From contig JABUFD010000002.1 of NCBI GenBank assembly GCA_013314735.1, forward strand, positions 1,054,001-1,118,000: 64,000 nt of DNA, in the 5' to 3' direction. Each line of letters begins with the position of its first letter. Within the stretch, counting starts at the first letter, position 1. Positions 1 through 64,000 of the stretch are shown here, in pieces. The translations under genes and the position numbers were made by a program. Under the pieces are notes generated by a model. The model had not been told where the DNA came from, did not search any database, and saw only the letters and a list, made by a program, of their open reading frames with translations. The DNA is from Anaerolineae bacterium. GTDB lineage: Bacteria; Chloroflexota; Anaerolineae; Anaerolineales; Anaerolineaceae.

Positions 1-855
1 GTCAACGGTACCACTCACGGCAACCTGAATCTGCGTCAGGATGGCAGTTTTCGCTATGTTCCTGAGCCGGGATACCTGGGGCCGGATGAGTTTACCTATG
101 TATTCGTCATTGGCTCAGAGGAGCCGTCAGCCGAAGCGACTGTTACCCTGAATATCGTTGAACGGCCAACCGCCCGTTTCAAGGCGACTGAAATGACGGT
201 GAATGAGTATGTTGGCGAAATTACCGTAGATTTGCTGCTGACATCGCAGCACAACGGCGGCGTAGCGCAGATTTACTTCATGCCTCAAAGTGCCAATTGC
301 TATCGTGCCAATCCTGATTTGGACTGCACCTCGCAATCCGTGACGATTGAACCCGACCAGCAATCGGTTGAGTTCACCATCACGATTTACGATGATCCAA
401 CGCCCGAATTGGAGCTTGAAGAAGTCGTTTTGGGTTTCAGTATTACCGATGACGATCCCGATTTTATCGAGACTGAACCCCTGTATATGCACCTGTATAT
501 CTACGATAACGACAACCACCGTCCGATTGCCGTAGATGATGCCTTCACAATGCAGATGAATCAAAGCCTGACTATCGCCCCTCCGGGCGGCGTCCTGGTC
601 AATGATTACGATCTGGACTCCGGTCTGATCACCATGACAGCAGCCCTTGAAACCGGCCCGGCGCATGGTGAATTGACCCTGTATCCTGATGGTACTTTTA
701 CCTATACCCCTGCGCCTGGCTTTGCCGGCGTGGACACATTTACCTATACGGCATCGGATGGCTTTGCAAACTCATACCCGGCTGATGTGGTGATCACAGT
801 CGAGCCATTGCGGATTTACTTGCCGATTATCGTCAAGACCGCATCTGGCCGCTGA
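1..855 (+). CDS. C-terminal part of a large repeat-rich surface protein (partial)
   Basis: The frame is open from base 1, so the N-terminus lies upstream of the window. Two bacterial Ig/cadherin-like modules are visible (HGNLNLRQDGSFRYVPEPGY near the start; HGELTLYPDGTFTYTPAPGF near residues 220-240). They flank a Calx-beta-like stretch with the acidic turn YIYDNDN. The protein ends in RIYLPIIVKTASGR, a tail type I associate with Chloroflexi surface proteins. It is probably exported and adhesive. The pilin genes begin 35 bp downstream, so it may belong to the same surface-structure cluster. The family assignment rests on repeat pattern only; ligand and anchoring are unknown. Confidence 0.8.
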   Translation, partial: VNGTTHGNLNLRQDGSFRYVPEPGYLGPDEFTYVFVIGSEEPSAEATVTLNIVERPTARFKATEMTVNEYVGEITVDLLLTSQHNGGVAQIYFMPQSANCYRANPDLDCTSQSVTIEPDQQSVEFTITIYDDPTPELELEEVVLGFSITDDDPDFIETEPLYMHLYIYDNDNHRPIAVDDAFTMQMNQSLTIAPPGGVLVNDYDLDSGLITMTAALETGPAHGELTLYPDGTFTYTPAPGFAGVDTFTYTASDGFANSYPADVVITVEPLRIYLPIIVKTASGR

Positions 856-889
856 TCCAAATGACTGAAAACGAAAGGAGGTGAAAACC

Positions 890-1048
890 ATGTTATCCAA
901 GTCCAATTTCCTGCGTGACAATCGCGGCATCGAATCCACCGAAGTCGCCCTGATCATCGCTGCGGTTGTGCTGGTCGCCTACGGCGCGTATGTGCTGCTG
1001 GGCAACAAGATCAACATTGCCGTGACCGACGTGGCCGATAAGGTCTAG
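890..1048 (+). CDS. Flp/Fap-type pilin, 52 aa
   Basis: A strong AGGAGG site sits 7 bp upstream of the ATG. The 52-residue product has a short charged leader (MLSKSNFLRDNRG) followed by IESTEVALIIAAVVLVAYGA, a long hydrophobic helix with the conserved glutamate expected at +5 of type IVb pilins. Length and architecture match Flp pilins. Cleavage would be expected near the glycine at residue 13 by a prepilin peptidase, which is not in this window. The next genes include TadE- and TadG-like proteins, which supports a Tad-type pilus. Confidence 0.8.
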   Translation: MLSKSNFLRDNRGIESTEVALIIAAVVLVAYGAYVLLGNKINIAVTDVADKV

Positions 1049-1082
1049 TCAGTCAAATCGCGGCAGCGAGAGAGTAATCAAC

Positions 1083-1106
1083 GGCCACCCGCTTCGGCGG
1101 GTGGCC
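1083..1106 (+). terminator. Perfect 10-bp hairpin with TTCG loop after the pilin gene
   Basis: GGCCACCCGC at 1083-1092 and GCGGGTGGCC at 1097-1106 enclose a TTCG tetraloop. No T-tract follows. It may be a transcript-stabilising or processing hairpin that uncouples pilin abundance from the downstream genes, rather than a full terminator. Confidence 0.6.
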
Positions 1107-1170
1107 TATGGCGAACATAAACCCCAATAAAGGGGATAGAACCGAAAGAAAGCAAGAAAGGAAGGCAAAG

Positions 1171-1311
1171 ATGGCATTTATCCAAGACGAGGCAGCTTTG
1201 GAAGCCGTCCAGTTGTACTTTGTCGGTGCTGGCGGTCTGGCCTTCCTCACCTACAAAATGTACGATGTCCTGGTCGCGGATACCGTTCGCGATATCGCAA
1301 CAAGGCTCTAA
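1171..1311 (+). CDS. Small pilin-like membrane protein, 46 aa
   Basis: The ATG at 1171 follows GGAAGG at good spacing; an upstream in-frame ATG at 1108 lacks such a site. The product MAFIQDEAALEAVQLYFVGA continues into one hydrophobic helix (GGLAFLTYKMYDVLVADTV). The layout resembles the preceding Flp-like pilin: a short N-terminus with Asp/Glu, a glutamate before the helix, and an amphipathic C-terminus. It may be a divergent minor pilin, but no family signature proves this. Confidence 0.55.
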   Translation: MAFIQDEAALEAVQLYFVGAGGLAFLTYKMYDVLVADTVRDIATRL

Positions 1312-1368
1312 AAGCCGATCAAGCCGGGTGGGATGCAAAAGTCCCGACTGGTGGAAAGGAAAGAAAAA

Positions 1369-1779
1369 ATGCTCAAAAACAAATTCATTCGGGACCTGTC
1401 TGCAATGGAAACCCTGGAAGCGGTCATCACCGTTCCGATTGTCGTGACACTCATGCTGGCGATTGTGAACCTGGGGATGCTGGTGTACGGCCAGCAAGCA
1501 GTCCAGGCAGCGGCACGACACGGGGCGCGCATGGGCAGCGTGGCGCAGGGCGGCAGCGGCGCGTCCTATGCGTTTTCATACGCAAGCCAGGCGATCAGCG
1601 ATGCCGCCCTGGTGGAAAACCCCAGTGTCACCATCCTCTCCCCTGGTGGTCCTGCCGGCAGCCTGCTCAATGTGCGTGTCGAGGGCGAAATTCCCAACTT
1701 TATGGCAGGATTCGTCCCTGGGTTGCCCAACCCATTTGTGGTCAGTGCGGATTCGGTGTTCCGGCAGGAAGGGTGGTAG
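1369..1779 (+). CDS. tadE: TadE-like minor pilin/pilus assembly protein, 136 aa
   Basis: The ATG at 1369 lies 7 bp after GGAAAGGA and is preferred over an in-frame ATG at 1333. The N-terminus has the TadE signature: a short basic leader, then METLEAVITVPIVVTLMLAI with glutamate at the start of a single transmembrane helix, then VNLGMLVYGQQAVQAAARHG. TadE-family proteins are pseudopilins of the Tad/Flp machinery. The gene sits 57 bp after the small pilin-like gene and 4 bp before a TadG-like gene, so the two are probably co-translated. Confidence 0.8.
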   Translation: MLKNKFIRDLSAMETLEAVITVPIVVTLMLAIVNLGMLVYGQQAVQAAARHGARMGSVAQGGSGASYAFSYASQAISDAALVENPSVTILSPGGPAGSLLNVRVEGEIPNFMAGFVPGLPNPFVVSADSVFRQEGW

Positions 1780-1783
1780 GGAA

Positions 1784-2227
1784 ATGATGCACACCTCACT
1801 GATGCGAGATAAGCGCGCCTACTCCATGACCTTTTGGGCGGTGTATATCGGTGCAGTCATTGTCCCTCTGATTGCCCTGGCAACCGGATTGGGCCGGATT
1901 TTCTTCACCCGTGCGCAGCTTGCAGCGGCGGCTGATTCGGCTGCGCTGGCTGCGGCGGTGGAGATTGACCGGGAAGCGTACATGGAAACCGGTGAAGTCA
2001 TCCTCACAGACCAGGCGTATGTCTGGGCGCGGCAGATGGTGGTGCAAAACTCCACCTGGTTGACCAGCAAAGGCATTTATCCGTATGTTGCCAGCATTGG
2101 CGTTTCGGGAAACACGGTTGAGGTCACGGTTGGCGTTCATATCTCACCCTGGATTCTGCCTGGCGGCTCGCTTGTGGTAACAGTTAGCGAAACCGGCAGG
2201 GCTGAAGTCAGGGCGATTCGGCAGTAG
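1784..2227 (+). CDS. TadG-like pilus assembly protein, 147 aa
   Basis: Starts 4 bp after the TadE-like stop; a second in-frame ATG follows directly at 1787. One N-terminal transmembrane segment (TFWAVYIGAVIVPLIALATG) is followed by GLGRIFFTRAQLAAAADSAA, typical of TadG/TadE-related proteins (xxxAADAAALAAA). At 147 residues it is much shorter than classical TadG and lacks a von Willebrand domain, so it is probably a TadG-N-terminal-type minor pilin. It is the last gene of the pilus cluster. Confidence 0.7.
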   Translation: MMHTSLMRDKRAYSMTFWAVYIGAVIVPLIALATGLGRIFFTRAQLAAAADSAALAAAVEIDREAYMETGEVILTDQAYVWARQMVVQNSTWLTSKGIYPYVASIGVSGNTVEVTVGVHISPWILPGGSLVVTVSETGRAEVRAIRQ

Positions 2228-2293
2228 GGCATCACCTTGCGCTTATGCAGGTGATCTCTGGCTGCGAAAGAAATCACACATGAAAACCAAACG

Positions 2294-2302
2294 TGCTATA
2301 AT
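2294..2302 (+). promoter_or_regulatory. Extended -10 promoter
   Basis: TGCTATAAT gives a consensus TATAAT with a TGn extension. No good -35 is visible. Transcription would start near 2309 and run through a structured leader with a terminator before the SSB-like gene at 2462. Confidence 0.5.
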
Positions 2303-2341
2303 TAAATCACAACCGAATAACCCACTAAGAAATTCAATTTT

Positions 2342-2364
2342 ACCGACCTGTGAAAGCGGGCGGT
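2342..2364 (+). ncRNA. Leader hairpin with GAAA loop (possible variant E of the recurrent leader motif)
   Basis: ACCG pairs with CGGT and CCTGT with GCGGG around a GAAA tetraloop. It is followed by CCAACTAAG, similar to the CCAACTTAG after motif A at 5343, but it lacks the conserved ACCAAT tail. It lies between a promoter and a terminator. Confidence 0.4.
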
Positions 2365-2370
2365 CCAACT

Positions 2371-2422
2371 AAGCCGGATAAGTGCCTCTCAAAAAAGCGA
2401 GAGGTATTTGTCCGGCTTTTTC
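2371..2422 (+). terminator. Intrinsic terminator in the leader of the SSB-like gene
   Basis: A 20-bp stem (2371-2390 with 2401-2420, three G-T pairs) is followed by a T run. It lies downstream of the 2294 promoter and upstream of the next coding region, so it could attenuate that gene. It could also simply end pilus-operon transcripts. Confidence 0.75.
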
Positions 2423-2461
2423 GCTTAAGGCGACTTAGGCCAAGAAAGGAGAACAACTGGT

Positions 2462-3049
2462 ATGCTCAATAAAGTGATTTTTGAAGGTATCGTAACAAAC
2501 ACCTGGAAGTACGGCAGCGATACATTCGTGCGCCTGGCTTCCTATCGTGACCCTGCGCTTCCTCCCCGGAAGCAGGATGAAATGCACGATGCACCGGATT
2601 ACGTCAATGCTCGTTTTACCAACGGTGCTCAATTAATGCCTGATTTTCCGCGTGGAACGCAGCTGCGCATTGAGGGCTTTCTTCAATCCCGTGAGTACAC
2701 CGAGACGCTGGCCGAGTTTATGCGAAAGGCGAACAAAAGTACGAAAGAGATTGGCGTCGAATTGACCGGGTCTGATGCCCGGCAGATTTCGATTGGGCGC
2801 AACACAGTGGAAATTGTCGTGACCAGTCACGTCATTATCCCCCCGGCGCAGCCAGCCAAACCCGCCTACTCGCAGACTGTTCGCAAGCCGGCCCTGGCCG
2901 CAAAGCCTGCTCCGGTTGCCACTGAGAAACCCGCCGAGAAACCAGTGGTTGTTGAAGCCGCTGCTGATGAAGCCCAGCCAAAAGCCGAAAAACCCGCCCG
3001 TAAGACCAAAGCGCCGGCGGCAGAAGCGCAGCCGGCCAGCGCAGCCTGA
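2462..3049 (+). CDS. SSB-like OB-fold protein with Pro/Ala-rich tail, 195 aa
   Basis: The start follows AAGGAG. Residues 1-125 resemble a single-stranded-DNA-binding OB fold (MLNKVIFEGIVTNTWKYGSD, then a strand pattern ending EIVVTSHVII). The last 70 residues are a low-complexity Ala/Pro/Lys/Glu linker. The tail lacks the acidic DDDIPF-type tip that canonical SSBs use to recruit partners; it ends AEAQPASAA. A true SSB with the tip lies at 6814, so the element has two different OB-fold proteins. The function is inferred from the fold pattern, and a non-SSB OB protein is possible. Confidence 0.6.
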   Translation: MLNKVIFEGIVTNTWKYGSDTFVRLASYRDPALPPRKQDEMHDAPDYVNARFTNGAQLMPDFPRGTQLRIEGFLQSREYTETLAEFMRKANKSTKEIGVELTGSDARQISIGRNTVEIVVTSHVIIPPAQPAKPAYSQTVRKPALAAKPAPVATEKPAEKPVVVEAAADEAQPKAEKPARKTKAPAAEAQPASAA

Positions 3050-3058
3050 TGCAATCAC

Positions 3059-3100
3059 CATGTTCCTGCAAAAAGCGGGGACATGATTAACAAACCAATA
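3059..3100 (+). ncRNA. Leader motif variant F
   Basis: A continuous 11-bp hairpin (CATGTTCCTGC at 3059-3069 with GCGGGGACATG at 3075-3085, loop AAAAA) is followed by CAAACCAATAC. The tail resembles the AGARACCAAT tail of motifs A-D. No start codon lies close downstream. It opens the long noncoding stretch, so it may be the 5' end of a noncoding transcript. Confidence 0.4.
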
Positions 3101-3176
3101 CTGACAAGTAGCACGAACCGGGAAACCGGGTAACGAATAGAAAAGCCGCCCGGAGCGCACGAAGCACCGGGTTTAG

Positions 3177-3255
3177 ACGGAGAAGTACAGGAGGAAACAC
3201 ACTCACCCTTTTGTGTAAACAAAAGGTGAGTGTGCCTGGCTTCTCCGTTTTTTTG
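3177..3255 (+). terminator. Very strong two-part intrinsic terminator
   Basis: The outer stem ACGGAGAAG (3177) pairs with CTTCTCCGT (3240). The inner stem CACACTCACC pairs with GGTGAGTGTG and extends through TTTTGT/ACAAAA with a GTAA loop. TTTTTTT follows. It ends transcription from the SSB-like gene. Confidence 0.85.
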
Positions 3256-4317
3256 TTGGCTTCAGCACCTTTACAAACAGCCCCAACCGTATCACGACCC
3301 TTGTTTGGCAAAAGCCGAATAGGGGCGGTGGCCGTCGTTTCTAACCACGAAACGGGTCGAGAGAAGCGCTGAAAAGTAGTGGCGGTTGACCAGGCTCATA
3401 TTTGATAAAGGAGAAACAAAAACTACAAGTCTCCGGCCTGCAAGAGCGCCAGAGTGCATTCTTGCAGGCCGGCATAGGACTGCGCCTTACCTTGTGGTAG
3501 GGCATAGTCCTATGCTGCCTGCCCTGTGCGGAGGTTGCATATTTGTTTGGCCTGCCCTGACTCCTGAAAAGGACCAGGGCGAATATAGAAAACAATCATC
3601 AACATTCCCTCGCGAGCATAGTCAGACGCCAGGGTGAGGAATTGCAGCGCCAATAAGCAAAAAGGCTGCCAGATGAGAACGGGTTTGCAGTTTCCCGTCA
3701 AAAAACTGCTGGCTGCCATATGGACTGGATCACCGCTGCCGGGTATTCCCCGCCTGCGCCCCATGTCCCGCAGTCAAATCCCCCCAATTTCGCGCGACTC
3801 CGCGAAATTGATGGGACAGTCGCAAACTCATAGGAGTTTGATCACACGACTGTTCACTCCCGCCTGGTGCGGGTGAGGTGGCCGCTGGCCCGTTGTACCA
3901 AAAACAGAAAACCGACGTATGTTTGAACCGGGGCGCATTGTCGCCCTCCCGCCCGATGCGGGTGAGGTAGGCCGTTGGCCTGTCGTACCGAGAGCAGAAA
4001 ACCGACCCAAAATGTCCCCCGTCCCCGGCGGTAAACCGGGCGCGGTACCCAGCGCAAAGGGTACTACCTGCCAGTATAAGGAGCGAACTGGATGAGGTCT
4101 GGCCGTACCAAGATCAACAAACGGCCAATCGGGTCCACAGTTTTGTGGACCCTCACCCCTGGATTTTCCCAGGGCGGCGCTGAACTGTACATAAAAGTAC
4201 GGGATCAGCAGAGCGGTGCCATCAAAGATGCCGCATCCCCGTATCCGTGCGGACCAACGGATTGAGGTTTGGCAGTACCAAGAAAAGAAAACTGCCTCAA
4301 AAAACATAGGAGGAAGG
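3256..4317 (+). other. Gene-free, hairpin-dense noncoding region of about 1.06 kb
   Basis: No coding frame with a credible ribosome site is visible. Hairpins follow one another closely. A 12-bp stem starts at about 3432 (CCGGCCTGCAAG with CTTGCAGGCCGG). An ATAGGACT/AGTCCTAT stem follows. GCCCTG/CAGGGC encloses TCCT-GAAA-AGGA near 3555. CAATTTCGCG/CGCGAAATTG lies near 3785. CAGTCG/CGACTG encloses CAAACTC/GAGTTTG near 3818. GGGTCCACA/TGTGGACCC lies near 4131. Four copies of a conserved-loop hairpin fill 3857-4296. It could be a large structured noncoding RNA, a tandem regulatory leader for the gene at 4318, or a hairpin-type replication or transfer origin. The sequence alone does not decide. 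Confidence 0.65.
3857..4296 (+). repeat. Four dispersed copies of a TGAGGT + conserved-loop hairpin
   Basis: The copies have TGAGGT at 3874, 3963, 4093 and 4263. Each is followed by a stem-loop with loop TACC(A/G)ARANCAGAAAA-like. The stems are CGTTG/CGACG, GTCG/CGAC, GGCCG/CGGCC and GGCAG/CTGCC. Copies 1 and 2 also share an upstream CCCGC/GCGGG hairpin and are 89 bp apart. Copies 3 and 4 differ by a compensatory C-G to A-T change in an otherwise identical stem. A conserved loop on changing but paired stems is the mark of selected structure. Confidence 0.7.
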
Positions 4318-4521
4318 ATGAAAGAAATAATCAGATTTATAAAAAAATATTGGTTCCCAATGGCCGTATTTCTTCTGATGGCTGCCATCACGATAGATCA
4401 AGTGTCGTGGTGTCGTGGCAATTACGGCATGTCATTTGGTAACGGCGTGATGTTCAGCGTCTTGACCATCGTATTTACCTGGGCAGCGATGCCCTACAAG
4501 GAGAAGGAGATAAAACGATGA
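4318..4521 (+). CDS. Small two-helix membrane protein, 67 aa
   Basis: The ATG at 4318 follows AGGAGGAAGG directly, so it is preferred over in-frame upstream starts. The product has a basic N-terminus (MKEIIRFIKKYW), two hydrophobic segments (FPMAVFLLMAAITI and GVMFSVLTIVFTWAAM) and a charged C-terminus. No family is recognised. Its stop overlaps the start of the MazG-like gene by 4 bp (ATGA), so the two are translationally coupled and may act together at the membrane. Confidence 0.7.
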   Translation: MKEIIRFIKKYWFPMAVFLLMAAITIDQVSWCRGNYGMSFGNGVMFSVLTIVFTWAAMPYKEKEIKR

Positions 4522-5153
4522 TTCAGTCAGCCGAGGCAAGGTTGAATTTAATCTTCCTGGTCTGTGTCGCCGGGGTTTTTGTTTGCATCATCTTGGATGA
4601 TTATTACAACAAGATCAAGAACCCCAGCCGAGCAAAAATCGCCAACAATTGGAGTCTGATACTGGCCGGCTGCATGGCTGGCGCGCTATTAGGCGCGTGG
4701 GGTGATTTAGATCCCGTCGCAACCCGGATGGTCGAGATCGGAGCGATTGTTGGCTTGCCAATTTTGACCGTTTTCGTCTTTTGGTTGTTCAAATATCTTG
4801 GCGTTTCTGATCTCCGCTCCCGGCTCCAGGCCGCAGCCAGGCAGATTGCAGAAAACCAGGCGCACGCTCCTACATCAAAGTGGGTAGCGTTGCGAAAACT
4901 TCTCTTGCAAGAGCGGCGTGACCGCTCCCTCCCCGACTCTCCCATTGTGGGCTGGAAACGGGGTGAATTTGCCGAAGTCTTGATGGCTAAGAACTCGGCA
5001 GAGATAAAAGAAGAATGGGGAGATGTGGGTTATTACCTGGCTCAATCATTCTCATTCTTTTGGGCGTTTTATGCCCTGATTACCCCTCGGTTAATTATCC
5101 AGGCTGCTGCCGACAAGTTTGAGCAGCGTGCGGAGAAAGGCCGAAAAATCTAA
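4518..5153 (+). CDS. Membrane-anchored MazG-like NTP pyrophosphohydrolase, 211 aa
   Basis: Residues 8-28 and roughly 45-95 are hydrophobic and suggest two or three membrane segments. The C-terminal part carries a MazG-type metal-binding pattern: E150-x-x-E153 (GEFAEVL) and E166-x-x-D169 (KEEWGDVGYYL). It closes with FEQRAEKGRK, like the KxxxR ending of MazG helices. MazG enzymes hydrolyse nucleoside triphosphates, including aberrant nucleotides and in some phages alarmones; they are normally soluble. The membrane anchor is unusual. The assignment rests on the motifs; activity and substrate are unproven. Confidence 0.65.
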   Translation: MIQSAEARLNLIFLVCVAGVFVCIILDDYYNKIKNPSRAKIANNWSLILAGCMAGALLGAWGDLDPVATRMVEIGAIVGLPILTVFVFWLFKYLGVSDLRSRLQAAARQIAENQAHAPTSKWVALRKLLLQERRDRSLPDSPIVGWKRGEFAEVLMAKNSAEIKEEWGDVGYYLAQSFSFFWAFYALITPRLIIQAAADKFEQRAEKGRKI

Positions 5154-5161
5154 CCAATCAT

Positions 5162-5211
5162 CCCCATCGCTTGTTTATCTGGCACATGCTGCCGGTAATC
5201 AAGCGGTGGGG
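5162..5211 (+). other. 12-bp hairpin after the MazG-like gene
   Basis: CCCCATCGCTTG pairs with CAAGCGGTGGGG (one G-T pair); the loop contains GGCA/TGCC. It has no T-tract and is followed by a true terminator at 5272. Confidence 0.6.
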
Positions 5212-5271
5212 ACAACCGCAGCCAGCGTAAAGGCGCCCACGCAGTTCAAGCCTGCGGCCTGCACATGAAAG

Positions 5272-5338
5272 GCCACGCGAAAACAAGTCCCGCTGATGCT
5301 TTTTAGCAGAAGCGGATCGTTTAGCGTGGCTTTTTTTA
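5272..5338 (+). terminator. Intrinsic terminator
   Basis: GCCACGC (5272) pairs with GCGTGGC (5324) and is followed by TTTTTTT. An inner CCGCT/AGCGG arm with GCT/AGC sits in the loop. It directly precedes leader motif A. Confidence 0.85.
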
Positions 5339-5342
5339 TTTA

Positions 5343-5381
5343 GTCGGATGCCCTAAAACGGGCCAACTTAGAGACCAATTC
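5343..5381 (+). ncRNA. Recurrent leader motif, copy A
   Basis: GTCGG (5343) and CCAAC (5363) form the outer helix with one C-A mismatch. ATG is the 3-nt bulge, CCC/GGG the inner helix and TAAAAC the loop. TT and AGAGACCAATTC follow. The motif lies between a terminator and the ribosome site of the small gene at 5420. The same arrangement occurs at 14112, 17982 and 23411. Confidence 0.6.
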
Positions 5382-5419
5382 AAAAAAATCACAAGGAGAA
5401 GGAAAGGAGGATAAAGAAA

Positions 5420-5542
5420 ATGGCAACCATCCTGGGGATCGGGATTGGTGCGATGGTGTTGGCATACAACGCCGTACTGCTTGTTCACGCCATGCGCAAC
5501 CGCTGGCTGGATAAGCGTTTTCGGCAGTACGTTGGACGGTAA
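5420..5542 (+). CDS. Very small membrane protein, 40 aa
   Basis: The ATG lies 10 bp after AAAGGAGG. The product MATILGIGIGAMVLAYNAVL continues LVHAMRNRWLDKRFRQYVGR: one N-terminal hydrophobic helix, then a strongly basic amphipathic tail. Its stop codon is 2 bp before the start of the SWIM-domain gene, so translation is probably coupled. No family is recognised. Copy B of the leader motif also precedes a small basic protein followed by a SWIM-type protein. Confidence 0.65.
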   Translation: MATILGIGIGAMVLAYNAVLLVHAMRNRWLDKRFRQYVGR

Positions 5543-5544
5543 TC

Positions 5545-6678
5545 ATGCCGACAACCACAACTGCCGAACAACAACAGGCCGAGCGCACAGAACGAGCGCG
5601 CGAAGCCCTGGAAAGTAATGCATTTTGCATCGTCAACAAAGCCCCCGGCCTCTGGCTGGTGCAGAACGGCGACAAGCAGCCCTACGATGTCCGCAAGGAC
5701 GCCGCAGGCCGCTGGTCGTGTACCTGCCCGGACTACCAGGGTCATAGGGGCATTATCCGGTGCAAGCACATCGAGGCCATCCGGCTTACGGTGGCCGACC
5801 AACAAGCTCAAATTCAAAAGGAGGTAAGCATGGATAATGGCAATAATTCTGATTTATGCGGTGGGTGGGTGAAGCTGTATCACCCTGCCGGCGGTGGCGT
5901 CCAGGTGACGCTGCCCGTTCCCCCTGTCTTTTTGGGGCCTTCCCAGGCGCAAGCCATGTTCACCAATGTCTCGGCGCTGATTGACGCCGGGTTCATGGTG
6001 AATCTCCCTGGCCTGGAAGAAGGCGAAAAGCGCGAAACCGTGACCCATATCGTCCGCCGGCGCAAGGCTGAGGACGGTGGCGGTTCTGTTCCGGTCATGG
6101 ATATTTATGCGGGGGGTAACTTCCGTATTCTGTCCGTGTATCTGGATGGCGACAAGCCTGATCTGGTCAACGAGTTCATTGACTTGTTCGGCCCGCTGAG
6201 CCGTTTCAAGGTGTATCCGAGCAATGCTCCCCTGGAGCGCGGCAAGGATGCCGAAACAGACCGGGAGTACGTCACCCCTGTTTCGGATCGTGGGGTTCAG
6301 CTTGTCTATAAGACAAACCCCAAGTATGACGAAGCCGAAGCTGCTGCTGCCGCCGCCGAGAAAAAGACCTACAAGGTCCCGAAGCGCATTTTCGTGCGCT
6401 TTGAACGCGGCACTGCGCCGGCCAACGGCAACGGACACACCAACGGCAACGGCCATCCGGCTCCTGCTGCCGCCCCAACGATGACGGCTGATCAAGCCCT
6501 GGCATCCCTGGGGTTCCTCCCTGACAAGTACGGGGATGGGACTTCGCTTGGTGGTGGCGACGACGAAGCAAAAACTGCCGCCGAAAAGAAAGCCTTTGAG
6601 CGCTACTTCAGCGCCGAAGGCAAGGTGCCGGCCAGCAAACAGGATTTGCGGGATTGGGTTGCGGCCCATCCTGCGTAG
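5545..6678 (+). CDS. SWIM zinc-finger protein, 377 aa
   Basis: Residues 24-81 form a SWIM-type zinc-binding domain: C59-x-C61 and C73-x-H75 within WSCTCPDYQGHRGIIRCKHI. SWIM domains bind DNA or proteins, for example in transposase- and helicase-associated proteins. Residues 105-290 form an unrecognised domain. A Gly/Asn-rich linker (NGNGHTNGNGHPA) leads to a short C-terminal helical domain (ASLGFLPDKYG to RDWVAAHPA). The Asn/Gly linker suggests flexible tethering of two DNA-metabolism modules. It precedes ssb by 135 bp. Confidence 0.6.
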   Translation: MPTTTTAEQQQAERTERAREALESNAFCIVNKAPGLWLVQNGDKQPYDVRKDAAGRWSCTCPDYQGHRGIIRCKHIEAIRLTVADQQAQIQKEVSMDNGNNSDLCGGWVKLYHPAGGGVQVTLPVPPVFLGPSQAQAMFTNVSALIDAGFMVNLPGLEEGEKRETVTHIVRRRKAEDGGGSVPVMDIYAGGNFRILSVYLDGDKPDLVNEFIDLFGPLSRFKVYPSNAPLERGKDAETDREYVTPVSDRGVQLVYKTNPKYDEAEAAAAAAEKKTYKVPKRIFVRFERGTAPANGNGHTNGNGHPAPAAAPTMTADQALASLGFLPDKYGDGTSLGGGDDEAKTAAEKKAFERYFSAEGKVPASKQDLRDWVAAHPA

Positions 6679-6693
6679 CGTAAATCAACCACT

Positions 6694-6769
6694 CCGCTTT
6701 TAAGCGTTCATCCCCAGGCCAAAGAGGAACACTCTGCGGCCTGGGAAAGCTGGAACGTTGAAAAAGCGG
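6694..6769 (+). ncRNA. Nested hairpin leader upstream of ssb
   Basis: Three co-axial helices are visible: CCGCTTTT (6694) with AAAAGCGG (6762); GCGTTC (6704) with GAACGT (6753); CCCAGGCC (6713) with GGCCTGGG (6738). The apex has AGAG/CTCT. No T-tract follows directly. It may regulate ssb translation or end the upstream transcript. Confidence 0.55.
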
Positions 6770-6813
6770 CTCAATTGCAAACCCAATTTTGATTGAAGTA
6801 AAGGAGAAAAAAT

Positions 6814-7242
6814 ATGTTTCAAAAAGTAACAGTCATCGGTCATCTTGGTCGCGATCCTGAAATGCGGTATACAAATTCCGGGCAGGCGGTCACCAACTTC
6901 TCAATTGCCACCACCCGCACCTATCCGGGTGCAGACGGCTCGCAGAAGAAGGAAACTACCTGGTTCAAAGTCAGTGTGTGGGGCAAGATGGCTGAAGCCT
7001 GCAACCAGTACTTGCACAAAGGGAGCAAGGTGCTGGTTGAGGGCCGGCTGGTGATCGATCCCGCCACCGGCGGTCCCAAAGTGTTTAAGCGCAACGACGG
7101 CAGCGCCGGCGCGTCCTTTGAGATCACCGCTGCCGAGGTGAAATTCCTCGACAGCCGGGGTGATCGCAACGACGCCGATGATGGCGCTCCTGCCGAACCG
7201 CATTCCCCCGCCGTCACCGACGACGAAGATATTCCCTTCTAG
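6814..7242 (+). CDS. ssb: Single-stranded DNA-binding protein SSB, 142 aa
   Basis: MFQKVTVIGHLGRDPEMRYT is a textbook SSB start, and the OB fold continues with TTWFKVSVWGKMAEACNQYL and GSKVLVEGRL. The protein ends in DDEDIPF, the acidic tip that recruits repair and replication partners. Length is slightly below the usual 150-180 residues because the linker is short. It coats single-stranded DNA during replication, recombination or conjugative entry. Together with the clamp, RadC-like protein and exonuclease it argues for element-encoded DNA processing. Confidence 0.95.
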   Translation: MFQKVTVIGHLGRDPEMRYTNSGQAVTNFSIATTRTYPGADGSQKKETTWFKVSVWGKMAEACNQYLHKGSKVLVEGRLVIDPATGGPKVFKRNDGSAGASFEITAAEVKFLDSRGDRNDADDGAPAEPHSPAVTDDEDIPF

Positions 7243-7248
7243 GCCAAA

Positions 7249-7319
7249 GCCGGGCAACCCGGCGATAGGCCAAACCGAACTCATCCCCCGCAGGCAGCAT
7301 ACTGCTTCACCTGCGGGGG
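7249..7319 (+). other. Two hairpins between ssb and the next operon
   Basis: GCCGGG (7249) pairs with CCCGGC (7258) inside GGCC/GGCC. CCCCCGCAGG (7285) then pairs perfectly with CCTGCGGGGG (7310). Only a weak T-poor tail (CTCTTAG) follows, so termination is possible but not certain. The ribosome site AGGAGG of the gene at 7341 follows within 15 bp. Confidence 0.6.
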
Positions 7320-7340
7320 GCTCTTAGAAGGAGGAAAACA

Positions 7341-7850
7341 ATGGGAAGTAACGGCTTTTACTTTCTCGATCCCCGGCTGACTGCTGAGGATTACGAGAAA
7401 ATGGCCGCCGAAACCGCCGGACGTAACAGTGAAATGCTGGATCGCAACGGCGGCGACCTGGATGACTGTTTTGTGTCGGCAGCATGCCACGACCTGAGTA
7501 TTCAGGTCTATCACATGCTGGCGGCGCTGGTTCGCGCCGGCGGCAAGCACCCGTTCACGGTGCTGAAAACGCTGGCCGGCGAACCGGTGAAGGCAAAGAC
7601 AGTCAATACCCGCTACGGGCTGGCCTGGATGCTCCTGGACCAGGACGACCAGTGCGCCGGCTTTGCCCCGTACAAGCCCGCTCGCGCCACAACCCTGGCA
7701 AAGAGGGGGTACATGGAAGTCGAAGAAGAACGCCCCGCTGCCGTGCGCATCATTGCCTGCGGCACGGGAATGGCGGGATTGGCCGGGGCGTACCCCGTGT
7801 ATGTCCCCGATACTCGTGAATCACGAAAAGAAGGAGGAAACAATGACTGA
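7341..7850 (+). CDS. Hypothetical protein, 169 aa
   Basis: Follows AGAAGGAGG. It is a soluble, mixed alpha/beta protein with no membrane segment and no recognised motif. Residues 40-75 (DCFVSAACHDLSIQVYHMLA) are predicted helical, and the C-terminus is charged (TRESRKEGGNND). The stop overlaps the next gene by 8 bp. It heads a four-gene overlapping operon that includes ArdC, which hints at a host-defence or DNA-entry role, though nothing in the protein shows this. Confidence 0.6.
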   Translation: MGSNGFYFLDPRLTAEDYEKMAAETAGRNSEMLDRNGGDLDDCFVSAACHDLSIQVYHMLAALVRAGGKHPFTVLKTLAGEPVKAKTVNTRYGLAWMLLDQDDQCAGFAPYKPARATTLAKRGYMEVEEERPAAVRIIACGTGMAGLAGAYPVYVPDTRESRKEGGNND

Positions 7851-8514
7851 TCGAGGGCGATATATTAGCTCCAAGCTGGTCTATCGCGGAAAAAGCCAAA
7901 TAACAAAAGCATATGGTATCCCGCTGCAAAGCGGGTTTTATGGTCCAGATGACACTCTGGAAATCCAGCCCTGTGACAAAGAGGGCAAGCGGCTCACCGG
8001 GCCGGCGACGATGAAAGTCCTCGCCGCCACCATCGGCGATCCGGTTGCCGATGCGCCCGAAAAGCAGCCTGAAAAGCGGTATTTGAGCGCCACGCTGATC
8101 TACCGCATGGAGCAGCCTTATGACGGGGATAGTCCCCGTTACGGGTGCTGCATCCCAATGGTTAACGGTGTGCGATCATCATCAGATATGGTTGATATCT
8201 GGCCCTGCGACGAAAACGGAGGTATTCACCCCGGTTTCAACGTGTCGCCGGTGCCTGTCTCTGCGTCCGTAATCCTGGAGCCGTTCAGAACCGCACCTGG
8301 TTACGGGGATGATGATGAATATGAATGGCCTGTGTGCGATGTCTGCGGCCAGCCTGTGGACCCCGATGAAGCCCATTGGGGCCACGAGAAAAACTGCGCG
8401 CATGAACTACTTGGGGTTTGTTTTTGCAACCTCAAATATCATCCTGCCTGCTGCCCGGATTGCAAGAAGAAACAGGACACAGATAAGGATGATGAAAGCG
8501 GGGTGCAAGCATGA
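7843..8514 (+). CDS. Cysteine-rich C-terminal zinc-finger protein, 223 aa
   Basis: The ATG at 7843 follows AAGGAGG inside the end of the previous gene. Residues 1-160 contain two similar segments: YISSKLVYRGKSQ...GIPLQSG...DTLEIQPCD and YLSATLIYRMEQP...CIPMVNG...DMVDIWPCDE. This points to an internal duplication. The C-terminal 50 residues hold a zinc-finger array (VCDVCGQPVD, HWGHEKNCAHE, CFCNLKYHPACCPDCKKK). The function is unknown; nucleic-acid or protein binding is plausible. It overlaps ardC by 4 bp. Confidence 0.65.
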   Translation: MTDRGRYISSKLVYRGKSQITKAYGIPLQSGFYGPDDTLEIQPCDKEGKRLTGPATMKVLAATIGDPVADAPEKQPEKRYLSATLIYRMEQPYDGDSPRYGCCIPMVNGVRSSSDMVDIWPCDENGGIHPGFNVSPVPVSASVILEPFRTAPGYGDDDEYEWPVCDVCGQPVDPDEAHWGHEKNCAHELLGVCFCNLKYHPACCPDCKKKQDTDKDDESGVQA

Positions 8515-9503
8515 CCGCAATGGCCGCAACCACCACCATGATGACCCAGCCCAAGAAGGGCTGGAAATCTCGATCAAACGAAACAGACTGGCAGGAGCAG
8601 GCTGAACAGAAGCGCAAGGCGCTGATGCAGTCCATCACGGACGCCATTGCTGCGCTGGCTGCTGAAACCGATGAAGTCCGGGCGAGTGAAACGCTGGCTC
8701 GTTACTTCAAAACGGTCAGTCAGTTTCACCGATACAGCCTGCACAACCAGATTCTCATCTGGCTCCAAAAGCCGGAAGCGACCCTGGTCGCCGGCTACCG
8801 GACCTGGCAGCAGAAATTCAATCGGTGTGTAAAGAAAGGGGAAAAGGGTATCGCTATCCTGGCCCCTCGGATTTACAAGCCGAAAGAAGATGAAGACTCC
8901 AAAGAAGGTGGTGAACGGACTTACGAAGGAGGCACGGTCCTCCTGAGTACCCTTTCGAGCGAAGAAGGCGATCAGCCGGCTCCCCGCCGGCGCATCTACT
9001 TTACGACGGTGTACGTCTTTGATGTATCCCAAACCGAGGGTGATCCTTTACCGGATGAACCCGAATGGCGGGAACGATCCAAAGACCTTGACTTTGAGCA
9101 GCGCCTTACGGCGTTTGCAGCAAGCCGGGGTATCACCGTTGAAATCGTGGATGACGATGAGATGAACGGCGCTGAAGGCCGTTCCTTTGGCGGGAAGATC
9201 CAACTACTGCCCCAATCGGGCAGCCATACATTCGTGCATGAACTGGCGCACGAACTGTATGAACATTGCAAGGCTGAGGTACGGGAGCAAACCACCCGGC
9301 AGCAGCGGGAGATCGAAGCCGATACGGCAGCACATGTTGTCTGCCAACACTTCGGCATCCCCTCCTCCAGCGCCAATTACCTGGCGCTCTGGCAGGCCGG
9401 GAAAGAGGATATCCTGGGCTGCATGGAGCGGGTCCGGGGAGTGGCTATCGAATTGATTGAAGCCATCGAAGGTTCGCACCAGCAAGAGGAGGTGCCGGCG
9501 TGA
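8511..9503 (+). CDS. ardC: ArdC-like antirestriction protein, 330 aa
   Basis: The N-terminal ArdC-type domain has its hallmark series: FHRYSLHNQILIWLQ (about 70-85), TLVAGYRTWQQKFNRCVKKG and EKGIAILAPRIYKP. The C-terminal metallopeptidase-like domain has H243-E-L-A-H247 (HELAHELYEH) and the downstream REIEADTAAHVV glutamate helix. Plasmid ArdC proteins bind single-stranded DNA and protect incoming DNA from type I restriction. The gene starts and ends with 4-bp overlaps inside its operon. It is one of the clearest mobile-element markers here. Confidence 0.9.
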   Translation: MTAMAATTTMMTQPKKGWKSRSNETDWQEQAEQKRKALMQSITDAIAALAAETDEVRASETLARYFKTVSQFHRYSLHNQILIWLQKPEATLVAGYRTWQQKFNRCVKKGEKGIAILAPRIYKPKEDEDSKEGGERTYEGGTVLLSTLSSEEGDQPAPRRRIYFTTVYVFDVSQTEGDPLPDEPEWRERSKDLDFEQRLTAFAASRGITVEIVDDDEMNGAEGRSFGGKIQLLPQSGSHTFVHELAHELYEHCKAEVREQTTRQQREIEADTAAHVVCQHFGIPSSSANYLALWQAGKEDILGCMERVRGVAIELIEAIEGSHQQEEVPA

Positions 9504-9970
9504 TAACAACTCTACGCCCTCTTTTTGACTACGAAGAAAGTAACTCAAACACGTTGAGCAACCTGGCTGCTTACCTGTGCTGCCTGTACCCTCACTGCCG
9601 CGTGTCCGTCAAAGATACCCCGATTAGCGGCCTCTCTGACGAAAACCAGGACCGGTTTGCGTCATGGGAAGCCGTGATCGCATCTGGTCAATCGTACATG
9701 ACCGGCAAAAGCATGACCCGTCAAGCATATCTGCGAAAGTACACCTCCCGGATTAGCTCGAAGTGGCAGCAGGACGCCTATATCTGGGCGCTCCAAAACC
9801 CCGGCAAGACCCTGGTGGTGGAAATCAAAGACAGCCTGCGGGATGAGATCTGGTGGATTGGAAAGCGTGGCGAGTGTGTCCACTTTCTATTGCCCCACCA
9901 TGATCACGGCGGCGAGAAAGCGTGGGTATCCCGCAATGGGAAATCCCGTGTTCTCGTCAACGTTGATTGA
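9500..9970 (+). CDS. Hypothetical protein, 156 aa (GTG start)
   Basis: The GTG start overlaps the ArdC stop (GTGA), giving tight coupling. The protein is soluble, with no recognised family. Notable stretches are SRISSKWQQDAYIWALQNPG and CVHFLLPHHDHGGEKAWVS; the latter has three close histidines that might bind metal. Its position after ardC suggests an accessory role in DNA establishment, by context only. Confidence 0.55.
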   Translation: MITTLRPLFDYEESNSNTLSNLAAYLCCLYPHCRVSVKDTPISGLSDENQDRFASWEAVIASGQSYMTGKSMTRQAYLRKYTSRISSKWQQDAYIWALQNPGKTLVVEIKDSLRDEIWWIGKRGECVHFLLPHHDHGGEKAWVSRNGKSRVLVNVD

Positions 9971-9981
9971 GTCAACTGAAC

Positions 9982-10013
9982 AAGCTCCCTGCCCTTTACC
10001 GGGCGGGGAGCTT
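9982..10013 (+). terminator. 13-bp hairpin ending the ardC operon
   Basis: AAGCTCCCTGCCC (9982) pairs with GGGCGGGGAGCTT (10001) with one T-G pair, followed by a short T-containing tail (TTACAAATT). It is a likely but weak intrinsic terminator ahead of the clamp gene. Confidence 0.6.
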
Positions 10014-10053
10014 TACAAATTCAAATTTCAACTTCAAAGAAGGAGGAAAACAG

Positions 10054-11223
10054 ATGGGCATCAAGTTTGCCAAAGACCCCCTGCTTGCCGCCCTTAAAAC
10101 GGCGGCGGCATTCGCCGGCAAGTTTATGGTCGAAAAAGAGGGGTTGCCCCTTGAGCAGATGACGCTTATGCGCCTGATGTTCAACGGGGCCAGCCTCATC
10201 ATTGAGGCAACGAACCTGGAAATGGGTATCCATATGGAAATCCCGGCTCCTGGAAGCAGCGAAACCCGCTCCTACCAGCTGCCGGCCAAAACACTGCTTG
10301 ACGCCGTGAGCGCCAGCGGTGATGAGATCGAGCTTGTCCACGAAAAAGCTGGACTGGGCGTCAAAACCCAAACCGGTAAATCCACAATCAAGAACGTTGG
10401 GGGGGAACTGATCCCCCTGATTGACTGCGGCGCAGCCGCGACAACCACGACTCACTTTACCTGCGCTGAAATGGCAAAGGCGATTAACATGGTCGCTTTT
10501 GCTGCGGCAAAGGAAGATGAGGCGCGTCCGTATCTATCTGGAGTCCGCATCATGCCCGAACATGGTGGCAGCGTATCTTTTGTGGCTGCCGACGGTGTTC
10601 GGATGGCGGTGTACACAACCCGAACAACAACGCCAGAGGCGTTCTCAACGGCGTTCACGCTTCCGATTGCATCTGTACCGGCCATTGCCAACTGCCTGGC
10701 AATCCAGCATGGCAACGTGGCCCTTACTGTTATCAGCAACCGGGCGATCTTCCATTGGAACTGGGATGAAAACGAAAACAACTTTAACGGGTATGTTTTC
10801 GCGCTGCGCCAGGCCGATAACTTCCCGGACTGGCATGCGCTCGTCCCCCGCACCTGCAAAACGAAACTTACGTTTGATGGTGCGCTGGCAGCGGCATTGA
10901 AAACCGCCCGTGTCATCGCCCGCGAATCGGATGAACTTCCAAAAGTGACTCTGAAGATCAACGACTTGAAAGCAGTCGTTGAGTCGGAAGTGGCCGAAGT
11001 GGGGGCAACCTCAACCGAAGTCACACCGATCAGTGTCGAGGGAATGAACGGGGTGGAAGTGTCGTTCAATGTCAATCTCGTTCCCCTTGCACAGATTGGT
11101 GCATCGGGGACCGTGATTGTTGGCCTGAACCCTCCACAGGAGGGCGCACCGGGTCCGATAATCTGGAAACTGCCGTCTGTTGAGGGATGGCAATACCTGC
11201 TCATGCCCCTTCGCAGCTTTTAG
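10054..11223 (+). CDS. dnaN: DnaN-like DNA polymerase III sliding clamp, 389 aa
   Basis: The ATG at 10054 follows AGAAGGAGG; the longer open frame upstream runs through a hairpin and is rejected. Length matches bacterial beta clamps (about 370). The three-domain pattern is visible: domain 2 begins FTCAEMAKAINMVAFAAAKE and continues YLSGVRIM, close to the DnaN pattern of a helix followed by LxGVxL. The C-terminus YLLMPLRSF matches the conserved YxxMPMRL ending. It would encircle DNA and hold polymerase. No polymerase subunit is present here, so it may recruit the host polymerase or organise the nearby exonuclease and SSB. Confidence 0.8.
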   Translation: MGIKFAKDPLLAALKTAAAFAGKFMVEKEGLPLEQMTLMRLMFNGASLIIEATNLEMGIHMEIPAPGSSETRSYQLPAKTLLDAVSASGDEIELVHEKAGLGVKTQTGKSTIKNVGGELIPLIDCGAAATTTTHFTCAEMAKAINMVAFAAAKEDEARPYLSGVRIMPEHGGSVSFVAADGVRMAVYTTRTTTPEAFSTAFTLPIASVPAIANCLAIQHGNVALTVISNRAIFHWNWDENENNFNGYVFALRQADNFPDWHALVPRTCKTKLTFDGALAAALKTARVIARESDELPKVTLKINDLKAVVESEVAEVGATSTEVTPISVEGMNGVEVSFNVNLVPLAQIGASGTVIVGLNPPQEGAPGPIIWKLPSVEGWQYLLMPLRSF

Positions 11224-11232
11224 GAGGCAAGC

Positions 11233-11664
11233 ATGTCAGAAGCAACCGAACACAAGCGCATGTTGCCGGTCCTTAAACTGGCCGGCAAATTGGACATCGC
11301 CTCGAACCCTGAACCCGCCGCAATCTACGAGCGAGGATCAGGGGGCTTCCAAATCTGGTGTACGCTCAACAACCACCCGCAAGGGTGGGAAGGGCTGCTC
11401 ATGTCCGCAGGGGCTTTCTCAAAGCCCTGCGAATATGTTGCCTCAGTGTCCTGGGGATGGGAAGGTGACAAAATCACCCACCTGCGCCTTTGCACAGAAG
11501 CGTATGCCTGCCGGGATAGGGACACGAACAAAGGCGTGTACACCGCGCCGGCGTCCTACCGGAACCGCCCGCTGGATGTGTTCTGGGCAAAGGAACAAAC
11601 CTTTGCCCTGTTCCAACAGGCCGGCGTCCCCATGCCTGAAATCCGGGTCGTGGAGCAGGAATGA
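11233..11664 (+). CDS. Hypothetical protein, 143 aa (paralog of next gene)
   Basis: Begins 9 bp after the clamp stop and shares its transcript. It is similar along its length to the next gene: LKLAGKLDIASNP versus MQIARRLDVYNNP; GGFQIWCTLNNHPQGWEG versus SGFQIAATPDDHPAGWDR; DKITHLRLCTEA versus DEITHLLLTTAA; NRPLDVFWAKEQ versus NRPADLLWARQK; and GVPMPEIRV at the end. This indicates a tandem duplication. Function unknown. Confidence 0.65.
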   Translation: MSEATEHKRMLPVLKLAGKLDIASNPEPAAIYERGSGGFQIWCTLNNHPQGWEGLLMSAGAFSKPCEYVASVSWGWEGDKITHLRLCTEAYACRDRDTNKGVYTAPASYRNRPLDVFWAKEQTFALFQQAGVPMPEIRVVEQE

Positions 11665-12080
11665 TTGATACCGTTAGACTGCGGCCAGTGATGCAGATTG
11701 CCCGCCGGCTGGATGTTTACAACAATCCAGGCAGCCAGGCTTGCTACATTCCTGGTCAAAGCGGTTTTCAAATTGCTGCCACCCCGGACGATCATCCGGC
11801 AGGGTGGGATCGGGTGAAAATCACCGCACCGACCACTGGACAGTGCCGGCCCTATACGTTGGTCGCTGTTGTTGAGTTTGAGATGCGTGATGACGAAATC
11901 ACACACCTGCTCCTAACAACGGCAGCGGAAGCCTTGCGCGAACTGGATCAAAGATACCTGATTCAGCGAGATGCAGGCGCTTACGTCAACCGCCCGGCTG
12001 ACCTGCTCTGGGCGCGGCAGAAAGTGACGTGGTTGTTCCACGTTGCCGGCGTCCCCATGCCGGCGATCAAGATCAAATAA
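11661..12080 (+). CDS. Hypothetical protein, 139 aa (paralog of previous gene)
   Basis: Overlaps the previous gene by 4 bp (ATGA). It is a diverged duplicate of the same domain, with the conserved GFQI, HPxGW, DEITHL, NRPxDxxWA and AGVPMPxI blocks. The cysteines of the first copy are not conserved, so metal binding is unlikely. The co-translation with DnaN suggests a replication link, by context only. Confidence 0.65.
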   Translation: MIDTVRLRPVMQIARRLDVYNNPGSQACYIPGQSGFQIAATPDDHPAGWDRVKITAPTTGQCRPYTLVAVVEFEMRDDEITHLLLTTAAEALRELDQRYLIQRDAGAYVNRPADLLWARQKVTWLFHVAGVPMPAIKIK

Positions 12081-12088
12081 CCGGGCCA

Positions 12089-12116
12089 ACAAGGCGGGTT
12101 GCAAAGCCCGCCTTGT
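12089..12116 (+). terminator. 10-bp hairpin after the clamp operon
   Basis: ACAAGGCGGG (12089) pairs with CCCGCCTTGT (12107), loop TTGCAAAG. There is no strong T-tract, so it could be partial termination or transcript stabilisation. Confidence 0.55.
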
Positions 12117-12144
12117 GGCTCATCAATAAGAAGGAGGATACAAG

Positions 12145-12501
12145 ATGTCTGAAATTGATAGCCATAAAATTATTCTCGAGGACGGCACGGAAATCTCCGT
12201 GTACGCCCTCACGCATGGCTCAAACTTCCAGCCTGAACACCTGGCCGGGATTTTGGCGAATGTGTACAACCAATACGGGATGGGAGACTTCAACCTGCGC
12301 CTGGCGAAAGCGCTGCTGGAACACCACCGCACCTTGCAGCAAAGCGTGGTGCGGGCTTTCGTTGCGGTCATGGTCAATATCTCAAAGTTGTGTGCGGCGA
12401 TGCCGTGCCCAACCGACCCCCGCAACGAGAACGCCATCAAGTTCTGCTCCCGCCTGGAACGGCTGATCGAGGAAGAAGAAATCTACTTCCCGATGATCTA
12501 A
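12145..12501 (+). CDS. Hypothetical helical protein, 118 aa
   Basis: Preceded by AGAAGGAGG. After a short beta-like N-terminus (KIILEDGTEISVYAL) it is nearly all helical, ending in acidic RLIEEEEIYFPMI. No family is recognised. It is followed 14 bp later by a zinc-ribbon-like gene. Confidence 0.6.
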   Translation: MSEIDSHKIILEDGTEISVYALTHGSNFQPEHLAGILANVYNQYGMGDFNLRLAKALLEHHRTLQQSVVRAFVAVMVNISKLCAAMPCPTDPRNENAIKFCSRLERLIEEEEIYFPMI

Positions 12502-12515
12502 AAAAGGAGCGGGGG

Positions 12516-12869
12516 ATGAACTTCAAATCTGTTCTCGAATATCTGCTTGCTGAAACCGGCGGTGTTGATGCCAATGATTCCCCAGCAGATAAGGTCGTTG
12601 AACCCGATCCCCCACGTCCTGCACCTGTCAGTGAATATCGTCCCGCCCGGTTATCCGGGCGGTGTCGCACTGGCTCCGACCAGTCGGGGCGTGTAATTCA
12701 TGCGGTATTCTCCGACGGTCATTGGGGCGACTGGCTCAATCCTGCGCTTTGCGGGAAGCGACCAGGCCGGCTCTCGGTGGGCTGGATTGAAACAGATGAA
12801 GGGCTGGATGCAGTAACCTGCCCGGCCTGTCGTAAAAAACTAAAACAAGGAGGTAATAACAATGCCTAA
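12516..12869 (+). CDS. Small zinc-ribbon-like protein, 117 aa
   Basis: The ATG at 12516 lies just after GGAGCGGGGG, preferred over longer frames that run through the upstream gene. An unstructured Pro-rich middle (EPDPPRPAPVSEYRP) leads to cysteines C-R-T-G, LCGKRPG and VTCPACRKK, which could form a treble-clef or ribbon. The gene overlaps the next by 8 bp. Function unknown. Confidence 0.55.
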   Translation: MNFKSVLEYLLAETGGVDANDSPADKVVEPDPPRPAPVSEYRPARLSGRCRTGSDQSGRVIHAVFSDGHWGDWLNPALCGKRPGRLSVGWIETDEGLDAVTCPACRKKLKQGGNNNA

Positions 12870-13647
12870 CCCAGAAGTGGATTTTGGCTATAACTGGACC
12901 ATGAACGGACGCCCCGGAAAACCAAGTTGGCGGGTCTCCTGGGACCCGGAGGTTGGAATGCTTTACGCATACCAGCCGGCGCTGGTGCCCAACGAACCGA
13001 ACAAACTGGTATTCCTTGCCGAAGTTCGCGTCCGGCAGGAAGTGGACCGTCTGATGGGGGACTGGAGCAATCCAGATAACCCCAAGCACGGAAATCTGTG
13101 GCATCTTCGGATGAACATCGTCGGTGCCGCAGAATGGCCGGCGAAGATCCAAATCAAAGTTCGCCGGCAGAACGAGAAACAGAGATGGGAAGAAATTCCC
13201 GTTTCTTATAGCCTGTACTGCGGCGACCACACGGACACCGAGTGCATTGCCATCGGAAACCTGGCCGCCAGTTGGATCATTGACCGGGACACCGCCCAGG
13301 ACAACCGGATTGTAGAAGTCCGATATAACCTTGTGGATTCAACGCAAGGTCATTATCGGGCTGCTCCCAGTCGGTTGGGGAATGGCACACGCTCGCGCAT
13401 GACTTACGAGATCCGCGTCCGTACATTCGGTGATACGCGTGAATGGGACGAAATTCCCGTCACGCGCAGCATCGAATACAGCGAATATGAGGAACACCCC
13501 CTGGAACGGACCTTGTTGGAAGCCCAACGCATTTTGCATCTACCCCCTGAAAAAGCGGGGATTTTGCACAATGCGCCAAACCCCATCGAGGTGCGGGTGA
13601 ATGAATCAGGCAACCCGCAGGGACATTATGTTCGCAAGGATGATTGA
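12862..13647 (+). CDS. Hypothetical protein with internal duplication, 261 aa
   Basis: The start follows AAGGAGG inside the previous gene. Residues 96-166 and 182-258 are two copies of one module: IQIKVRRQ...RWEEIPVSYS...VEVRYN...QGHYRA and YEIRVRTF...EWDEIPVTRS...IEVRVN...QGHYVR. The N-terminal 90 residues are different and Trp-rich. I do not recognise the family; the module may be a small beta-rich domain. It is followed 3 bp later by a short gene. Confidence 0.6.
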   Translation: MPNPEVDFGYNWTMNGRPGKPSWRVSWDPEVGMLYAYQPALVPNEPNKLVFLAEVRVRQEVDRLMGDWSNPDNPKHGNLWHLRMNIVGAAEWPAKIQIKVRRQNEKQRWEEIPVSYSLYCGDHTDTECIAIGNLAASWIIDRDTAQDNRIVEVRYNLVDSTQGHYRAAPSRLGNGTRSRMTYEIRVRTFGDTREWDEIPVTRSIEYSEYEEHPLERTLLEAQRILHLPPEKAGILHNAPNPIEVRVNESGNPQGHYVRKDD

Positions 13648-13650
13648 CCA

Positions 13651-13905
13651 ATGAAGAAGCGGTTCATCCTGCGAATCCCAAACATCTTTTCATTCGACCA
13701 GCAGATTCGGTGGGGACTTAAACCCCTGCTGATTGTGCTGGCCTGGGTGGAGAAACCCTGGTGGCCGCCCTACCGCTCGCAAGCGGAATGGGACGACCAC
13801 GCTTACGGAGTCCGCCGGCAGCGCCGGGGAATCTTCATTGGCCGGCTTTACGTCGGCATCGAAGGTGTCCCGGTTGCCAGCCGGGTTATCCGTCTGGCAT
13901 CCTAG
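13651..13905 (+). CDS. Small basic hypothetical protein, 84 aa
   Basis: Starts 3 bp after the previous stop and is probably coupled to it. It is rich in Arg and Trp (RWGLKPLLIVLAWVEKPWWP; GVRRQRRGIF) with one weakly hydrophobic segment at residues 20-35. It could attach to membrane or nucleic acid. No family recognised. Confidence 0.5.
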   Translation: MKKRFILRIPNIFSFDQQIRWGLKPLLIVLAWVEKPWWPPYRSQAEWDDHAYGVRRQRRGIFIGRLYVGIEGVPVASRVIRLAS

Positions 13906-13913
13906 AAAAAACA

Positions 13914-13974
13914 GACAGTCCCCTGCGAAAGTAGGGGCTGTCCTGCAAGCCCACAAGCAAGTGTTTGCGGGCTT
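13914..13974 (+). terminator. Two tandem hairpins before the tRNA gene
   Basis: GACAG-CCCCT (13914) pairs with AGGGG-CTGTC (13933). AAGCCC (13947) pairs with GGGCTT (13969) with an inner CAA/TTG. No long T-tract is present. They separate the protein operon from the tRNA and could act in termination or tRNA processing. Confidence 0.5.
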
Positions 13975-13996
13975 ACCGGACAGAAGAAGTCCACGC

Positions 13997-14069
13997 TGCG
14001 GGGTAGAGCAGCGGCAAGCTCACCAGGTTCATACCCTGGAAGGCGTTGGTTCGAGTCCAACCCCCGCTA
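13997..14069 (+). tRNA. tRNA-Met (CAT), initiator-like acceptor
   Basis: A full cloverleaf is visible: acceptor TGCGGGG/CCCCGCT, D-stem GAGC/GCTC with an 8-nt loop, anticodon stem CCAGG/CCTGG with loop TTCATAC (anticodon CAT), variable AAGGC, and T-arm GTTGG/CCAAC with loop TTCGAGT. The discriminator A is followed by CC then T, so the final A of CCA is not encoded. Position 1-72 is a T-T mismatch; lack of a pair there is an initiator feature, but the anticodon stem lacks three consecutive G-C pairs. A lysidine-modified tRNA-Ile is a less likely alternative. Confidence 0.85.
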
Positions 14070-14073
14070 CCTG

Positions 14074-14103
14074 AAGCCGGTCATCCGATTGGATGCCGGT
14101 TTT
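14074..14103 (+). terminator. Intrinsic terminator after the tRNA
   Basis: CCGG-(T)-CATCC pairs with GGATG-CCGG around GATT, followed by TTTT at 14100. It lies immediately upstream of leader motif B. Confidence 0.75.
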
Positions 14104-14111
14104 CAAATTAA

Positions 14112-14147
14112 GTCGGACGCCCGTTAGGGCTGATCCAGAAACCAATC
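14112..14147 (+). ncRNA. Recurrent leader motif, copy B
   Basis: GTCGG (14112) pairs with CTGAT (14130) through three Watson-Crick and two G-T pairs. ACG is the bulge, CCC/GGG the inner helix, GTTA the loop. CC and AGAAACCAATC follow. The outer 3' strand differs from the other copies, yet pairing is kept. Confidence 0.6.
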
Positions 14148-14184
14148 TTCGATTCTTTCACATCTTTCACAAGGAGAAAAAACG

Positions 14185-14370
14185 ATGAACACCAATACAA
14201 CCCTTATTCGCGGTATTCGCCGGGAAGAGAAGCGCGCAAAGCGCGCAAAGGGAGCCGAGCGCGATTTCAGCCTCGCCAACGAACGCGAGGAATTGAAACG
14301 TGCTGAGATGGAGCGCCGCCAGGCACGGCGCAAGGAGAAGGAATGGTTGCTGTCAGAAACCTGCTTCTAG
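14185..14370 (+). CDS. Small highly basic, Arg/Glu-rich protein, 61 aa
   Basis: Follows ACAAGGAG. The sequence from residue 8 on is a charged helix (RGIRREEKRAKRAKGAERDF; LKRAEMERRQARRKEKE), possibly a coiled coil or nucleic-acid binder. It overlaps the SWIM-type gene by 28 bp, so the two are translationally linked. No family recognised. Confidence 0.55.
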   Translation: MNTNTTLIRGIRREEKRAKRAKGAERDFSLANEREELKRAEMERRQARRKEKEWLLSETCF

Positions 14371-14852
14371 AAGAAGATGTCGTTTTTGTTTCAGGGTTTG
14401 AATACCATGTCAAACTCTGGGATGAAACGGCATTTTCAACCGTTACGCGGGAAAAGGTCTGCTCGTGCGGCGAGCCGAAATGTGCCCATATCGCAGCAGT
14501 TACCAAATACCTGCGTTCAGGTGGCCGGCGTCCCCCTGATCCCGTGTTCTTATGCCCCATCTGCGGCGGTAAAACCGTCGTGGATAAGAACTGGCTGGAC
14601 CGGGATGATGCGGGACGGAAACGCTATGGTTGGCGCTGCGAGAATGGTGGCCTGCGCCACTTTCTCGATGCGAAGGCCGAGCGGATCAAAAAACGCCTGG
14701 CCGAGAATCCCTGGCTCTTCCCCCCGGTCTATGACGAAACCGGCAAGTGCGTCTATGAAGGCGTGCGTCGGGATGAAGTCGTCACCGCTGAGGAATGCGG
14801 GAAGATCAGCTTGAAGGTTTTCCAGGAAACTGGCTATGACCCGACGGCATAA
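14343..14852 (+). CDS. SWIM-type plus zinc-ribbon protein, 169 aa
   Basis: Residues 10-58 resemble a compact SWIM domain: C40-S-C42 and C47-A-H49 (KVCSCGEPKCAHIAAVTKYL). A second cysteine set (C71PIC74 and WRC99ENGG) could form a zinc ribbon around residues 70-105. The C-terminal 60 residues are helical. It is the second element protein with a SWIM motif, and like the one at 5545 it sits behind a leader motif copy and a tiny basic protein. DNA binding is inferred, not shown. Confidence 0.55.
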   Translation: MVAVRNLLLEEDVVFVSGFEYHVKLWDETAFSTVTREKVCSCGEPKCAHIAAVTKYLRSGGRRPPDPVFLCPICGGKTVVDKNWLDRDDAGRKRYGWRCENGGLRHFLDAKAERIKKRLAENPWLFPPVYDETGKCVYEGVRRDEVVTAEECGKISLKVFQETGYDPTA

Positions 14853-14868
14853 ACAGAAGTAGAGAAAA

Positions 14869-14896
14869 CGGACGTTCTCAAAAAAAGGAGCGTCCG
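14869..14896 (+). terminator. Hairpin upstream of radC
   Basis: CGGACG (14869) pairs with CGTCCG (14891) with an inner CTC/GAG and an A-rich loop. It is followed by CTGTTTCTAAAAATG and then the ribosome site of radC. Confidence 0.5.
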
Positions 14897-14925
14897 CTGT
14901 TTCTAAAAATGAAAGGAGGAAACAA

Positions 14926-15645
14926 ATGAATACAGTGTGCATCCAGCCTGGGTTGCTGGATGACAAAACCTACAAGATCATAAAACCCAAATCAATGCTC
15001 TCCCTGCGGGAGCAGCCGGCGTTCCGGGTTGCCGCTACCCCGGATGCCTGTACCCTGGCTGAGTTATTGTCGGTGATTGTGGGCGGTGAGAAACAGTTTG
15101 AGATCGCTCAACGTCTGCTGGAACGGTTTAGCACCATCCAACAGTTAGCGCAAGCGCATCCAAACGAAATCTCCGCGATCACGGGGAAGAAAACCGCGCT
15201 GCGGCTGAAAGCGGCCCTCGCTTTAGCGCGCAAGCTGATGGAGCCGACAGGCGAGGAGTTACCGGTTATCAACAGCCCATCCAGTGCCTACATGGTCTTG
15301 CGTCCGGTGCTGGAAGGTCTGGACCATGAGCGTCTGGTCGTCATAGTGCTGAACACCCGGAAACAGGTAATGGAGACGCCGGTAATCTATGTCGGATCGG
15401 TAAACTCCGCAAATGTCCGAATTGCAGAGGTCTTGCGCCCCTGTATTCGGCTTAACGCGCCCTCAATGATCCTGGCGCACAACCATCCATCGGGCGATCC
15501 AACCGCCAGCCCGGAAGATGTCAATCTGACGCGCTGCTTGAACGAAGCAGCCCGAAAGATGGATGTTGACCTGCTGGATCATGTGATTGTCGGCAGCCCT
15601 GGTCGCTACATGAGTTTAAAAGAACGCGGCTTGGGATTCAACTAA
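14926..15645 (+). CDS. radC: RadC-family JAMM protein, 239 aa
   Basis: The N-terminal helix-hairpin-helix-like part (ELLSVIVGGEKQFEIAQRLL; EISAITGKKTALRLKAALAL) is followed by the RadC/MPN domain. The JAMM metal motif is H185-N-H187-P-S-G-D-P with the downstream SPED aspartate, and DHVIVG closes the domain. Chromosomal RadC is dispensable for repair in Escherichia coli. Copies on plasmids, ICEs and prophages are very common and often sit near antirestriction genes, as here. It has its own AGGAGG site and flanking hairpins, so it is probably a single-gene transcript. Confidence 0.92.
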   Translation: MNTVCIQPGLLDDKTYKIIKPKSMLSLREQPAFRVAATPDACTLAELLSVIVGGEKQFEIAQRLLERFSTIQQLAQAHPNEISAITGKKTALRLKAALALARKLMEPTGEELPVINSPSSAYMVLRPVLEGLDHERLVVIVLNTRKQVMETPVIYVGSVNSANVRIAEVLRPCIRLNAPSMILAHNHPSGDPTASPEDVNLTRCLNEAARKMDVDLLDHVIVGSPGRYMSLKERGLGFN

Positions 15646-15656
15646 TCAAAACCAAA

Positions 15657-15680
15657 GCAGGGGGTGTAAAAGCCCCCTGC
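15657..15680 (+). terminator. 8-bp GC-rich hairpin after radC
   Basis: GCAGGGGG pairs with CCCCCTGC around TGTAAAAG, followed by GCTATTTTATAT. A likely terminator. Confidence 0.6.
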
Positions 15681-15704
15681 GCTATTTTATATAAGGAGGA
15701 TACA

Positions 15705-16289
15705 GTGATACATCTTGTTCTTGAAACACAGGATTTTAGTCTTGTTTGCGCGGAAATCTGGATTTGCCCGGCCTGCGCGCAAAAGTCAGGTCTTATTACG
15801 TTAACGCGTAACGCAACCTGCCCGGAGTGCGGCGCGGGAAAACCGGAAAGCAAGCTGCCGGTGACGGTGGCCTTCCGGTGGCTGAACAAACTGCAAGGGC
15901 TGCTCCAACGGGCCGAAATGGACGAACTGATGGATGAGTTCGCGAACTGCAAAGATCAGTTTGCGACTCCCCGGCGTGAAGCCCTTTATGCGCTCCTGAG
16001 CAATCCGGGAGCGTTTGAGCAGTACGCGGATAAACTGGCACCCCTGATGCCGGTTGTCGCGCAGGTGCTGGTCGAGGGCGCGGTTGAGTACATGATGTAC
16101 GGGTACTCAACCGAATATGTCGCCGTCCGGCGGCTGATCCCGCAAATACAAACGGCAATGGGAAAGTATGCCCCCGAAGGCCGGCTGACCTGGTTGGGGC
16201 AGCAGTTGTGCGATTTGGGGAATGCGCTGAAACTGGAAGCCGGCATCCCGCTGGCAAGTATCGCCATCCCAGAAGAATCAAATGCCTAA
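15705..16289 (+). CDS. Zinc-ribbon protein, 194 aa (GTG start)
   Basis: The GTG at 15705 lies 7 bp after AAGGAGG. Residues 21-45 form a four-cysteine ribbon: ICPAC...TCPECGAGKPES. The rest is helical (RWLNKLQGLLQRAEMDELMD; LLSNPGAFEQYADKLAPLMP). No family recognised. It overlaps the next gene by 8 bp and heads a three-gene operon. Confidence 0.6.
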   Translation: MIHLVLETQDFSLVCAEIWICPACAQKSGLITLTRNATCPECGAGKPESKLPVTVAFRWLNKLQGLLQRAEMDELMDEFANCKDQFATPRREALYALLSNPGAFEQYADKLAPLMPVVAQVLVEGAVEYMMYGYSTEYVAVRRLIPQIQTAMGKYAPEGRLTWLGQQLCDLGNALKLEAGIPLASIAIPEESNA

Positions 16290-16659
16290 ATACTGGATGC
16301 GTTCTCGCCCCGGATGGGAGGCCGTGCCGAAAGGTTACGCGGCCTTCTATTCGGGTTATATGTTTTACGACGAACAGGTGAGCGCCGGCTTTACCCTCTC
16401 GGTTTTCGGTTGGGTGCAGTATTCCCAACCGCTGACCTTTGAGGAGTGCTGGAAGTATGACCTGCTCCCCGATGATCCCATCGAATACGCGCACTACACG
16501 TTCTGGCTGTTTGGTGAGCGGAACACCGAAGAAGCTGCGTATTACGAGAAGGATTACATTGATGCGGTCAAGGCCAATCAGATCACATTAGAAGACGCAC
16601 CTGAAGAAATCCAGGTTGCGCTGGAAATTCTGTTAAAGAAGGAGGAAAACAAAAAATGA
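16282..16659 (+). CDS. Hypothetical protein, 125 aa
   Basis: Overlaps its neighbours by 8 and 4 bp. It is aromatic-rich in the first half (KYWMRSRPGWEAVPKGYAAF; FWLFGERNTEEAAYYEKDY) and acidic/helical in the second half, ending EILLKKEENKK. No motif recognised. Confidence 0.55.
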   Translation: MPKYWMRSRPGWEAVPKGYAAFYSGYMFYDEQVSAGFTLSVFGWVQYSQPLTFEECWKYDLLPDDPIEYAHYTFWLFGERNTEEAAYYEKDYIDAVKANQITLEDAPEEIQVALEILLKKEENKK

Positions 16660-17321
16660 ACGACGCATATTACGAAAATCTTTTTCTCGCCGCCGAGTTT
16701 GAAATGGCGGCGTCCGTGAAAGCCTTTGAGGAAAAGGTAGCTGCAACCGGGCGCGATCTCAATGCCCCGCTAGTTTCTTTGTCCTGGGAATCGTTGTCAG
16801 AACAGGTGATGATGTTCCTCGCCAAAGAGGGCCTCAATCCACTGGATGTTCCGAATGAAGAATTGGAATACCTATTGGAAAAAATCGAATGTGCGCTTGA
16901 ATGCGCGACTGATAACGACTTGTGGGAAACAGCGATTCGAGCAGCGATCGAAGATAAAATTCCTGAACTGCTGGAAAAGTACGGACCCCAGCGCGAGTCA
17001 CCGGAGTTCCCGGATGGCGAGTTCCCGAATGGGAGCCGCTACACCGAGACCTCCGACAAAACCGCCGAAATCCTGGAACACCGCCGGGACTGCAAATGCC
17101 CGGCATGTTCGGCTGACGCCTACCTGGAAGCCGGGTACGAGGACCGGGTGAACGGCGGTGGCGGTGGGGATGACTGCATTGGCGGCCCCTACGAGGACCG
17201 GGAGTGCAATCTCTTTGGTCCCGATGGTGGCGACGACTTTGCGGACATCTATGAAAATTCGTCCGGCGCGATTGATGATCAGCCAGACGAGCCGTGCGAT
17301 GACTGCGGCGACGACATCTAA
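16656..17321 (+). CDS. Acidic, cysteine-containing protein, 221 aa
   Basis: Coupled to the previous gene by ATGA. Residues 1-115 are helical and acidic. Residues 145-221 are a Gly/Asp-rich tail with CKCPACSADAYLEAG and a final CDDCGDDI. The pronounced negative charge without hydrophobic segments is compatible with a DNA mimic or a metal-binding tail, but this is conjecture. A strong terminator follows. Confidence 0.5.
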   Translation: MNDAYYENLFLAAEFEMAASVKAFEEKVAATGRDLNAPLVSLSWESLSEQVMMFLAKEGLNPLDVPNEELEYLLEKIECALECATDNDLWETAIRAAIEDKIPELLEKYGPQRESPEFPDGEFPNGSRYTETSDKTAEILEHRRDCKCPACSADAYLEAGYEDRVNGGGGGDDCIGGPYEDRECNLFGPDGGDDFADIYENSSGAIDDQPDEPCDDCGDDI

Positions 17322-17340
17322 TAAACCTTTTTAGAGACGT

Positions 17341-17367
17341 ACAGGAGGGCCTAATAAGCCCTCCTGT
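17341..17367 (+). terminator. Perfect 10-bp hairpin
   Basis: ACAGGAGGGC (17341) pairs with GCCCTCCTGT (17358), loop CTAATAA, then TGTTTC. It ends the 15705-17321 operon. Confidence 0.7.
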
Positions 17368-17387
17368 TGTTTCAGAAAGCGAGGCTT

Positions 17388-17756
17388 ATGCGAAAAAATA
17401 AACGCAAATCGCTGATGGATTATGAGTCCGAGAGGCGGCGCTTTGTTGCCAGGTTTGAGCGGTACGGCAGAAGGCCACCCATTCCCCACGAGCCTGACGC
17501 CAGCCTTGTAACCTTGCTCCTGTCGCGTGTCCGGGATGTTGAAACAGGGGCGTTTATCTCACACCATCTCTGGCTTGTTGAGGATAAAAACCTGAAAGCG
17601 GTATCACCCTTGAAACCTGGGGATCGGATTGAGTTCGACGCACTGGTGCGGCGTTACCGAAAGGGATACCGGGGGGAAAAGTCGTATATCTTTGGCCGGC
17701 CACCAGACTTTGACTACGGGCTTGTTCACCCATCCAAAATTACTGTCTGCCGCTGA
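17388..17756 (+). CDS. Small basic protein, possible OB-fold, 122 aa
   Basis: I choose the ATG at 17388; an upstream TTG lies inside the terminator stem. The N-terminus is strongly basic (MRKNKRKSLMDYESERRRFV). The middle reads VTLLLSRVRDVETGAFISHH and PLKPGDRIEFDALVRRYRKG YRG, a strand pattern typical of OB-like nucleic-acid-binding domains that I have seen in element-encoded proteins. The fold is inferred; no partner is known. Confidence 0.5.
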   Translation: MRKNKRKSLMDYESERRRFVARFERYGRRPPIPHEPDASLVTLLLSRVRDVETGAFISHHLWLVEDKNLKAVSPLKPGDRIEFDALVRRYRKGYRGEKSYIFGRPPDFDYGLVHPSKITVCR

Positions 17757-17974
17757 AAGCGCAGCAGTTGTCAGAACATTGAATCCGCACCGCTAACCGC
17801 GAGGTTGGCGGTGTCAATTTGTTGTTCTGGCAAAAACAGAACCCAAAGTGCAGGCTGCGTAAAGCGCACAGGCAGTTCGTGACTGCGCCCTGCCACTTAA
17901 AAATCACATGCGGAAACGCCATTTATTGATGCCTGAGAAGGGTCAATAACAAAGGCTGACCGTGCGTGATTTTT
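17757..17974 (+). ncRNA. Candidate structured noncoding RNA (multi-branched inverted repeats)
   Basis: No coding frame. Three structures follow each other. (1) CAGAACA (17772)/TGTTCTG (17822) enclose TTGA/TCAA and CACCGC-AACC/GGTT-GCGGTG capped by GCGA. (2) AAGTGCAGG (17845)/CCTG-C-CACTT (17889) form a three-way junction with arms TGCG/CGCA and GCAGT/ACTGC. (3) AAAAATCAC (17899)/GTGATTTTT (17966) enclose GCG-GAAA-CGC and TTATTGA/TCAATAA. The third could terminate transcription. The rest looks too elaborate for a simple terminator. Confidence 0.5.
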
Positions 17975-17981
17975 GAATCCA

Positions 17982-18023
17982 GTTGGCTACCCTGCGAAAG
18001 CAGGGCCAACGTAGAAACCAATC
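17982..18023 (+). ncRNA. Recurrent leader motif, copy C
   Basis: GTTGG (17982) pairs with CCAAC (18006). CTA is the bulge. CCCTGC/GCAGGG is a six-pair inner helix capped by GAAA. GT and AGAAACCAATC follow. This is the best-formed copy. It lies 23 bp upstream of the start at 18046. Confidence 0.65.
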
Positions 18024-18045
18024 GAAATTCATAGAAGGAGGAAAC

Positions 18046-18495
18046 ATGCAAACGATGGAGAAATACCAGAAGAATCCCGCCCTGGTGATTTTAGATCGCC
18101 AGGTGGGAAAAATCGCGGATGAGCAGCTTTGGGCGATTTTCGCCCATATCCAGTATGCTGCTGCCCGCCGTGTATCCGCTGCCCTGGGCTATCTGCCGTT
18201 CACCTGGCCGCTGACGCCGGTGGATATGCAGCTAAATACCCAGGTAGCGTCAGATGTTTATGCGCTGCTGGCAAAAGCCGGCATCCCGGCTGGCCGCAGC
18301 CAGCCAGACGAAACCCGCCTGGCTGAATATCTGCGGGCAATCAACATTCTGCTCACCGAGGTCTATTTCGTTGATGAAAAACACCTCCAATATGCCCTGT
18401 TCTGCCTGAAAAACTATATGCGGATTGGTCCGCGATGGCTAAAACAGGCAGCAGGCATCGTTGAAGCCGAGGTTGAAGTCGAGGTGACGGCATGA
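18046..18495 (+). CDS. Hypothetical helical protein, 149 aa
   Basis: The ATG at 18046 follows AGAAGGAGG, which sets the start. Apart from a Pro-rich centre (GYLPFTWPLTPVDMQ) it is helical and ends in acidic repeats (VEAEVEVEVTA). It overlaps the DNA methyltransferase gene by 4 bp, so it may assist or regulate that enzyme. No family recognised. Confidence 0.6.
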   Translation: MQTMEKYQKNPALVILDRQVGKIADEQLWAIFAHIQYAAARRVSAALGYLPFTWPLTPVDMQLNTQVASDVYALLAKAGIPAGRSQPDETRLAEYLRAINILLTEVYFVDEKHLQYALFCLKNYMRIGPRWLKQAAGIVEAEVEVEVTA

Positions 18496-19394
18496 CGCTC
18501 ACCAGCCTGGTTTCTTACCCCAATCGGGGTGAGGGCGGGCGCTCCGATTTTCGGGGCAACTGCTCACCCCGGCTGGTGCAAGACTTGATTGAACACTACA
18601 AGCCCCGTCTGTTCTATGACCCGGCCATCGGGTCTGGAACGAGCCGGGATGTAGCGCAATCCATGAAAGTCCCTGGCTTTTTCAGCGACCTGGCGCAAGG
18701 GTACAACGTGCTTGAAAGTGAACCGCCATACTCCGGGTTTGATATGGCCTTCTGGCACCCGCCGTACTGGGACATTATCAAGTATTCTGGCCCAGGCGGT
18801 CAGTGGGGGGGAGCCGGCAATCCTGGCGACCTCTCACTCATCCAGGATTACGGCGAGTTCCTCAAGGCGTTGAATGAGGCAACCTTTCGTATCTACGAAA
18901 CCCTAAAGCGCGGCGGGCGACTGGCCGTGCTGGTTGGTGACGTGAGAAGGAAAGGGACGCTTTATCCGATCCAGCGCGACATGCGCTGGTACGGGACACC
19001 TGATGCCTTCATCGTAAAGGCCCAGCACAACATGGTATCCAATAATCGGACGTACAGCGGTGGGAATTTTGTGGCGATTGTCACCGAATACCTGATCGTG
19101 ACCAAAAAGGCTGATGCCTGGATTGTTCCGCTGCGCGTGACCGAGCCAAAGCAAATGGACACCCGCCGTTGGGCTGGCGCGACCTGGCAAAGCCTGGTGT
19201 ACGCCGGCCTGGAAAACTTGGGCGGCGAAGCGGACCTGCCGGCGCTCTATGAGTGCTTGCAGGAACACAAACGGGTCCAGCAATCCAGCGCCAACGGCGT
19301 GGATTGGCAGGCGATTGTGCGTCGGGAATTACAGACCCGCCCGCACTTTCGCAATATTGAACGTGGCCGGTGGTGCCTGGTGCAGCCGGCGTAA
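18492..19394 (+). CDS. Orphan DNA methyltransferase, 300 aa
   Basis: An AdoMet-binding motif appears as FYDPAIGSGTSRD (residues 41-53) and a catalytic motif IV variant as HPPYW (about 92-96), the order of an alpha/gamma-like amino-methyltransferase. RLAVLVGDVRRKG and FVAIVTEYLIVTKK fit later strands. The C-terminal 60 residues look like a small helical DNA-recognition domain. HPPYW instead of N/DPPY is unusual but seen in related phage enzymes. No restriction partner is adjacent, so it likely protects the element or regulates it. Confidence 0.75.
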   Translation: MTLTSLVSYPNRGEGGRSDFRGNCSPRLVQDLIEHYKPRLFYDPAIGSGTSRDVAQSMKVPGFFSDLAQGYNVLESEPPYSGFDMAFWHPPYWDIIKYSGPGGQWGGAGNPGDLSLIQDYGEFLKALNEATFRIYETLKRGGRLAVLVGDVRRKGTLYPIQRDMRWYGTPDAFIVKAQHNMVSNNRTYSGGNFVAIVTEYLIVTKKADAWIVPLRVTEPKQMDTRRWAGATWQSLVYAGLENLGGEADLPALYECLQEHKRVQQSSANGVDWQAIVRRELQTRPHFRNIERGRWCLVQPA

Positions 19395-19410
19395 AAAAGA
19401 AAGGAGAAAC

Positions 19411-19956
19411 ATGGAACTCGAAAAGGTTATCCAAAGCCTGGAAGCTGGAAACTTCCAGGTGGTGCCAATCAGTAACTGCGGTTGCCGCTTTGATTGGCAT
19501 ATCGAGGAGGGTGACTTGGTGGATGGCTTCGAGGAGGACGACTGCTATGAGGGCTTCGCCCTCATGGTGGACGAAACCCTTGTCGCTGAGCACACGCGAT
19601 ACAGCCCTCTGATGCTTTATGTGAACGGGATGTCCGAAACTAACATCCCCGCAGAAATCCAGAAGGCAATGCGCTCTCCTGCCCTCCAGCGATGGGAAAC
19701 GGGCAATCCGGTGGTGCACGAAGAACGCCGGCGGGAAGCTCTGATCGCCTTCCTGATGAAAGGCGAGTATGAGCTTGACCGCGACGACGAGCGGTATTTT
19801 GCCAACGAATACACCGTGATCTTGCGGGAACTGCCCGATGGTGCGTCCGTCCCTGTCACCCGCGAGGAAGCCAAAGCATGGGCTGATGACTTCCTGTATC
19901 GCGGCGACTCCTCGGCCCAAGCCTTTGTGGGCTTTCGGCTGGAAACCAATCAATAA
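19411..19956 (+). CDS. Hypothetical acidic protein, 181 aa
   Basis: The ATG at 19411 follows AAAGGAG; the open frame upstream is inside the methyltransferase gene. The N-terminus (MELEKVIQSLEAGNFQVVPI) leads to a very acidic stretch (EEGDLVDGFEEDDCYEGFAL). No family recognised. The acidic, compact nature would fit a DNA mimic but there is no direct evidence. It is 14 bp ahead of the pentapeptide-repeat gene. Confidence 0.55.
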   Translation: MELEKVIQSLEAGNFQVVPISNCGCRFDWHIEEGDLVDGFEEDDCYEGFALMVDETLVAEHTRYSPLMLYVNGMSETNIPAEIQKAMRSPALQRWETGNPVVHEERRREALIAFLMKGEYELDRDDERYFANEYTVILRELPDGASVPVTREEAKAWADDFLYRGDSSAQAFVGFRLETNQ

Positions 19957-19970
19957 AAAAGGAGAAAACA

Positions 19971-20822
19971 ATGCCTAATTTGATTAAGTGCGAAACGAAT
20001 CCCGTCCTCGACCCGTACCACAAGGCTGCGGGTCAAGCGTCTTTCACCATTCTGAGTATCTTTCAGAACGGTGATTACCAGGTTGACCAGGAGTACGACG
20101 ACGGGGTTGCTCCGGTTGATGAAGCCAATGGGCTGACGCTCACCTATGCCCTGTTCGAGCGCCCGGACGAAAAAGCTGCCCGTGCCTACCTGGAAAGCCA
20201 GGAGGCGGTTGCCCTGGTCGAGCGAATCCACGCCGGTCATGGGAAAACCCTGTACTACAACAACGTCGTCGGCACACTGACCGAGGACGCTGAGGCTGCC
20301 ATCCAGGAACTTCTGGATGCACTGGCGGCCCTGCCGGAAAGCAAGGTGGCCCTTTGGACCGCTGGCGACTGGGTGGGTAACACGAACGACGAGGAAATCG
20401 GTATCGGCGCTTTGACTACTGACGCGGAGATAGCGGCCCTGGTTGAAAAGCTGGACACCGATGCCCGTGCTGAAAACATCATTCTCGCCGGGACCGAGGA
20501 ATACTTGGTCGAGCGGCGGCGTTTGGCGCGTCAGAACCTGGCGGGTGCTGACCTGCGCAGCGTTAACCTGGTCGGTGCCAGCTTGTCCGGTGCTGACCTG
20601 TCAAGCTGCGACCTGCGCGGTGTAAATCTGACCGGTGCCGATCTGTCTGGCACGAACTTAACCGAGGCCAGACTGTCCGGGGCCATCCTGTGCGGGGCCA
20701 ACCTGGAGAATGCCGACCTGTCTGATGCAGATCTTGAGAATGCCGACCTGACCGGGGCCAATCTGGAGAATGCCCTAATCTCCGGGGCAAAGGTGACTGG
20801 TACACTCCTGGCCGACGACTAA
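19971..20822 (+). CDS. Pentapeptide-repeat protein, 283 aa
   Basis: Residues 185-278 are about 18 pentapeptide repeats of the A(D/N)LxX type (LAGADLRSVNLVGASLSGAD and so on to GANLENALISG), which fold as a right-handed beta-helix. The N-terminal 180 residues are an acidic helical domain of unknown type with segments YAPD-like strands and ALLDALAALPE-like helices. Repeat proteins such as Qnr and MfpA mimic DNA and shield gyrase. Here, among anti-restriction genes, a DNA-mimic role is plausible but unproven. It is followed by a clear terminator. Confidence 0.75.
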   Translation: MPNLIKCETNPVLDPYHKAAGQASFTILSIFQNGDYQVDQEYDDGVAPVDEANGLTLTYALFERPDEKAARAYLESQEAVALVERIHAGHGKTLYYNNVVGTLTEDAEAAIQELLDALAALPESKVALWTAGDWVGNTNDEEIGIGALTTDAEIAALVEKLDTDARAENIILAGTEEYLVERRRLARQNLAGADLRSVNLVGASLSGADLSSCDLRGVNLTGADLSGTNLTEARLSGAILCGANLENADLSDADLENADLTGANLENALISGAKVTGTLLADD

Positions 20823-20846
20823 ACGCTGGCGAACACTGTCTTATCC

Positions 20847-20886
20847 AATCCCTCGCAGGTGGCCTGTCTGCCTGTGAGGGATTTAT
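20847..20886 (+). terminator. Intrinsic terminator
   Basis: AATCCCTCGCAGG (20847) pairs with CCTGTGAGGGATT (20871) with one G-T pair, then TATTT. It separates the pentapeptide gene from the exonuclease gene. Confidence 0.75.
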
Positions 20887-20907
20887 TTCAAATCACAAGG
20901 AGGATAC

Positions 20908-21576
20908 ATGAACGATAAACTTTTGATCTTTGACATCGAAACCGCGCCTGACCTGGGTGCGGTGGCTGCGCTGCCGGAACCGAAAGCGCCGGGAAATCTG
21001 AAAGACCCCGAAAAAGTCGCTGCGGCGATTGCCGAGAAGAAGGCCGAGCAGCTTGCAAACGCTGCCCTGGACCCTGATACGGCAAACATCACCGCAATTG
21101 GCCTGGCGGTTGTGGATGTTCGCGACCCCTCGTTGGATGCAGACAACATCTGCGCCTATCTGGTGGGTGACGAAGAAACCCCAACCGAGGCTACCCTGCT
21201 GACGAAGTTCTGGCACACGATGGTGCAAACTGGCGGTTACGCTGCCGGCTACAACATCATCGGCTTTGACCTGCCGATGCTCCAGCGCCGGAGCTTTGCC
21301 CTCGCAGTCAAACCTGGTCTGTTGGGGCTGCCGGCAATCTCGCCGGCGAAGTATCGAACACAACCCATCCTCGACCTGATGGGCGTTCTCTATAACTGGG
21401 ATCGCTCGCGGGGTTTGAAGTGGGTCTGCAAGCGGTACGGCATCCCCAATCCGCTGCCTGATCTGGATGGCAGCATGGTGGGCGAAATGGATCGGGCGAT
21501 GCTCCGCAAATACGTCGCCAACGATGTCAACCTGACCATCCAGCTTTACCGCCGGATGCAGGGCGTGTATTTCTAA
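20908..21576 (+). CDS. DEDDy 3'-5' exonuclease (PolB-exonuclease-like), 222 aa
   Basis: Motif Exo I is F8-D9-I-E11-T, Exo II is GYN116IIGFD121LPML and Exo III is Y202-V-A-N-D206, the Tyr-x3-Asp form of the DEDDy class. Residues 28-55 are an Ala/Lys/Glu-rich insertion after Exo I. No polymerase domain is present, and the length fits the stand-alone predicted 3'-5' exonuclease family related to family-B polymerase proofreading domains. It may proofread for a host polymerase docked on the element clamp, or trim recombination intermediates. Confidence 0.85.
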   Translation: MNDKLLIFDIETAPDLGAVAALPEPKAPGNLKDPEKVAAAIAEKKAEQLANAALDPDTANITAIGLAVVDVRDPSLDADNICAYLVGDEETPTEATLLTKFWHTMVQTGGYAAGYNIIGFDLPMLQRRSFALAVKPGLLGLPAISPAKYRTQPILDLMGVLYNWDRSRGLKWVCKRYGIPNPLPDLDGSMVGEMDRAMLRKYVANDVNLTIQLYRRMQGVYF

Positions 21577-21596
21577 AATAAAAGGAGGAAAGAAAC

Positions 21597-22508
21597 ATGT
21601 TTTACCTTGAATATCAATATCGTTTCGCTAGCAACGATAAGTTGCGAGCGACAATTGGTTTTCTCACCGAAGGCGGAATCACGTTTGAGGAAGCAGACCG
21701 CCGGTTGAAGGCAGTCTGGCCCAACGGCCAGTTCAATACTCAATGGACTGATATTCCCGTGCTGGACATCAGCGACGGGTATCAGCACGAGTTTGTCGGT
21801 TTCTCGGATCAGCCGGCATTGCAGAATACGGACTTGCCACTGACCCTGCGTGATTTTGTCGAACAGGCAGAACGGGCTGCGGTTCTCACAGGCCGCCGGT
21901 ATCAGTTCGATCTTTCGATGGAGAATGGGTCGGACGAAATCCTGAACTCGTTACCGTCAAAGATCACCCTCCGGCTTACAGGGGCCGAGATCGAATGGGT
22001 GCTGGAACAGATGGCACTTGTAGAAAAAAGCGTGGACGAAGAAACCGGGAGCCTGGTCGTCCGGGAAATCGTTGTTCGGCCACCTGCCGAACAGATCCAT
22101 GCCCTGTTCCCCAGTCTCCCGAATGACGTGTTCGCCCAGCTTGTTATCGAAGCTGGGTACGCATACATTCGAGCGCACCCCTTTGCTTCTTGCGCTGCCG
22201 ACGGGGAGACGATCTCCGTCACCAGCGAAGAACTACGGCAGGCGCTGACGAAAGGGGACGACCTCCCCGCTCCTGTGTCGGTTGATGCGGCTTTCGTCGA
22301 CTTGTTGTTCCCAACGGCAAGCGAAATCATCGAATATGCCCAAAAGTATGTTGGCGATAAACCCTGGCCGGAGGATGATTGGGTGCAAGGCAGCCGCTTT
22401 GCCCTGAACATCTGGCTGCGGGATGGACAGAAACGGATTACGTTTTACACGCTGGAAGCCAACGATGAAATTGACACAAGTAAGGGTGTCGGTTTTGTTG
22501 TGCCGTAA
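21597..22508 (+). CDS. Hypothetical protein, 303 aa
   Basis: Starts 6 bp after AAAGGAGGAAAG, 20 bp behind the exonuclease gene, so probably co-transcribed. Soluble, alpha/beta; no membrane segment. Visible stretches include FLTEGGITFEEADRRLKAVW and LFPSLPNDVFAQLVIEAGYA. No family recognised. A 13-bp terminator follows. Confidence 0.55.
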   Translation: MFYLEYQYRFASNDKLRATIGFLTEGGITFEEADRRLKAVWPNGQFNTQWTDIPVLDISDGYQHEFVGFSDQPALQNTDLPLTLRDFVEQAERAAVLTGRRYQFDLSMENGSDEILNSLPSKITLRLTGAEIEWVLEQMALVEKSVDEETGSLVVREIVVRPPAEQIHALFPSLPNDVFAQLVIEAGYAYIRAHPFASCAADGETISVTSEELRQALTKGDDLPAPVSVDAAFVDLLFPTASEIIEYAQKYVGDKPWPEDDWVQGSRFALNIWLRDGQKRITFYTLEANDEIDTSKGVGFVVP

Positions 22509-22538
22509 CCCGTAGCGCCACCAAACACAAACCAAATT

Positions 22539-22569
22539 GCTACACCCTGCCGGCTGGCGGGGTGTAGCG
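22539..22569 (+). terminator. 13-bp hairpin
   Basis: GCTACACCCTGCC pairs with GGCGGGGTGTAGC around GGCT. The tail is CATAAATAAA, so termination would depend on hairpin strength. Confidence 0.65.
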
Positions 22570-22592
22570 CCATAAATAAAAGGAGAAAAAAG

Positions 22593-22826
22593 ATGGCAAA
22601 ACCATTAACTGTCCAGCGCCTCCGCGAAATCATCGAATCCTTGAAAGAAGAACTCAAGGAAATTGATGACACAATTGAATACGCCCAGTTGGGCGAGGTG
22701 GCGTTGGGGCTGTACGCCGACCTTTCGATTGCATCTTCCTCTCTGGGGAAGGCCATTGAGGTGCTGGAATTTCAGTTGGGGGAACTGGAAGACGGCGGCA
22801 GTCTCGATGAAGAGAATATCGTTTAA
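22593..22826 (+). CDS. Small coiled-coil protein, 77 aa
   Basis: Preceded by AAAAGGAG. Heptad-like spacing of Leu/Ile is visible in LREIIESLKEELKEIDDTIE and in ASSSLGKAIEVLEFQLGELE, so a two-helix coiled coil is likely. Net negative. No family recognised. The next gene starts 8 bp later. Confidence 0.55.
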   Translation: MAKPLTVQRLREIIESLKEELKEIDDTIEYAQLGEVALGLYADLSIASSSLGKAIEVLEFQLGELEDGGSLDEENIV

Positions 22827-22834
22827 GGGCTACT

Positions 22835-23272
22835 ATGAAAAAGTCACTCTTTGTTATTCTATTCAATATCCGAACACAAACAGGGCGTAGCGACATATTC
22901 CTCTACCACGGCGCGCACATCGATAGTTCGGCGGCCATGAACGCCGCTAGAGAACATATTGCGTCGCTGGGATGGGAAATGAAGAACCAGGTTAGCGCAC
23001 AGGAATTGAAGCACGACGAACTAATAGTTGCGGCCTGGTTTGAACGTCCAGGAGGACTATACACTTGCGTCTTTCAATTGCCGGCGCAAAAAGGCGGCTG
23101 GTGTAATGGGGCATACTTCGCCACCATTACGGCAAGCTCGCCGGAAAATGCTAAGGTCGAAGCGCGAAAAGCGTTTAGACTGCCCCCAAACGTGAGGGCA
23201 AATTTCTTAGCGGTTGAACGGGTCGCGGACGCTATTGTCCACGAAGTCTGTCCCAGGGAGATTATTGTGTAA
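22835..23272 (+). CDS. Hypothetical protein, 145 aa
   Basis: The start MKKSLFVILFNIRTQTG could look like a weak signal sequence, but it lacks a clear cleavage site and reads more like a beta strand. The remainder is alpha/beta (GRSDIFLYHGAHIDSSAAMN; ENAKVEARKAFRLPPNVRAN). No ribosome site of normal strength is seen, so translation may depend on the upstream gene. No family recognised. Confidence 0.5.
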   Translation: MKKSLFVILFNIRTQTGRSDIFLYHGAHIDSSAAMNAAREHIASLGWEMKNQVSAQELKHDELIVAAWFERPGGLYTCVFQLPAQKGGWCNGAYFATITASSPENAKVEARKAFRLPPNVRANFLAVERVADAIVHEVCPREIIV

Positions 23273-23290
23273 GTTTCAACCCCAATTTCA

Positions 23291-23319
23291 TTCCCCGCCT
23301 GCTCATAACAGGCGGGGAA
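23291..23319 (+). other. Perfect 11-bp hairpin
   Basis: TTCCCCGCCTG pairs with CAGGCGGGGAA around CTCATAA. It is the first of two stop-like structures after 23272. Confidence 0.6.
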
Positions 23320-23336
23320 TATCTCATCAGGGCAAT

Positions 23337-23376
23337 AAACAAAAGGCACAAACAACCAGGTTTGTGTTTTTTGTTT
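23337..23376 (+). terminator. Intrinsic terminator
   Basis: CACAAAC (23347) pairs with GTTTGTG (23360), extended by AAACA/TGTTT, with a TTTTTT run. It precedes leader motif D. Confidence 0.8.
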
Positions 23377-23410
23377 GCTGCTCTGTGAAAGCCGAGCGCA
23401 AAGAAATTAA

Positions 23411-23453
23411 GTTGGATGCCTTGCGGAAGCGGGGCCAAAGTAGAAACCAATTC
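23411..23453 (+). ncRNA. Recurrent leader motif, copy D
   Basis: GTTGG (23411) pairs with CCAA(A) (23435). ATG is the bulge. CCTTGC/GCGGGG is the inner helix with two T-G pairs, capped by GGAA. GT and AGAAACCAATTC follow. The inner stem differs from copy C but stays paired. Confidence 0.65.
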
Positions 23454-23479
23454 AATCAAACTCATAACAAGGAGGAACA

Positions 23480-23689
23480 ATGAAACGCTTTTATGCGGCC
23501 ACCGTGCGCCTGCTGGTGGAAATTGAAGAAGGCGATCCTGCCGCTGCACGAAAAGCGGCCAACGATTTTGTTACGGCTTGCCTGACGGGAAACGAAATGA
23601 CCACCTGCCAGAATGCCGTCAATACCACCAACACCATCCAAGTCAAGATTGACATCTTGACGCCAAATTCCAAAAAGGAGGAAAAATGA
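23480..23689 (+). CDS. Small hypothetical protein, 69 aa
   Basis: Follows ACAAGGAGG. A short alpha/beta protein (MKRFYAATVRLLVEIEEGDP; AARKAANDFVTACLTG; IQVKIDILTP). The beta-alpha-beta order might be a tiny ferredoxin-like unit. It overlaps the next gene by 4 bp. No family recognised. Confidence 0.55.
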   Translation: MKRFYAATVRLLVEIEEGDPAAARKAANDFVTACLTGNEMTTCQNAVNTTNTIQVKIDILTPNSKKEEK

Positions 23690-24114
23690 TCTATATCTCG
23701 AAAGACTGGATGGGCCAGGTATCCATCACCGGCCACTCTGCTGCCAAAGGCCGGCAGCTTGTTGAAATGGCTGCTGCTAGCTATGCTTTTCTCGTTCAGC
23801 GGGGGGAGCGGATCAGCAGCATGGTGCTTGCAGAACGAATTGCAAAGCATCACACAGGGAAGAAAAATGCCGCGTTCAGGGCAACGATCAACGCCCTGAG
23901 CATCTACAAATGGGTCGAAAATCCCCCATTCACCTGCCAGGTGTGTGGGTGGCACATTACCGTATCGCCGGCATTGAAAGTGGGCGAGTATGCCCTGTGC
24001 GATGAGTGCGCACAGGAAAACCTGCGCACCATCGGGGCAATGGTCCCTGACTTCCCCCAAACCATTGAAGCCCTGGCTGCGCGGGATGGGGTGCAGCGCC
24101 GAGAAATCGAATAA
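23686..24114 (+). CDS. Zinc-finger protein, 142 aa
   Basis: ATGA overlap with the previous gene. Residues 25-75 are helical and could be a helix-turn-helix (RGERISSMVLAERIAKHHTG KKNAAFRATINAL). Residues 85-110 carry a four-cysteine zinc finger, FTCQVCGWHITV and YALCDECAQE. The combination suggests a small DNA-binding regulator. The HTH call is tentative. Confidence 0.55.
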   Translation: MIYISKDWMGQVSITGHSAAKGRQLVEMAAASYAFLVQRGERISSMVLAERIAKHHTGKKNAAFRATINALSIYKWVENPPFTCQVCGWHITVSPALKVGEYALCDECAQENLRTIGAMVPDFPQTIEALAARDGVQRREIE

Positions 24115-24145
24115 TCTCAATCAGAATCAGAAGGAGGAAACATAC

Positions 24146-25234
24146 ATGAGCAATCCCAGCTATGAAATGTCGAGCTACACGCGGAATGAGCTTAAGGGGA
24201 TTCGCCGGATGATGGAACTCGGTTTTAACCTGGTTTTATTTTACGGGAACAACCCATTCCACCTGCCAGAATCGCACGAGATCGGCAAGACTACCAGGTA
24301 TCCCGGCCATGATTTTGCTATGACCACTCAAAACGGCGAAATCATCGGGTATCTGGATTACGCCAATGCTGGCAACGGCCAATACCGATACTCGCCGGCA
24401 CAAGATAAAAAGCTGCCGAAAGTCATCGAAGATTATCGCGCTCCGAAGGAAGTGGAGGTGGTGCTGGACCAAGCGACGCGCGTCGCCACCATCACAACAG
24501 GCGATACGATCATCACGTTCACGGGCGTGAACGTTTTCGACCGTCTCGACCATATCCTGGACGAGATTAACGGCGAATTATATCGCCTGAATACGGGATA
24601 CTGGGCCTGGCGCATCGAGATGATCCCCGACCCCGAAGCGGCGTCAAAACCTTTCAGTAATGGGGTCCCGGTTGTTATGAACGGACAGGTCCGGTTAGCT
24701 GTGACCGGTTATGCTTACGAGGATAACTCGTTCCTTCACTATCTCGGTGTAGTGGGGCATAAAACTGGTATCGAGTCCCTGCGAGCAACGATGGTGCAGG
24801 GGAAGCCCTTTTACATGGAGGTGAACGGCAGCCCGGTATCGTTTTATCCGCTGCCAAAGTACGAACAGGTGTGGCAACCCATGCCGGAGTATTCCTCGCA
24901 CCATAGCGCGTTTATCGCTCACCAGGCATTGCCAGGGAAATGGACGCCGGACGACAACACCATCAGCTTGCTCGTGTTTCGCGGGACTGATGGCGCTGAA
25001 AATCCGGCAGCCGAAATCAAGCGGCAGTTTATCTCCCGCTTGAATGAAGCACTGGAAATTCCCATTGTTCCCGAATGGGCCGATGCTCTTTGGGAGGCAG
25101 CCAAACTCACCCGGTTTGTTCGCAAGCTGACCGTCGGTGGTGACTGCATCGCCGGCATACTCATCAACCTGAACGCTGACTGGAATCACCTGGTTGAAAC
25201 GCTGCTGGAAGAAGGAAAGATCGTAGTAGCGTAA
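24146..25234 (+). CDS. Hypothetical protein, 362 aa
   Basis: The ATG at 24146 has AGAAGGAGG upstream; the longer frame from 23990 runs inside the previous gene. Soluble, beta-rich in the middle (VEVVLDQATRVATITTGDTI; VNVFDRLDHILDEINGELYR). No family recognised. A possible two-state leader separates it from the helicase fusion. Confidence 0.55.
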   Translation: MSNPSYEMSSYTRNELKGIRRMMELGFNLVLFYGNNPFHLPESHEIGKTTRYPGHDFAMTTQNGEIIGYLDYANAGNGQYRYSPAQDKKLPKVIEDYRAPKEVEVVLDQATRVATITTGDTIITFTGVNVFDRLDHILDEINGELYRLNTGYWAWRIEMIPDPEAASKPFSNGVPVVMNGQVRLAVTGYAYEDNSFLHYLGVVGHKTGIESLRATMVQGKPFYMEVNGSPVSFYPLPKYEQVWQPMPEYSSHHSAFIAHQALPGKWTPDDNTISLLVFRGTDGAENPAAEIKRQFISRLNEALEIPIVPEWADALWEAAKLTRFVRKLTVGGDCIAGILINLNADWNHLVETLLEEGKIVVA

Positions 25235-25265
25235 CCAAACACAACAAGCAAAAACAATTCACCCC

Positions 25266-25329
25266 GAAGGGGGCGCACAATCCCCTGACGGGGGAGAACT
25301 GCGCCTCCTTCTGTTATCACAAAGGAGGC
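25266..25329 (+). promoter_or_regulatory. Possible translational switch upstream of the methyltransferase-helicase
   Basis: GAAGGGGGCGCA (25266) pairs with TGCGCCTCCTTC (25300) over 12 bp, with CCCC-TGAC-GGGG inside. The 3' strand contains GCCTCCTT (25303-25310), which can instead pair perfectly with AAGGAGGC (25322-25329), the ribosome site of the next gene. The two pairings exclude each other, so the first would free and the second would hide the ribosome site. Confidence 0.5.
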
Positions 25330-25335
25330 AACAAC

Positions 25336-28300
25336 ATGAGAATACCCGCGATTGAGAAGGCGGGTTTTTACCCGACACATGATGCGGTGGTGGAAGTCAT
25401 CAAGACCTACATCCAACCGCAACTGGCAGAAGCCGGCCAATCCCGCTTGCTGGACCCCTGCTGCGGTGAAGGCCGGGCTGCGTCCATCCTGGGCGCTGCC
25501 CTGAATTGCCAAACCTGGGGAGCCGAACTGTCCTACACCCGCGCTGCACAAGCGGCAAAGGTAATGGACAAGGTTCAACAAACGGCCTGGGAAGCCTGCA
25601 CTTTGGCTGAGGAATCGGTCAATATGCTGTTTCTCAACCCGCCGTATGACTTTGACCGGGTGGAGCATCAGGGGCGACTTGAGCAGTCCTTTCTCAAATC
25701 CAGCTATGGAAAGCTGGTGCGCGGTGGGCTGCTTGTGTACATTGTCCCGCAGAAGGTATGTGCGCTGGCTGATGTGGCTAAAATCCTGGCCGGCTACTTC
25801 GAAAACTTTACCATTGGGCGGTACGCTGACTCTGCTTATGGGCAGGTCGTTATCCTGGCTGTTCGCAGCCAGTCGTATCATGTTCCGATGGCCGAGGACA
25901 TCGAGAAGATCCGCGCCTGGGCAACCGCTGAACTGCCCGTGTTGGAGCCGGCTGCGGAGCCGATCTACACCCTGACACCGGCCCCTGTACGCGGCGCTGC
26001 TGGACGGGCGATTATCTTCAAACGGTACGACTGGACCGATGAGGAAGTCTGTCTGGCGGCTCTGGAAAAAGGTGTAACGCAAACAACGGCGTGGAAAGAC
26101 CTGCTCAATCCCCGCCGCGCTGAAGGCCAGCTCTTACGCCCCGTGATGCCTTTGAAAAAAGGCCATATCGCTATGCTGATGGCAAGCGGTATGATGGGCG
26201 TGGTCCGGTTGAAAGACCAACAGGGCAAAACCTTGCTGGTCAAAGGTCGGGTGGTGAAAGTCCAGGAAGTCGTTGCCGGCGACCACGACGATGAGGGCGA
26301 TGACGAAGATGGTGCCGACACTGAAATCATCCGTGACCGCTTTGTAACCACCGTCGCAACGGTGCAGCAGAGTGGAATCAAGGTCATCAGTGATGTGCAA
26401 GGGCTGACAGAGTTCATGGGCGAACACGGCGAATCCATCGCCGCCCATGTGCTGGATACGTATCGCCCGCTTTACAACATGGACCCGACAGACGCCGAAA
26501 ACGCCATCCTCGACACCCTGGGCAAAAGCCGCAAGCCGCTGCCTGGGCAGTCCGAACCGGGATTACTGACCACCCAGCGTCATGCTGCGGTCGCAATGGC
26601 CCGCTCCGTTCGTGTGAATGGGGTGGGGAATGTGCAGGGTGAGATGGGGGTGGGAAAAGCAAGCTGGAATGGTGCCCGTGTGTACACCCCTGACGGATAC
26701 AAACTGATGGGTGAAATCCGGGTCGGTGATTATGTGATTGGCGCTGATGGCAACCCGACGGTTGTCCTGGGAGTTTATCCGCAGGGGCGCAAAGCCCTGT
26801 ACCGGGTTAAATTCTCCGATGGAAGCTCAACTGTTGTAACCAAAGAACACCTTTGGGAAATCAACTCCCCCTTGCGCAAATGGAAGGGGCGGCCCGCATC
26901 GGTAAAGACAACAAGCGACATTCGCAGTCACCTAACCCACACAAACGGAAACCGCCAATGCTTTATTCCAATGATCGAACCGGTTCAATTCGCTGAAAAG
27001 CCAATTGGCTTGATTGATCCCTACCTGCTTGGTGTAATCCTCGGAGATGGTGGCCTGTCAGCCGGAGTCGTTCATGTGTCACTTCCTGACAAGGAGATAG
27101 AAGATCAAGTCCGAGGGCTGCTGCCCGAAGGCGTGTCCTTGAAGCAAAGAGGTATACGCTGCTACGACTTCGCGGTTATCTCAGGTCGCAACGGGAAACC
27201 AAACCCTGTGTTGGACGCGTTGCGAAGCTTAAACCTGGTCGGATGCCACTCTTACGATAAGCATATCCCCGCACAATACCTTTACAACTCGGTGAACGTT
27301 CGCGTTGCCTTGTTGCAGGGTTTGCTTGACACGGATGGATATGCAAACAAGACTGTGATCGAGTATACAACGACTTCAAAGGCTTTGGCTGATGGAATGG
27401 TTGAACTGGTGCAGTCTTTGGGTGGTATCGCGCGGGTGAAGGAAAAGTACCCAAAATTCACCTACAAGGGCGAAACCCGGCAAGGCCGGCTCGCGTATCG
27501 GATCACGATTACCCTGCCGCCTGAAATCGTTCCGTTTCGGCTTACCCGCAAACTGGAAAAATACAATGCTCCGGTCAAGTACCTGCCAAGCCGCTCCGTA
27601 ACGAGCGTCGAATATATTGGCAAGGGCGAAGCGACCTGTATTTATGTGGAAGATGAACGCCATCTGTATGCTACGGATGCCTTCATTCTGACACATAATA
27701 CCACGCTCGCAGCCGGCGTCACCGCGCTGCTCAATGCGTTCCCTGCAATCATCATCTGCCCGCCGCACCTGGTTCCCAAATGGATTCGAGAAATCGAAGA
27801 AACCATCCCTGGGGCGAAGGCGGTGGAACTGCGCCGGATCGGGCGCAATGCAGACGACCCTGGCGACATCAACGATGTCAGGGCTTTCTTTGACGCCGTT
27901 GAAGAAGGTCGCCTGGGCGAGAAGCCCGTTGCCGTTGTCGCTAACACCAGTGCCAAAATGGGACCAGGCTGGAAGCCGGCAGTCGCCACCCGCACCATTC
28001 GCGAAAAGCGGTACGGTAAATGGGTGACAAAAACCGTCCTGTGCTGCCCAAAATGCGGTCATCCTGTAATGGATGATCACGGAGCGGCAATCACGGTGGA
28101 CGGCAAGCTGCCCAAGCGCCGCCTGTTCTGCCAGGGGCAAATACCTGGGTGGGAAGTGGATGGCGAAGGCCGCACCCGGCGAAATGCAGAAGGCAACGCG
28201 ATCTGGGGAAAGCGCACCTGCGCCAATCCCTTATTCGTGTTCGACCAGTCCCGCCGCTGGTCCATCGCTGAGTACATCTCGAAGCACTGCAAGGGGAAGT

Positions 28301-29712
28301 TCAAACTTCTCATTGCAGATGAGGTGCATCAGTTTAAGGGCCAGTCATCGGATCGGGGAATCGCCTTCCATCAGTTGGTCACGGCCTGCAAGTGGACGCT
28401 GACCCTGACCGGCACGTTCTTTGGCGGTAAAAGCACCAGCATCTTCTGGCTGCTCTATCGCCTGAACGCAGGTGTCCGTCGGGACTTTAGTTTTAACGAA
28501 GAAACCCGATGGGCAAAACTGTACGGTGTGCTGGAAAGCAAAGTCAAACGCCGTGATGATGATGGTGAGGACGGCATCTTCACCGGCAACCGTCGTCGGC
28601 ATAGTAAGGCAAAGGAGCAGCCTGGTATTTCGCCGGCGATTATCAATCGCTTGCTGGATACGACGGTGTTCTTGAGCCTGAAAGACCTGGGCATCCAACT
28701 TCCTGGCTACCAGGAAGAAGTGATCACCCTGGACATGCCGGACACACAGGGCCATCAATACTACGGCATGGACCGGTTCTTGAAGCAGCAGGCAATGGAC
28801 GATAACCGTTACCTGTCTGTCTGGCTTCAGTGGAGCCTGGCCCGCCCGAACTCCGGTTTTCGTGATGAAGCCGTCATCGTTGAGGGCATTGATGACGAAG
28901 GCAAGAAAACAGGGTTGAAAACGAACCTTATGGACCTGCCTGCCGTCGTTGACCCTGACACCGAGGGCTTGCCAAAAGAAACCTGGCTGGCAAACTACTG
29001 CCTGGCAGAACGCCAGCAGGGGCGCAAGGTACTGGTGTACCTGCGCCAGACAGGAACCCGCGACATCCAGGATCGCGTTCAGGCTGTGCTTGAAAAGGCC
29101 GGCCTGCGGGTCACAGTGCTGCACGGCAGCGTTGATCCCCGCAAGCGCGAGGAATGGATTGCCAAGCGCACCCCGGCAACGGACGTGCTGATTTGCAACC
29201 CAAAGCTGGTGGAAACCGGTCTCGACCTGATTGCCTATTCAACGGTGATCTTTTACGAGATCGAGTATTCCCTGTACACGCTCTGGCAGGCGGTACGCAG
29301 GGTGTGGCGTTTGGGCCAAACCCAGGCGGTTAAAGCCTTGTTCAGCGTGTACGAGGGTGCGATGGAGTCGGTTGCCCTGGCGCTGATGGGTCGAAAGATG
29401 AAAGCCGCTCAACTCCTTTACGGAGATGAGGTCGGCGGCGCAATCGTCCCTGAAAGCGAGGGCGACTTCCTGACCCAACTGGCGCGTGAAGTGCTGGCCG
29501 GCAGTAAGCTGCCTGACCTGGCTACTCTGTTCGCAGAGGATACACAGGTCAGCCACAATCCACTTGGCAGCATGACTACGCCGAGCGTTGTGATGACTAT
29601 CCCCCTGGAAACCTGGGAGGACTGGTTGCAGCAGCGCGGTGTCGCGGTCGTCCGCAAGAAGCGGCGCACGGCTACGCCGGCGGTTCTGCCTGGTCAGGCG
29701 AGCCTGTTCTAG
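25336..29712 (+). CDS. Methyltransferase-SNF2 helicase fusion with embedded intein, 1458 aa
   Basis: N-terminal class I methyltransferase domain: LLD40PCCGEGRA (motif I) and N101-P-P-Y104 (motif IV), like DUF6094-type domains. An SNF2-type helicase follows: Walker A GEMGVGK441 split by an intein and rejoined to TTLAAG, motif II D995-E-V-H, LTLTGTF, and motif VI R1321-R-V-W-R-L-G-Q1328. A Cys4-like patch (CPKCGHP; CANPLF) lies between. Mature length after splicing would be 1111. The fusion recalls phage P1 DarB, a methyltransferase-helicase packaged for antirestriction; that role here is inference. It is the last + strand gene before the restriction-modification block. Confidence 0.85.
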   Translation: MRIPAIEKAGFYPTHDAVVEVIKTYIQPQLAEAGQSRLLDPCCGEGRAASILGAALNCQTWGAELSYTRAAQAAKVMDKVQQTAWEACTLAEESVNMLFLNPPYDFDRVEHQGRLEQSFLKSSYGKLVRGGLLVYIVPQKVCALADVAKILAGYFENFTIGRYADSAYGQVVILAVRSQSYHVPMAEDIEKIRAWATAELPVLEPAAEPIYTLTPAPVRGAAGRAIIFKRYDWTDEEVCLAALEKGVTQTTAWKDLLNPRRAEGQLLRPVMPLKKGHIAMLMASGMMGVVRLKDQQGKTLLVKGRVVKVQEVVAGDHDDEGDDEDGADTEIIRDRFVTTVATVQQSGIKVISDVQGLTEFMGEHGESIAAHVLDTYRPLYNMDPTDAENAILDTLGKSRKPLPGQSEPGLLTTQRHAAVAMARSVRVNGVGNVQGEMGVGKASWNGARVYTPDGYKLMGEIRVGDYVIGADGNPTVVLGVYPQGRKALYRVKFSDGSSTVVTKEHLWEINSPLRKWKGRPASVKTTSDIRSHLTHTNGNRQCFIPMIEPVQFAEKPIGLIDPYLLGVILGDGGLSAGVVHVSLPDKEIEDQVRGLLPEGVSLKQRGIRCYDFAVISGRNGKPNPVLDALRSLNLVGCHSYDKHIPAQYLYNSVNVRVALLQGLLDTDGYANKTVIEYTTTSKALADGMVELVQSLGGIARVKEKYPKFTYKGETRQGRLAYRITITLPPEIVPFRLTRKLEKYNAPVKYLPSRSVTSVEYIGKGEATCIYVEDERHLYATDAFILTHNTTLAAGVTALLNAFPAIIICPPHLVPKWIREIEETIPGAKAVELRRIGRNADDPGDINDVRAFFDAVEEGRLGEKPVAVVANTSAKMGPGWKPAVATRTIREKRYGKWVTKTVLCCPKCGHPVMDDHGAAITVDGKLPKRRLFCQGQIPGWEVDGEGRTRRNAEGNAIWGKRTCANPLFVFDQSRRWSIAEYISKHCKGKFKLLIADEVHQFKGQSSDRGIAFHQLVTACKWTLTLTGTFFGGKSTSIFWLLYRLNAGVRRDFSFNEETRWAKLYGVLESKVKRRDDDGEDGIFTGNRRRHSKAKEQPGISPAIINRLLDTTVFLSLKDLGIQLPGYQEEVITLDMPDTQGHQYYGMDRFLKQQAMDDNRYLSVWLQWSLARPNSGFRDEAVIVEGIDDEGKKTGLKTNLMDLPAVVDPDTEGLPKETWLANYCLAERQQGRKVLVYLRQTGTRDIQDRVQAVLEKAGLRVTVLHGSVDPRKREEWIAKRTPATDVLICNPKLVETGLDLIAYSTVIFYEIEYSLYTLWQAVRRVWRLGQTQAVKALFSVYEGAMESVALALMGRKMKAAQLLYGDEVGGAIVPESEGDFLTQLAREVLAGSKLPDLATLFAEDTQVSHNPLGSMTTPSVVMTIPLETWEDWLQQRGVAVVRKKRRTATPAVLPGQASLF
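26659..27699 (+). mobile_element. Intein with LAGLIDADG endonuclease, 347 aa, class 3-like
   Basis: It interrupts the helicase between K441 and T789. The first residue is Ala442, not Cys or Ser. Block B has T502-x-x-H505 and W507. Block F has C768 (EATCIYVEDERHLYA). The end is T786-H787-N788, followed by Thr as +1 residue. Non-nucleophilic residue 1 together with Trp (B), Cys (F) and Thr before HN is the WCT signature described for class 3 inteins, known for example in the Deinococcus radiodurans Snf2 intein. Two dodecapeptide motifs, LLGVILGD571GGL and LLQGLLDTD667GYA, indicate an intact homing endonuclease. Confidence 0.85.
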
Positions 29713-29732
29713 CTAGATAGAAGGAGAAAGTC

Positions 29733-29762
29733 AAAAGCCCTGGTGTAATGCCAGGGCTTTTT
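29733..29762 (+). terminator. Bidirectional terminator between helicase and res
   Basis: AAAAGCCCTGG pairs with CCAGGGCTTTT. It serves both the + strand helicase and the convergent restriction operon. A second hairpin (CCCGAT-GGATG with CATCC-ATCGGG, 29778-29808) follows. Confidence 0.8.
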
Positions 29763-29854
29763 GATTTAAGCAGCAAACCCGATGGGATGAGGGGGGCATC
29801 CAATCGGGTCGCTGAATTTAATTATAGCATAATTGGAATCGGTTGAGGAGGGGA

Positions 29855-32413
29855 TTAGTTCATCAATGTGCGAATGGATGATTCTTCCTGGCCCTGCTCA
29901 ATCAAATAGCACTCGATCACAGTGTTGATTGGTGTATCGCCAAATAGTGATAACTGCTGGTAGCGTCTGATCCCGACTTTACGGTGGTACTCGGTCATTG
30001 CCTCAAATACCTTTTTCTTGTACTGGGTATCCAGATTGCCAAGTAGCTGCTCACCCTTGCTTTCAAGAACGTAAACGATTTCAAGTCTGCCATCAGGTGT
30101 TTTCTTGGCTGCCACAAAATCGGGATGAATAGCATATTTTCGCCATCCCTGAATAGAGTACCAACTGCGGCTAACTTTATTCCTGAACCACCAGAGAATC
30201 CGTTCCTGCCTGTCCAATATATCACCCACGCTGCGTTCCAACGAGTTCATTGATGAAACTTCAACATCATCAAACAGGTAATACTTGTAAGCATTTGGCT
30301 CCCGGCTGATCACGATTTCATCTGTTTGTGGCACAGAATATCCGGTGATTGGATCATCGGATACGGCAAGAACAAGCTCCTGGCTCCTAATCAACCCAAT
30401 AAAGACAGATTCTTCCTGTCTCCGTTTTTCTTCTAGCAAGAACTGGGCAAGAAGTGAAGCAGCAATGCCAAAGTTACGTTCAACGACATCCTGGGAGAAA
30501 TTTTGGGTCAATATTGCCAGATGATTGACCGCCAGGTGATGAGCTAAAAAAGGATTCTCAACAACATCAGAATACAACCTGGTTAGATAACCAATATTCA
30601 AGCCGCTGTCAGTCACAACGCCGGCTGATTCATTTCGGACAACAACTTCGCTATGTTCACCTAATGACATGACATAGGCCGTCCGCTCGTGAGACTGCTG
30701 GCTAAAGGAACCTCCAATTTGATCGATCTGCTGACCCGTTGGAGTGACGGCAGAAAAATCAAGGCGGGATTTGATGTCAATATCATAAGAGAATCTGCGT
30801 CCAATGCCGCCCTCAACCACCATCACCCATACAGGCAGGAACAGACTCTGCGGATATTGCAGCGCATAGGATTCTTTGATCTTAACTGTTTTAGTAGCAT
30901 TTACCCCGGTATCTTTCACCTGTACTGCTGTGACCAAATCTTCCAGTCCTTCAACCTGGAATCCCTGGGCCACGCGCTGAACCATGATTTGAGTTCCGCC
31001 CCTGGAATAAAAAACGTAACTTTCATCAAGTTCTCGCACTCCGGTTTTTTTGACGTAAGGCTGGCGCAGGATACGCCCGATAAGCTGCGTAACGCCGGTA
31101 TCCGAATTGACATTGGGAATGATCCCTAAAACATAAGCAAAGGGACAATCCCATCCTTCTCGCAGGGCTTCTTTGGTGATGATGTATCTAACCGGGCAGT
31201 CCTCTGATAGCAGGTCAACGTCCTCAATATCATTCTGCGCACTGGTCTTGATAGCGATCTCGCTTGGGTTGATATTACGGCTAATCAGGTATTCTTTAAC
31301 ATCCAGGCTGTGAACACGCCCTCTGCCACGCTGATCGCGTCCGGTGGCCTCGCATTGTATCAGGGCAATTGGGCGAATGTAAATTCCGGTTTGCCTCCGA
31401 TAAAGGACCGCCTTTTCTTCCAGGCCGTCTCTGAATTGGCATATCTCACCAACCATTGATTGCCAGTCAGCCTCTTGCTGAGAAGCCGGCGGGAAGATGT
31501 GCATATCTAACTTAACCATTTCTTCAGCTTTCAATTCAAGCCCAGAAACGGAAATCAAGATATTCATTTCGTGTCTCGGTGTTGCACTCAACCCAAGTAC
31601 CATTTCAGGATTGAGGCTGTCAATGGTATGCCGGGCCATATCTGAGAACACTTTATGGATTTCATCAATGATGATAAATGGCTGCGATACCCTGATTGCA
31701 TTGCCCAGGCTCGTTTTAACCAGCGTGAATGCCGATCCTGCCGGCGCAATTGTATCCAGGTTTGGATATTGATCTAAAAGGGCTTGATGCAAGTCAAAGC
31801 GGTTATCAGCCGGGAAGAAACTCTCGTAGCCGCCAGCATCTTGAAAGACTTTTAACGCCTCTTTTGCATTTGACCGGCTGATAGACTGGATCATCACGAA
31901 CAGAATAACCAGGTTCTCGGAAATGTCTTGTGCAGTAAGGCGCTGTCCCTTTTCAAGGATCAGGGTTCGATTGCCGCTGCATTGATCAAGAAGCTGGCGT
32001 AAGTGATTACGCTTGTCTCGTAACTGCTGAACGGTTTGAGAATAAATCGTTTCGGACGGCACAACCCAGACAACCAAACCAGTGCGTCGCCTCGCGAATA
32101 ACGTTTGGTACGCACGGATCGCTTCAACCGCCAGAAGAGTTTTACCGCCGCCGGTAGGAATTTTCAGAACGGCACGAGGGTACTTTTGCCCAAGCCCATT
32201 GGAGCAATGATCAATATAGGGTCGGCCAACCTCATTAAACGTTTGCTCAACCCAGTTCATGCCCATCAAACTTTTCTTGGCCTCAACAGGTAGAGGTAAG
32301 TTTTCCAAGTTCGCCAAGACTGAAAGCAAAGCGTCTTTCTTTGCCCTGGATACATTAAAAAAATGCTCAAATTCGGAAGCAACACGCTGCTGGTATTTTT
32401 TCAAATACATCAT
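29855..32413 (-). CDS. res: Type III restriction enzyme, Res subunit, 852 aa
   Basis: Superfamily 2 helicase motifs are present: IPTGGGKTLLAVEAI (Walker A), IIDEIHK (DEAH-type box), LSATPRHE and REGWDCPFAYVLG. The C-terminal nuclease part has HPDF (about 750) and, after a short gap, YVLESKG, the PD-(D/E)xK pattern of type III Res proteins. Length is slightly below the usual 900-1000. It forms a complex with Mod that cleaves DNA after translocation between two unmethylated sites. It starts 5 bp after the Mod stop. The region is AT-richer than the rest of the element, suggesting separate origin. Confidence 0.9.
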   Translation of the reverse strand: MMYLKKYQQRVASEFEHFFNVSRAKKDALLSVLANLENLPLPVEAKKSLMGMNWVEQTFNEVGRPYIDHCSNGLGQKYPRAVLKIPTGGGKTLLAVEAIRAYQTLFARRRTGLVVWVVPSETIYSQTVQQLRDKRNHLRQLLDQCSGNRTLILEKGQRLTAQDISENLVILFVMIQSISRSNAKEALKVFQDAGGYESFFPADNRFDLHQALLDQYPNLDTIAPAGSAFTLVKTSLGNAIRVSQPFIIIDEIHKVFSDMARHTIDSLNPEMVLGLSATPRHEMNILISVSGLELKAEEMVKLDMHIFPPASQQEADWQSMVGEICQFRDGLEEKAVLYRRQTGIYIRPIALIQCEATGRDQRGRGRVHSLDVKEYLISRNINPSEIAIKTSAQNDIEDVDLLSEDCPVRYIITKEALREGWDCPFAYVLGIIPNVNSDTGVTQLIGRILRQPYVKKTGVRELDESYVFYSRGGTQIMVQRVAQGFQVEGLEDLVTAVQVKDTGVNATKTVKIKESYALQYPQSLFLPVWVMVVEGGIGRRFSYDIDIKSRLDFSAVTPTGQQIDQIGGSFSQQSHERTAYVMSLGEHSEVVVRNESAGVVTDSGLNIGYLTRLYSDVVENPFLAHHLAVNHLAILTQNFSQDVVERNFGIAASLLAQFLLEEKRRQEESVFIGLIRSQELVLAVSDDPITGYSVPQTDEIVISREPNAYKYYLFDDVEVSSMNSLERSVGDILDRQERILWWFRNKVSRSWYSIQGWRKYAIHPDFVAAKKTPDGRLEIVYVLESKGEQLLGNLDTQYKKKVFEAMTEYHRKVGIRRYQQLSLFGDTPINTVIECYLIEQGQEESSIRTLMN

Positions 32414-32418
32414 TGGCG

Positions 32419-34194
32419 TTACTCCCTGCCAAACAAGCCATAAGGAATATTGACAAAATCAATCTGTTGAGACTGAAGATAATCCTCGTCCAAAAAACAG
32501 GCAGGTGCATATACGATTTTGCGTTTTCCCCTACCGTGTTCGTTTAGGATATTGGCGACATCCAGATTTAATGCCATGCGAATAAGTTTGTCGTAATCTT
32601 GGTCATAGAGAATGTAAATGTTAGTACCGGCATCCGCACCGGCGAAATAAAGACCATTGTCAAGATGCTCTATTTCTTGACTGCTTGTGTGGCCGGTGCA
32701 AAGGTGATAGATGTATCGCCCCAAATCCCTGATATTCGGAAGATTCCCAGATAATAAGCTGTCAGCGTCCATCGGAACGCCAACTCTGAAATACTGAAAA
32801 CCCGCCTCGAACTTGAATTTGTCAATGGCGCGTACAATTCGCTCGCGAGTAACATCCTTGCAGACATTCTTATCAGGCTCATTGTGCGTTGATTCTGTCA
32901 TTTGAACAAGGATGAAATGCCGTTTTCCACGTCCTTCAGCAGCTAGGGATAAAACTGCGTGAGCCGTAGTTCCTGACCCCGCAAAGCTGTCCAGAACCCA
33001 ATCGCCCTCTCTGGAACATAGAACAACAAAGTCCTTAATTAGCTGAATGGGTTTGGGATTTTGGAATGCTTTTTCCCCTAACAATGAGCGCAGCTCGTTA
33101 GTGCCATTTCCGCTGCTATATTCGGGTTTGTAAAAAATGGTTTTGGGTTTTCTGGATGGTAACTCTCCCAGGGACGGACGCTGCTTTTTATAAATAGTGT
33201 ATCCTTCATCAGTCTTTACCAGAATGATGTTGTGTGGTTCAGATAATATTTTCATTCTTTCCCAGCGCCAGGACATATATTGTCCATCACTGACTGGTAA
33301 TAAAAAGTGTAGTCCTAATCCTTCATAATGTTGTTTTAGTTCGTCAAGGTAACGATCATCAAAGGTTTTAGATCCGCGATCATATAACCTGGAATACTCA
33401 TCGTCGCTAATAACACTAATCCTCCCATCGGGGGCGATCAGGATTGGGAAAAATAAATTGGGCCTTTTTTCACGCGGACCATTAACTCCTGATGACTTTA
33501 GATTGGCACCTTTTTTGTAGAAACCAAGCTCATCTTCTTCCCAGTCATCAAGGCCCTCATCATCAATGTCAAATTCATAAAACACACTTGCCGGTTTATT
33601 CTTTGCAAAAACGAGCGTATATTCATGTGTGCCGGCGAAGGCAAACTCATCCTGATTCCCTTTTAGATTCATGATAGTCGGGAGCAGGGCGATAAAATTT
33701 TCTTCACCAAAAACTTCGTTCATCAATTCCCGAAGTAGGCTTACTTCAGCATCATCAATACTAATGAAAATCACACCGTTATCTGCAAGTAGGTCGCGAA
33801 GAAGCTTCAATCTTGGAGTCATCATACAAGCCCACTTATCGTGGCGTGTTAGATCATCCTTGCCGACTTCCTTGCCAAGCCAGTCTTGGATCAACGGGCT
33901 ATTAACGTTGTCGTTGTAAATCCACCCTTCATTTCCAGTATTGTAAGGAGGATCAATAACGATAGCCCTGATCCGACCAGAAAATCTTGGCAGCAGGGCT
34001 TTGAGAGCCAATAGATTATCACCTTCAATAATCATATCGCCCTGCGACAGGTCTGGGCGAAAATCAAGATCAGGAACACTATCCAAAGCATGGTAAGGCA
34101 CTGACAAATGATGATTCCAAATAATTGCTTTTCCCTTAAATTGCAGCGTTGGCATGACTAAAAAACTCCTGTATTCTCGCTGTAAATAAATCAT
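32419..34194 (-). CDS. mod: Type III DNA methyltransferase, Mod subunit, 591 aa
   Basis: The catalytic motif DPPYNTGNEGWIYND comes before the AdoMet motif DSFAGSGTTAHAV, the beta-class order expected for type III Mod adenine methyltransferases. The central region between them would contain the target-recognition domain. The ATG at 34194 gives MIYLQREYRSFLVMPTLQFK; an internal start at MPTLQFK (34155) is equally possible. Mod modifies one strand of an asymmetric site and guides Res. It is the middle gene of the nuclease-mod-res operon. Confidence 0.9.
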   Translation of the reverse strand: MIYLQREYRSFLVMPTLQFKGKAIIWNHHLSVPYHALDSVPDLDFRPDLSQGDMIIEGDNLLALKALLPRFSGRIRAIVIDPPYNTGNEGWIYNDNVNSPLIQDWLGKEVGKDDLTRHDKWACMMTPRLKLLRDLLADNGVIFISIDDAEVSLLRELMNEVFGEENFIALLPTIMNLKGNQDEFAFAGTHEYTLVFAKNKPASVFYEFDIDDEGLDDWEEDELGFYKKGANLKSSGVNGPREKRPNLFFPILIAPDGRISVISDDEYSRLYDRGSKTFDDRYLDELKQHYEGLGLHFLLPVSDGQYMSWRWERMKILSEPHNIILVKTDEGYTIYKKQRPSLGELPSRKPKTIFYKPEYSSGNGTNELRSLLGEKAFQNPKPIQLIKDFVVLCSREGDWVLDSFAGSGTTAHAVLSLAAEGRGKRHFILVQMTESTHNEPDKNVCKDVTRERIVRAIDKFKFEAGFQYFRVGVPMDADSLLSGNLPNIRDLGRYIYHLCTGHTSSQEIEHLDNGLYFAGADAGTNIYILYDQDYDKLIRMALNLDVANILNEHGRGKRKIVYAPACFLDEDYLQSQQIDFVNIPYGLFGRE

Positions 34195-34209
34195 TTACCT
34201 TGTCAGGTT

Positions 34210-34215
34210 ATTATA
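34210..34215 (-). promoter_or_regulatory. -10 box for mod-res
   Basis: On the - strand TATAAT lies 16 bp upstream of the mod start, with only a weak -35 (TAGGTT at 17 bp). It may give mod-res its own transcript inside the operon. Confidence 0.35.
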
Positions 34216-34274
34216 AACTTGACCGGCGAATTAACCTACAGATTTGCCATCCAAATTGTAGCCGAGTTGGATAG

Positions 34275-35078
34275 TTAGATATTACCGGCAATTACCTGGT
34301 GTTCATCCTCAACCAGCTTTAGGAATTGAGCAAGGTGATCTTCGCGGACAACATCAATTGTGAATTGTCGGTGTGACAGTTTCGAATTAACGCGTGGATC
34401 AGGCTGCATGTAATGAAACGAAAGTTGAACATGGTCAGTCTTATCTATCGAAATAGTCTTATCTGGACTGACACGAGCATCATAAAGGTCGCCGGCCAAA
34501 ATGATTACGGGGTAATATATCCCGATCCATTTTTCGTATGAAGCATCAGCCCAGCGAAATAGTGTAGCCTTGATTGCTGACATCACCGCTGAATATATCG
34601 TTGCCGAATGTGCCGCTTTATCTTGATTCTTGAGCGGCTCATAGAATGTTCTGGCTTGTCTTTCAAATTGAAAGTAATGATGAGAGGAAAGGAGATCCGA
34701 ATCAGGAATTAATGCAGATTCCTGGTCGTAAGAGGTGAATAATGGCGTACCCTTTATGCGGGAATATATCAGGCTCCCAAGCCGGCTATGTTCATATTTT
34801 TCGTCTGTTGTAAAAAATACCCAGGGCTTTTCGCTTTTCTTGCACTCGGCAATCAGGTACACGCCCATTGTCCAATTTTGTGATTGGGTGGACCATTGCC
34901 GGTATGCCTGAATATCAATTTCACGGCTTTTTTGTTCTTCTTGATCCCAGAAGGATGGGTTGTGAACCACACTCCATCCATTTGCTTGCATAATGCTGGC
35001 AGCAGTTATCTCGGTGGGATAGCCGGTTTTTTGGATATCCTCAATGATGGTTTCTTCAATGGTTTTTTTATCACTCAT
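34275..35078 (-). CDS. PD-(D/E)xK nuclease-like protein, 267 aa
   Basis: I choose the start MSDKKTIEETI at 35078, behind GCAGG. Residues 20-75 read AASIMQANGWSVVHNPSFWD, then REIDIQAYRQ and YLIAECKKS: a helix, a D-I-D-like strand and an E-x-K strand, the order of a restriction-endonuclease-like core. The rest (LFRWADASYEKWIGIYYPVI) is unassigned. It lies directly upstream of mod in the same orientation and next to the comM junction. It may be an accessory nuclease of the system or an independent defence gene. Confidence 0.6.
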   Translation of the reverse strand: MSDKKTIEETIIEDIQKTGYPTEITAASIMQANGWSVVHNPSFWDQEEQKSREIDIQAYRQWSTQSQNWTMGVYLIAECKKSEKPWVFFTTDEKYEHSRLGSLIYSRIKGTPLFTSYDQESALIPDSDLLSSHHYFQFERQARTFYEPLKNQDKAAHSATIYSAVMSAIKATLFRWADASYEKWIGIYYPVIILAGDLYDARVSPDKTISIDKTDHVQLSFHYMQPDPRVNSKLSHRQFTIDVVREDHLAQFLKLVEDEHQVIAGNI

Positions 35079-35138
35079 TTTTACCTGCAAACCGTATCTG
35101 GTATCCAAACTTTGACGATCAGAAGTTCATTTTTGTGA

Positions 35139-35152
35139 TTAAAATGCACACG
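35139..35152. other. Right junction of the element inside comM
   Basis: On the - strand the comM reading frame leaves the conserved MNPCPCG sequence after MNPCPC, continues as AF and stops at 35139. The breakpoint is therefore at about 35145-35150 (CCGTGT/GCATTTTAA on the - strand). The other end is outside the window, so target duplication cannot be seen. Confidence 0.75.
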
Positions 35153-36209
35153 GGCAGGGGTTCATCGCCGCGATCAGCTGGAAATTGGCCGGGAAGGTCA
35201 GCGACCCCTGCGCGCGGCTGATGGTGACGATCTTGTCCTCCATCGGCTGGCGCATCACCTCCAGGGTACGGGCGGCGAACTCGGGGAATTCATCCAGGAA
35301 GAGTACCCCGCGGTGCGCCAGGGAAATTTCCCCCGGGCGCGGCCAGTTGCCGCCGCCCACCAGCCCGGCATGGCTGATGGTGTGGTGCGGCGCGCGGAAC
35401 GGGCGCTGGCGGATGAGCGGTTCATCCGGGGGCAGCTGGTCGGCGATGGAATAAATGCGGGTGACTTCGAGAATCTCATCGAAGCTCATCGAGGGCAAAA
35501 CCGAGGGGATGGCGCGTGCCATCAGGGTTTTGCCAGCGCCAGGGGAGCCGACCATCAACAGGTTGTGGAAGCCGGCTGCCGCAACTTCGAGCGCACGCTT
35601 TACGTGCTCCTGCCCCTTGATGTCTTTGAAATCGGTGTTGAACTCCCGGTCAGCTTTGATCTCGATCGCGTGGGTGTAGGGGGGAATCTCGCCGCGCCCG
35701 GTGAGCATCTCGCCCAATTGGCGCAGTGACTGTGCCGGGATAACCTCGATATCGGGGATCAGGGCGGCTTCGGGGGCATCCACCGCGGGGACGACCACGC
35801 GCTTGTAGCCGCTTTCACGCGCCAGGGCGGCCATCGCCACCACGCCGGCCACATGCCGCAGGGAACCATCCAGCGAGAGTTCGCCGATCACCATCGCGTC
35901 ATCCAGCCCGCCGGGCGGGAGCTGGTGGTTGGCTTCGAGGATGCCAAGCGCGATCGGGAGGTCGTACACCGCGCCTTCCTTGCGCACCGATGCCGGCGCC
36001 AGGTTGACGGTGGTGGAAAAGCGCGGGTTGGAAAAGCCCGAGTTGCGGATCGCCATCCACACCCGTTCGCGGCTTTCTTGCACCGCGGCGTCAGGCAGCC
36101 CGACAATGGTGGTATGCGCCTGGGCGGTTCCCAGGTCCACTTCCACCTCGACCACCACGCCATCCAACCCAACCACCGCGCACGATGCGATTTTTGCCAG
36201 CATGTTCAC
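35139..36209 (-). pseudogene. comM: comM (yifB) Mg-chelatase-family ATPase, 5' part only, 356 codons
   Basis: The N-terminal ComM/YifB domain ([38 protein letters not shown]) and most of the AAA+ domain are intact: Walker A GSPGAGKT and Walker [12 protein letters not shown], then [17 protein letters not shown]. The normal protein has about 500 residues; this frame stops after MNPCPCAF, losing the sensor and C-terminal parts. ComM is a hexameric branch-migration helicase that aids natural transformation, so this host should be impaired in it. comM is a known insertion site for AbaR islands in Acinetobacter. Confidence 0.9.
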
Positions 36210-36223
36210 TCCTTTGTTTGCGG

Positions 36224-36240
36224 TTAACCCTACGGGTTAA
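36224..36240 (-). promoter_or_regulatory. Inverted repeat upstream of comM
   Basis: TTAACCC and GGGTTAA flank TAC, a perfect 7-bp inverted repeat 15 bp upstream of the comM start. It could be an operator. Confidence 0.4.
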
Positions 36241-36306
36241 GTGTAGGAAAGGATGGGAAAATTGTCAATTACCGGATGGGGATTAGTCGGCCAATCCGCG
36301 CAGGCG

Positions 36307-36804
36307 TTAGCGCTTTTCCAATTCTGCCTCATGCATAATGGCCAGTTTCAACACGGTTTCGACAACGTCAAAGTGTTCGTAATTGATCAGCTCTTTCTGT
36401 GCCAGGTTGCTGAAGTAACTGAACATGCCATTTTCCTTGCTATAGCGGATCCAACCAATCGTTTCGTACAACAGGGGCTGTCCGTCGTCGGACCAATGGC
36501 AGCGTTCCACATCGGCCCGGCTGGCTTCGACAAATTGCCGGCCCATCGTGGTGCAATACCAGATGCCATTCACCCGCTGGTAAATGATCAGGATGCTGGT
36601 TTCTTTTCCGGCAAATGCGCCGGCTGCATCTACCGGGAGGGTTGCCGATGCCACCACGCCCGGGATGCGCCAGGAATGCTCCCTGAAAAACACCGAACCA
36701 TAATCAAATTGCCGGGTGGGTGGCATGGCGCCGGGGTGCGCATCCACCTCACGGATCACTTCAGCGGCAAGATCCTTCATCGTGGTAATCATTTGTTCGT
36801 ACAT
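36307..36804 (-). CDS. Hypothetical protein, 165 aa
   Basis: The start MYEQMITTMKDL at 36804 lies 4 bp after CAGGAGGGT; two ATGs are adjacent. Soluble, alpha/beta, with FDYGSVFFREHSWRIPGVVA and EVIREVDAHPGAMPP. No family recognised. Divergent from nothing close; comM lies 67 bp away on the same strand, so it follows comM's upstream region as a separate unit. Confidence 0.55.
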   Translation of the reverse strand: MYEQMITTMKDLAAEVIREVDAHPGAMPPTRQFDYGSVFFREHSWRIPGVVASATLPVDAAGAFAGKETSILIIYQRVNGIWYCTTMGRQFVEASRADVERCHWSDDGQPLLYETIGWIRYSKENGMFSYFSNLAQKELINYEHFDVVETVLKLAIMHEAELEKR

Positions 36805-36862
36805 CATACCCTCCTGTGGTACTTCCAAAGTCTATCATTCCCTTGCGCGCGCTGCCGCCCGG

Positions 36863-39199
36863 TCAGGCGATCTTCCAGTCAAAAGCATCCGGCAGGGTGG
36901 AAATTTGTGGCAGCCACTCCCGGTACGCCTCCAGTTGGAACGCGGGATGTCCCAGCAGGTAATGATTGCCGCCAGCTTTCCCGTCCACCTCCCATTCGAT
37001 CAGGAACAATTGTTGCTCACCGTGCGAAACCGGAAGGCGCGCCAGGAGGATGTTGCGGTTGCCAGGGCAGTGGAATTCGCCCTGCGCCAGGATTTCACCG
37101 CCGGACGCTTTGCGCACCCGGTAGGTGCCGTGTGCGTCCCGCAGGCTGTCGTTGCCGGCCACCAGGGCACAGTACCAGTTTTCGGGTTCATCCAACATCA
37201 GGCACACCGGCTGCTGCACGCGCCGGATGTAGTGGTAGGCCAGTTTCTTGTGGAAGTAATAATCCACCACCGCATCCGAGAATTGCGGCCAGCCGTCGAT
37301 CATGTTCCACCAGATCACGCCGGTGCGGCGCCACTTTTTCAGGCGTGTCATTTCGATGAAGAATTTCTTGGCTTCTGCCTGGGAAATTTGCGAGGCCAGG
37401 ATGAAATCATCGAGGGTATCCGGGATGCTGCCGAACATTTCGCGAATCTGTTTTGCCATCAGTGCCACCCGGTAGGCGAAAGGCCCCTGCGGGCCAATGG
37501 CATCTGTGCAGTGGGCGATCCACTGCGGGTTGTCCTGCCACGGCCACAATGCGCTGGCATCCAGGAACTGTTCCAGTGATTCGCGCGCCGGGCAGCCGTG
37601 ATAACCGATCTCGCTGACAAAATGGGCGGTGTGGCGGGTATAGAAGGGGCTTTTGTAGTAGTCCCGCGGACCCCACAGGTGTTGTTCAGGCATACGATTT
37701 TCGTCGCGGCTGGAAATCACCTCAGGAGCATAATACGGTGAACTGGGCAGGAACGGGCGGTGTGGGTCGTGGGCGAAAACCACCTGCGGCAGCACCTCGC
37801 GCGTGATGCGGTTCATGGCGGGATCCATCCCGTGGGCGAACATCCCCTGGTCGACCTCGTTATCGCCGCTCCACAGGATCAGCGATGGGTGATTGCGCAG
37901 CTTTTTCACCACGGCGGTGGCTTCTTCGTGGATCGTTGACAGGAATTCCGCCTCCTGCGGGTGGAAGGCGCAGGCCATGGAGAAATCCTGCCATACCATG
38001 ATGCCGGCACGGTCGCACAGGTCAAAGAAGGCATGGTCTTCGTAGACATTCCCTCCCCAGCAGCGGATGATGTTGCACCCCGCATCGCGGTAAAGGTTGA
38101 TGATGGTTTCATAGCGGTCTGCGTCGCGGCTGTGGAAGGCATCCGCCGGCACATGGTTGCTGCCTTTACACAGGATGGGTTCACCGTTGATCCTGAACAG
38201 GAATTCGCCGGGTTCGTTGATGGTGGTGGTTTCGGTGCGCACCAGTTCAACGGTGCGGATGCCAAACGTCTCCTCGCGCCGGGCAAGCACACTAACCCCG
38301 TCCCGCACTTCGATGGCGACCTGGTACAGGTTGGCCGCACCGTATCCCAGCGGGAACCACAAACATGGCTCGGTAACATCGAATTCAAATTTCCCCTGGG
38401 CGAAGCGCACCATGGTTTCGGCGTCAAAGCTGGATGCCCCGCAGCTGCCGTGGATGGCCAGGCGCAGCGGCCGGGTCATACTGATGGGCGCGTCAATCGA
38501 ATAGTGGATGCCCAGCCGGGCCTGCCGGGGATCCGCGCTGCGGGTGTACAGGTACAGCTCGCGCATCTCACACGCATCTGAAACCACCAGGGAAACCCCG
38601 CGCCAGAGGCCGGCTGAAAGCAGGCGCGGCATGATGTCCCAGCCGTAACTGTGAGGCGCTTTGCGCACCCACAGTTGTTCGTAATTGGTGGGTAGCGCCA
38701 CCGATGAAGCCGGGATTGGTTTCGCGGCGGCTCCGCGTACAGCAGAGTGGAGGCAGATGGCGAGTTGATTGTCCTCCCCCGGTCGGATGTCCGCGGTCAC
38801 GTCAAAGCGGTGTTCGATGAACATGTTGGCGGAAGTGCCGATCCTGGTGCCGTTCAGCCAGTATTCGGCCAGGCAATCGACGCCGGCAAACACCAGTTCC
38901 ATGCGCCTTTCGGTGAACTCGGATGGGCAGAGAAAAACGGTCTGGTACCACCATTCATCTCCTTCCAGTGCTTGCGCCAGGCGGATGTTCTCGCCGCGGA
39001 ACAGGTCATCGCTATTGTCCGCGGCAGGCAGACCGGGGAAGGCTCCTGCCCGCAGCAGGTCCAGTTCCACATTTCCCGGCACTTTTGCTGCGGTCGGCTG
39101 TATGCCGGATGCGGCCAGCTGATCCGGGTGGCAGAGCGGAGGCGTATTGGCGGGTATGCGGTAGAGCTGCCAGGTGCCGTTCAAGGATAAAGACTGCAT
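36863..39199 (-). CDS. Glycoside hydrolase family 2, beta-mannosidase-like, 778 aa
   Basis: N-terminal jelly-roll sugar-binding domain (MQSLSLNGTWQLYRIPANTP; KVPGNVELDLL; WWYQTVFLCPSE; LVFAGVDCLAEYWLNGTRIG), Ig-like domain, then a TIM barrel. The acid/base glutamate is in LWSGDNEVDQ and the nucleophile likely in FVSEIGYHGCP. The pattern SYGWDIMPRL and WCGGNVYEDHAFFDLCD match family 2 mannosidases better than galactosidases. No signal peptide, so cytoplasmic degradation of imported oligosaccharides is likely. A strong AGGAGGTGATCC site precedes the ATG. Confidence 0.9.
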   Translation of the reverse strand: MQSLSLNGTWQLYRIPANTPPLCHPDQLAASGIQPTAAKVPGNVELDLLRAGAFPGLPAADNSDDLFRGENIRLAQALEGDEWWYQTVFLCPSEFTERRMELVFAGVDCLAEYWLNGTRIGTSANMFIEHRFDVTADIRPGEDNQLAICLHSAVRGAAAKPIPASSVALPTNYEQLWVRKAPHSYGWDIMPRLLSAGLWRGVSLVVSDACEMRELYLYTRSADPRQARLGIHYSIDAPISMTRPLRLAIHGSCGASSFDAETMVRFAQGKFEFDVTEPCLWFPLGYGAANLYQVAIEVRDGVSVLARREETFGIRTVELVRTETTTINEPGEFLFRINGEPILCKGSNHVPADAFHSRDADRYETIINLYRDAGCNIIRCWGGNVYEDHAFFDLCDRAGIMVWQDFSMACAFHPQEAEFLSTIHEEATAVVKKLRNHPSLILWSGDNEVDQGMFAHGMDPAMNRITREVLPQVVFAHDPHRPFLPSSPYYAPEVISSRDENRMPEQHLWGPRDYYKSPFYTRHTAHFVSEIGYHGCPARESLEQFLDASALWPWQDNPQWIAHCTDAIGPQGPFAYRVALMAKQIREMFGSIPDTLDDFILASQISQAEAKKFFIEMTRLKKWRRTGVIWWNMIDGWPQFSDAVVDYYFHKKLAYHYIRRVQQPVCLMLDEPENWYCALVAGNDSLRDAHGTYRVRKASGGEILAQGEFHCPGNRNILLARLPVSHGEQQLFLIEWEVDGKAGGNHYLLGHPAFQLEAYREWLPQISTLPDAFDWKIA

Positions 39200-39213
39200 G
39201 GATCACCTCCGTA

Positions 39214-39255
39214 AAAAAGGAATCCAACACACGATTAGTGATCCTGGATTCCTTC
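39214..39255 (-). terminator. Terminator between two - strand genes
   Basis: GGAATCCA (39220) pairs with TGGATTCC (39246). In the - direction a TTTTTT run follows (39214-39219). It ends the gene at 39268 before the glycosidase. Confidence 0.75.
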
Positions 39256-39267
39256 CATTGTTTTGAG

Positions 39268-39663
39268 TCAGCTGCTGTGCCCACAAAATTCGCAGGTATT
39301 GCGGCCGCCTTTCAGCGGTGCACCGCAGGCCGGGCAGTGGCTAGTGGTATGTTCGTGCTCGTCCGGCAAGGGTTCATCTGCCCAAGCCGATGCGGTTCGG
39401 GTGGGGGTCGGGATGCTTTCCAGATCCAGTTCATCACCCGAGGACCAACGGGCTGCCTCACGCGGGTCGTTGGGGAGTCGATCATCGAGTTTATCCAAAA
39501 CGCTCTTCACCGTTTGATGGACCTGTTCCGGTGCGGTTTGTATCATTTTCTTCCCTTTGCGGGCCACCAGCAAAAGGATCAATATCACCACGCCCGGGAT
39601 GACGATGCAGATGACGAAGAAGGCCAGCAGGATGATGATAATGGGAATGCCGATAGGTTCCAT
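39268..39663 (-). CDS. Membrane protein with C-terminal zinc ribbon, 131 aa
   Basis: The start MEPIGIPIIII at 39663 follows AGGAGAAAA. Residues 4-37 are one hydrophobic helix (IIIILLAFFVICIVIPGVVI LILLLV). A basic stop-transfer (ARKGKK) precedes an acidic linker, and the C-terminus has a zinc ribbon: HCPACGAPLKGGRNTCEFCGHSS. Such proteins are common and functionally undefined. Confidence 0.7.
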   Translation of the reverse strand: MEPIGIPIIIILLAFFVICIVIPGVVILILLLVARKGKKMIQTAPEQVHQTVKSVLDKLDDRLPNDPREAARWSSGDELDLESIPTPTRTASAWADEPLPDEHEHTTSHCPACGAPLKGGRNTCEFCGHSS

Positions 39664-39707
39664 GTGTTTTCTCCTAGTGTGAAACAATCACCTTCCATTT
39701 TAACCTA

Positions 39708-39736
39708 TTTTCATCACCTTTGATTTGGGTTATGAT
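39708..39736 (+). promoter_or_regulatory. Weak promoter for the VOC gene
   Basis: TATGAT at 39731-39736 with TTTTCA 17 bp upstream. Consistent with a sigma-A-type promoter but the -35 is poor. Confidence 0.35.
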
Positions 39737-39772
39737 GGAAACAACGATATGAACAGAGTGAAAGAGGAAACC

Positions 39773-40153
39773 ATGCCGAACGTGATCCATTTTGAAATTC
39801 ATGCCACCGAACCGAAAATCCTGGTGGATTTTTATACCAACCTGTTTGGCTGGAAGATCAGCCAATGGGAAGGCCCGATGGAATATTACCTGGTGGATAG
39901 CGGAGAAGCCGCCCTGGGCGGGGCTATCCAGCGGCGCCCGGAAGGCACGCCGCCGGGAGATCATCCGGTGAATGCTTTTGTGTGCACGGTTGAAGTCGAG
40001 GATCTGGAGGCGATGCTGGGAAAAAGCACTGCGCTCGGTGCCAGTATTCAGCTTCCGAAAATGCCGGTGCCCGGCATCGGTTGGATGGCGTACATCAAGG
40101 ACCCGGACGGTAACCTGCTGGGGATGATGCAGACGGATGCGCAGGCTGCCTGA
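39773..40153 (+). CDS. Glyoxalase/VOC superfamily protein, 126 aa
   Basis: I choose MPNVIHFEIHATEP at 39773 because AGAGGAAACC precedes it; an upstream in-frame ATG lacks a site. The beta-alpha-beta-beta-beta modules are evident: VIHFEIHATEPKILVDFYTN LFGW and NAFVCTVEVEDLEAMLGK, ending GWMAYIKDPDGNLLGMMQ. The potential metal ligands include H of HFEIHA and the E/D of the last strand. Substrate unknown; many members are dioxygenases or resistance proteins. Confidence 0.85.
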   Translation: MPNVIHFEIHATEPKILVDFYTNLFGWKISQWEGPMEYYLVDSGEAALGGAIQRRPEGTPPGDHPVNAFVCTVEVEDLEAMLGKSTALGASIQLPKMPVPGIGWMAYIKDPDGNLLGMMQTDAQAA

Positions 40154-40198
40154 CGGTTTTTATTTACAGACCAATTCATTTTTCCAGCGCTGATCCTG

Positions 40199-40226
40199 TT
40201 TGGCAAAACCCTGTTTTGGGTATAAT
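40199..40226 (+). promoter_or_regulatory. Promoter of the TIM-barrel isomerase gene
   Basis: TTTGGC at 40199-40204 and TATAAT at 40221-40226 with 16-bp spacing. Close to consensus. Confidence 0.6.
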
Positions 40227-40261
40227 CACATACATCCGGCTTCAGCCGGGGTGATGTGATT
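40224..40261 (+). other. Palindromic leader hairpin
   Basis: AATCACAT (40224) pairs with ATGTGATT (40254), and CCGGC pairs with GCCGG around TTCA. It overlaps the -10 and the start of the transcript, so it may be an operator or a 5' leader hairpin. Confidence 0.5.
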
Positions 40262-40285
40262 GCTGAACACAGAAGGAGGCACTGG

Positions 40286-41104
40286 TTGAAACTGAGCTAT
40301 ACCACGCTGGCATGCCCGGATTGGAATTTGCAGACCATCTGCCGGATGGCGGTCAATTACGGCTACGACGGGATCGATTTCCGCGGTTACCTGGAGGAGA
40401 TCGACATCACGCGCCTGCCGCTGTTCCACGGTCAGGATGCGCCGCGCATGATCCGGGAGCATGGGCTGTTGGTCAGCGGCGTCAGCAGCAGTATTAAAAT
40501 CTGTGATGCCGATTCGCGCACAGCCGCCCTGGAGGAGGCGCGCCGCACCATTGATGTGTGCCACAACCTGCAGGCCAGGCATGTGCGGATTTTTGGCGGT
40601 GGTGATTCTGCCCATTTGAGTAAAGCACAGCTGGCAGAAACCGGGCGGGAGACGATGGCTGCCATCCTAGCGCTGGACGGCGCGCAGGAACTCTCGTGGA
40701 ATTTTGAAACCCACGACGCGTGGGTGGCGGCGTCCGACTGCCGCCTGCTGCTGGACGCGATTCCCTTCCCTTCCTTTAATCTGCTGTGGGACCTGGGGAA
40801 TAATTTCATGTTCACGGCCGAAACCGCCGAAGATTTGTGGGCGCAGGCTGGCAAACGGCTGGCGTATACCCACATCAAAGATGCCAAGCGTGTCACCGGA
40901 GGCGGTGACGCGAACAGCTGGCAGTATGTGCTGCCCGGCGAGGGCGAACTGCCGCTGGCAGAGGCGGTTCACAGTCTGCAGGCCGCGGGGTTCGCAGGCT
41001 GGTATGTGCTGGAACATGAAAAACGCTGGCATCCGAACCTCGACTCACCAGAGTTAGTGATCCCGGCATATGCGCGGTGGATGCGGGAGTTGGAAAAGCG
41101 GTAA
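40286..41104 (+). CDS. Sugar-phosphate isomerase/epimerase-like TIM barrel, 272 aa
   Basis: The TTG at 40286 follows GAAGGAGG at 6 bp and gives MKLSYTTLACPDWNLQTICR; a longer frame has no site. The barrel pattern includes YGYDGIDFRG, HVRIFGGGD, WNFETHD (glutamate ligand), NLLWDLGNNF, YTHIKDAKR and WYVLEHEKRW (final glutamate), the metal-ligand positions of the xylose-isomerase-like family. It likely acts on a sugar or inositol derivative. It is 70 bp ahead of a transporter. Confidence 0.8.
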   Translation: MKLSYTTLACPDWNLQTICRMAVNYGYDGIDFRGYLEEIDITRLPLFHGQDAPRMIREHGLLVSGVSSSIKICDADSRTAALEEARRTIDVCHNLQARHVRIFGGGDSAHLSKAQLAETGRETMAAILALDGAQELSWNFETHDAWVAASDCRLLLDAIPFPSFNLLWDLGNNFMFTAETAEDLWAQAGKRLAYTHIKDAKRVTGGGDANSWQYVLPGEGELPLAEAVHSLQAAGFAGWYVLEHEKRWHPNLDSPELVIPAYARWMRELEKR

Positions 41105-41174
41105 TCCTTTCCCTGTTCAGGGTGGTGGTCTGCCGTTAAAATCAATCCATTCTGCTGTGAAGGAAGCGATTGGA

Positions 41175-42152
41175 ATGGACAAGAAAACCCTGAACCGCGG
41201 TTACGCGGCGGCGCTGGCCAGCGCATTGATCCTGGCGTGGACCGGGATATTCATCAGTTATCTCACCCGTACTTACCGCATCCCCTCGCTGGTGCTGGCG
41301 TATTGGCGGGAATTGTTCGTGGTGCTGGTATTGCTGGTGGCATTGGGCATCTTCCGCCTTGCACCGCTGCGGGTGAACCGGAAACAGCTGGGCTTTCTGG
41401 CCTGGTATGGCCTGGCACTGGCGGTGTTTAACAGCCTGTGGACGCTGGCGGTAGCCTTCAGCGGTGCGGCGGTGGCAACGGTGCTGGTGTATTCTTCGGG
41501 GGCGTTCACCGCCCTGTTGGGCTGGCTCCTGTTCCGGGAACGGCTCGATTGGGTGAAAGGTTTGGCTGTGATCCTGTGCCTGGGCGGCTGCCTGCTGGTC
41601 TCCGGCGCGGCTGATCCGGCAGCCTGGGCGGTGAATGGTATGGGGATCATCACCGGCATTCTCAGCGGTTTGCTGTACGCCGTATACAGCCTGATGGGGC
41701 GCGCAGCCGCGGAACAACACATCAACCCCTGGACGACGATTCTGTATACCTTCGGGTTTGCCTCCTGCATTCTGCTGGCGGTGAACCTGCTGCCGCTGGA
41801 CTTCATCCCCGGGTCGGCGCAATCGGCGGGTGAGATGCTGTGGCTGGACACGCAATGGCAGGGATGGGGAATCCTCTTCCTGCTGGCTGCCGGGCCAACG
41901 GTGCTCGGGTTTGGAGTCTACAACGTCAGCCTGGGCTACCTGCCTTCGAGTGTGGCCAATCTGATCGTCACCCTCGAACCAGTGTTCACATCAGCGATCG
42001 CCTTTTTGCTGCTGGGCGAAACCATGGATGGGGTGCAAATCTCTGGTAGTTTCCTGATTCTGGGTGGTGTATTGTTGATGCGGGGGCAGGCGCGCTGGTT
42101 GGAAAGACATTCACAGCCAGCGGAAGCAAACGTTCCTGCTGCTGTTGATTGA
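41175..42152 (+). CDS. EamA/DMT-family transporter, 325 aa
   Basis: About ten hydrophobic segments in two EamA repeats are visible (ASALILAWTGIFISYLTRTY; LASAVFNSLWTL-like segments; GLLYAVYSLMGRAA; GYLPSSVANLIVTLEPVFTS). The second repeat ends in the typical LEPVFTSAIAFLLLGETM. The family exports or imports small metabolites such as amino acids or sugars. Start MDKKTLNRG has a modest AAGCGATTGGA site; a GTG at 41157 is an alternative. Neighbouring the isomerase, it may move the same metabolite. Confidence 0.85.
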   Translation: MDKKTLNRGYAAALASALILAWTGIFISYLTRTYRIPSLVLAYWRELFVVLVLLVALGIFRLAPLRVNRKQLGFLAWYGLALAVFNSLWTLAVAFSGAAVATVLVYSSGAFTALLGWLLFRERLDWVKGLAVILCLGGCLLVSGAADPAAWAVNGMGIITGILSGLLYAVYSLMGRAAAEQHINPWTTILYTFGFASCILLAVNLLPLDFIPGSAQSAGEMLWLDTQWQGWGILFLLAAGPTVLGFGVYNVSLGYLPSSVANLIVTLEPVFTSAIAFLLLGETMDGVQISGSFLILGGVLLMRGQARWLERHSQPAEANVPAAVD

Positions 42153-42242
42153 TCATGAACGTCAGTTGTTTTGCATTAAATCGCAGCCTATTTCAGCTGT
42201 ATCTCCTTACAGTTTTGTAAGCCTGCCTGCTGTCCTGTGGAG

Positions 42243-42248
42243 TATAAT
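42243..42248 (+). promoter_or_regulatory. -10 box upstream of the HD-GYP gene
   Basis: A consensus TATAAT 76 bp before the start; no clear -35 at 16-18 bp. A CTTAC/GTAAG repeat lies upstream at 42205-42221. Confidence 0.4.
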
Positions 42249-42323
42249 GGTGTTAATACGCATGTCTGGACAGGTTACCTGATGTGTGCAAAAGATCCTT
42301 CATGAAGCAAACGGAGCTGTTGT

Positions 42324-45300
42324 GTGACAGAAGCGTTTTGTATTTTCCTGGTTCACCCGGATTGTGATTATCTTCACGCCTGTCAAAAGGGGCTCGAAAA
42401 TACGCCAGTTGTGGTGTCGGTTTTTAGCACAGACGAAGCAGCTTACGAGGCGGCAGCAACGCAGCAGCCGCACTGGATTATCACCCGGGCACTGACTGCA
42501 ACCCGGACGCCGCCTGAGATGGCCGCGATGGTGCAAGCTGCTTTGTGCCCGCAGGAACCGTCCTGGAACAAACATGCGGCCGGGCTATTGGATGAGGCTG
42601 AAAAGCTGGCCCGTTTGGGAAGTTGGAGCGTGGATATTGCCAGTGGGAAAACAGAGTGGTCGGTTGGATTGTTCCTGCTGAGTGGAATGCAGCCCGGGTG
42701 GATTGAACCTTCGATTGAGAGCGCATTGGCATTGGTTCACCCGGCGGACCGGGATCGATACGCGCAAACGATCCAGCACAGCATCGATACCGCCCAGCCG
42801 TTTCAGCTTGAAATGAGAGCACTGAAGCCTTCTGGGGAAATTATTTGGGTCAGCTCCAGAGGAAAGGTAACCACAGATGAGAACCACCAGCCCGTTCGCA
42901 TAGACGGTATTGTTCAGGATATTTCCGAGCGGAAAACGCATGATATTCACCTGACAGAAGCGGTCAACTTTGCCACCTCCATCCTCGAACAACTACCAGG
43001 AATCTTTGTCTTGTTTGATGAGCAGGGGCGTATCCAGCGTTGGAATCAGAACCTGTTGCACGCCACGCAGTATCGTGAAAACGAATTGTACCAGAAACCT
43101 GTTACCGATTTTTTCCCACCTACAGACGCCGTTGTGATAGCGAATGAGATCGAGCGCGTTTTTGCGGGTGAGGTGCGCGAAGTTTCCACCGCGATTTACA
43201 CCCGGGAAGGCACAGCCATCCCGTACCAGATCAACGCCGCCCGTTATGAGTCCCGTGATGGCCCGACAGCGATTGCGATCGGGTTTGACCGCTCCGAGGC
43301 AGCAAATGCCGAGGAATCCCTGCAGCGTCAACTGACGGAATTGTTGATCCTGCAAAAGATATCGGACCTTGCCCTGCATTTGAATGACGAGGATGAATTG
43401 ATCGCCAGGGCTACCCAATTGCTGAGTGATAATATCTACATGGATCATTGCGGAATCATCATCCGTGATGACGCAAGTGGTTTCTATCGTGTCCACTCAT
43501 CCTACAGTGGGCTGCGGCAGGACGCCCTGCACCTTGAGTTTTCGGCTGACAAAGGCATCGTCGGGCGCTGCATTAAGCATCGGCAGCAGTTGCGCATTGA
43601 TGATGTCACCTGCTGCCCGGATTACATCTCCGGCTCCCAGGTGGGGATGCGTTCAGAATTGTGTGCGCCGATGATTGTCGGCGATGATGTGATCGGTGTG
43701 ATCAATGCGGAAAGCAAAGAACTGGCTGCTTTTTCTGCGGGGGATGAGCGACTGATTGGCACCGCCGCTACATTATTGGGGGTGGCCATCCAAAAAACAC
43801 GCCTCTACAAACGCGAACGGCAGCGTTGGCTGGAGGCTGATGTGCAGCACCAGGTCAGCCGTGCGTTAACCATGTCGCTGGATTTGCGAGAAATGTTGGA
43901 AAACCTTTTGATCGGGCTGGAACGGGTGATCCCGTATGATTCGGCGGCGGTCTTTTTCGTTGATGGTGATGTATTGCGGATTGTCTGGGGACGGGGATTC
44001 CCCGAACCGGAAAAAGTGATTGGCCTGGAAAGCTCCGTCAACGATCTATTGTTCCAGCATATCAAGGGAACCCGGGCAGCGCTGATTGTCGATGATGTCC
44101 GGCAGGACGCGCGCTTTCTGGACTATGGCGACCTTTCGTATGTGCGGGGATGGATGGGGGTTCCGCTGATGGACCAGGGGACGGTGTTTGGCTATTTCAC
44201 CCTCGATAGAACCGTACCCAATGCTTTTACCCCCGAACAAGCCGCCCTGGCTTCCACGTTTGCCAACCATGCGGCTTCGGCGATCATGAAGGCGCGCCTG
44301 TTCAGTCAGACACAGAAGCGGTTGTCGCAGTTGCAGGCTCTGCATGAGATCGACCAGATGATCACGACCAGCTTCGATTTACACGCAACGATGGCATCAT
44401 TTCTCATGCAGGTCTCCAGGCAACTGGGTGTTGACGCGGCAGATATCCTGCGGCTGAACAAGAAAACGCAGGAGTTGGATTTTGTCATTTCCAATGGCTT
44501 TAATACCAACGCACTGCAACACACCCACCTGCCGTTGAACCTGGGCTATGCCGGGAAGGCCGCCCTGACCGGTGTAATGATTCACATCCCTGACCTTTCC
44601 GATACCCAAAATGAGTTTTCCCGTTCTCCGGCATTCGCGGATGAAAACTTTATCACCTATTACGCCGTTCCCCTGGTTGCCAGGGGAGAAGTCAAGGGGG
44701 TGTTGGAAGTTTTCCACCGCTCCCCACTGGCCGTGAACACGGATTGGCACGAATTCCTCCATATCCTTGCCACCCAGGCAGCGATCGCAATTGACAACCT
44801 GGACCTGTTTGAGAATTTACAGAACATCAACCTGGAATTGACCTTGGCGTATGATGCCACCCTCGAAGGCTGGGCCAAAGCGCTTGAAATGCGCGACCAG
44901 GAAACGGAAGGTCATTCGATGCGCGTGACAGAATTAACCCTGCAACTGGCGCGCGCGATGGAAATTTCCACCGAGGAATTGGTCCACATTCGCCGCGGCG
45001 CCATGCTGCATGACATCGGCAAAATGGGGATTCCCGATTCGATCCTGTTGAAGCCCGGCGCGCTCAATGAACGGGAATGGGAGATCATGCGGATGCACCC
45101 GGCGCTGGCCTACCAGGCCCTCTCAAAAATCCCGTTCCTGCAGCCTGCACTTGATATTCCCTACTGCCACCACGAAAAGTGGGACGGGAGTGGGTATCCA
45201 CAGGGATTGGCCGGTGAAGCAATCCCGCTGCCAGCGCGGATTTTTGCCGTGGTCGATGTCTATGACGCGCTTTCGTCCGAGCGTCCCTACCGCCCACCCT

Positions 45301-45416
45301 GGGACAGGGAACGCGTACTCCAGTATATCAGGAATCAGAGCGGCATTCACTTTGACCCCCACATTGTTGCGGTTTTCCTTGATTTTTTGGAAACCAACCC
45401 TGGATTCGGGAAGTAA
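42324..45416 (+). CDS. PAS-PAS-GAF(x3)-HD-GYP signalling protein, 1030 aa
   Basis: GTG start after GGAG. A short N-terminal receiver-like stretch is followed by PAS domains (LARLGSWSVDIASGKTEWSV to VQDISERKTHD; LEQLPGIFVLFDEQGRIQRW), three GAF domains (ISDLALHLNDEDELIARATQ; VSRALTMSLDLREMLENLLI; LHEIDQMITTSFDLHATMAS) and an HD-GYP domain. The metal site is intact: HDIGKMGIPD and HHEKWDGSGYP. HD-GYP proteins hydrolyse cyclic di-GMP. It would couple sensed signals to cyclic di-GMP turnover. No membrane segment is visible. Confidence 0.9.
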   Translation: MTEAFCIFLVHPDCDYLHACQKGLENTPVVVSVFSTDEAAYEAAATQQPHWIITRALTATRTPPEMAAMVQAALCPQEPSWNKHAAGLLDEAEKLARLGSWSVDIASGKTEWSVGLFLLSGMQPGWIEPSIESALALVHPADRDRYAQTIQHSIDTAQPFQLEMRALKPSGEIIWVSSRGKVTTDENHQPVRIDGIVQDISERKTHDIHLTEAVNFATSILEQLPGIFVLFDEQGRIQRWNQNLLHATQYRENELYQKPVTDFFPPTDAVVIANEIERVFAGEVREVSTAIYTREGTAIPYQINAARYESRDGPTAIAIGFDRSEAANAEESLQRQLTELLILQKISDLALHLNDEDELIARATQLLSDNIYMDHCGIIIRDDASGFYRVHSSYSGLRQDALHLEFSADKGIVGRCIKHRQQLRIDDVTCCPDYISGSQVGMRSELCAPMIVGDDVIGVINAESKELAAFSAGDERLIGTAATLLGVAIQKTRLYKRERQRWLEADVQHQVSRALTMSLDLREMLENLLIGLERVIPYDSAAVFFVDGDVLRIVWGRGFPEPEKVIGLESSVNDLLFQHIKGTRAALIVDDVRQDARFLDYGDLSYVRGWMGVPLMDQGTVFGYFTLDRTVPNAFTPEQAALASTFANHAASAIMKARLFSQTQKRLSQLQALHEIDQMITTSFDLHATMASFLMQVSRQLGVDAADILRLNKKTQELDFVISNGFNTNALQHTHLPLNLGYAGKAALTGVMIHIPDLSDTQNEFSRSPAFADENFITYYAVPLVARGEVKGVLEVFHRSPLAVNTDWHEFLHILATQAAIAIDNLDLFENLQNINLELTLAYDATLEGWAKALEMRDQETEGHSMRVTELTLQLARAMEISTEELVHIRRGAMLHDIGKMGIPDSILLKPGALNEREWEIMRMHPALAYQALSKIPFLQPALDIPYCHHEKWDGSGYPQGLAGEAIPLPARIFAVVDVYDALSSERPYRPPWDRERVLQYIRNQSGIHFDPHIVAVFLDFLETNPGFGK

Positions 45417-45669
45417 GCAACGGACACCGGATTGCATTCTGCATGGCGCAGGTTCTCATTGGCATCCTGCACCTGATGTCTGCCATTGCTGAGAGCAGGA
45501 AAGACTGTATGCTGGTAGCCGGCAGTAAATGTGCGGCAGGGTTGGGGTTTCGTACACCGCTTGCCCAGTAAAAATCCAGCAGTTTTTTGCCAAAAACTGA
45601 TAGAATCAGATTCAGGAACACCGTGGATAACCAATCTGGTTTTCACCCACCAAAGATGAAGGACAGGCG
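45417..45669. other. Intergenic stretch without a clear feature
   Basis: About 250 bp between the HD-GYP and sulfotransferase genes. I see no coding frame with a ribosome site, no strong hairpin and no convincing promoter. Confidence 0.4.
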
Positions 45670-47301
45670 ATGGCAAAATCCCCTTCAACAGCACAATTAA
45701 GAATCAACCGCATCTTGCGGAATTACTTGAATACACATGGCACGATGGACGGTGTCATCGGTGAATTGGAAGCGCATCTGCAGCAAAGCGCGGAGAACAA
45801 GCAAAGATTATTGACCAGCCTGGAATCTGATCCTGCGCTGCGGGAGGCTGTCATTACGGCGGTCTCTGAAACACCGGCATTGCAGCAGGAATTGATCACC
45901 CAATTTGCGGGGAATCCAGGCGGGATGGGCCTCCTGCTGCAGGAACTGCAAACGAACGAGGATTTTCAACATCGTGTACTGGAGATGCTGACCGATCTTG
46001 AGATTCTTCAGGGAGCATACCATTCCCTGGTGCGGGAGCATCCCGAACAATTACGACGTTTGCTGGTGATGCTGGAGAAGGAACCGGCTTTGATGGCAGC
46101 GGTCCTTTCCTTCTTAAAACGAAAAGGTTTCACGGCGGTGAAATTGGAAGCCGTGAAGCAATGGCTCAGCGCTGATGAGGAACACCTGGCGGACCTGCTC
46201 CGGTATCTGCAAAAAAATGAAGCATTCCAGGAAGGTTTGCGTGAATTCATGATGCGGAAGCCGAGTTTTGCGCCCTGGATTGTAGAATGGATCACCGCAG
46301 AGGAAAGCAATCTGAAAAAATTCCTGCAAGCCGTGCGCAACGATCCTGATCAGCATCGCGCTTTGTTCAACGCGCTGGGAAGTTCACCGGAATTCCGCGA
46401 GGCCTTCCGGCGTGAATTGTGGCAGGAAGGCAGCAGCATACAGGAATTTTTTGCGACAATGGCAGAGGATGAATCTCTGCGCACAGCCTTCGTCCGCGAG
46501 GCAAGCCAGCGGGAACCGTACCGGTCCATTTTGCAGGTCATGCGCAGCCAGGAAACCGTCAACCACCTGTCGTACATACTGCCCACCGTGACGCTTTCTT
46601 TCCCCCGCTCGGGTAGCAACTTTTTCCAGACTGTCCTGCAGGGTTCCAGCGGTCTGACCTGCATTTCACTGTACCATCCCAATTATCCTTCCAACGGGGT
46701 GTTCAATTTGAAATCGCACGCGCTCACGCCGGACAACCTGCGCCGGGAATTCGCCGACATGGTTCCCTATGCGGTGGAGTACCCGGAAAAAATGATCTTG
46801 ATTCAGCGTGATCCGCGTGATGTGATGATCTCTTTCTACCATTTTGCCTGCGCCAATCATCAGCAGGAATTTACCCAGGACGAATTTCTGGGTCTGAATT
46901 ATTATTTTGCTGCCAATCAACCCGGCAAACGCGGGGTGAAGAATGTGTTGTATCTGCCAGGCCCGGAATCCTGCACGGTACTGGAAGCTTTTCAATTATT
47001 CACCGCTTCGCACTTTGGCGGCAACGAGGATTCGGTACGCTGTGTGCTGGCCTACGAAGCCATGGTACAAAGCCCGCAGGAGACCTTCCAGCGCGCGTTC
47101 GAATTTCTTGGATTGGACTGCAAGTTGGACCCGGTATTCCTGAATTTTAAAGTTTCACAGTATTCGGATGAAAACCGCCAGCGAGGGATGGCTGGTGGCT
47201 GGCGGGAAACGCAAACCCGGCAGCAATATGCGCTGTTGATCGACCGGGTGAATGCCCACCTTTCCAATGAAATCGAAGCGCTGGGATATTCGTTGGACTG
47301 A
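45670..47301 (+). CDS. Sulfotransferase-domain protein with long helical N-terminus, 543 aa
   Basis: The C-terminal 240 residues carry sulfotransferase motifs: LSFPRSGSNFFQTVL (5'-phosphosulfate loop) and ILIQRDPRDVMISFYHF (3'-phosphate site). Residues 20-300 are all helical with degenerate repeats such as LTSLESDPALREAVIT, LLVMLEKEPALMAAVLSFL and FLQAVRNDPDQHRALFNAL. The N-terminal part is unusual for this family and could be a scaffold or acceptor-binding domain. PAPS-dependent sulfation of a carbohydrate or lipid is the likely activity. Confidence 0.8.
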   Translation: MAKSPSTAQLRINRILRNYLNTHGTMDGVIGELEAHLQQSAENKQRLLTSLESDPALREAVITAVSETPALQQELITQFAGNPGGMGLLLQELQTNEDFQHRVLEMLTDLEILQGAYHSLVREHPEQLRRLLVMLEKEPALMAAVLSFLKRKGFTAVKLEAVKQWLSADEEHLADLLRYLQKNEAFQEGLREFMMRKPSFAPWIVEWITAEESNLKKFLQAVRNDPDQHRALFNALGSSPEFREAFRRELWQEGSSIQEFFATMAEDESLRTAFVREASQREPYRSILQVMRSQETVNHLSYILPTVTLSFPRSGSNFFQTVLQGSSGLTCISLYHPNYPSNGVFNLKSHALTPDNLRREFADMVPYAVEYPEKMILIQRDPRDVMISFYHFACANHQQEFTQDEFLGLNYYFAANQPGKRGVKNVLYLPGPESCTVLEAFQLFTASHFGGNEDSVRCVLAYEAMVQSPQETFQRAFEFLGLDCKLDPVFLNFKVSQYSDENRQRGMAGGWRETQTRQQYALLIDRVNAHLSNEIEALGYSLD

Positions 47302-47323
47302 CCCCTCTTGCTTGTGGTATACT
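47293..47323 (+). promoter_or_regulatory. Promoter of the fluoride riboswitch
   Basis: TATACT at 47318-47323; TTGGAC at 47293-47298 with 19-bp spacing. It lies just upstream of the riboswitch. Confidence 0.45.
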
Positions 47324-47327
47324 GCCA

Positions 47328-47380
47328 GCGGTGGCGATGGAGTTCGCCCTGAAATGCTGAATCAGCTGATGACTCCTGCA
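47328..47380 (+). ncRNA. Fluoride riboswitch (crcB motif)
   Basis: The hallmark segments are present in order: GGTGGCGATGGAGTTCGCCC, CTGAA, a short pairing arm (GCTGA/TCAGC) and TGATGACTCCT. This matches the crcB RNA consensus, with the pseudoknot-forming GGCGATGG and CTGATGACTCCT parts. It controls the fluoride exporter gene that follows. Confidence 0.9.
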
Positions 47381-47408
47381 AAAGAGATGACTTTTGCAGG
47401 AGTTTTTT
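47372..47408 (+). terminator. Riboswitch expression-platform terminator
   Basis: CTCCTGCAAAA pairs with TTTTGCAGGAG, followed by TTTTTT. Its 5' strand overlaps the ACTCCT of the aptamer, so fluoride binding would prevent the terminator. Confidence 0.88.
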
Positions 47409-47440
47409 GACGGCAGCCGTAGTTGCCGGTGGAGGTGTTC

Positions 47441-47845
47441 TTGAAAGCGATGTTGATGATTGGCCTCGGTGGGTTTCTTGGTGCCAACCTGCGCTATTTT
47501 GTGTGTGATTGGGCGGTACGCCGCTGGGGGACACAATTCCCGCACGGCACGCTGATTGTCAATCTGGTTGGCAGTTTTGTGATCGGTCTGGTGCTGGTGC
47601 TGCTGGCAGAAAAGTTTTCGCTCGAGCCGTATTGGAAACACCTGCTGGTAACCGGGTTCCTGGGAGCATTCACCACATTTTCCAGTTACATGAATGAAGC
47701 CGTCGGCTTGATGCTGGCAGGCAACCTGGGACAGGGTTTGTTTTACCTGTTGGGCAGCGTCGGGTTGGGTCTGATCGCAGTGCTGTTGGGCGGGATCGTC
47801 GGGGGCCTGTTCCTGGGGCGGGTGCCGGTTGCCAACGTTTCGTGA
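47441..47845 (+). CDS. crcB: CrcB/Fluc fluoride channel, 134 aa
   Basis: I choose the TTG at 47441, 5 bp after GGTGGAGG. Four hydrophobic helices are visible (MLMIGLGGFLGANLRYFV; GTLIVNLVGSFVIGLVLVLL; LVTGFLGAFTTFSSYMNE; LLGSVGLGLIAVLLGGIVGG). Signature residues G-G-x-x-G-A-x-x-R-Y, N-x-x-G-S-F and GFCGGxTTFSTF-like TGFLGAFTTFSSY are kept. It forms a dimeric fluoride exporter in the cytoplasmic membrane. Confidence 0.92.
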   Translation: MKAMLMIGLGGFLGANLRYFVCDWAVRRWGTQFPHGTLIVNLVGSFVIGLVLVLLAEKFSLEPYWKHLLVTGFLGAFTTFSSYMNEAVGLMLAGNLGQGLFYLLGSVGLGLIAVLLGGIVGGLFLGRVPVANVS

Positions 47846-47883
47846 GAGGATGTGTTGGCGTATTGCCATTATTACACAATAAA

Positions 47884-47912
47884 AAACCGCCGGGGATGCG
47901 CCCAGGCGGTTT
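47884..47912. terminator. Bidirectional terminator between crcB and the isomerase
   Basis: AAACCGCC pairs with GGCGGTTT; A-runs and T-containing tails lie on both sides. It serves both convergent genes. Confidence 0.75.
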
Positions 47913-47933
47913 GGGTTTGGTTTCTGTTGCTGT

Positions 47934-48839
47934 TTACAACACCGGGTTGGGATAGAACTCTCCGCCGCGGCATTGCTTGAGGTACTGCATGCCGCGTACC
48001 TGGCCGACCATTTCCAGTTCACCGCGGTAGACGGGGTCATGCCAGCCTTCGATATCAATCGCGCCGGTGAAGCCGCCCTTGCGCAGGATCGAGATCACAT
48101 CGGTCCAGTTGGTATCGCCAAAGCCGGGGGTGCGGTGGTAGGCGAATTGCCGGGCGCCTTCAATGCCATAGCGGCGAACCAGGTCCCAGTCGATGCTGGC
48201 ATCTTTGCCGTGCAGGTGGAAGACCTTGTGGACCCAGTCGCGCAGTTGAGGAAGGGGATCGATCAACTGGCACATCTGGTGGCAGGGTTCCCATTCCAGT
48301 CCGAGGTTTTCGGCAGGGAGGGCATCGAACATCAGTTCCCAGGCAATCGGGTTGAAAGCAATGTTCCACGAGCCGTCGCGCCAGTTACCACCCATCGGGC
48401 AGTTCTCAAAGGCGATGCGCACCTGCTTGCCGGCCGCCTGGTCCACCAGGGGGCCAAACACCTCAGTGAAGCGCGGAATATTCTCTTCCACGGTCTTGCC
48501 GGGAACGCGGCCGGTGAAACCAGCGACGATATCGGTTTTGAACAGGGCGGCGGCGTCTATCAGGCGTGCCCAGTCGGCACGGGCACGGGCGGCTTTTTCG
48601 TCTGATTGAAGTGGGTTGCCGTAAAGGCCCAGGGCACCGATGATGATATCACGTCCGCCGATGGCGGAAAATACATCATCCGCCAGTTTGGGCAGGTCGA
48701 CATCATCAGGAATGGTTTCCCAGAAATTGATCTGGAAGCTCTCAAAGCCGTAATCGGCAATCTGGCGGATGTAGTCGCCCAGCCGGGCATGTCCGCCGAT
48801 CAGGGTGCCGATGCGAATGGTGGTGACAGGATTGGTCAT
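47934..48839 (-). CDS. Sugar-phosphate isomerase/epimerase-like TIM barrel, 301 aa
   Basis: A xylose-isomerase-like barrel with IADYGFESFQINFWETIP, VRIAFENCPMGG (glutamate ligand), LGLEWEPCHQ, VFHLHGKDASIDW (histidine/aspartate ligands) and GAIDIEGWHDPVY (final glutamate). Members isomerise or epimerise sugars and inositols. It is divergent from a family 4 glycosidase, sharing a 220-bp control region, which suggests joint sugar use. Confidence 0.85.
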   Translation of the reverse strand: MTNPVTTIRIGTLIGGHARLGDYIRQIADYGFESFQINFWETIPDDVDLPKLADDVFSAIGGRDIIIGALGLYGNPLQSDEKAARARADWARLIDAAALFKTDIVAGFTGRVPGKTVEENIPRFTEVFGPLVDQAAGKQVRIAFENCPMGGNWRDGSWNIAFNPIAWELMFDALPAENLGLEWEPCHQMCQLIDPLPQLRDWVHKVFHLHGKDASIDWDLVRRYGIEGARQFAYHRTPGFGDTNWTDVISILRKGGFTGAIDIEGWHDPVYRGELEMVGQVRGMQYLKQCRGGEFYPNPVL

Positions 48840-48870
48840 GGATCATTACTCCTTTGTTCTTTCAAAATGG

Positions 48871-48885
48871 TACATACAGTATGTA
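48871..48885. promoter_or_regulatory. Palindromic operator candidate
   Basis: TACATACAGTATGTA is a perfect 7-bp inverted repeat around one base, 32 bp upstream of the isomerase start and in the shared divergent region with the glycosidase. Confidence 0.5.
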
Positions 48886-49062
48886 TTATAGGAGGATGCC
48901 GCAGGAGTACAAGGCCGTTGAAGGTGATATCTGTAACCTTCCATTAAGCCGCTTGACCATGATTCTGCTATTGCCAGCCATTTGGGGCAGTGCTACACTT
49001 AACCCTGCACAATCCGTGCATCACCAATGCCGGAGCGTATCATTGGAATGGAGGCAACACAC

Positions 49063-50409
49063 ATGACACAAAATATTGTATTGATTGGCGCGGGTTCCGC
49101 GCAATTCGGTTACGGCACCATGGGCGATATTTTCCAGAGTAAGGTTCTGGAAGGCTCCCACATCACTCTGCTGGATATCAACCCGACCGCGCTGGCAGTG
49201 GTCGAAAAAACCGGGCAGGAGTTCATCAAGGAGCACAATCTGCCGTTCACCCTATCAGCCACCACAGACCGCAAAGAAGCGCTGCAGGGGGCGGATTTCA
49301 TTGTGATCTCGATTGAAATCGGCAACCGCTTTGACCTGTGGGAACAGGATTGGCGCATTCCGCAGCAATACGGCATCCGCCAGGTGTACGGCGAAAATGG
49401 CGGCCCCGGCGGGCTGTTCCACTCGCTGCGCATCATTCCACCCATCCTGGAGATTTGCGAAGACATCATGCAAATCTGCCCCAACGCAACCGTGTTCAAT
49501 TTCAGCAACCCGATGAGCCGGATTTGCACCACGGTAACCCGCAAATTCCCGGATTTGAAATTCATTGGCATGTGCCATGAAATTGCTTCCCTGCGCCTGT
49601 TCCTGCCGTTCATCCTCGGCCTCCCTTACGAGGAACTGGATGTGCGCGCCGCCGGCCTGAACCATTTCAGCGTGCTGCTGGAGGTCAAGGAAAAAGCCAC
49701 CGGCAAAGACCTGTACCCGGCAGTGCGTGAAAAAGCACCCAAACTGTTTGAAGCCCTCCCCAGTTGGCGGGGCGTGATGAAAATGTACAAGGAAACCGGC
49801 GTATGGCCGACCAAACCCGAAGATTATGTCGGGATCGAAACCGAAGCCTGGCCTGAGCGGCACCTGTTCAAGGTGATCCTGGAACAGTTCGGCTACCTGC
49901 CGATAACGACAGACAGCCATTTCGGCGAATATATCCAATGGGCGTATGACACCGTTGACCACAAAGGCATCCTGGATTTCTACAACAACTACAAGGGCCA
50001 CCTGGCGCATGTGGAGCCCAAGATCGAATTGAAAATGTCCGAGCGGATTGTATTGATTATCGAAGGGATCCTGACCGATTCGGGCTACGAGGAACCGGCA
50101 GTGAATGTGCGCAACAACGGGCTGATCCCGGCCCTGCCGGACTTTATCTCGGTGGAAGTGCCCGCGATTGTCGATAAGGACGGTGTGCACGGCATCCGCA
50201 TGGAGAATTATCCCAAGGGCATTGCCGGCCTGCTTTCCAACCAGGTGGCGGTGCATGACATGACCGCCGAAGCTGTGCTGACTGGCTCGAAGCAGGCGGT
50301 GCTCCAGGCGCTGCTGGTGGACCCGATTGTGGATGTCTACCAGCCGGTCGAAGAAATGCTCGATACCATTCTCGATTACCAGAAGAAATGGTTGGGCTAT
50401 ATTCACTGA
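49063..50409 (+). CDS. Glycoside hydrolase family 4 (alpha-galactosidase/glucuronidase-like), 448 aa
   Basis: The start MTQNIVLIGAGSAQFGYG at 49063 lies after GGAATGGAGG. The NAD-binding fold (VLIGAGSAQFG), ISIEIGNRFDLWEQDW, ENGGPGG, VFNFSNPMSRICTTV and FIGMCHEIASL are hallmarks of family 4, which uses NAD and Mn for redox-assisted hydrolysis. The CHE motif with the histidine and NFSNP fit the alpha-galactosidase/alpha-glucuronidase branch. Cytoplasmic; it would release sugars for the isomerase encoded divergently. Confidence 0.9.
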   Translation: MTQNIVLIGAGSAQFGYGTMGDIFQSKVLEGSHITLLDINPTALAVVEKTGQEFIKEHNLPFTLSATTDRKEALQGADFIVISIEIGNRFDLWEQDWRIPQQYGIRQVYGENGGPGGLFHSLRIIPPILEICEDIMQICPNATVFNFSNPMSRICTTVTRKFPDLKFIGMCHEIASLRLFLPFILGLPYEELDVRAAGLNHFSVLLEVKEKATGKDLYPAVREKAPKLFEALPSWRGVMKMYKETGVWPTKPEDYVGIETEAWPERHLFKVILEQFGYLPITTDSHFGEYIQWAYDTVDHKGILDFYNNYKGHLAHVEPKIELKMSERIVLIIEGILTDSGYEEPAVNVRNNGLIPALPDFISVEVPAIVDKDGVHGIRMENYPKGIAGLLSNQVAVHDMTAEAVLTGSKQAVLQALLVDPIVDVYQPVEEMLDTILDYQKKWLGYIH

Positions 50410-50424
50410 TCGATGGAATGAAAA

Positions 50425-50452
50425 CAGGCGGGGTCGTTGAGGACCCCGCCTG
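50425..50452 (+). terminator. Perfect 11-bp hairpin after the glycosidase
   Basis: CAGGCGGGGTC pairs with GACCCCGCCTG around GTTGAG. No T-tract, so partial termination or mRNA stability is possible. Confidence 0.55.
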
Positions 50453-50461
50453 CGGAATCTC

Positions 50462-51190
50462 ATGCAATATCAATACACACAGGATCAGAACTGGGAAGAC
50501 TATTCCGCCGGGCGCGTGCTGCACAATTTTCCCGGTCATCCGGCGTTCCCGGTGCGGTTGGCCAGCGAGTTGTTCCAGCAGGCGTACGCAGTATGGCAGA
50601 CTGCCGGCGGGGTTGGGCGATGCAGACTGTTTGACCCATGTTGCGGCGGGGCGTATCACCTGGCGGTGCTGGGTTTGCTGCACAGCGATGCCATCGGAGA
50701 GATCATTGCCGCTGACGTCGACTCCCGGGCACTGGAACTGGCACAGCTGAACCTGCGCCTGTTGAGTATCGAGGGTTTGGCCGCGCGCACGGCAGAAATT
50801 GCGCAGATGGCGGGGGATTATGGCAAGGCTTCTCACCAGGAAGCCCTGGAGAGCGCGCACCGCATCCGTGCGGCAAGGCAGGCGGTGGTGCCTGTTACCC
50901 TGTTCCAGGCGGATGCCCTGGCAAACAGCGCTTCGCATGATCCTGATCTGTTGATGGCCGACATCGTGTTCAGCGATGTGCCGTATGGTATACGCAGCGC
51001 GTGGATCGGCGGGACAGAAGTGCATTCACCCTTGGAACGGTTCTTGGAAAACCTGGTGCCAATACTGACGCCCCGCAGTGTGGTGATCATTGCGGCTGAT
51101 AAGGCGCAGAAAATTCAACATGGGGCATATCAGCGACTGAAACGTTGGTCAATTGGAAAGCGACAGGCCATGCTTTTGCGCATCCAGTGA
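50462..51190 (+). CDS. AviRa-like 23S rRNA methyltransferase, 242 aa
   Basis: The sequence fits the AviRa family: RLASELFQQA, CRLFDPCCGGAYHLAVLGLL, IIAADVDSRALELAQLNLRL, KASHQEALESAHRIRAAR and VFSDVPYGIRSAW (motif IV). AviRa methylates a G in 23S rRNA and gives resistance to avilamycin. The start codon lies in the terminal part of a hairpin and has only a weak site. It may be housekeeping or a resistance gene. Confidence 0.75.
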   Translation: MQYQYTQDQNWEDYSAGRVLHNFPGHPAFPVRLASELFQQAYAVWQTAGGVGRCRLFDPCCGGAYHLAVLGLLHSDAIGEIIAADVDSRALELAQLNLRLLSIEGLAARTAEIAQMAGDYGKASHQEALESAHRIRAARQAVVPVTLFQADALANSASHDPDLLMADIVFSDVPYGIRSAWIGGTEVHSPLERFLENLVPILTPRSVVIIAADKAQKIQHGAYQRLKRWSIGKRQAMLLRIQ

Positions 51191-51266
51191 GGGTAAACCG
51201 TGTTAAAATGTGAGAATGTTCTCATCATCAGGGGTGAGAATCGGGAGCTTCACGGAGGGCTGGGCC

Positions 51267-53204
51267 ATGCACGAGTACACCGGAATGACGATCGACCGCT
51301 ACCAGGTACTGGAACGCCGCGGCACTGGCGGAATGGCGGTGGTTTACCATGGGTATGATACCCGCCTGGAACGAGACGTTGCCATCAAGCTGATCCGCAC
51401 CGAGAACATTGCCCAATCCGAGTATGAGAATATGCTGATGCGTTTTGAGCGTGAAGCCAAGGCGCAGGCACGTTTCAGCCATCCCAACATCGTGCCGATC
51501 TATGACTACGGCAAAATTGATGGTGTGCCATACCTGGTGATGGATTTTATCGAAGGCGGTACACTGAAGGAATTGGTGGGGAAACCGATGGCTCTTGATC
51601 GCGTGGTGGCGCTGACTCTGCCGGTCGCGGACGCACTCGATTATGCCCATCAACAGCATGTGATTCACCGGGACGTCAAGCCCAGCAATATCCTGATGAA
51701 ATCCCCGCTGCGTCCGATGCTGACGGATTTTGGGATTGCCAAGATCCTCGAAACAGATCTGACCACCCTCACCGGCAGCGGGGTGGGGGTGGGCACGCCC
51801 GAATACATGGCACCGGAACAATGGAAGGGCAAGGTCTATCCGCAAACGGATATGTACGCCCTCGCGGTGGTGGTGTATGAAATGCTGACCGGTACACGTC
51901 CGTACCATGCCGATACCCCTGCCGCGGTGGCCATTCAGCAGGCCACCGACCCGCTGCCGAAACCCACCCGCCAGCGGTTGGACCTGCCGAAAAGCGCGGA
52001 TGATTTCCTCCTGCGGGCACTGGCGTATAACCCCACCGAGCGTTTTGCCACCATGGAGGAATTTAAGGCCGGATTGTACAACCTGCTGCCCTCCAGCGTG
52101 GCAAGTGTGTATGTCGTCAAGGACTCATCCGCCCGTCAGGAGGATCAGGCCCGGAATGCACAAAATGATCCTGATTTCACCGATCTTTCCCATAACAGTG
52201 AAGCGGTGGATATTCAGCCTTCCCATGCCTTGCCCGCATACGTGCAGAAACCTGCCAACAGGAAGAAAGCCTGGCTGGTTGTCCTGCCGGTGCTGCTGCT
52301 CGTGATCCTGGCGGGTGCCTTGCTACTGCAGGGCAAACCGTTCCTGGCGGCTTTCGCCGGGCGTACGTCCACCGCTACCATCACCGCGACAGCCACATCG
52401 GCACCGGCCACACCGACTGTTGCCAGTGCTACACCGGCCCCAATGCCAACCCGTACCGATGCTCCAACGGCAACTGCCACGATCCCATCCATGCTGGTGC
52501 GTGAACAGGATGGAATGGAAATGGTTTATATTTCTGCCGGTGAATTCAACATGGGCTACGCCGGCGGAGAAGAGGATGAATCCTACGTCCACCCGGTATA
52601 CCTTGATGCTTACTGGATTGACCGTTTTGAGGTGACCAATGCCCAATATCAGGCGTGTGTGTCAGCGGGCGAGTGCAGTCTGCCCAACAGGAACCGTTCG
52701 TATTTGCGAACCGATTATTACCTTTCCCTGTCGTATGCGGATTACCCGGTGATCCACATTAACTGGCACCAGGCGGCCGCGTACTGTGCCTGGGCCGGCG
52801 GGCGGCTGCCGACCGAGGCGGAATGGGAAAAAGCAGCGCGCGGCATCAGCGACCGGATCTACCCATGGGGAGATGAAGCCCCGGCCTGCACCCTGGCCAA
52901 CAAGGGCGGATGTGTGGGGGACACCTCGCAGGTCGGCAGTTTTCCTGACGGTGCCAGCCCTTACGGCGTCATGGATATGGCAGGCAATGTGTGGGAATGG
53001 GTGGCTGATTGGTACGGTGCGGATGCTTATTCGCAGAGCATGGGTGAAAACCCACCGGGTCCTGCGGTGGGTACGCTGCGGGTAATCCGCGGGGGTTCGT
53101 GGGGGGATGGCGCGGATCAGATGCGCGTTTCGGACCGCAGCTGGTCAGACCCTGACAGCCGCTGGGGCGGGAGCGGGGTGCGCTGCGTGGTGCCGATTCC
53201 GTAA
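51267..53204 (+). CDS. Ser/Thr protein kinase fused to SUMF1/FGE-sulfatase domain, 645 aa
   Basis: The start MHEYTGMTIDRYQVLE at 51267 follows GGAGGG. The kinase domain has RGTGGMAVVYHG, VAIKLI, HRDVKPSNIL and LTDFGIAKI. A transmembrane helix (WLVVLPVLLLVILAGALLL, about 355) leads to a Thr/Pro/Ala-rich linker. The outside domain is SUMF1-like: MEMVYISAGEFNMGYAGG, RLPTEAEWEKAARG, YPWGDE, GNVWEWVADWY and VIRGGSW. The topology puts the SUMF1 part outside and the kinase inside, as in signalling receptors of Chloroflexi and Cyanobacteria. Confidence 0.9.
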   Translation: MHEYTGMTIDRYQVLERRGTGGMAVVYHGYDTRLERDVAIKLIRTENIAQSEYENMLMRFEREAKAQARFSHPNIVPIYDYGKIDGVPYLVMDFIEGGTLKELVGKPMALDRVVALTLPVADALDYAHQQHVIHRDVKPSNILMKSPLRPMLTDFGIAKILETDLTTLTGSGVGVGTPEYMAPEQWKGKVYPQTDMYALAVVVYEMLTGTRPYHADTPAAVAIQQATDPLPKPTRQRLDLPKSADDFLLRALAYNPTERFATMEEFKAGLYNLLPSSVASVYVVKDSSARQEDQARNAQNDPDFTDLSHNSEAVDIQPSHALPAYVQKPANRKKAWLVVLPVLLLVILAGALLLQGKPFLAAFAGRTSTATITATATSAPATPTVASATPAPMPTRTDAPTATATIPSMLVREQDGMEMVYISAGEFNMGYAGGEEDESYVHPVYLDAYWIDRFEVTNAQYQACVSAGECSLPNRNRSYLRTDYYLSLSYADYPVIHINWHQAAAYCAWAGGRLPTEAEWEKAARGISDRIYPWGDEAPACTLANKGGCVGDTSQVGSFPDGASPYGVMDMAGNVWEWVADWYGADAYSQSMGENPPGPAVGTLRVIRGGSWGDGADQMRVSDRSWSDPDSRWGGSGVRCVVPIP

Positions 53205-53278
53205 ATATGGCAGCACTGGCCGCCTGTGGGGCAGGCCGGGATGTCGGAAAACCACTCCATTCCCGTCCGCGGGTTCTA

Positions 53279-53287
53279 TGCTACAAT
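53279..53287 (+). promoter_or_regulatory. Extended -10 of the exporter operon
   Basis: TGCTACAAT. The predicted start near 53294 coincides with the ATG at 53296, so the transcript may be leaderless. Confidence 0.45.
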
Positions 53288-53295
53288 CAGGGGGT

Positions 53296-54087
53296 ATGGC
53301 CATGATCCTCAAAGAACTGTACCGCCACCGCAAATACATTTTCGAAAATGCCCTCAGCGATTTCCGCTATCGCTATGCCGGTACGGCATTGGGTGTTTTC
53401 TGGAATATTGTTAACCCGCTGCTGGAAACGCTGATCTACGTCATTATCTTCCAACAGCTGCTGGGTATGCGCGCGCCGGGTAAAGGCGACAGCTATGCCC
53501 TGTTCCTGATTGCCGGTCTGTTTCCATGGCTGGCATTCAGCGGGTTGATCAACCAGGGGGGCAAGGCTTACCTGCGCAATGCCAACAAACTGCGGGTGAT
53601 CAACCTGCCACCGGTGGTGTTCGTTGCCACGGAATACTGCGCATCCTTTATCCAATTGATGATCTATTTTGGGTTGATGCTGATCATTTACCCGGTTTTC
53701 GGCGGCATCCTGCCCGGACTGGCCTGGCTATTCCTGCCTGTGGCAGGAGCATTGCTGCTGTTGTTGGGATTCATGATCACCCTGATCATTGCCAACCTGC
53801 AGGTGCTGTTTGAGGATGTGGGGGAGTTGGTGCATCACTTCATTCACCTGTGGCGCTGGACGATGCCGGTGATGTACACACTGGATGTGTTTCCCGAAAG
53901 CTGGCAATTCTGGATGAAACTCAACCCACCGTACCTTTTCATTGATATGGTGCGTGGGATTATTCTCAATAATGCCTTGCCGCCGGCGCTGGATTGGTTG
54001 ATCATGCTGGGGTGGCTGGTGGTGCTGGGGCTGGCGGCAGCGGTCATTCACCGCAGACTGTCGCCGGAAATCAGGGATTATCTGTAA
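53296..54087 (+). CDS. ABC-2 permease, Wzm/TagG-like, 263 aa
   Basis: Six hydrophobic segments are visible, with an amphipathic N-terminus (LYRHRKYIFENALSDFRYRY) typical of polysaccharide exporters. FWNIVNPLLETLIYVIIFQQ and VFPESWQFWMKLNPPYLFID are characteristic of ABC-2 polysaccharide permeases. It pairs with the ATPase encoded 1 bp later to export O-antigen-like or teichoic-like polymers. An in-frame ATG at 53302 is an alternative start. Confidence 0.88.
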   Translation: MAMILKELYRHRKYIFENALSDFRYRYAGTALGVFWNIVNPLLETLIYVIIFQQLLGMRAPGKGDSYALFLIAGLFPWLAFSGLINQGGKAYLRNANKLRVINLPPVVFVATEYCASFIQLMIYFGLMLIIYPVFGGILPGLAWLFLPVAGALLLLLGFMITLIIANLQVLFEDVGELVHHFIHLWRWTMPVMYTLDVFPESWQFWMKLNPPYLFIDMVRGIILNNALPPALDWLIMLGWLVVLGLAAAVIHRRLSPEIRDYL

Positions 54088-54088
54088 G

Positions 54089-55462
54089 ATGGAAAAACCG
54101 GTACTGCGTGTCAACAACCTCGGTAAGCGTTTCAAGCTCTATCATCAATCCCAGGACCGCCTGGTGGAATGGTTGACTTTGGGTGCAAAACGCAAGCATA
54201 CCGATTTCTGGGCGGTGCGCAACATCCAGTTCGAACTGCAGCGCGGCGATTTCCTGGGCATTCTGGGGCATAACGGCGCCGGGAAGAGCACCCTGCTCAA
54301 GATGCTATCCGGTGTACTCACGCCATCGGAAGGCTCTTTTGAGGTCAATGGCCGGATGCTGTCATTGCTGGAACTGGGTACCGGCACCAACGAATCCCTC
54401 ACCGGGCGGGAAAATACCACCAACCGCGCCAAAATTTTCGGATTCTCCCAGCAGGAAGTGGATGACCACATCAGCGAGATCAAGGAATTCTCCGAATTGG
54501 GCGAATTCTTTGAATACCCGGTCAGCACCTATTCTTCGGGAATGCGTGCGCGCCTGAATTTTTCCACCTTTGCCTTCCTGGATTGTGACATCCTGGTCCT
54601 TGACGAAGTGCTGGCGGTGGGGGACATTTTTTTCAAGCAAAAATGTTACCAGCGGATGGATGAATTGCTGAAAAATGACACCACCATCATCCTGGTGACG
54701 CATTCGGTGCAGTATGTGAACAGTTTCTGCAACAAAGCGCTGGTGATCGACAGCGGTGAACAGGTGTACATGGGGGAAAAGGAGGAAGGTGTGCGCATGT
54801 ATGGCCGTTTGCGCCACAAGCAGCTGCGCACACTGGATACCACCACCCAAAAGAAGCCCGAACTGGCAGACCACAAAGAGAAGGTGCAGGAAAAGCTGGC
54901 AGATGATAACTGGCAGGGCAAGGAAATGGAATGGCCCCCGCTGGAGCAGTTCCCGGAAATCCTGCCCATCCGCCGCCGCAACCTGGTGCTGGAGCAGTTT
55001 CTGCTGCAAAATGAAGAAGGCGTGATGACCACGGTGATCAACCAGGGGGAAATGGTGACGCTGTATTATACCTTCCGTGTGGTGAATGAACCGGTGGAAG
55101 GCAAGATCGCTGCCGGGGTGATGATCTTTGATAACCTGAACCGGGTGGTGCACGGCCGCGACAATTACCAGGCAAACCCGCATATGCATTTACCGGAGCG
55201 GTTGGAGCCGGGATCGTTTGTACGATTCAAGCAAAAGGTGAAAATGGACATCAAAGAAGGGATGTACATTGCCAGGCTGCGCGCCTTGCAGGTGAAGGAA
55301 GATGAAGGATTGCGGGAAACCATTTTTCCGTCAGAGCAGGTGATGTCGTTTGAAGTGATCCTGCCGCAGAAAAATGCCCTGTTCACCCGATTTGAGGGAA
55401 TGGCCGACCTGGCGGGCAGTTCCGTGGTGCAATGGAAGCACGGGGACGATGGTGACCATTAA
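54089..55462 (+). CDS. ABC transporter ATPase, Wzt/TagH-like, 457 aa
   Basis: Walker A GHNGAGKST (about 70), signature YSSGMRARLNF and Walker B CDILVLDEVLAVGD are intact. Residues 300-457 are an added C-terminal domain similar to Wzt carbohydrate-binding domains (NQGEMVTLYYTFRVVNEPVE; VMIFDNLNRVVHGRDN), which recognise the end of the sugar polymer. Starts 1 bp after the permease stop. Confidence 0.9.
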   Translation: MEKPVLRVNNLGKRFKLYHQSQDRLVEWLTLGAKRKHTDFWAVRNIQFELQRGDFLGILGHNGAGKSTLLKMLSGVLTPSEGSFEVNGRMLSLLELGTGTNESLTGRENTTNRAKIFGFSQQEVDDHISEIKEFSELGEFFEYPVSTYSSGMRARLNFSTFAFLDCDILVLDEVLAVGDIFFKQKCYQRMDELLKNDTTIILVTHSVQYVNSFCNKALVIDSGEQVYMGEKEEGVRMYGRLRHKQLRTLDTTTQKKPELADHKEKVQEKLADDNWQGKEMEWPPLEQFPEILPIRRRNLVLEQFLLQNEEGVMTTVINQGEMVTLYYTFRVVNEPVEGKIAAGVMIFDNLNRVVHGRDNYQANPHMHLPERLEPGSFVRFKQKVKMDIKEGMYIARLRALQVKEDEGLRETIFPSEQVMSFEVILPQKNALFTRFEGMADLAGSSVVQWKHGDDGDH

Positions 55463-55465
55463 CCC

Positions 55466-55494
55466 TTGTGCTTTGCTTTCGCACATGCCATAAT
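55466..55494 (+). promoter_or_regulatory. Promoter of the histidine kinase gene
   Basis: TTGTGC at 55466 and CATAAT at 55489-55494 with 17-bp spacing. Confidence 0.5.
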
Positions 55495-55586
55495 TAGGTC
55501 AGAAGGGGGATTACGATGAACCAGTACTCATGCAACAGCCATAAAATCCTGATGCAGTTGACTCGTGATTGCAAGGAAAATTATAT

Positions 55587-58142
55587 ATGACCCATTCACA
55601 GGAACCCAACCCAACGGTAGATGCGATTGATCTTGAACGGTACCGGTTATTTTTCGAGCAATCACCGGACGGTGTGTTTGTGGCCAATACCGATGGCCAT
55701 TACACCCAGGTCAATCCAGCTGCCTGCCGTCTCACCGGGTATACCGCTGCCGAATTGTGCGGGATGCGGGTGATAGATGTATTACACCCGGCTGACCATG
55801 CACGTGCCATGGCGCATTTTATGCGCTGCATGTCGCAGGGAATTGCTGTTGACGACATCCATTTTGTCCGTAAAAACGGCGAGGTGGGCATCTGGACAGT
55901 GAAAGCGGTCAAAATCAATGAGCAGCTGCTGGTTGGCTTCGCGCATGATATCACTGAAAAAGAGCGAATGGAGCAGGCGCTGCTGGAAAGTGAACGGCGC
56001 CTGTCATTTGCACTCGATGCTGTCAATGATGGCGTTTGGGATTGGAACCTGGTTACCAACGAAGCGTATTTCTCGCCTGAATACTACCGCATGTTGGGGT
56101 ATGCTCCTGATGAATTCGAAGGTTCATACAAGATGTGGCGGCAATTGGTCCATCCGCATGACCTGCCGCTGGTCGAGCCGGTGATTGCACAGGCAGTTGA
56201 GAACAAAAGCCAGTTTGATTTCGAATTCCGTATGAAAAAGAAATCCGGTGAATGGCTGTGGATCCGTGCGCGCGGGAGGGTGATGGGGTTCGATGAAACC
56301 GGCAAGCCCATTCGTATGGTGGGTACCCATACCGATATCTCGCTGGAAAAAGCTGTGGAGGAGGCGCTGCAGGCCAGCCAGGAGAGGCTGTTGCGCGCGG
56401 AGCGGGTGGCGAAATCAGGCAACTGGGAATTCCACATGAAAAGCGGGATGTTGAACGCTTCGGATGGGGCGGTTGCCATTTACGGCCTGACCAATCCGGT
56501 GATGCCGATCAAGGAGGTGCAACAGTTCCCCCTGCCGGAGTACCGCGCAATGCTGGATGAAGCGCTGCGCGGGTTGGTTCAGGGAAAGAAACCATATGAT
56601 GTGCAGTTCAAAATTCACAACCCGATCACCAGGCAGGTGGTGGATATCCATTCGATTGCTGAATATGATCCCGTTGAGGAAATTGTTTTCGGTGTGATCC
56701 AGGATATCACGGAAACCCGCAAAGCCCAGGAAGCACTGGAACGGATCGAGTGGATGCTGCAGCAGGGAAGTGAGTATGCTGACGCCATTGGTGGGTTGGA
56801 CCTGTTGCCTGCGTATGGGGATCTGACGGCCCTGAACAGGGATGGTATCATTCTCAGCCATGTTGGCAAGCAGGTGCTTGAAGCGATCAGCGGTGATTAC
56901 CTGGATCTGCTGCAAACTTCCTCTGCAATTTATGAATTGAATGGGGATTATGCCCTGGGTATCTTTTCTTCCGGCTGGTGCCAGTACATGGATCGCGCTT
57001 CCCGCCGGTTGTGTGGTGAGTGTTCCAATCAGGAGGCATTAACCAGTGGAGCGTGGCTGTGCCATGAATCCTGCTGGAAGGACACTTCACTGGCTGCCAT
57101 GCAAAGCAGGCAGCCAGTGGACATTGAGTGCACCGGGGGGATTCACCTGTACGCGATCCCGATCTGGGTCAATGGTGAGGTTGCTGGAGCGATTAATTTC
57201 GGGTACGGCGATCCGCCGCGTGATACAGACAAACTGGCAGAATTGGCGCAGTTGTACCGGGTGGATGCCGCGCACCTGGCTCGTCTGGCTGAACGGTATG
57301 AAAGCCGCCCACCCTTTATCATTGATCTGGCGAAGAAACGGCTGGCAGTGAGTGCCCAATTGATTGGCGCGCTGGTGGAACGCAGCCTGGCAGAAGAAGC
57401 CCTGCTGGCATTGAACTCTGCTTTGGAGCAGCGCGTCAGTGAACGCACTGCGGCGCTGCAGGCTTCCACCGAGGAAATGGAGGCTTTTATCTATTCCGTA
57501 TCGCATGACCTGCGTGCGCCTTTGCGTGCTGTGGATGGTTACAGTGGGATGCTGGTGGAAACCTATCAAAACCACCTGGACGAAACGGCTTTACGCTACC
57601 TGCAAACGGTGCGTGCCAATGCCCACCGGATGGATTTGTTGATCACCGAATTGCTGGCGTTGTCGCGGATTACCCGAACCGAAATGAAAACCACCCTGGT
57701 CAATATGGAAGAACTGGTTCAACGGGAGATGGCTGAAGTATTTGCGCAGGACCTGCGCGGCGAGTGCGCGTTGACAGTGGATTCCTTGCCGCAGGTCAGG
57801 GGGGATGCCGTGTTGCTGCGGCAGGTTTGGCATAACCTGATCGACAATGCGATCAAATACACCCGTCAACGGGAAAACCCGTGTATTCGTATTCAGGGCT
57901 GGAAGGAACCGGGGCGGGTGGTATATTCCGTCGCGGATAACGGCATCGGTTTTGATGCGGCGTATGTCCAGAAGTTGTTTGGTGTGTTTCAGCGGCTGCA
58001 TACCCAGGCGGAAATTGAGGGTACTGGCATCGGTCTGGCGATTGTGGAGCGTATCATCAAGCGCCACGGGGGCGGTGTGTGGGCCGAAGGCAAGGAAGGG
58101 GAAGGGGCAACCTTTTTCTTCGCCCTGCCCGATGCGGCATAA
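55587..58142 (+). CDS. PAS/PocR sensor histidine kinase, 851 aa
   Basis: The start MTHSQEPNP at 55587 has AAGGAAAA upstream. PAS domains lie at roughly 20-130, 140-260 and 275-390 (FEQSPDGVFVANTDGHYTQV; GVWDWNLVTNEAYFSPEYYR). A PocR-type ligand domain with cysteines (RRLCGECSNQEALTSGAWLC HESCW) follows. The H-box is EAFIYSVSHDLRAPLRAVDG, and HATPase motifs are NLIDNAIKYT, DNGIGFD and GTGIGLAIV. PocR domains are thought to bind small hydrocarbon ligands. No receiver is encoded beside it. Confidence 0.9.
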   Translation: MTHSQEPNPTVDAIDLERYRLFFEQSPDGVFVANTDGHYTQVNPAACRLTGYTAAELCGMRVIDVLHPADHARAMAHFMRCMSQGIAVDDIHFVRKNGEVGIWTVKAVKINEQLLVGFAHDITEKERMEQALLESERRLSFALDAVNDGVWDWNLVTNEAYFSPEYYRMLGYAPDEFEGSYKMWRQLVHPHDLPLVEPVIAQAVENKSQFDFEFRMKKKSGEWLWIRARGRVMGFDETGKPIRMVGTHTDISLEKAVEEALQASQERLLRAERVAKSGNWEFHMKSGMLNASDGAVAIYGLTNPVMPIKEVQQFPLPEYRAMLDEALRGLVQGKKPYDVQFKIHNPITRQVVDIHSIAEYDPVEEIVFGVIQDITETRKAQEALERIEWMLQQGSEYADAIGGLDLLPAYGDLTALNRDGIILSHVGKQVLEAISGDYLDLLQTSSAIYELNGDYALGIFSSGWCQYMDRASRRLCGECSNQEALTSGAWLCHESCWKDTSLAAMQSRQPVDIECTGGIHLYAIPIWVNGEVAGAINFGYGDPPRDTDKLAELAQLYRVDAAHLARLAERYESRPPFIIDLAKKRLAVSAQLIGALVERSLAEEALLALNSALEQRVSERTAALQASTEEMEAFIYSVSHDLRAPLRAVDGYSGMLVETYQNHLDETALRYLQTVRANAHRMDLLITELLALSRITRTEMKTTLVNMEELVQREMAEVFAQDLRGECALTVDSLPQVRGDAVLLRQVWHNLIDNAIKYTRQRENPCIRIQGWKEPGRVVYSVADNGIGFDAAYVQKLFGVFQRLHTQAEIEGTGIGLAIVERIIKRHGGGVWAEGKEGEGATFFFALPDAA

Positions 58143-58176
58143 CTTTCATCGTACAGGATTACTGTCACAACCATAA

Positions 58177-58207
58177 AAATACGAACCGCATTGCGCGGTT
58201 CGTATTT
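58177..58207. terminator. Bidirectional terminator
   Basis: AAATACGAACCGC pairs perfectly with GCGGTTCGTATTT (13 bp). It sits between the convergent histidine kinase and ABC operon. Confidence 0.85.
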
Positions 58208-58246
58208 GCTGAATTAACTGTCCGATGGGTTGTGATTCTTTGCGAT

Positions 58247-59533
58247 CTAATCAACTTTGGCTTTGTATTTCAAGCCCAGCATGGCCTTGAGGAAGTTGCC
58301 GATATTGACGGAATCACCGCTGAGCAGGTTCTGGGCATGGAACAGGTTGGCCGCGCTGCGGATAATGAAAGCCACCAGCCCAACCAGCAATGCCATCGCG
58401 GTGAGAATCTGCCACCACGGCACACTGATGATTGCCAGGCGCGCGGGCATTACCACCGGTGCGGTAAATGGGATCAGGCTGAGGACGGTGGCGATGATCC
58501 CGTTCGGTTCCATCGTGATCGATGAGATCAGCATCATCGGCAGGATCAGGGGGAAGATGACGATGATCGTCACCTGTCCGGCTTCTTTTGAAGAAGCCGT
58601 CAGCGCCCCCAGGCTGGCCATCAGGCTGCCGTACACGGCATAACCGAGGACGAAAAAAACCACCAACCACACCAACAGCATCGGCGGCAGGCTCAGGCTT
58701 TCAGGCAGGACCCCCGCCCGTTCCGAATAGCCCATCAGCAGCAACCCGGTACCGCTCCATACCACGGTTTGGAGCAGCCCGGCCAGTCCAAGGCCCATCA
58801 TCTTGCCGATCAGCAGCTGCGCGGGGTGCAGGCTGGTGATCAGAATCTCGGTCATGCGGTTGCTCTTTTCGGTGGATACGCTGTTGAGCATCATGGTCGA
58901 GGAGCCCATCAGGATCATGTAAAACAGGAAGATGACCACGTACGGGATCCAGAAAGCTGTCATGGCATCGGCGGAACTGACTTCCTCTTCAACCGCGCTT
59001 TCGCCGGTTGCCCCGGGGGCAGAAACCTGCCGGACCACCAGGTTGAGGGGGTACTCGATGCGGGATGCCTGCCCGGCATCATTACCCAGCAGGTTTGCCT
59101 TGAGCGCAAACTGGATGCGGTTGCTCTCTTCCAGGCTGCCAAACGGGTTGGCATCGCGCCGCACATATTCAATCGCACCGCTGGTCAGCCAATCTTCGGC
59201 GATGATGTAATAGCCGGTGATGGTATCCTGCTCCAGGGCGGCCAGCGCGTCAGCTTCATCAGGGTAAGCGATCAGCCAATCATCCATACCTTCCGGCAGC
59301 TGCTGGATGATCCCGGAATGGTCAATGTAGCCCTCCACGCCGGTCTCAAACTGCGGGACGAAGATGGAGGCAATCAGTTCGTTGATGGCATTGCCGGACA
59401 TGGAGTTGGAGATGAAGAACACGGCCGCTCCACCCACCGCCACCAGAACCAGCCCGACGATGAAGGAAACGCGTGTGACGGTTGTGATAAATTCGTGCGA
59501 GAATACCCGCCAGATGTTGCGCAGTGCGGTCAT
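58247..59533 (-). CDS. ABC-2 permease, NatB-like, 428 aa
   Basis: The start MTALRNIWRVFSHEF at 59533 follows GGAGGGCC. One N-terminal helix (VSFIVGLVLVAVGGAAVFFI), a large extracytoplasmic domain and five or six C-terminal helices are visible. EKSNRMTEILITSLHPAQLL IGKMMG is a signature of NatB-type permeases. It overlaps the upstream permease by 4 bp. With its partner it likely forms a heterodimeric exporter of sodium, peptides or drugs. Confidence 0.88.
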   Translation of the reverse strand: MTALRNIWRVFSHEFITTVTRVSFIVGLVLVAVGGAAVFFISNSMSGNAINELIASIFVPQFETGVEGYIDHSGIIQQLPEGMDDWLIAYPDEADALAALEQDTITGYYIIAEDWLTSGAIEYVRRDANPFGSLEESNRIQFALKANLLGNDAGQASRIEYPLNLVVRQVSAPGATGESAVEEEVSSADAMTAFWIPYVVIFLFYMILMGSSTMMLNSVSTEKSNRMTEILITSLHPAQLLIGKMMGLGLAGLLQTVVWSGTGLLLMGYSERAGVLPESLSLPPMLLVWLVVFFVLGYAVYGSLMASLGALTASSKEAGQVTIIVIFPLILPMMLISSITMEPNGIIATVLSLIPFTAPVVMPARLAIISVPWWQILTAMALLVGLVAFIIRSAANLFHAQNLLSGDSVNIGNFLKAMLGLKYKAKVD

Positions 59534-60729
59534 GCGGCCCTCCTTTGCTTCAACAGGTCGCTGTATTTGATCTTGCGGCTGAAACTGAGCATGCCCTGTT
59601 TCATGGCGCGCGTGGCAAGCCACACGGCGAGCGCGATCATCCCCGCCAGCAGCACGATCGAAAGTGCCACCTGCCATCCGGGAACCTGGGTAAAGGTCAT
59701 CCGCACTGGCATCACAAAGAAGGCGGTGAATGGGAACAGGCTCATGATCGTACTCATCGGGCCGTCCGGGTCGAAGATGACCGAGGTGATCACGATGAAT
59801 GGCAGCGACATTACCAGGCCGAAGAACCAGGTCAGCTGGCCGGCTTCACGGGCATCCGTTGCCATCACACCTGCCATCAGCATCAGGCAGGCCATCATGA
59901 TTAACGTTTCCAGGAAGAGGACAATTGCAATCACCTGCACGCCCCAATTGATGGAGACCTGGGTGAGGGCATAGGCGGGCAGGAACAGCAGCACCGCGCC
60001 GCCGCATAATCCCCATACCAGCAGCATGGTAAGGGCGACGCCAAGGTTGCCGATCGTTTTGCCAACCATCAGCTCTGTCGGGGTGACGGCGGTGATCAGG
60101 ATTTCCATCATGCGGTTTTCTTTTTCCGTCACCATTGCCTGTAAAATGTAGCTGCCGCCGACCTGGATCAGGATGAAGAGCAGGAAGGCGATCACCAGCG
60201 GAAGCACCAGGTTCCACCATTGGTCCAGGTTGAGCTGTTGGGTGCTTTCCAGCGCGCGCACAGTGATGTTGCTGCCCTGTTCGAAGCGTGTTCGCACTGT
60301 TTCGGGGTAGGCCTGCAGCAGGTTGTGGCGCATCAGGTCTTCAAAATCGCCGATCACCATGTCATAGGACAGGTCCGGGGTGAAATATTCCACCATACCG
60401 CTTTGCTGGTAATTTTCGGCGATGACAAAATAGCCCTGGATGGCCCCATCCAGCAGCGCCTGACGGGCAACGGCGGGGTCGGTGTAGGCGATGAATTCCA
60501 TGCTTTCGCCGAACAGCCCATCCGGTTCCGGCAGCACCGGGCTGGCGAGGACACCGCTGTGGTCGACATAACCAACGGGGGTACGGTCGGTGCCTATGAA
60601 CATGGCCAGCACGGAGATCCCGCTGCTGAGGATGATCATGATCGGGATGGAAAATATGCCGATCCAGAAGCCTTTGCGGCGCACCTGGGTCACATATTCA
60701 TAACGGATGATTTCCAGTATCTTTTTCAT
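59530..60729 (-). CDS. ABC-2 permease, NatB-like, 399 aa
   Basis: Same architecture as the next gene: RRKGFWIGIFSIPIMIILSS, an external domain (VGYVDHSGVLASPVLPEPDG) and the cytoplasmic ENRMMEILITAVTPTELMVG KTIG loop, then C-terminal helices. The two permeases are paralogs in tandem. It begins 1 bp after the ATPase stop. Confidence 0.88.
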   Translation of the reverse strand: MKKILEIIRYEYVTQVRRKGFWIGIFSIPIMIILSSGISVLAMFIGTDRTPVGYVDHSGVLASPVLPEPDGLFGESMEFIAYTDPAVARQALLDGAIQGYFVIAENYQQSGMVEYFTPDLSYDMVIGDFEDLMRHNLLQAYPETVRTRFEQGSNITVRALESTQQLNLDQWWNLVLPLVIAFLLFILIQVGGSYILQAMVTEKENRMMEILITAVTPTELMVGKTIGNLGVALTMLLVWGLCGGAVLLFLPAYALTQVSINWGVQVIAIVLFLETLIMMACLMLMAGVMATDAREAGQLTWFFGLVMSLPFIVITSVIFDPDGPMSTIMSLFPFTAFFVMPVRMTFTQVPGWQVALSIVLLAGMIALAVWLATRAMKQGMLSFSRKIKYSDLLKQRRAA

Positions 60730-60730
60730 A

Positions 60731-61654
60731 TCATCCTTCCATGGTTACGCCGTTGACCGGTGCCTGGCCCTTGACGGTCTGGATAAAAATCTCATCCAGG
60801 GTGGGCATGGCGAGTTCAAAGCGGCGGATACTGCGCCCCTGGCTGATCAGGTTTTGCAGGATGTTGTCAGGACTGGCGCCGTCTTCCAGTTCCAGCAGGA
60901 ATCCATGGTTGCGGGGCTGCACAGAACGCACCCCGGCGAAGGTTTCCGTCACCGGCTGGTCAAGGTCAACATACACTTCCTGGCGGGCGAATTGTTGCTG
61001 GATGCCTCGCAGGCTGCCGTACAGCATCACCTTGCCCTGGTTGATCAGCAGCATACGATCGCATAATTCTTCCACCTGGTGCATCTGGTGGGTGCACATG
61101 ATCACGGTCCGTCCCGCCTCGCGCTGTTCTGCCAGCAGGTCCTTCACCATCTGGGTGTTGACCGGGTCGAGTGCGCTGAAGGGTTCATCGATGATGATCA
61201 GGTCCGGCTCATGGATCAGGGTCACAATCAGCTGCGCTTTTTGCTGCATGCCTTTGGACAGGGTTTTGACCTTTTTCTTGCGGTGGGCGTCGAGGTCAAA
61301 GCGTTTGAAGTAGTCATCCATGCGGGTCTGGGCGGTATGCTTGTCGAGGCCTTTCAGGCGCGCCAGGTACATCACACAGCGTTCAAGGGTGATGTCCTGG
61401 TACAGGCCGCGTTCCTCTGGCAGGTAACCGATCCGGTCGCGGGTTTCAGGCTTGATCGGGCTGCCAAAAATGCGCACGCTACCGCCATCAGCCTGGTAAA
61501 TATCCAGCATGATGCGGATGGAAGTGGTCTTGCCGGCGCCGTTCGGGCCCAGCAGGCCGAAAATCTCTCCGCCGTTCACGGTGAAACTGACATCATCCAC
61601 GGCGCGCTGGCTGCCGAATGACTTGGAAATATGGTCAACGTCTACGAAATGCAT
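60731..61654 (-). CDS. ABC transporter ATPase, NatA-like, 307 aa
   Basis: Walker A GPNGAGKTTS, Q-loop GYLPEERGLYQD, signature LSKGMQQKAQL and Walker B DLIIIDEPFSALDP are complete. The PEERGLY stretch is typical of NatA-type ATPases. It is the first gene of the three-gene exporter operon on the - strand. Confidence 0.92.
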   Translation of the reverse strand: MHFVDVDHISKSFGSQRAVDDVSFTVNGGEIFGLLGPNGAGKTTSIRIMLDIYQADGGSVRIFGSPIKPETRDRIGYLPEERGLYQDITLERCVMYLARLKGLDKHTAQTRMDDYFKRFDLDAHRKKKVKTLSKGMQQKAQLIVTLIHEPDLIIIDEPFSALDPVNTQMVKDLLAEQREAGRTVIMCTHQMHQVEELCDRMLLINQGKVMLYGSLRGIQQQFARQEVYVDLDQPVTETFAGVRSVQPRNHGFLLELEDGASPDNILQNLISQGRSIRRFELAMPTLDEIFIQTVKGQAPVNGVTMEG

Positions 61655-61760
61655 GTTCTCTCCTTGCCTTGCACATTAACACGAATGCTCCAATACTATC
61701 TACGCGCGGAACAGATGGAAGTTGCAGGGAATGCCCGGCTTCCGTTTGCGCGATTCATCT

Positions 61761-61789
61761 TTCTACCGAACTGTCATTCCCATTATAAT
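61761..61789 (+). promoter_or_regulatory. Promoter of the aldo-keto reductase gene
   Basis: TATAAT at 61784-61789 with TTCTAC 17 bp upstream. The start codon lies 35 bp downstream. Confidence 0.5.
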
Positions 61790-61824
61790 GGATGAATGGT
61801 GTGTTTTCAGATTGGAGGAATGGA

Positions 61825-62772
61825 ATGAGACCGATGGCATTGAGTGGAAACGATGTTTGGCTGGGGGAAATGGGGCTGGGAATTGTCAAATACGGCAGTG
61901 CCATCCCGGACTCGGCAGCATTTGATCTGCTGGACCGTTTTCTCGATGCCGGCGGAAACCTGGTGGATACTGCCAATATGTATGCCCACTGGCTCACCGG
62001 AGGCGCAAATGAAGGCGGCGGGGAAAGCGAAGCCTGCCTGGGACGCTGGATGGCGCAGCGTGGAAACCGCGCCAGGATTTTCATTTCCACCAAGGTCGGG
62101 CAGGCTTATCCGGGCGTCCCGGCCGGGCTGCGCGCCCAAACGATCATCACTGAATGTGAGAAGAGCCTGCAGCGCCTGGGAACCGATGTGATTGACCTGT
62201 ACTTCTCCCATGCCGATGACCGGGCCACCCCGCAGGAAGAAACCATGGAAGCCTACCACCGGCTGGTGCAGACGGGCAAGGTGCGTTTCATCGGTGCCAG
62301 CAACCTGCGCGCGTGGCGTATCGCCGCCGCGGAACAGATAGCCAAGGCCCACAGCTGGACGCCGTATGCGTGCGTCCAGCAGAAGTTTACCTACCTGCAG
62401 CCCGGAGAGGGCCTGGATGAGGACTTCCTGTTCACGGCCGATACTGGCCTGTTTGATTACACGCGCAGTGCCGGGTTGACCCTGATGGCATATTCGCCAC
62501 TGCTGGGAGGTGCCTACACACGCGAAGACAAACACATGCCTTCCCGCTACGATACCCCCCGCAACCGGTTGCGCATGGAACGCCTGCGCGCGGTGCAGGC
62601 ACAGTGCGGCAAAACCCTCAACCAGATCGTTTACCGCTGGCTGCTGCAGCAGGAACCGGCGATCCTACCGCTGACTTCGCCCAGTAATCGGCAGCAGATG
62701 TCGGAGAACCTGGGCGCGCTGGATTTTGCGCTGACGGCGGAGCAAATGCGCCTGCTCAACCAGCTTGATTAA
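61825..62772 (+). CDS. Aldo-keto reductase, 315 aa
   Basis: The start MRPMALSGNDVWLGEMGLG at 61825 follows TTGGAGG. The TIM-barrel tetrad is visible: D and Y in NLVDTANMYAHW, K in IFISTKVGQA and H in DLYFSHADD. RFIGASNLRAWRI and CVQQKFTYLQP follow, typical of the family. It reduces carbonyls with NADPH; the nearest groups act on sugars or xenobiotics. The next gene starts 22 bp later. Confidence 0.88.
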   Translation: MRPMALSGNDVWLGEMGLGIVKYGSAIPDSAAFDLLDRFLDAGGNLVDTANMYAHWLTGGANEGGGESEACLGRWMAQRGNRARIFISTKVGQAYPGVPAGLRAQTIITECEKSLQRLGTDVIDLYFSHADDRATPQEETMEAYHRLVQTGKVRFIGASNLRAWRIAAAEQIAKAHSWTPYACVQQKFTYLQPGEGLDEDFLFTADTGLFDYTRSAGLTLMAYSPLLGGAYTREDKHMPSRYDTPRNRLRMERLRAVQAQCGKTLNQIVYRWLLQQEPAILPLTSPSNRQQMSENLGALDFALTAEQMRLLNQLD

Positions 62773-62794
62773 CGCGGGGAGACACCGCAAACCA

Positions 62795-63328
62795 ATGAAA
62801 CCCTCCACCTACCCTGTTAAACTGACCACTGCGCGCCTCTGCCTGCGCCAGTTCGACCGCAACGACCTGCCCGTCCTGTTGTCCATTTTCCAGGAGCCTG
62901 GTCTTCTTGATTATTTTCCGCCGACAGCCCCACCGGACGAGGCGCGGGTGGCGCGGTTGATCCAGCGCCAGCTGGAACACTGGGCTGAGCACGGCTACGG
63001 CTGGTGGGGGGTAACGCTGAAGGATACACCCGCTCTGCTGGGTTGGTGCGGTTTGCAATACCTGCCGGAAACCGGTGAAACCGAAGTCGGCTACGGGTTG
63101 GCGCATGCCGCCTGGGGCCGCGGTTACGCCAGCGAAGCTGCGCGCGCCGCGGTGGATGCCGGATTTGCGCACCTGCCGCTGACGGAAATCATCGGCCTGA
63201 CCCACCCGGACAACATCGCCTCGCAGCGCGTGCTGCAAAAGGCGGGGATGGGATTTGTGGGGGAATTTGAATATTTCGGAATAGTTTGCCGCAAATATTC
63301 CCGGACCGTGCAAGCAAAAGGAGAATGA
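62795..63328 (+). CDS. GNAT-family N-acetyltransferase (RimJ/RimL-like), 177 aa
   Basis: The start MKPSTYPVKLTTARLCLRQF at 62795. The acetyl-CoA site is seen as VGYGLAHAAWGRGYASEAAR, and LTHPDNIASQRVLQKAGMGF is the typical last part of RimJ/RimL enzymes. Substrate unknown. Its stop overlaps the next gene. Confidence 0.88.
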   Translation: MKPSTYPVKLTTARLCLRQFDRNDLPVLLSIFQEPGLLDYFPPTAPPDEARVARLIQRQLEHWAEHGYGWWGVTLKDTPALLGWCGLQYLPETGETEVGYGLAHAAWGRGYASEAARAAVDAGFAHLPLTEIIGLTHPDNIASQRVLQKAGMGFVGEFEYFGIVCRKYSRTVQAKGE

Positions 63329-63912
63329 TGAAACTGGTAATCATATTTGGCCCGCCGGCGGTGGGGAAAATGACGGTGGGGTACGAATTGTCGCAGCGCA
63401 CCGGGCTGAAACTGTTCCATAATCACATGACGATCGACCCGCTGCTGAATATCTTTGAGTGGGGGCAGCCGGCTTTCCACCGCCTGGTGGCAGAGTTCCG
63501 CCGCCGCATCTTTGAAGAAGTTGCCCGCAGTGAACTGCCGGGGCTGATCTTTACCTATGTGTGGGCGCTGGATCACGAAAGTGATAAAGCCGATATCGAC
63601 AGCATCTGCGACATCTTCCGCGCACGCGGGGCGGAAATTTACTTTGTGGAATTGCAGGCCGGCCTGGATGCGCGCCTGGAACGCAACCAGAGCGATTTCC
63701 GCCTGGCGCAAAAACCCTCCAAGCGCGATATCGAGCGTTCCCGCGGCAATATCCTCGGCTGGGAGGGCAAGTACAAAATGAACACCGATGCCGAGAGCGA
63801 CTTTTTCTATCCTGCCAATTACCTCAAGCTGGAAAATACCGACCTCAGCGCTGCCGAAGCCGCGCGCCGCATCATACAGGAATTTGGATTTGAAGTACAG
63901 GGGGAGGGGTGA
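63328..63912 (+). CDS. P-loop kinase-like ATPase, 194 aa
   Basis: Two adjacent ATGs (63325, 63328); the second has the better distance to AAAAGGAG. Walker A is FGPPAVGKMTVG, with Met in place of the usual Ser/Thr pair partly kept by MT. FHNHMTIDPLLNIF, LDARLERNQSDFRLAQKPS and NTD fit shikimate-kinase-like or AAA_33 proteins. Substrate unknown. Confidence 0.7.
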   Translation: MKLVIIFGPPAVGKMTVGYELSQRTGLKLFHNHMTIDPLLNIFEWGQPAFHRLVAEFRRRIFEEVARSELPGLIFTYVWALDHESDKADIDSICDIFRARGAEIYFVELQAGLDARLERNQSDFRLAQKPSKRDIERSRGNILGWEGKYKMNTDAESDFFYPANYLKLENTDLSAAEAARRIIQEFGFEVQGEG

Positions 63913-63973
63913 GATGCCTTGCAGCGGGTATGGCGCTGTGTCATAATGGGGGTATGATGGCGAAGCCGGAAGG

Positions 63974-64000
63974 ATGTTGAGTTTGCTGCTGCTCATTCCA
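63974..64000 (+). CDS. Start of a gene running off the window (partial)
   Basis: ATG at 63974 follows GGAAGG and reads MLSLLLLIP to the window end, like the start of a signal peptide. Only nine codons are visible; TATGAT at 63953 may be its -10. Confidence 0.35.

Follow-up and report, generated by a model that had tools for sequence, protein, structure and literature searches.

A recurrent bulged hairpin and AGARACCAATY box in a probable mobile element of Chloroflexota: a candidate cis-acting RNA signal at gene-block boundaries

The motif copies and the genes behind them

The window, i.e., the whole stretch of 64,000 nucleotides that was analyzed, holds a long gene array on one strand, interspersed with terminator-like hairpins and having a single plausible promoter (2273–2302). 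The array belongs to an element that is probably mobile and whose cargo includes SSB, ArdC-N, RadC and a DNA methylase. Four copies of a small structured motif, claimed in the initial annotation at 5343, 14112, 17982 and 23411, were all present at these starts. A 3-nt 5' bulge and an inner CC/GG helix were seen in all four, and AGARACCAATY (the box) is placed precisely 2 nt 3' of the outer arm in each of them. The outer helix, described as 5 bp long, forms 5/5 pairs in copies 2 and 3, whereas copies 1 and 4 contain one mismatch each. A related element from another genus (G022) keeps all four sites, in unchanged order and at corresponding positions, the DNA pieces of the two elements being mostly 75–89% identical.

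2273–2302, + strand: sigma70-like match with extended -10 TATAAT, the sole match in window 2200–6000
5343–5367, + strand: hairpin of copy 1, GTCGG-ATG-CCC..GGG-CCAAC, with a single C-A mismatch (GTCGG/CCAAC)
5370–5380, + strand: box of copy 1, AGAGACCAATT
14112–14134, + strand: hairpin of copy 2
14137–14147, + strand: box of copy 2, AGAAACCAATC
14185–14370, + strand: first gene behind copy 2, encoding a 61-aa, Arg/Lys-rich protein conserved in G022
17982–18010, + strand: hairpin of copy 3, complete (5+6 bp), with a GAAA loop
18013–18023, + strand: box of copy 3, AGAAACCAATC
23411–23439, + strand: hairpin of copy 4, with a single G-A mismatch (GTTGG/CCAAA)
23442–23452, + strand: box of copy 4, AGAAACCAATT

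The fixed 3' part of the motif, GGGCYRANNYAGARACCAATY, has four matches in the window against an expected 0.00 (0 in 100 shuffles); the four copies are not a product of chance. The hairpin arrangement was defined as an outer helix of at least 4/5 pairs, a 3-nt bulge and an inner helix of at least 3 pairs. It was found in 8/8 copies of the two elements and at 4.1% of random window positions, the eight copies not being independent draws because their arms are partly conserved sequence. The hairpin comprises 7–12 pairs in total, with an inner stem of 3 to 6 pairs depending on the copy, pairing being maintained, and with 13 to 21 nt between the two arms. The distances from box to ATG were 39, 37, 22 and 27 nt for copies 1–4 in the window, near the 23–39 bp originally given, and 41, 26, 22 and 26 nt in G022.

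A two-gene coupled operon had been assigned to each copy. Such pairs exist, but they are merely the heads of longer gene strings. Among 400 genomes of the phylum, the first gene behind copy 3 (149 aa) was found in its own genome only; this sample cannot have included G022, which encodes that gene. The 377-aa protein was unmatched in plasmids and phages, as was the adjoining noncoding stretch (window 3050–4330 for plasmids, 3050–5420 for phages). One match to this stretch, in G101, falls within a gene and was attributed to chance. The ArdC-N protein had no match in viral contigs.

The number of copies exceeds the four initially counted, as two degenerate ones were also found:

3554–3597, + strand: site 5, degenerate copy with hairpin GCCCTG..CAGGGC and box AGAAAACAATC
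L031:18902–18957, upstream of the window: site 0, degenerate copy recognisable only through alignment with G022

The counterpart of site 5 in G022 (L029:13688–13741) bears the exact box. Directly behind site 5 there is no conserved gene, only an 80-codon GTG frame that is broken in G022. At site 0, which precedes a gene block leading towards Tad-type genes, the gene start lies about 85 nt further downstream. The proposed tie of the motif to a start codon is thus unsupported at both sites, and their degeneracy, together with the lack of a conserved gene at site 5, counts against a plain translation element.

The larger unit upstream of the motif

The motif closes a larger unit, in which a tRNA or tRNA-like fold (at most sites) is followed by a long, often terminator-like hairpin, the motif hairpin and the box. 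The upstream features are the following:

5218–5262, + strand: tRNA-like structure before copy 1, with an imperfect acceptor-like stem, a small arm and a T-arm (5240–5256, loop TTCAAGC)
5271–5337, + strand: terminator-like hairpin and U-tract adjoining copy 1
13997–14071, + strand: tRNA-Met (CAT) before copy 2
14077–14103, + strand: terminator-like hairpin and short U-tract between the tRNA and copy 2, the U-tract being interrupted in G022
17847–17897, + strand: tRNA-like structure before copy 3, a three-way junction with a T-arm-like hairpin
17902–17974, + strand: long terminator-like hairpin with a U-tract, preceding copy 3
23328–23384, + strand: long hairpin with an internal U-tract before copy 4
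23374–23402, + strand: TTTGC..GCAAA, an alternative hairpin that lies between copy 4 and the long hairpin and overlaps the 3' arm of the latter

A genuine tRNA precedes copy 2 in both the window element and G022, and it was the only one called by the tRNA covariance model and ARAGORN in either element, the other tRNA-like folds remaining uncalled. The structure at site 0 folds into a four-armed cloverleaf in G022. The tRNA and tRNA-like structures upstream of the copies were absent from the initial annotation.

A strict T-arm (5 bp and a TTCR loop), a definition picked after the cases had been seen, was present less than 200 nt upstream of 5/6 sites in G022 and 3/6 in the window's element, compared to 2.4% and 1.7% of random positions, respectively. 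Site 4 has no tRNA-like fold, and sites 3 and 5 of the window failed the strict test, which the copy 3 structure passed in G022. On the minus strand, T-arm-like matches were as frequent (8 per element) as on the plus strand (5 and 8), so that their position alone is notable. As a candidate att site, the 23 bases of the site 0 T-arm, with up to 2 mismatches, were unmatched outside sites 0 and 5 in 5 genomes, and the att-site idea was dropped.

Each copy had been placed just after a terminator or similar hairpin. There is hardly any DNA between U-tract and motif at copy 1, but at copy 4 the U-tract hairpin lies about 40 nt upstream, with a possible hairpin between; one pair of this alternative hairpin shows a two-sided change in G022 (T-A to C-G). 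The terminator scan, which accepts loops of 3–8 only, called 0/4 of the long hairpins, so the term "terminator-like" rests on folding and inspection by eye.

In both elements, a + strand scan for sigma70-like promoters detected no consensus match in the 200 nt preceding each of the six sites, and the copies are therefore probably reached by read-through. The scan can overlook real promoters: it missed the conserved TATAAT head promoter in G022 and may thus miss others. The candidate at 2273–2302 compares with an average of 2.7 matches in shuffles of window 2200–6000. Its -10 region is kept in G022, and it is followed by a leader hairpin and then a terminator-like hairpin at 2371–2418.

Conservation, pairing and occurrence elsewhere

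Over 12 nt, the box was identical at 46/48 positions between orthologue pairs, while the hairpin arms were conserved at 95/116 positions, no better than the 120 nt upstream (404/500). The conserved portion of the motif is the box AGARACCAATY, with arms that drift at the flank rate. Among paralogues and orthologues the box is almost invariant, while the flanks differ largely from site to site; it is probably single-stranded. Both arms are kept in sequence as well as in pairing.

The change from CCCTGC/GCAGGG to CCTTGC/GCGGGG, previously taken as retained pairing, consists of two one-sided G-U changes with no compensation. Over 8 sequences, a two-sided change was found at one pair, which 123/500 shuffles equalled; covariation support is thus not significant, at the low power of this sample. 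In alignments of all 12 copies the degenerate ones were out of register and were hence excluded from counting. The entire leaders showed no excess either: the 4 leaders together held 9 two-sided changes, or 2.25 per leader, against 2.17 on average across 58 control windows. Pairwise alifold energies ranged from -72 to -99 kcal/mol for the leaders and averaged -61 (best -94) for the controls; as control windows score alike, they were rejected as proof of structure. The absence of further homologs with covarying pairs had been named as an outcome that would speak against the motif, and it was half realized: homologs exist, significant covariation does not. A recurrent structured leader is supported in that the four sites are kept in the element of the other genus, the hairpin is possible in every copy, the promoter scan was negative over the 200 nt upstream and no Rfam family matches.

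Site 3 also occurs in a third, fragmentary element (G162). No further convincing copy was detected among genomes of the family (147), order (400) and class (396), sets that overlap, and the strict pattern added none in 84,980 species genomes or in viral contigs. In the species genomes this pattern gave 19 stretches. The hairpin is present in three stretches of JAKQJC, with four copies among them, and in a single stretch of JAKQFH. The other 15 were judged chance, 14 having no hairpin and L059 reaching only the minimum. Within the host genome, 13 of the 17 box matches lie outside the four copies, 12 of these without the hairpin arrangement; the remaining one (L001) just reaches the 7-pair minimum, and about 4% of random positions satisfy the rule as well. 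A related gene module in G026 (48% identity) is without the motif.

In viral contigs the strict pattern matched once, without hairpin. A looser pattern gave at least 80 stretches, and one of the 80 listed (L091) shows the arrangement, which was judged chance. By eye, many of these looser matches resemble repeated phage coding sequence, and four score 32.5 bits with the model. Model matches in G037, G137, G382, G902 and G964 (23–29 bits) are inside the noise range. The best, in G037, located about 240 nt before an integrase gene, is a possible degenerate copy without an inner helix (outer arms 4/5 pairs by eye) and was not counted.

No Rfam 15 family was found at the motif by cmscan at gathering level. 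The matches it gave were limited to the tRNA, a fluoride riboswitch at another place in the window and, in L030, a group II intron. A search with E-values up to 5 over 5200–23600 gave nothing at the motif hairpins.

Interpretation and comparison with known systems

In tRNA-punctuated transcripts, tRNA or tRNA-like folds separate gene blocks. The present arrangement differs in having one true tRNA, with minimal or extended tRNA-like folds at other sites, and then the recurring motif. Tentatively, we favor the reading of the motif as an RNA element that is transcribed, acts in cis and would mark the internal boundaries of a long polycistronic transcript in a Chloroflexota mobile element. Each boundary unit consists of a tRNA or tRNA-like fold (at most sites), a long, often terminator-like hairpin, the motif hairpin and the probably single-stranded box, with a Shine-Dalgarno sequence and gene block directly after the box at 4/6 sites. 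Processing enzymes would most likely cut the tRNA-type fold and the A/U-rich linker. The long hairpin would protect or terminate the upstream RNA, and the motif hairpin would form a structured 5' terminus for the segment that follows. We infer, in addition, that a sequence-specific factor may bind the box. No processing enzyme or RNA-binding protein linked to the motif was found.

An antitermination element is a possible but unlikely alternative. Hairpin and box would be loaded onto RNA polymerase, which would then pass the next operon terminator, either through the RNA alone, in the manner of HK022 put, or together with a small basic protein encoded by the element (lambda N/nut; pLS20 ConAn1/conAn2), every copy re-arming the complex for the following block. 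The one-strand array with its internal hairpins and single plausible promoter would suit such a system, as would degenerate site 0 ahead of the block towards Tad-type genes. The conserved 61-aa basic protein encoded first behind copy 2 is, speculatively, a candidate RNA binder, but it had no convincing match in Pfam, PHROGs (best E 0.07) or NCBIfam. No NusG-domain gene was found in the element (4 genomes examined), the single one of G022 lying outside its element. To our knowledge, an antitermination relay has no precedent. For conAn, conjugation operons are described that contain numerous internal terminators and use a bipartite antitermination system of RNA and protein, the small protein being encoded beside the RNA element (PMC8955417). 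By that description, conAn lies at the operon start, whereas the present motif recurs. HK022 put, likewise a small structured RNA before long gene blocks with terminators, is described in PMC9378689 as two stem-loops of about 70 nt downstream of early promoters. In contrast to put and conAn, both near operon starts in these accounts (PMC8955417, PMC9378689), the present single hairpin is repeated after each terminator-like hairpin, with no promoter found within 200 nt upstream, and it was not assigned to put.

Equally unlikely is promoter or operator DNA, either a dsDNA site for an unusual sigma factor or activator, or an ssDNA promoter used on recipient entry, as Frpo on F. Without a sigma70-like match nearby, something else might start transcription, the short gap between U-tract and motif at copy 1 would fit, and the arms are conserved in sequence besides pairing. 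The cargo resembles the plasmid leading regions in which PMC11541004 places Frpo, a folded element that precedes SSB and anti-restriction genes. However, Frpo presents -35 and -10 by that description (PMC11541004), while no such pair was found within 200 nt upstream here, and a hairpin of 7–12 pairs is too small to present both. The inter-arm spacing of 13 to 21 nt also argues against a DNA site, and a stem whose inner helix ranges from 3 to 6 pairs without loss of pairing is odd for a dsDNA protein site. The RNA or ssDNA nature is likewise discussed as unsettled in PMC2864571 for STAXI, a recurrent structured motif near SSB, antirestriction and integrase genes. STAXI (Weinberg 2010) comprises pseudoknots with UUCG loops, repeated two or three times (PMC2864571), in contrast to the single bulged hairpin and single-stranded box seen here without an Rfam match, and the motif was not classed with it.

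Distinctly improbable is a translational or autoregulatory operator, in which an element protein or small RNA would bind hairpin and box and control initiation 22–41 nt downstream. The fixed place before the Shine-Dalgarno sequence at sites 1–4 of both elements and the nearly fixed, probably single-stranded box are consistent with it, but site 5 has no conserved gene, site 0 has its long gap, and no box complement (≤1 mismatch) is common to the + strands of both elements. A long shot is an RNA relay past the terminators of a conjugation-type element, combining tRNA mimicry and antitermination: tRNA-like fold and terminator would close each block, and a nut-like signal of a new kind (bulged hairpin and AGARACCAATY), read by the small basic protein encoded behind copy 2, would re-arm the polymerase. 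Plain intergenic hairpins, which would stabilise mRNA 5' ends behind ordinary terminators and have multiplied by duplication inside the element, would account for arms that drift at the flank rate, but are highly improbable given a box nearly invariant in paralogues and orthologues although the flanks largely differ.

The six sites in two elements provide a ready test set. If transcribed and functional, the units would constitute a regulatory or processing signal of large Chloroflexota mobile elements, and would combine a conserved leader with tRNA mimicry and terminator-like hairpins in a single repeated module.

Motif copies and their relatives

All four bulged hairpins of the initial annotation were found at their reported positions in the window, and two degenerate copies (sites 0 and 5) occur besides, each present both in the window's element and in a related element in a genome of another genus (G022).

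Copies of the motif in the window element and in G022
Copy 1: starts at window 5343; T-arm-like loop upstream, TTCAAGC
Copy 2: starts at window 14112; true tRNA-Met upstream in both elements
Copy 3: starts at window 17982; T-arm-like loop upstream, TTCGTGA (window), TTCGAGG (G022)
Copy 4: starts at window 23411
Site 0, degenerate: L031:18902-18957, upstream of the window; L033:11838-11890 in G022; gene about 85 nt downstream
Site 5, degenerate: window 3554-3597; L029:13688-13741 in G022; within a noncoding stretch

The fixed 3' part of the motif matched four times in 64 kb, with none expected from 100 shuffles. The box AGARACCAATY occurred 17 times in the 4.09-Mb host genome (reversed control, 0): four matches were the window copies with their hairpin, 12 had no hairpin, and one just reached the minimum that the hairpin rule asks for.

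A structural pattern search over 101 genomes gave matches in 12, and the box followed the pattern, besides the host genome, only in G022 (JAKQJC010000001.1; same family), where the motif was present at all four orthologous sites. A covariance model built on these eight copies was run against overlapping sets of genomes. In the family, 5 of 147 genomes reached E ≤ 0.05: the host (four copies), G022 (four), G162 (one), and weakly G037 and G137. In the order, 4 of 400 reached E ≤ 0.02 (G037 and G382 weak), and in the class 3 of 396 reached E ≤ 0.05 (G902 and G964 weak). The searches yielded further homologs, in G022 and G162; covarying pairs were not significant. The G162 copy is copy 3, on a 5-kb contig 87–98% identical to the G022 element. 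Because the convincing carriers are the host, G022 and G162 only, the motif appears to belong to one rare element type within reach of these searches.

No Rfam family matches the motif, and searches of open-licence papers about structured RNAs of Chloroflexi, about processive antitermination and about promoters of leading regions turned up no description of such a leader. Among the motifs compared, STAXI is nearest in gene company, but its structure differs, as far as the available part of its description goes (PMC2864571).

The element and the surroundings of the copies

The G022 element is collinear with that of the window; common DNA runs from about L031:15389 to window 28,891 or beyond, in pieces mostly 75–89% identical. 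The element encodes a T2SSE-family ATPase (top NCBIfam match Tad-type, under that model's cut-off), SSB, ArdC-N, a beta-clamp-like protein, RadC, a DNA methylase and a PolB-type exonuclease. Neither an integrase nor a relaxase was identified among its genes; scattered presence and gene content suggest that it is mobile.

Other features observed in and around the element
L032:11191-14597: AAA ATPase adjoining a subtilase protease in the element, 253 bits against the IteA anti-phage model (cut-off of 510 not reached); a candidate element-borne defence pair
Window 25336-29712: DUF6094 methyltransferase-helicase protein of the element, split by an intein-like insert of the LAGLIDADG homing endonuclease type
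Window 29855-34194, minus strand: type III restriction-modification pair (PADLOC models), at or past the element's right part
Window 47324-47385: fluoride riboswitch (Rfam), not in the motif region
Host genome C11:269721, C11:332987 and C12:131688 (strongest match): NusG-domain genes, outside the element
G022 L033:11640-11750, upstream of site 0: cloverleaf resembling a tRNA, its third arm long; no ARAGORN call
Window 3857-4320: noncoding, repeated hairpins around GTACCAAGA..AGAAAAC; 87–89% identical to G022, more than most of the other DNA in common; matches no Rfam family; may be another structured RNA or an origin of transfer or replication

Copies 1 and 3 are preceded by a small fold in which an acceptor-like stem is joined to a small arm and a T-arm-like hairpin. 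A canonical T-arm lies ahead of site 0 in both elements, where the whole G022 structure folds as a four-armed cloverleaf, and ahead of site 5 in G022 only. Behind site 5 starts only an 80-codon GTG frame, broken in G022. By a strict definition, set after examples had been seen, a T-arm lay less than 200 nt upstream of 5/6 sites in G022 and 3/6 in the window element, compared with 2.4% and 1.7% of random positions. None occurred on the plus strand of 43 kb of flanking DNA. The matches are notable by position and not by number, since the minus strand carries as many or more (8 per element, against 5 and 8 on the plus strand). Across five genomes the sequence of the site-0 T-arm matched sites 0 and 5 only, which gives no sign of a host-tRNA att remnant.

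A long hairpin lies between the tRNA-type fold and the motif, with a U-tract at sites 1–4 that is interrupted at G022 site 2. The terminator scan did not pick up any of these four hairpins, and terminator-like matches overall were close to those in shuffles (30 vs. 25.4).

Support for the box and for RNA structure

The hairpin arrangement (7–12 pairs) was possible in 8/8 copies vs. 4.1% of random positions, and the inner stem kept its pairing throughout at 3–6 pairs. The outer helix, previously described as a shared 5-bp helix, carries a mismatch in two of four. The strand change cited as retaining pairing (CCCTGC/GCAGGG vs. CCTTGC/GCGGGG) is one-sided G-U. A C-G pair in the window's copy 2 corresponds to U-A in G022; it is the sole pair with a two-sided change, and 123/500 shuffles do as well. 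When whole outer arms were permuted among copies, pairing was equally good in 25% of shuffles. Whole leaders held nine two-sided changes over four (2.25 each) vs. 2.17 in 58 control windows, and folded at -72 to -99 kcal/mol (control mean -61, best control -94). RNA structure of the motif is likely. Orthologue identity was 46/48 in the 12-nt box and 95/116 in the hairpin arms, the latter no better than in the upstream 120 nt (404/500), which marks the box as the putative functional part with the best support.

Transcription and readings of the motif

Window 2200-6000 contained one sigma70-like match (2273-2302; shuffles give 2.7), whose -10 region is kept in G022. On the plus strand of window 5000-24900 the sole match, at 11133, lies in a gene, and none was found around site 0 in either element. 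G022 L029:12200-19900 gave none at this threshold, which missed the conserved head promoter too. G022 L030 gave four on the plus strand, and the 200 nt upstream of each copy contained none of them: three fall in long open frames, and the match at 4822 follows copy 2 by about 800 nt, outside frames of at least 100 codons. With no plus-strand match near the copies, it is therefore likely that they are reached by read-through from upstream, which would require leaky terminators, antitermination or an unrecognised promoter type.

We tentatively favor, at somewhat below an even chance, a transcribed boundary mark in a long operon, where processing of the tRNA type would act and a factor would read the structured 5' end. 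The motif may instead be an antitermination element, for which a Tn916 study reportedly offers precedent. From composition alone, the conserved 61-aa basic protein encoded first behind copy 2 is a candidate partner, which we take to resemble arginine-rich antiterminators; searches, one of them with the first 54 residues, gave no convincing family match. Antitermination is described in conjugation operons in the available part of PMC8955417, and put antitermination, in that of PMC9378689, is a further precedent. A DNA or ssDNA promoter is conceivable, the element's cargo being like that of plasmid leading regions as covered in the accessible text of PMC11541004, but no promoter hexamers were found.
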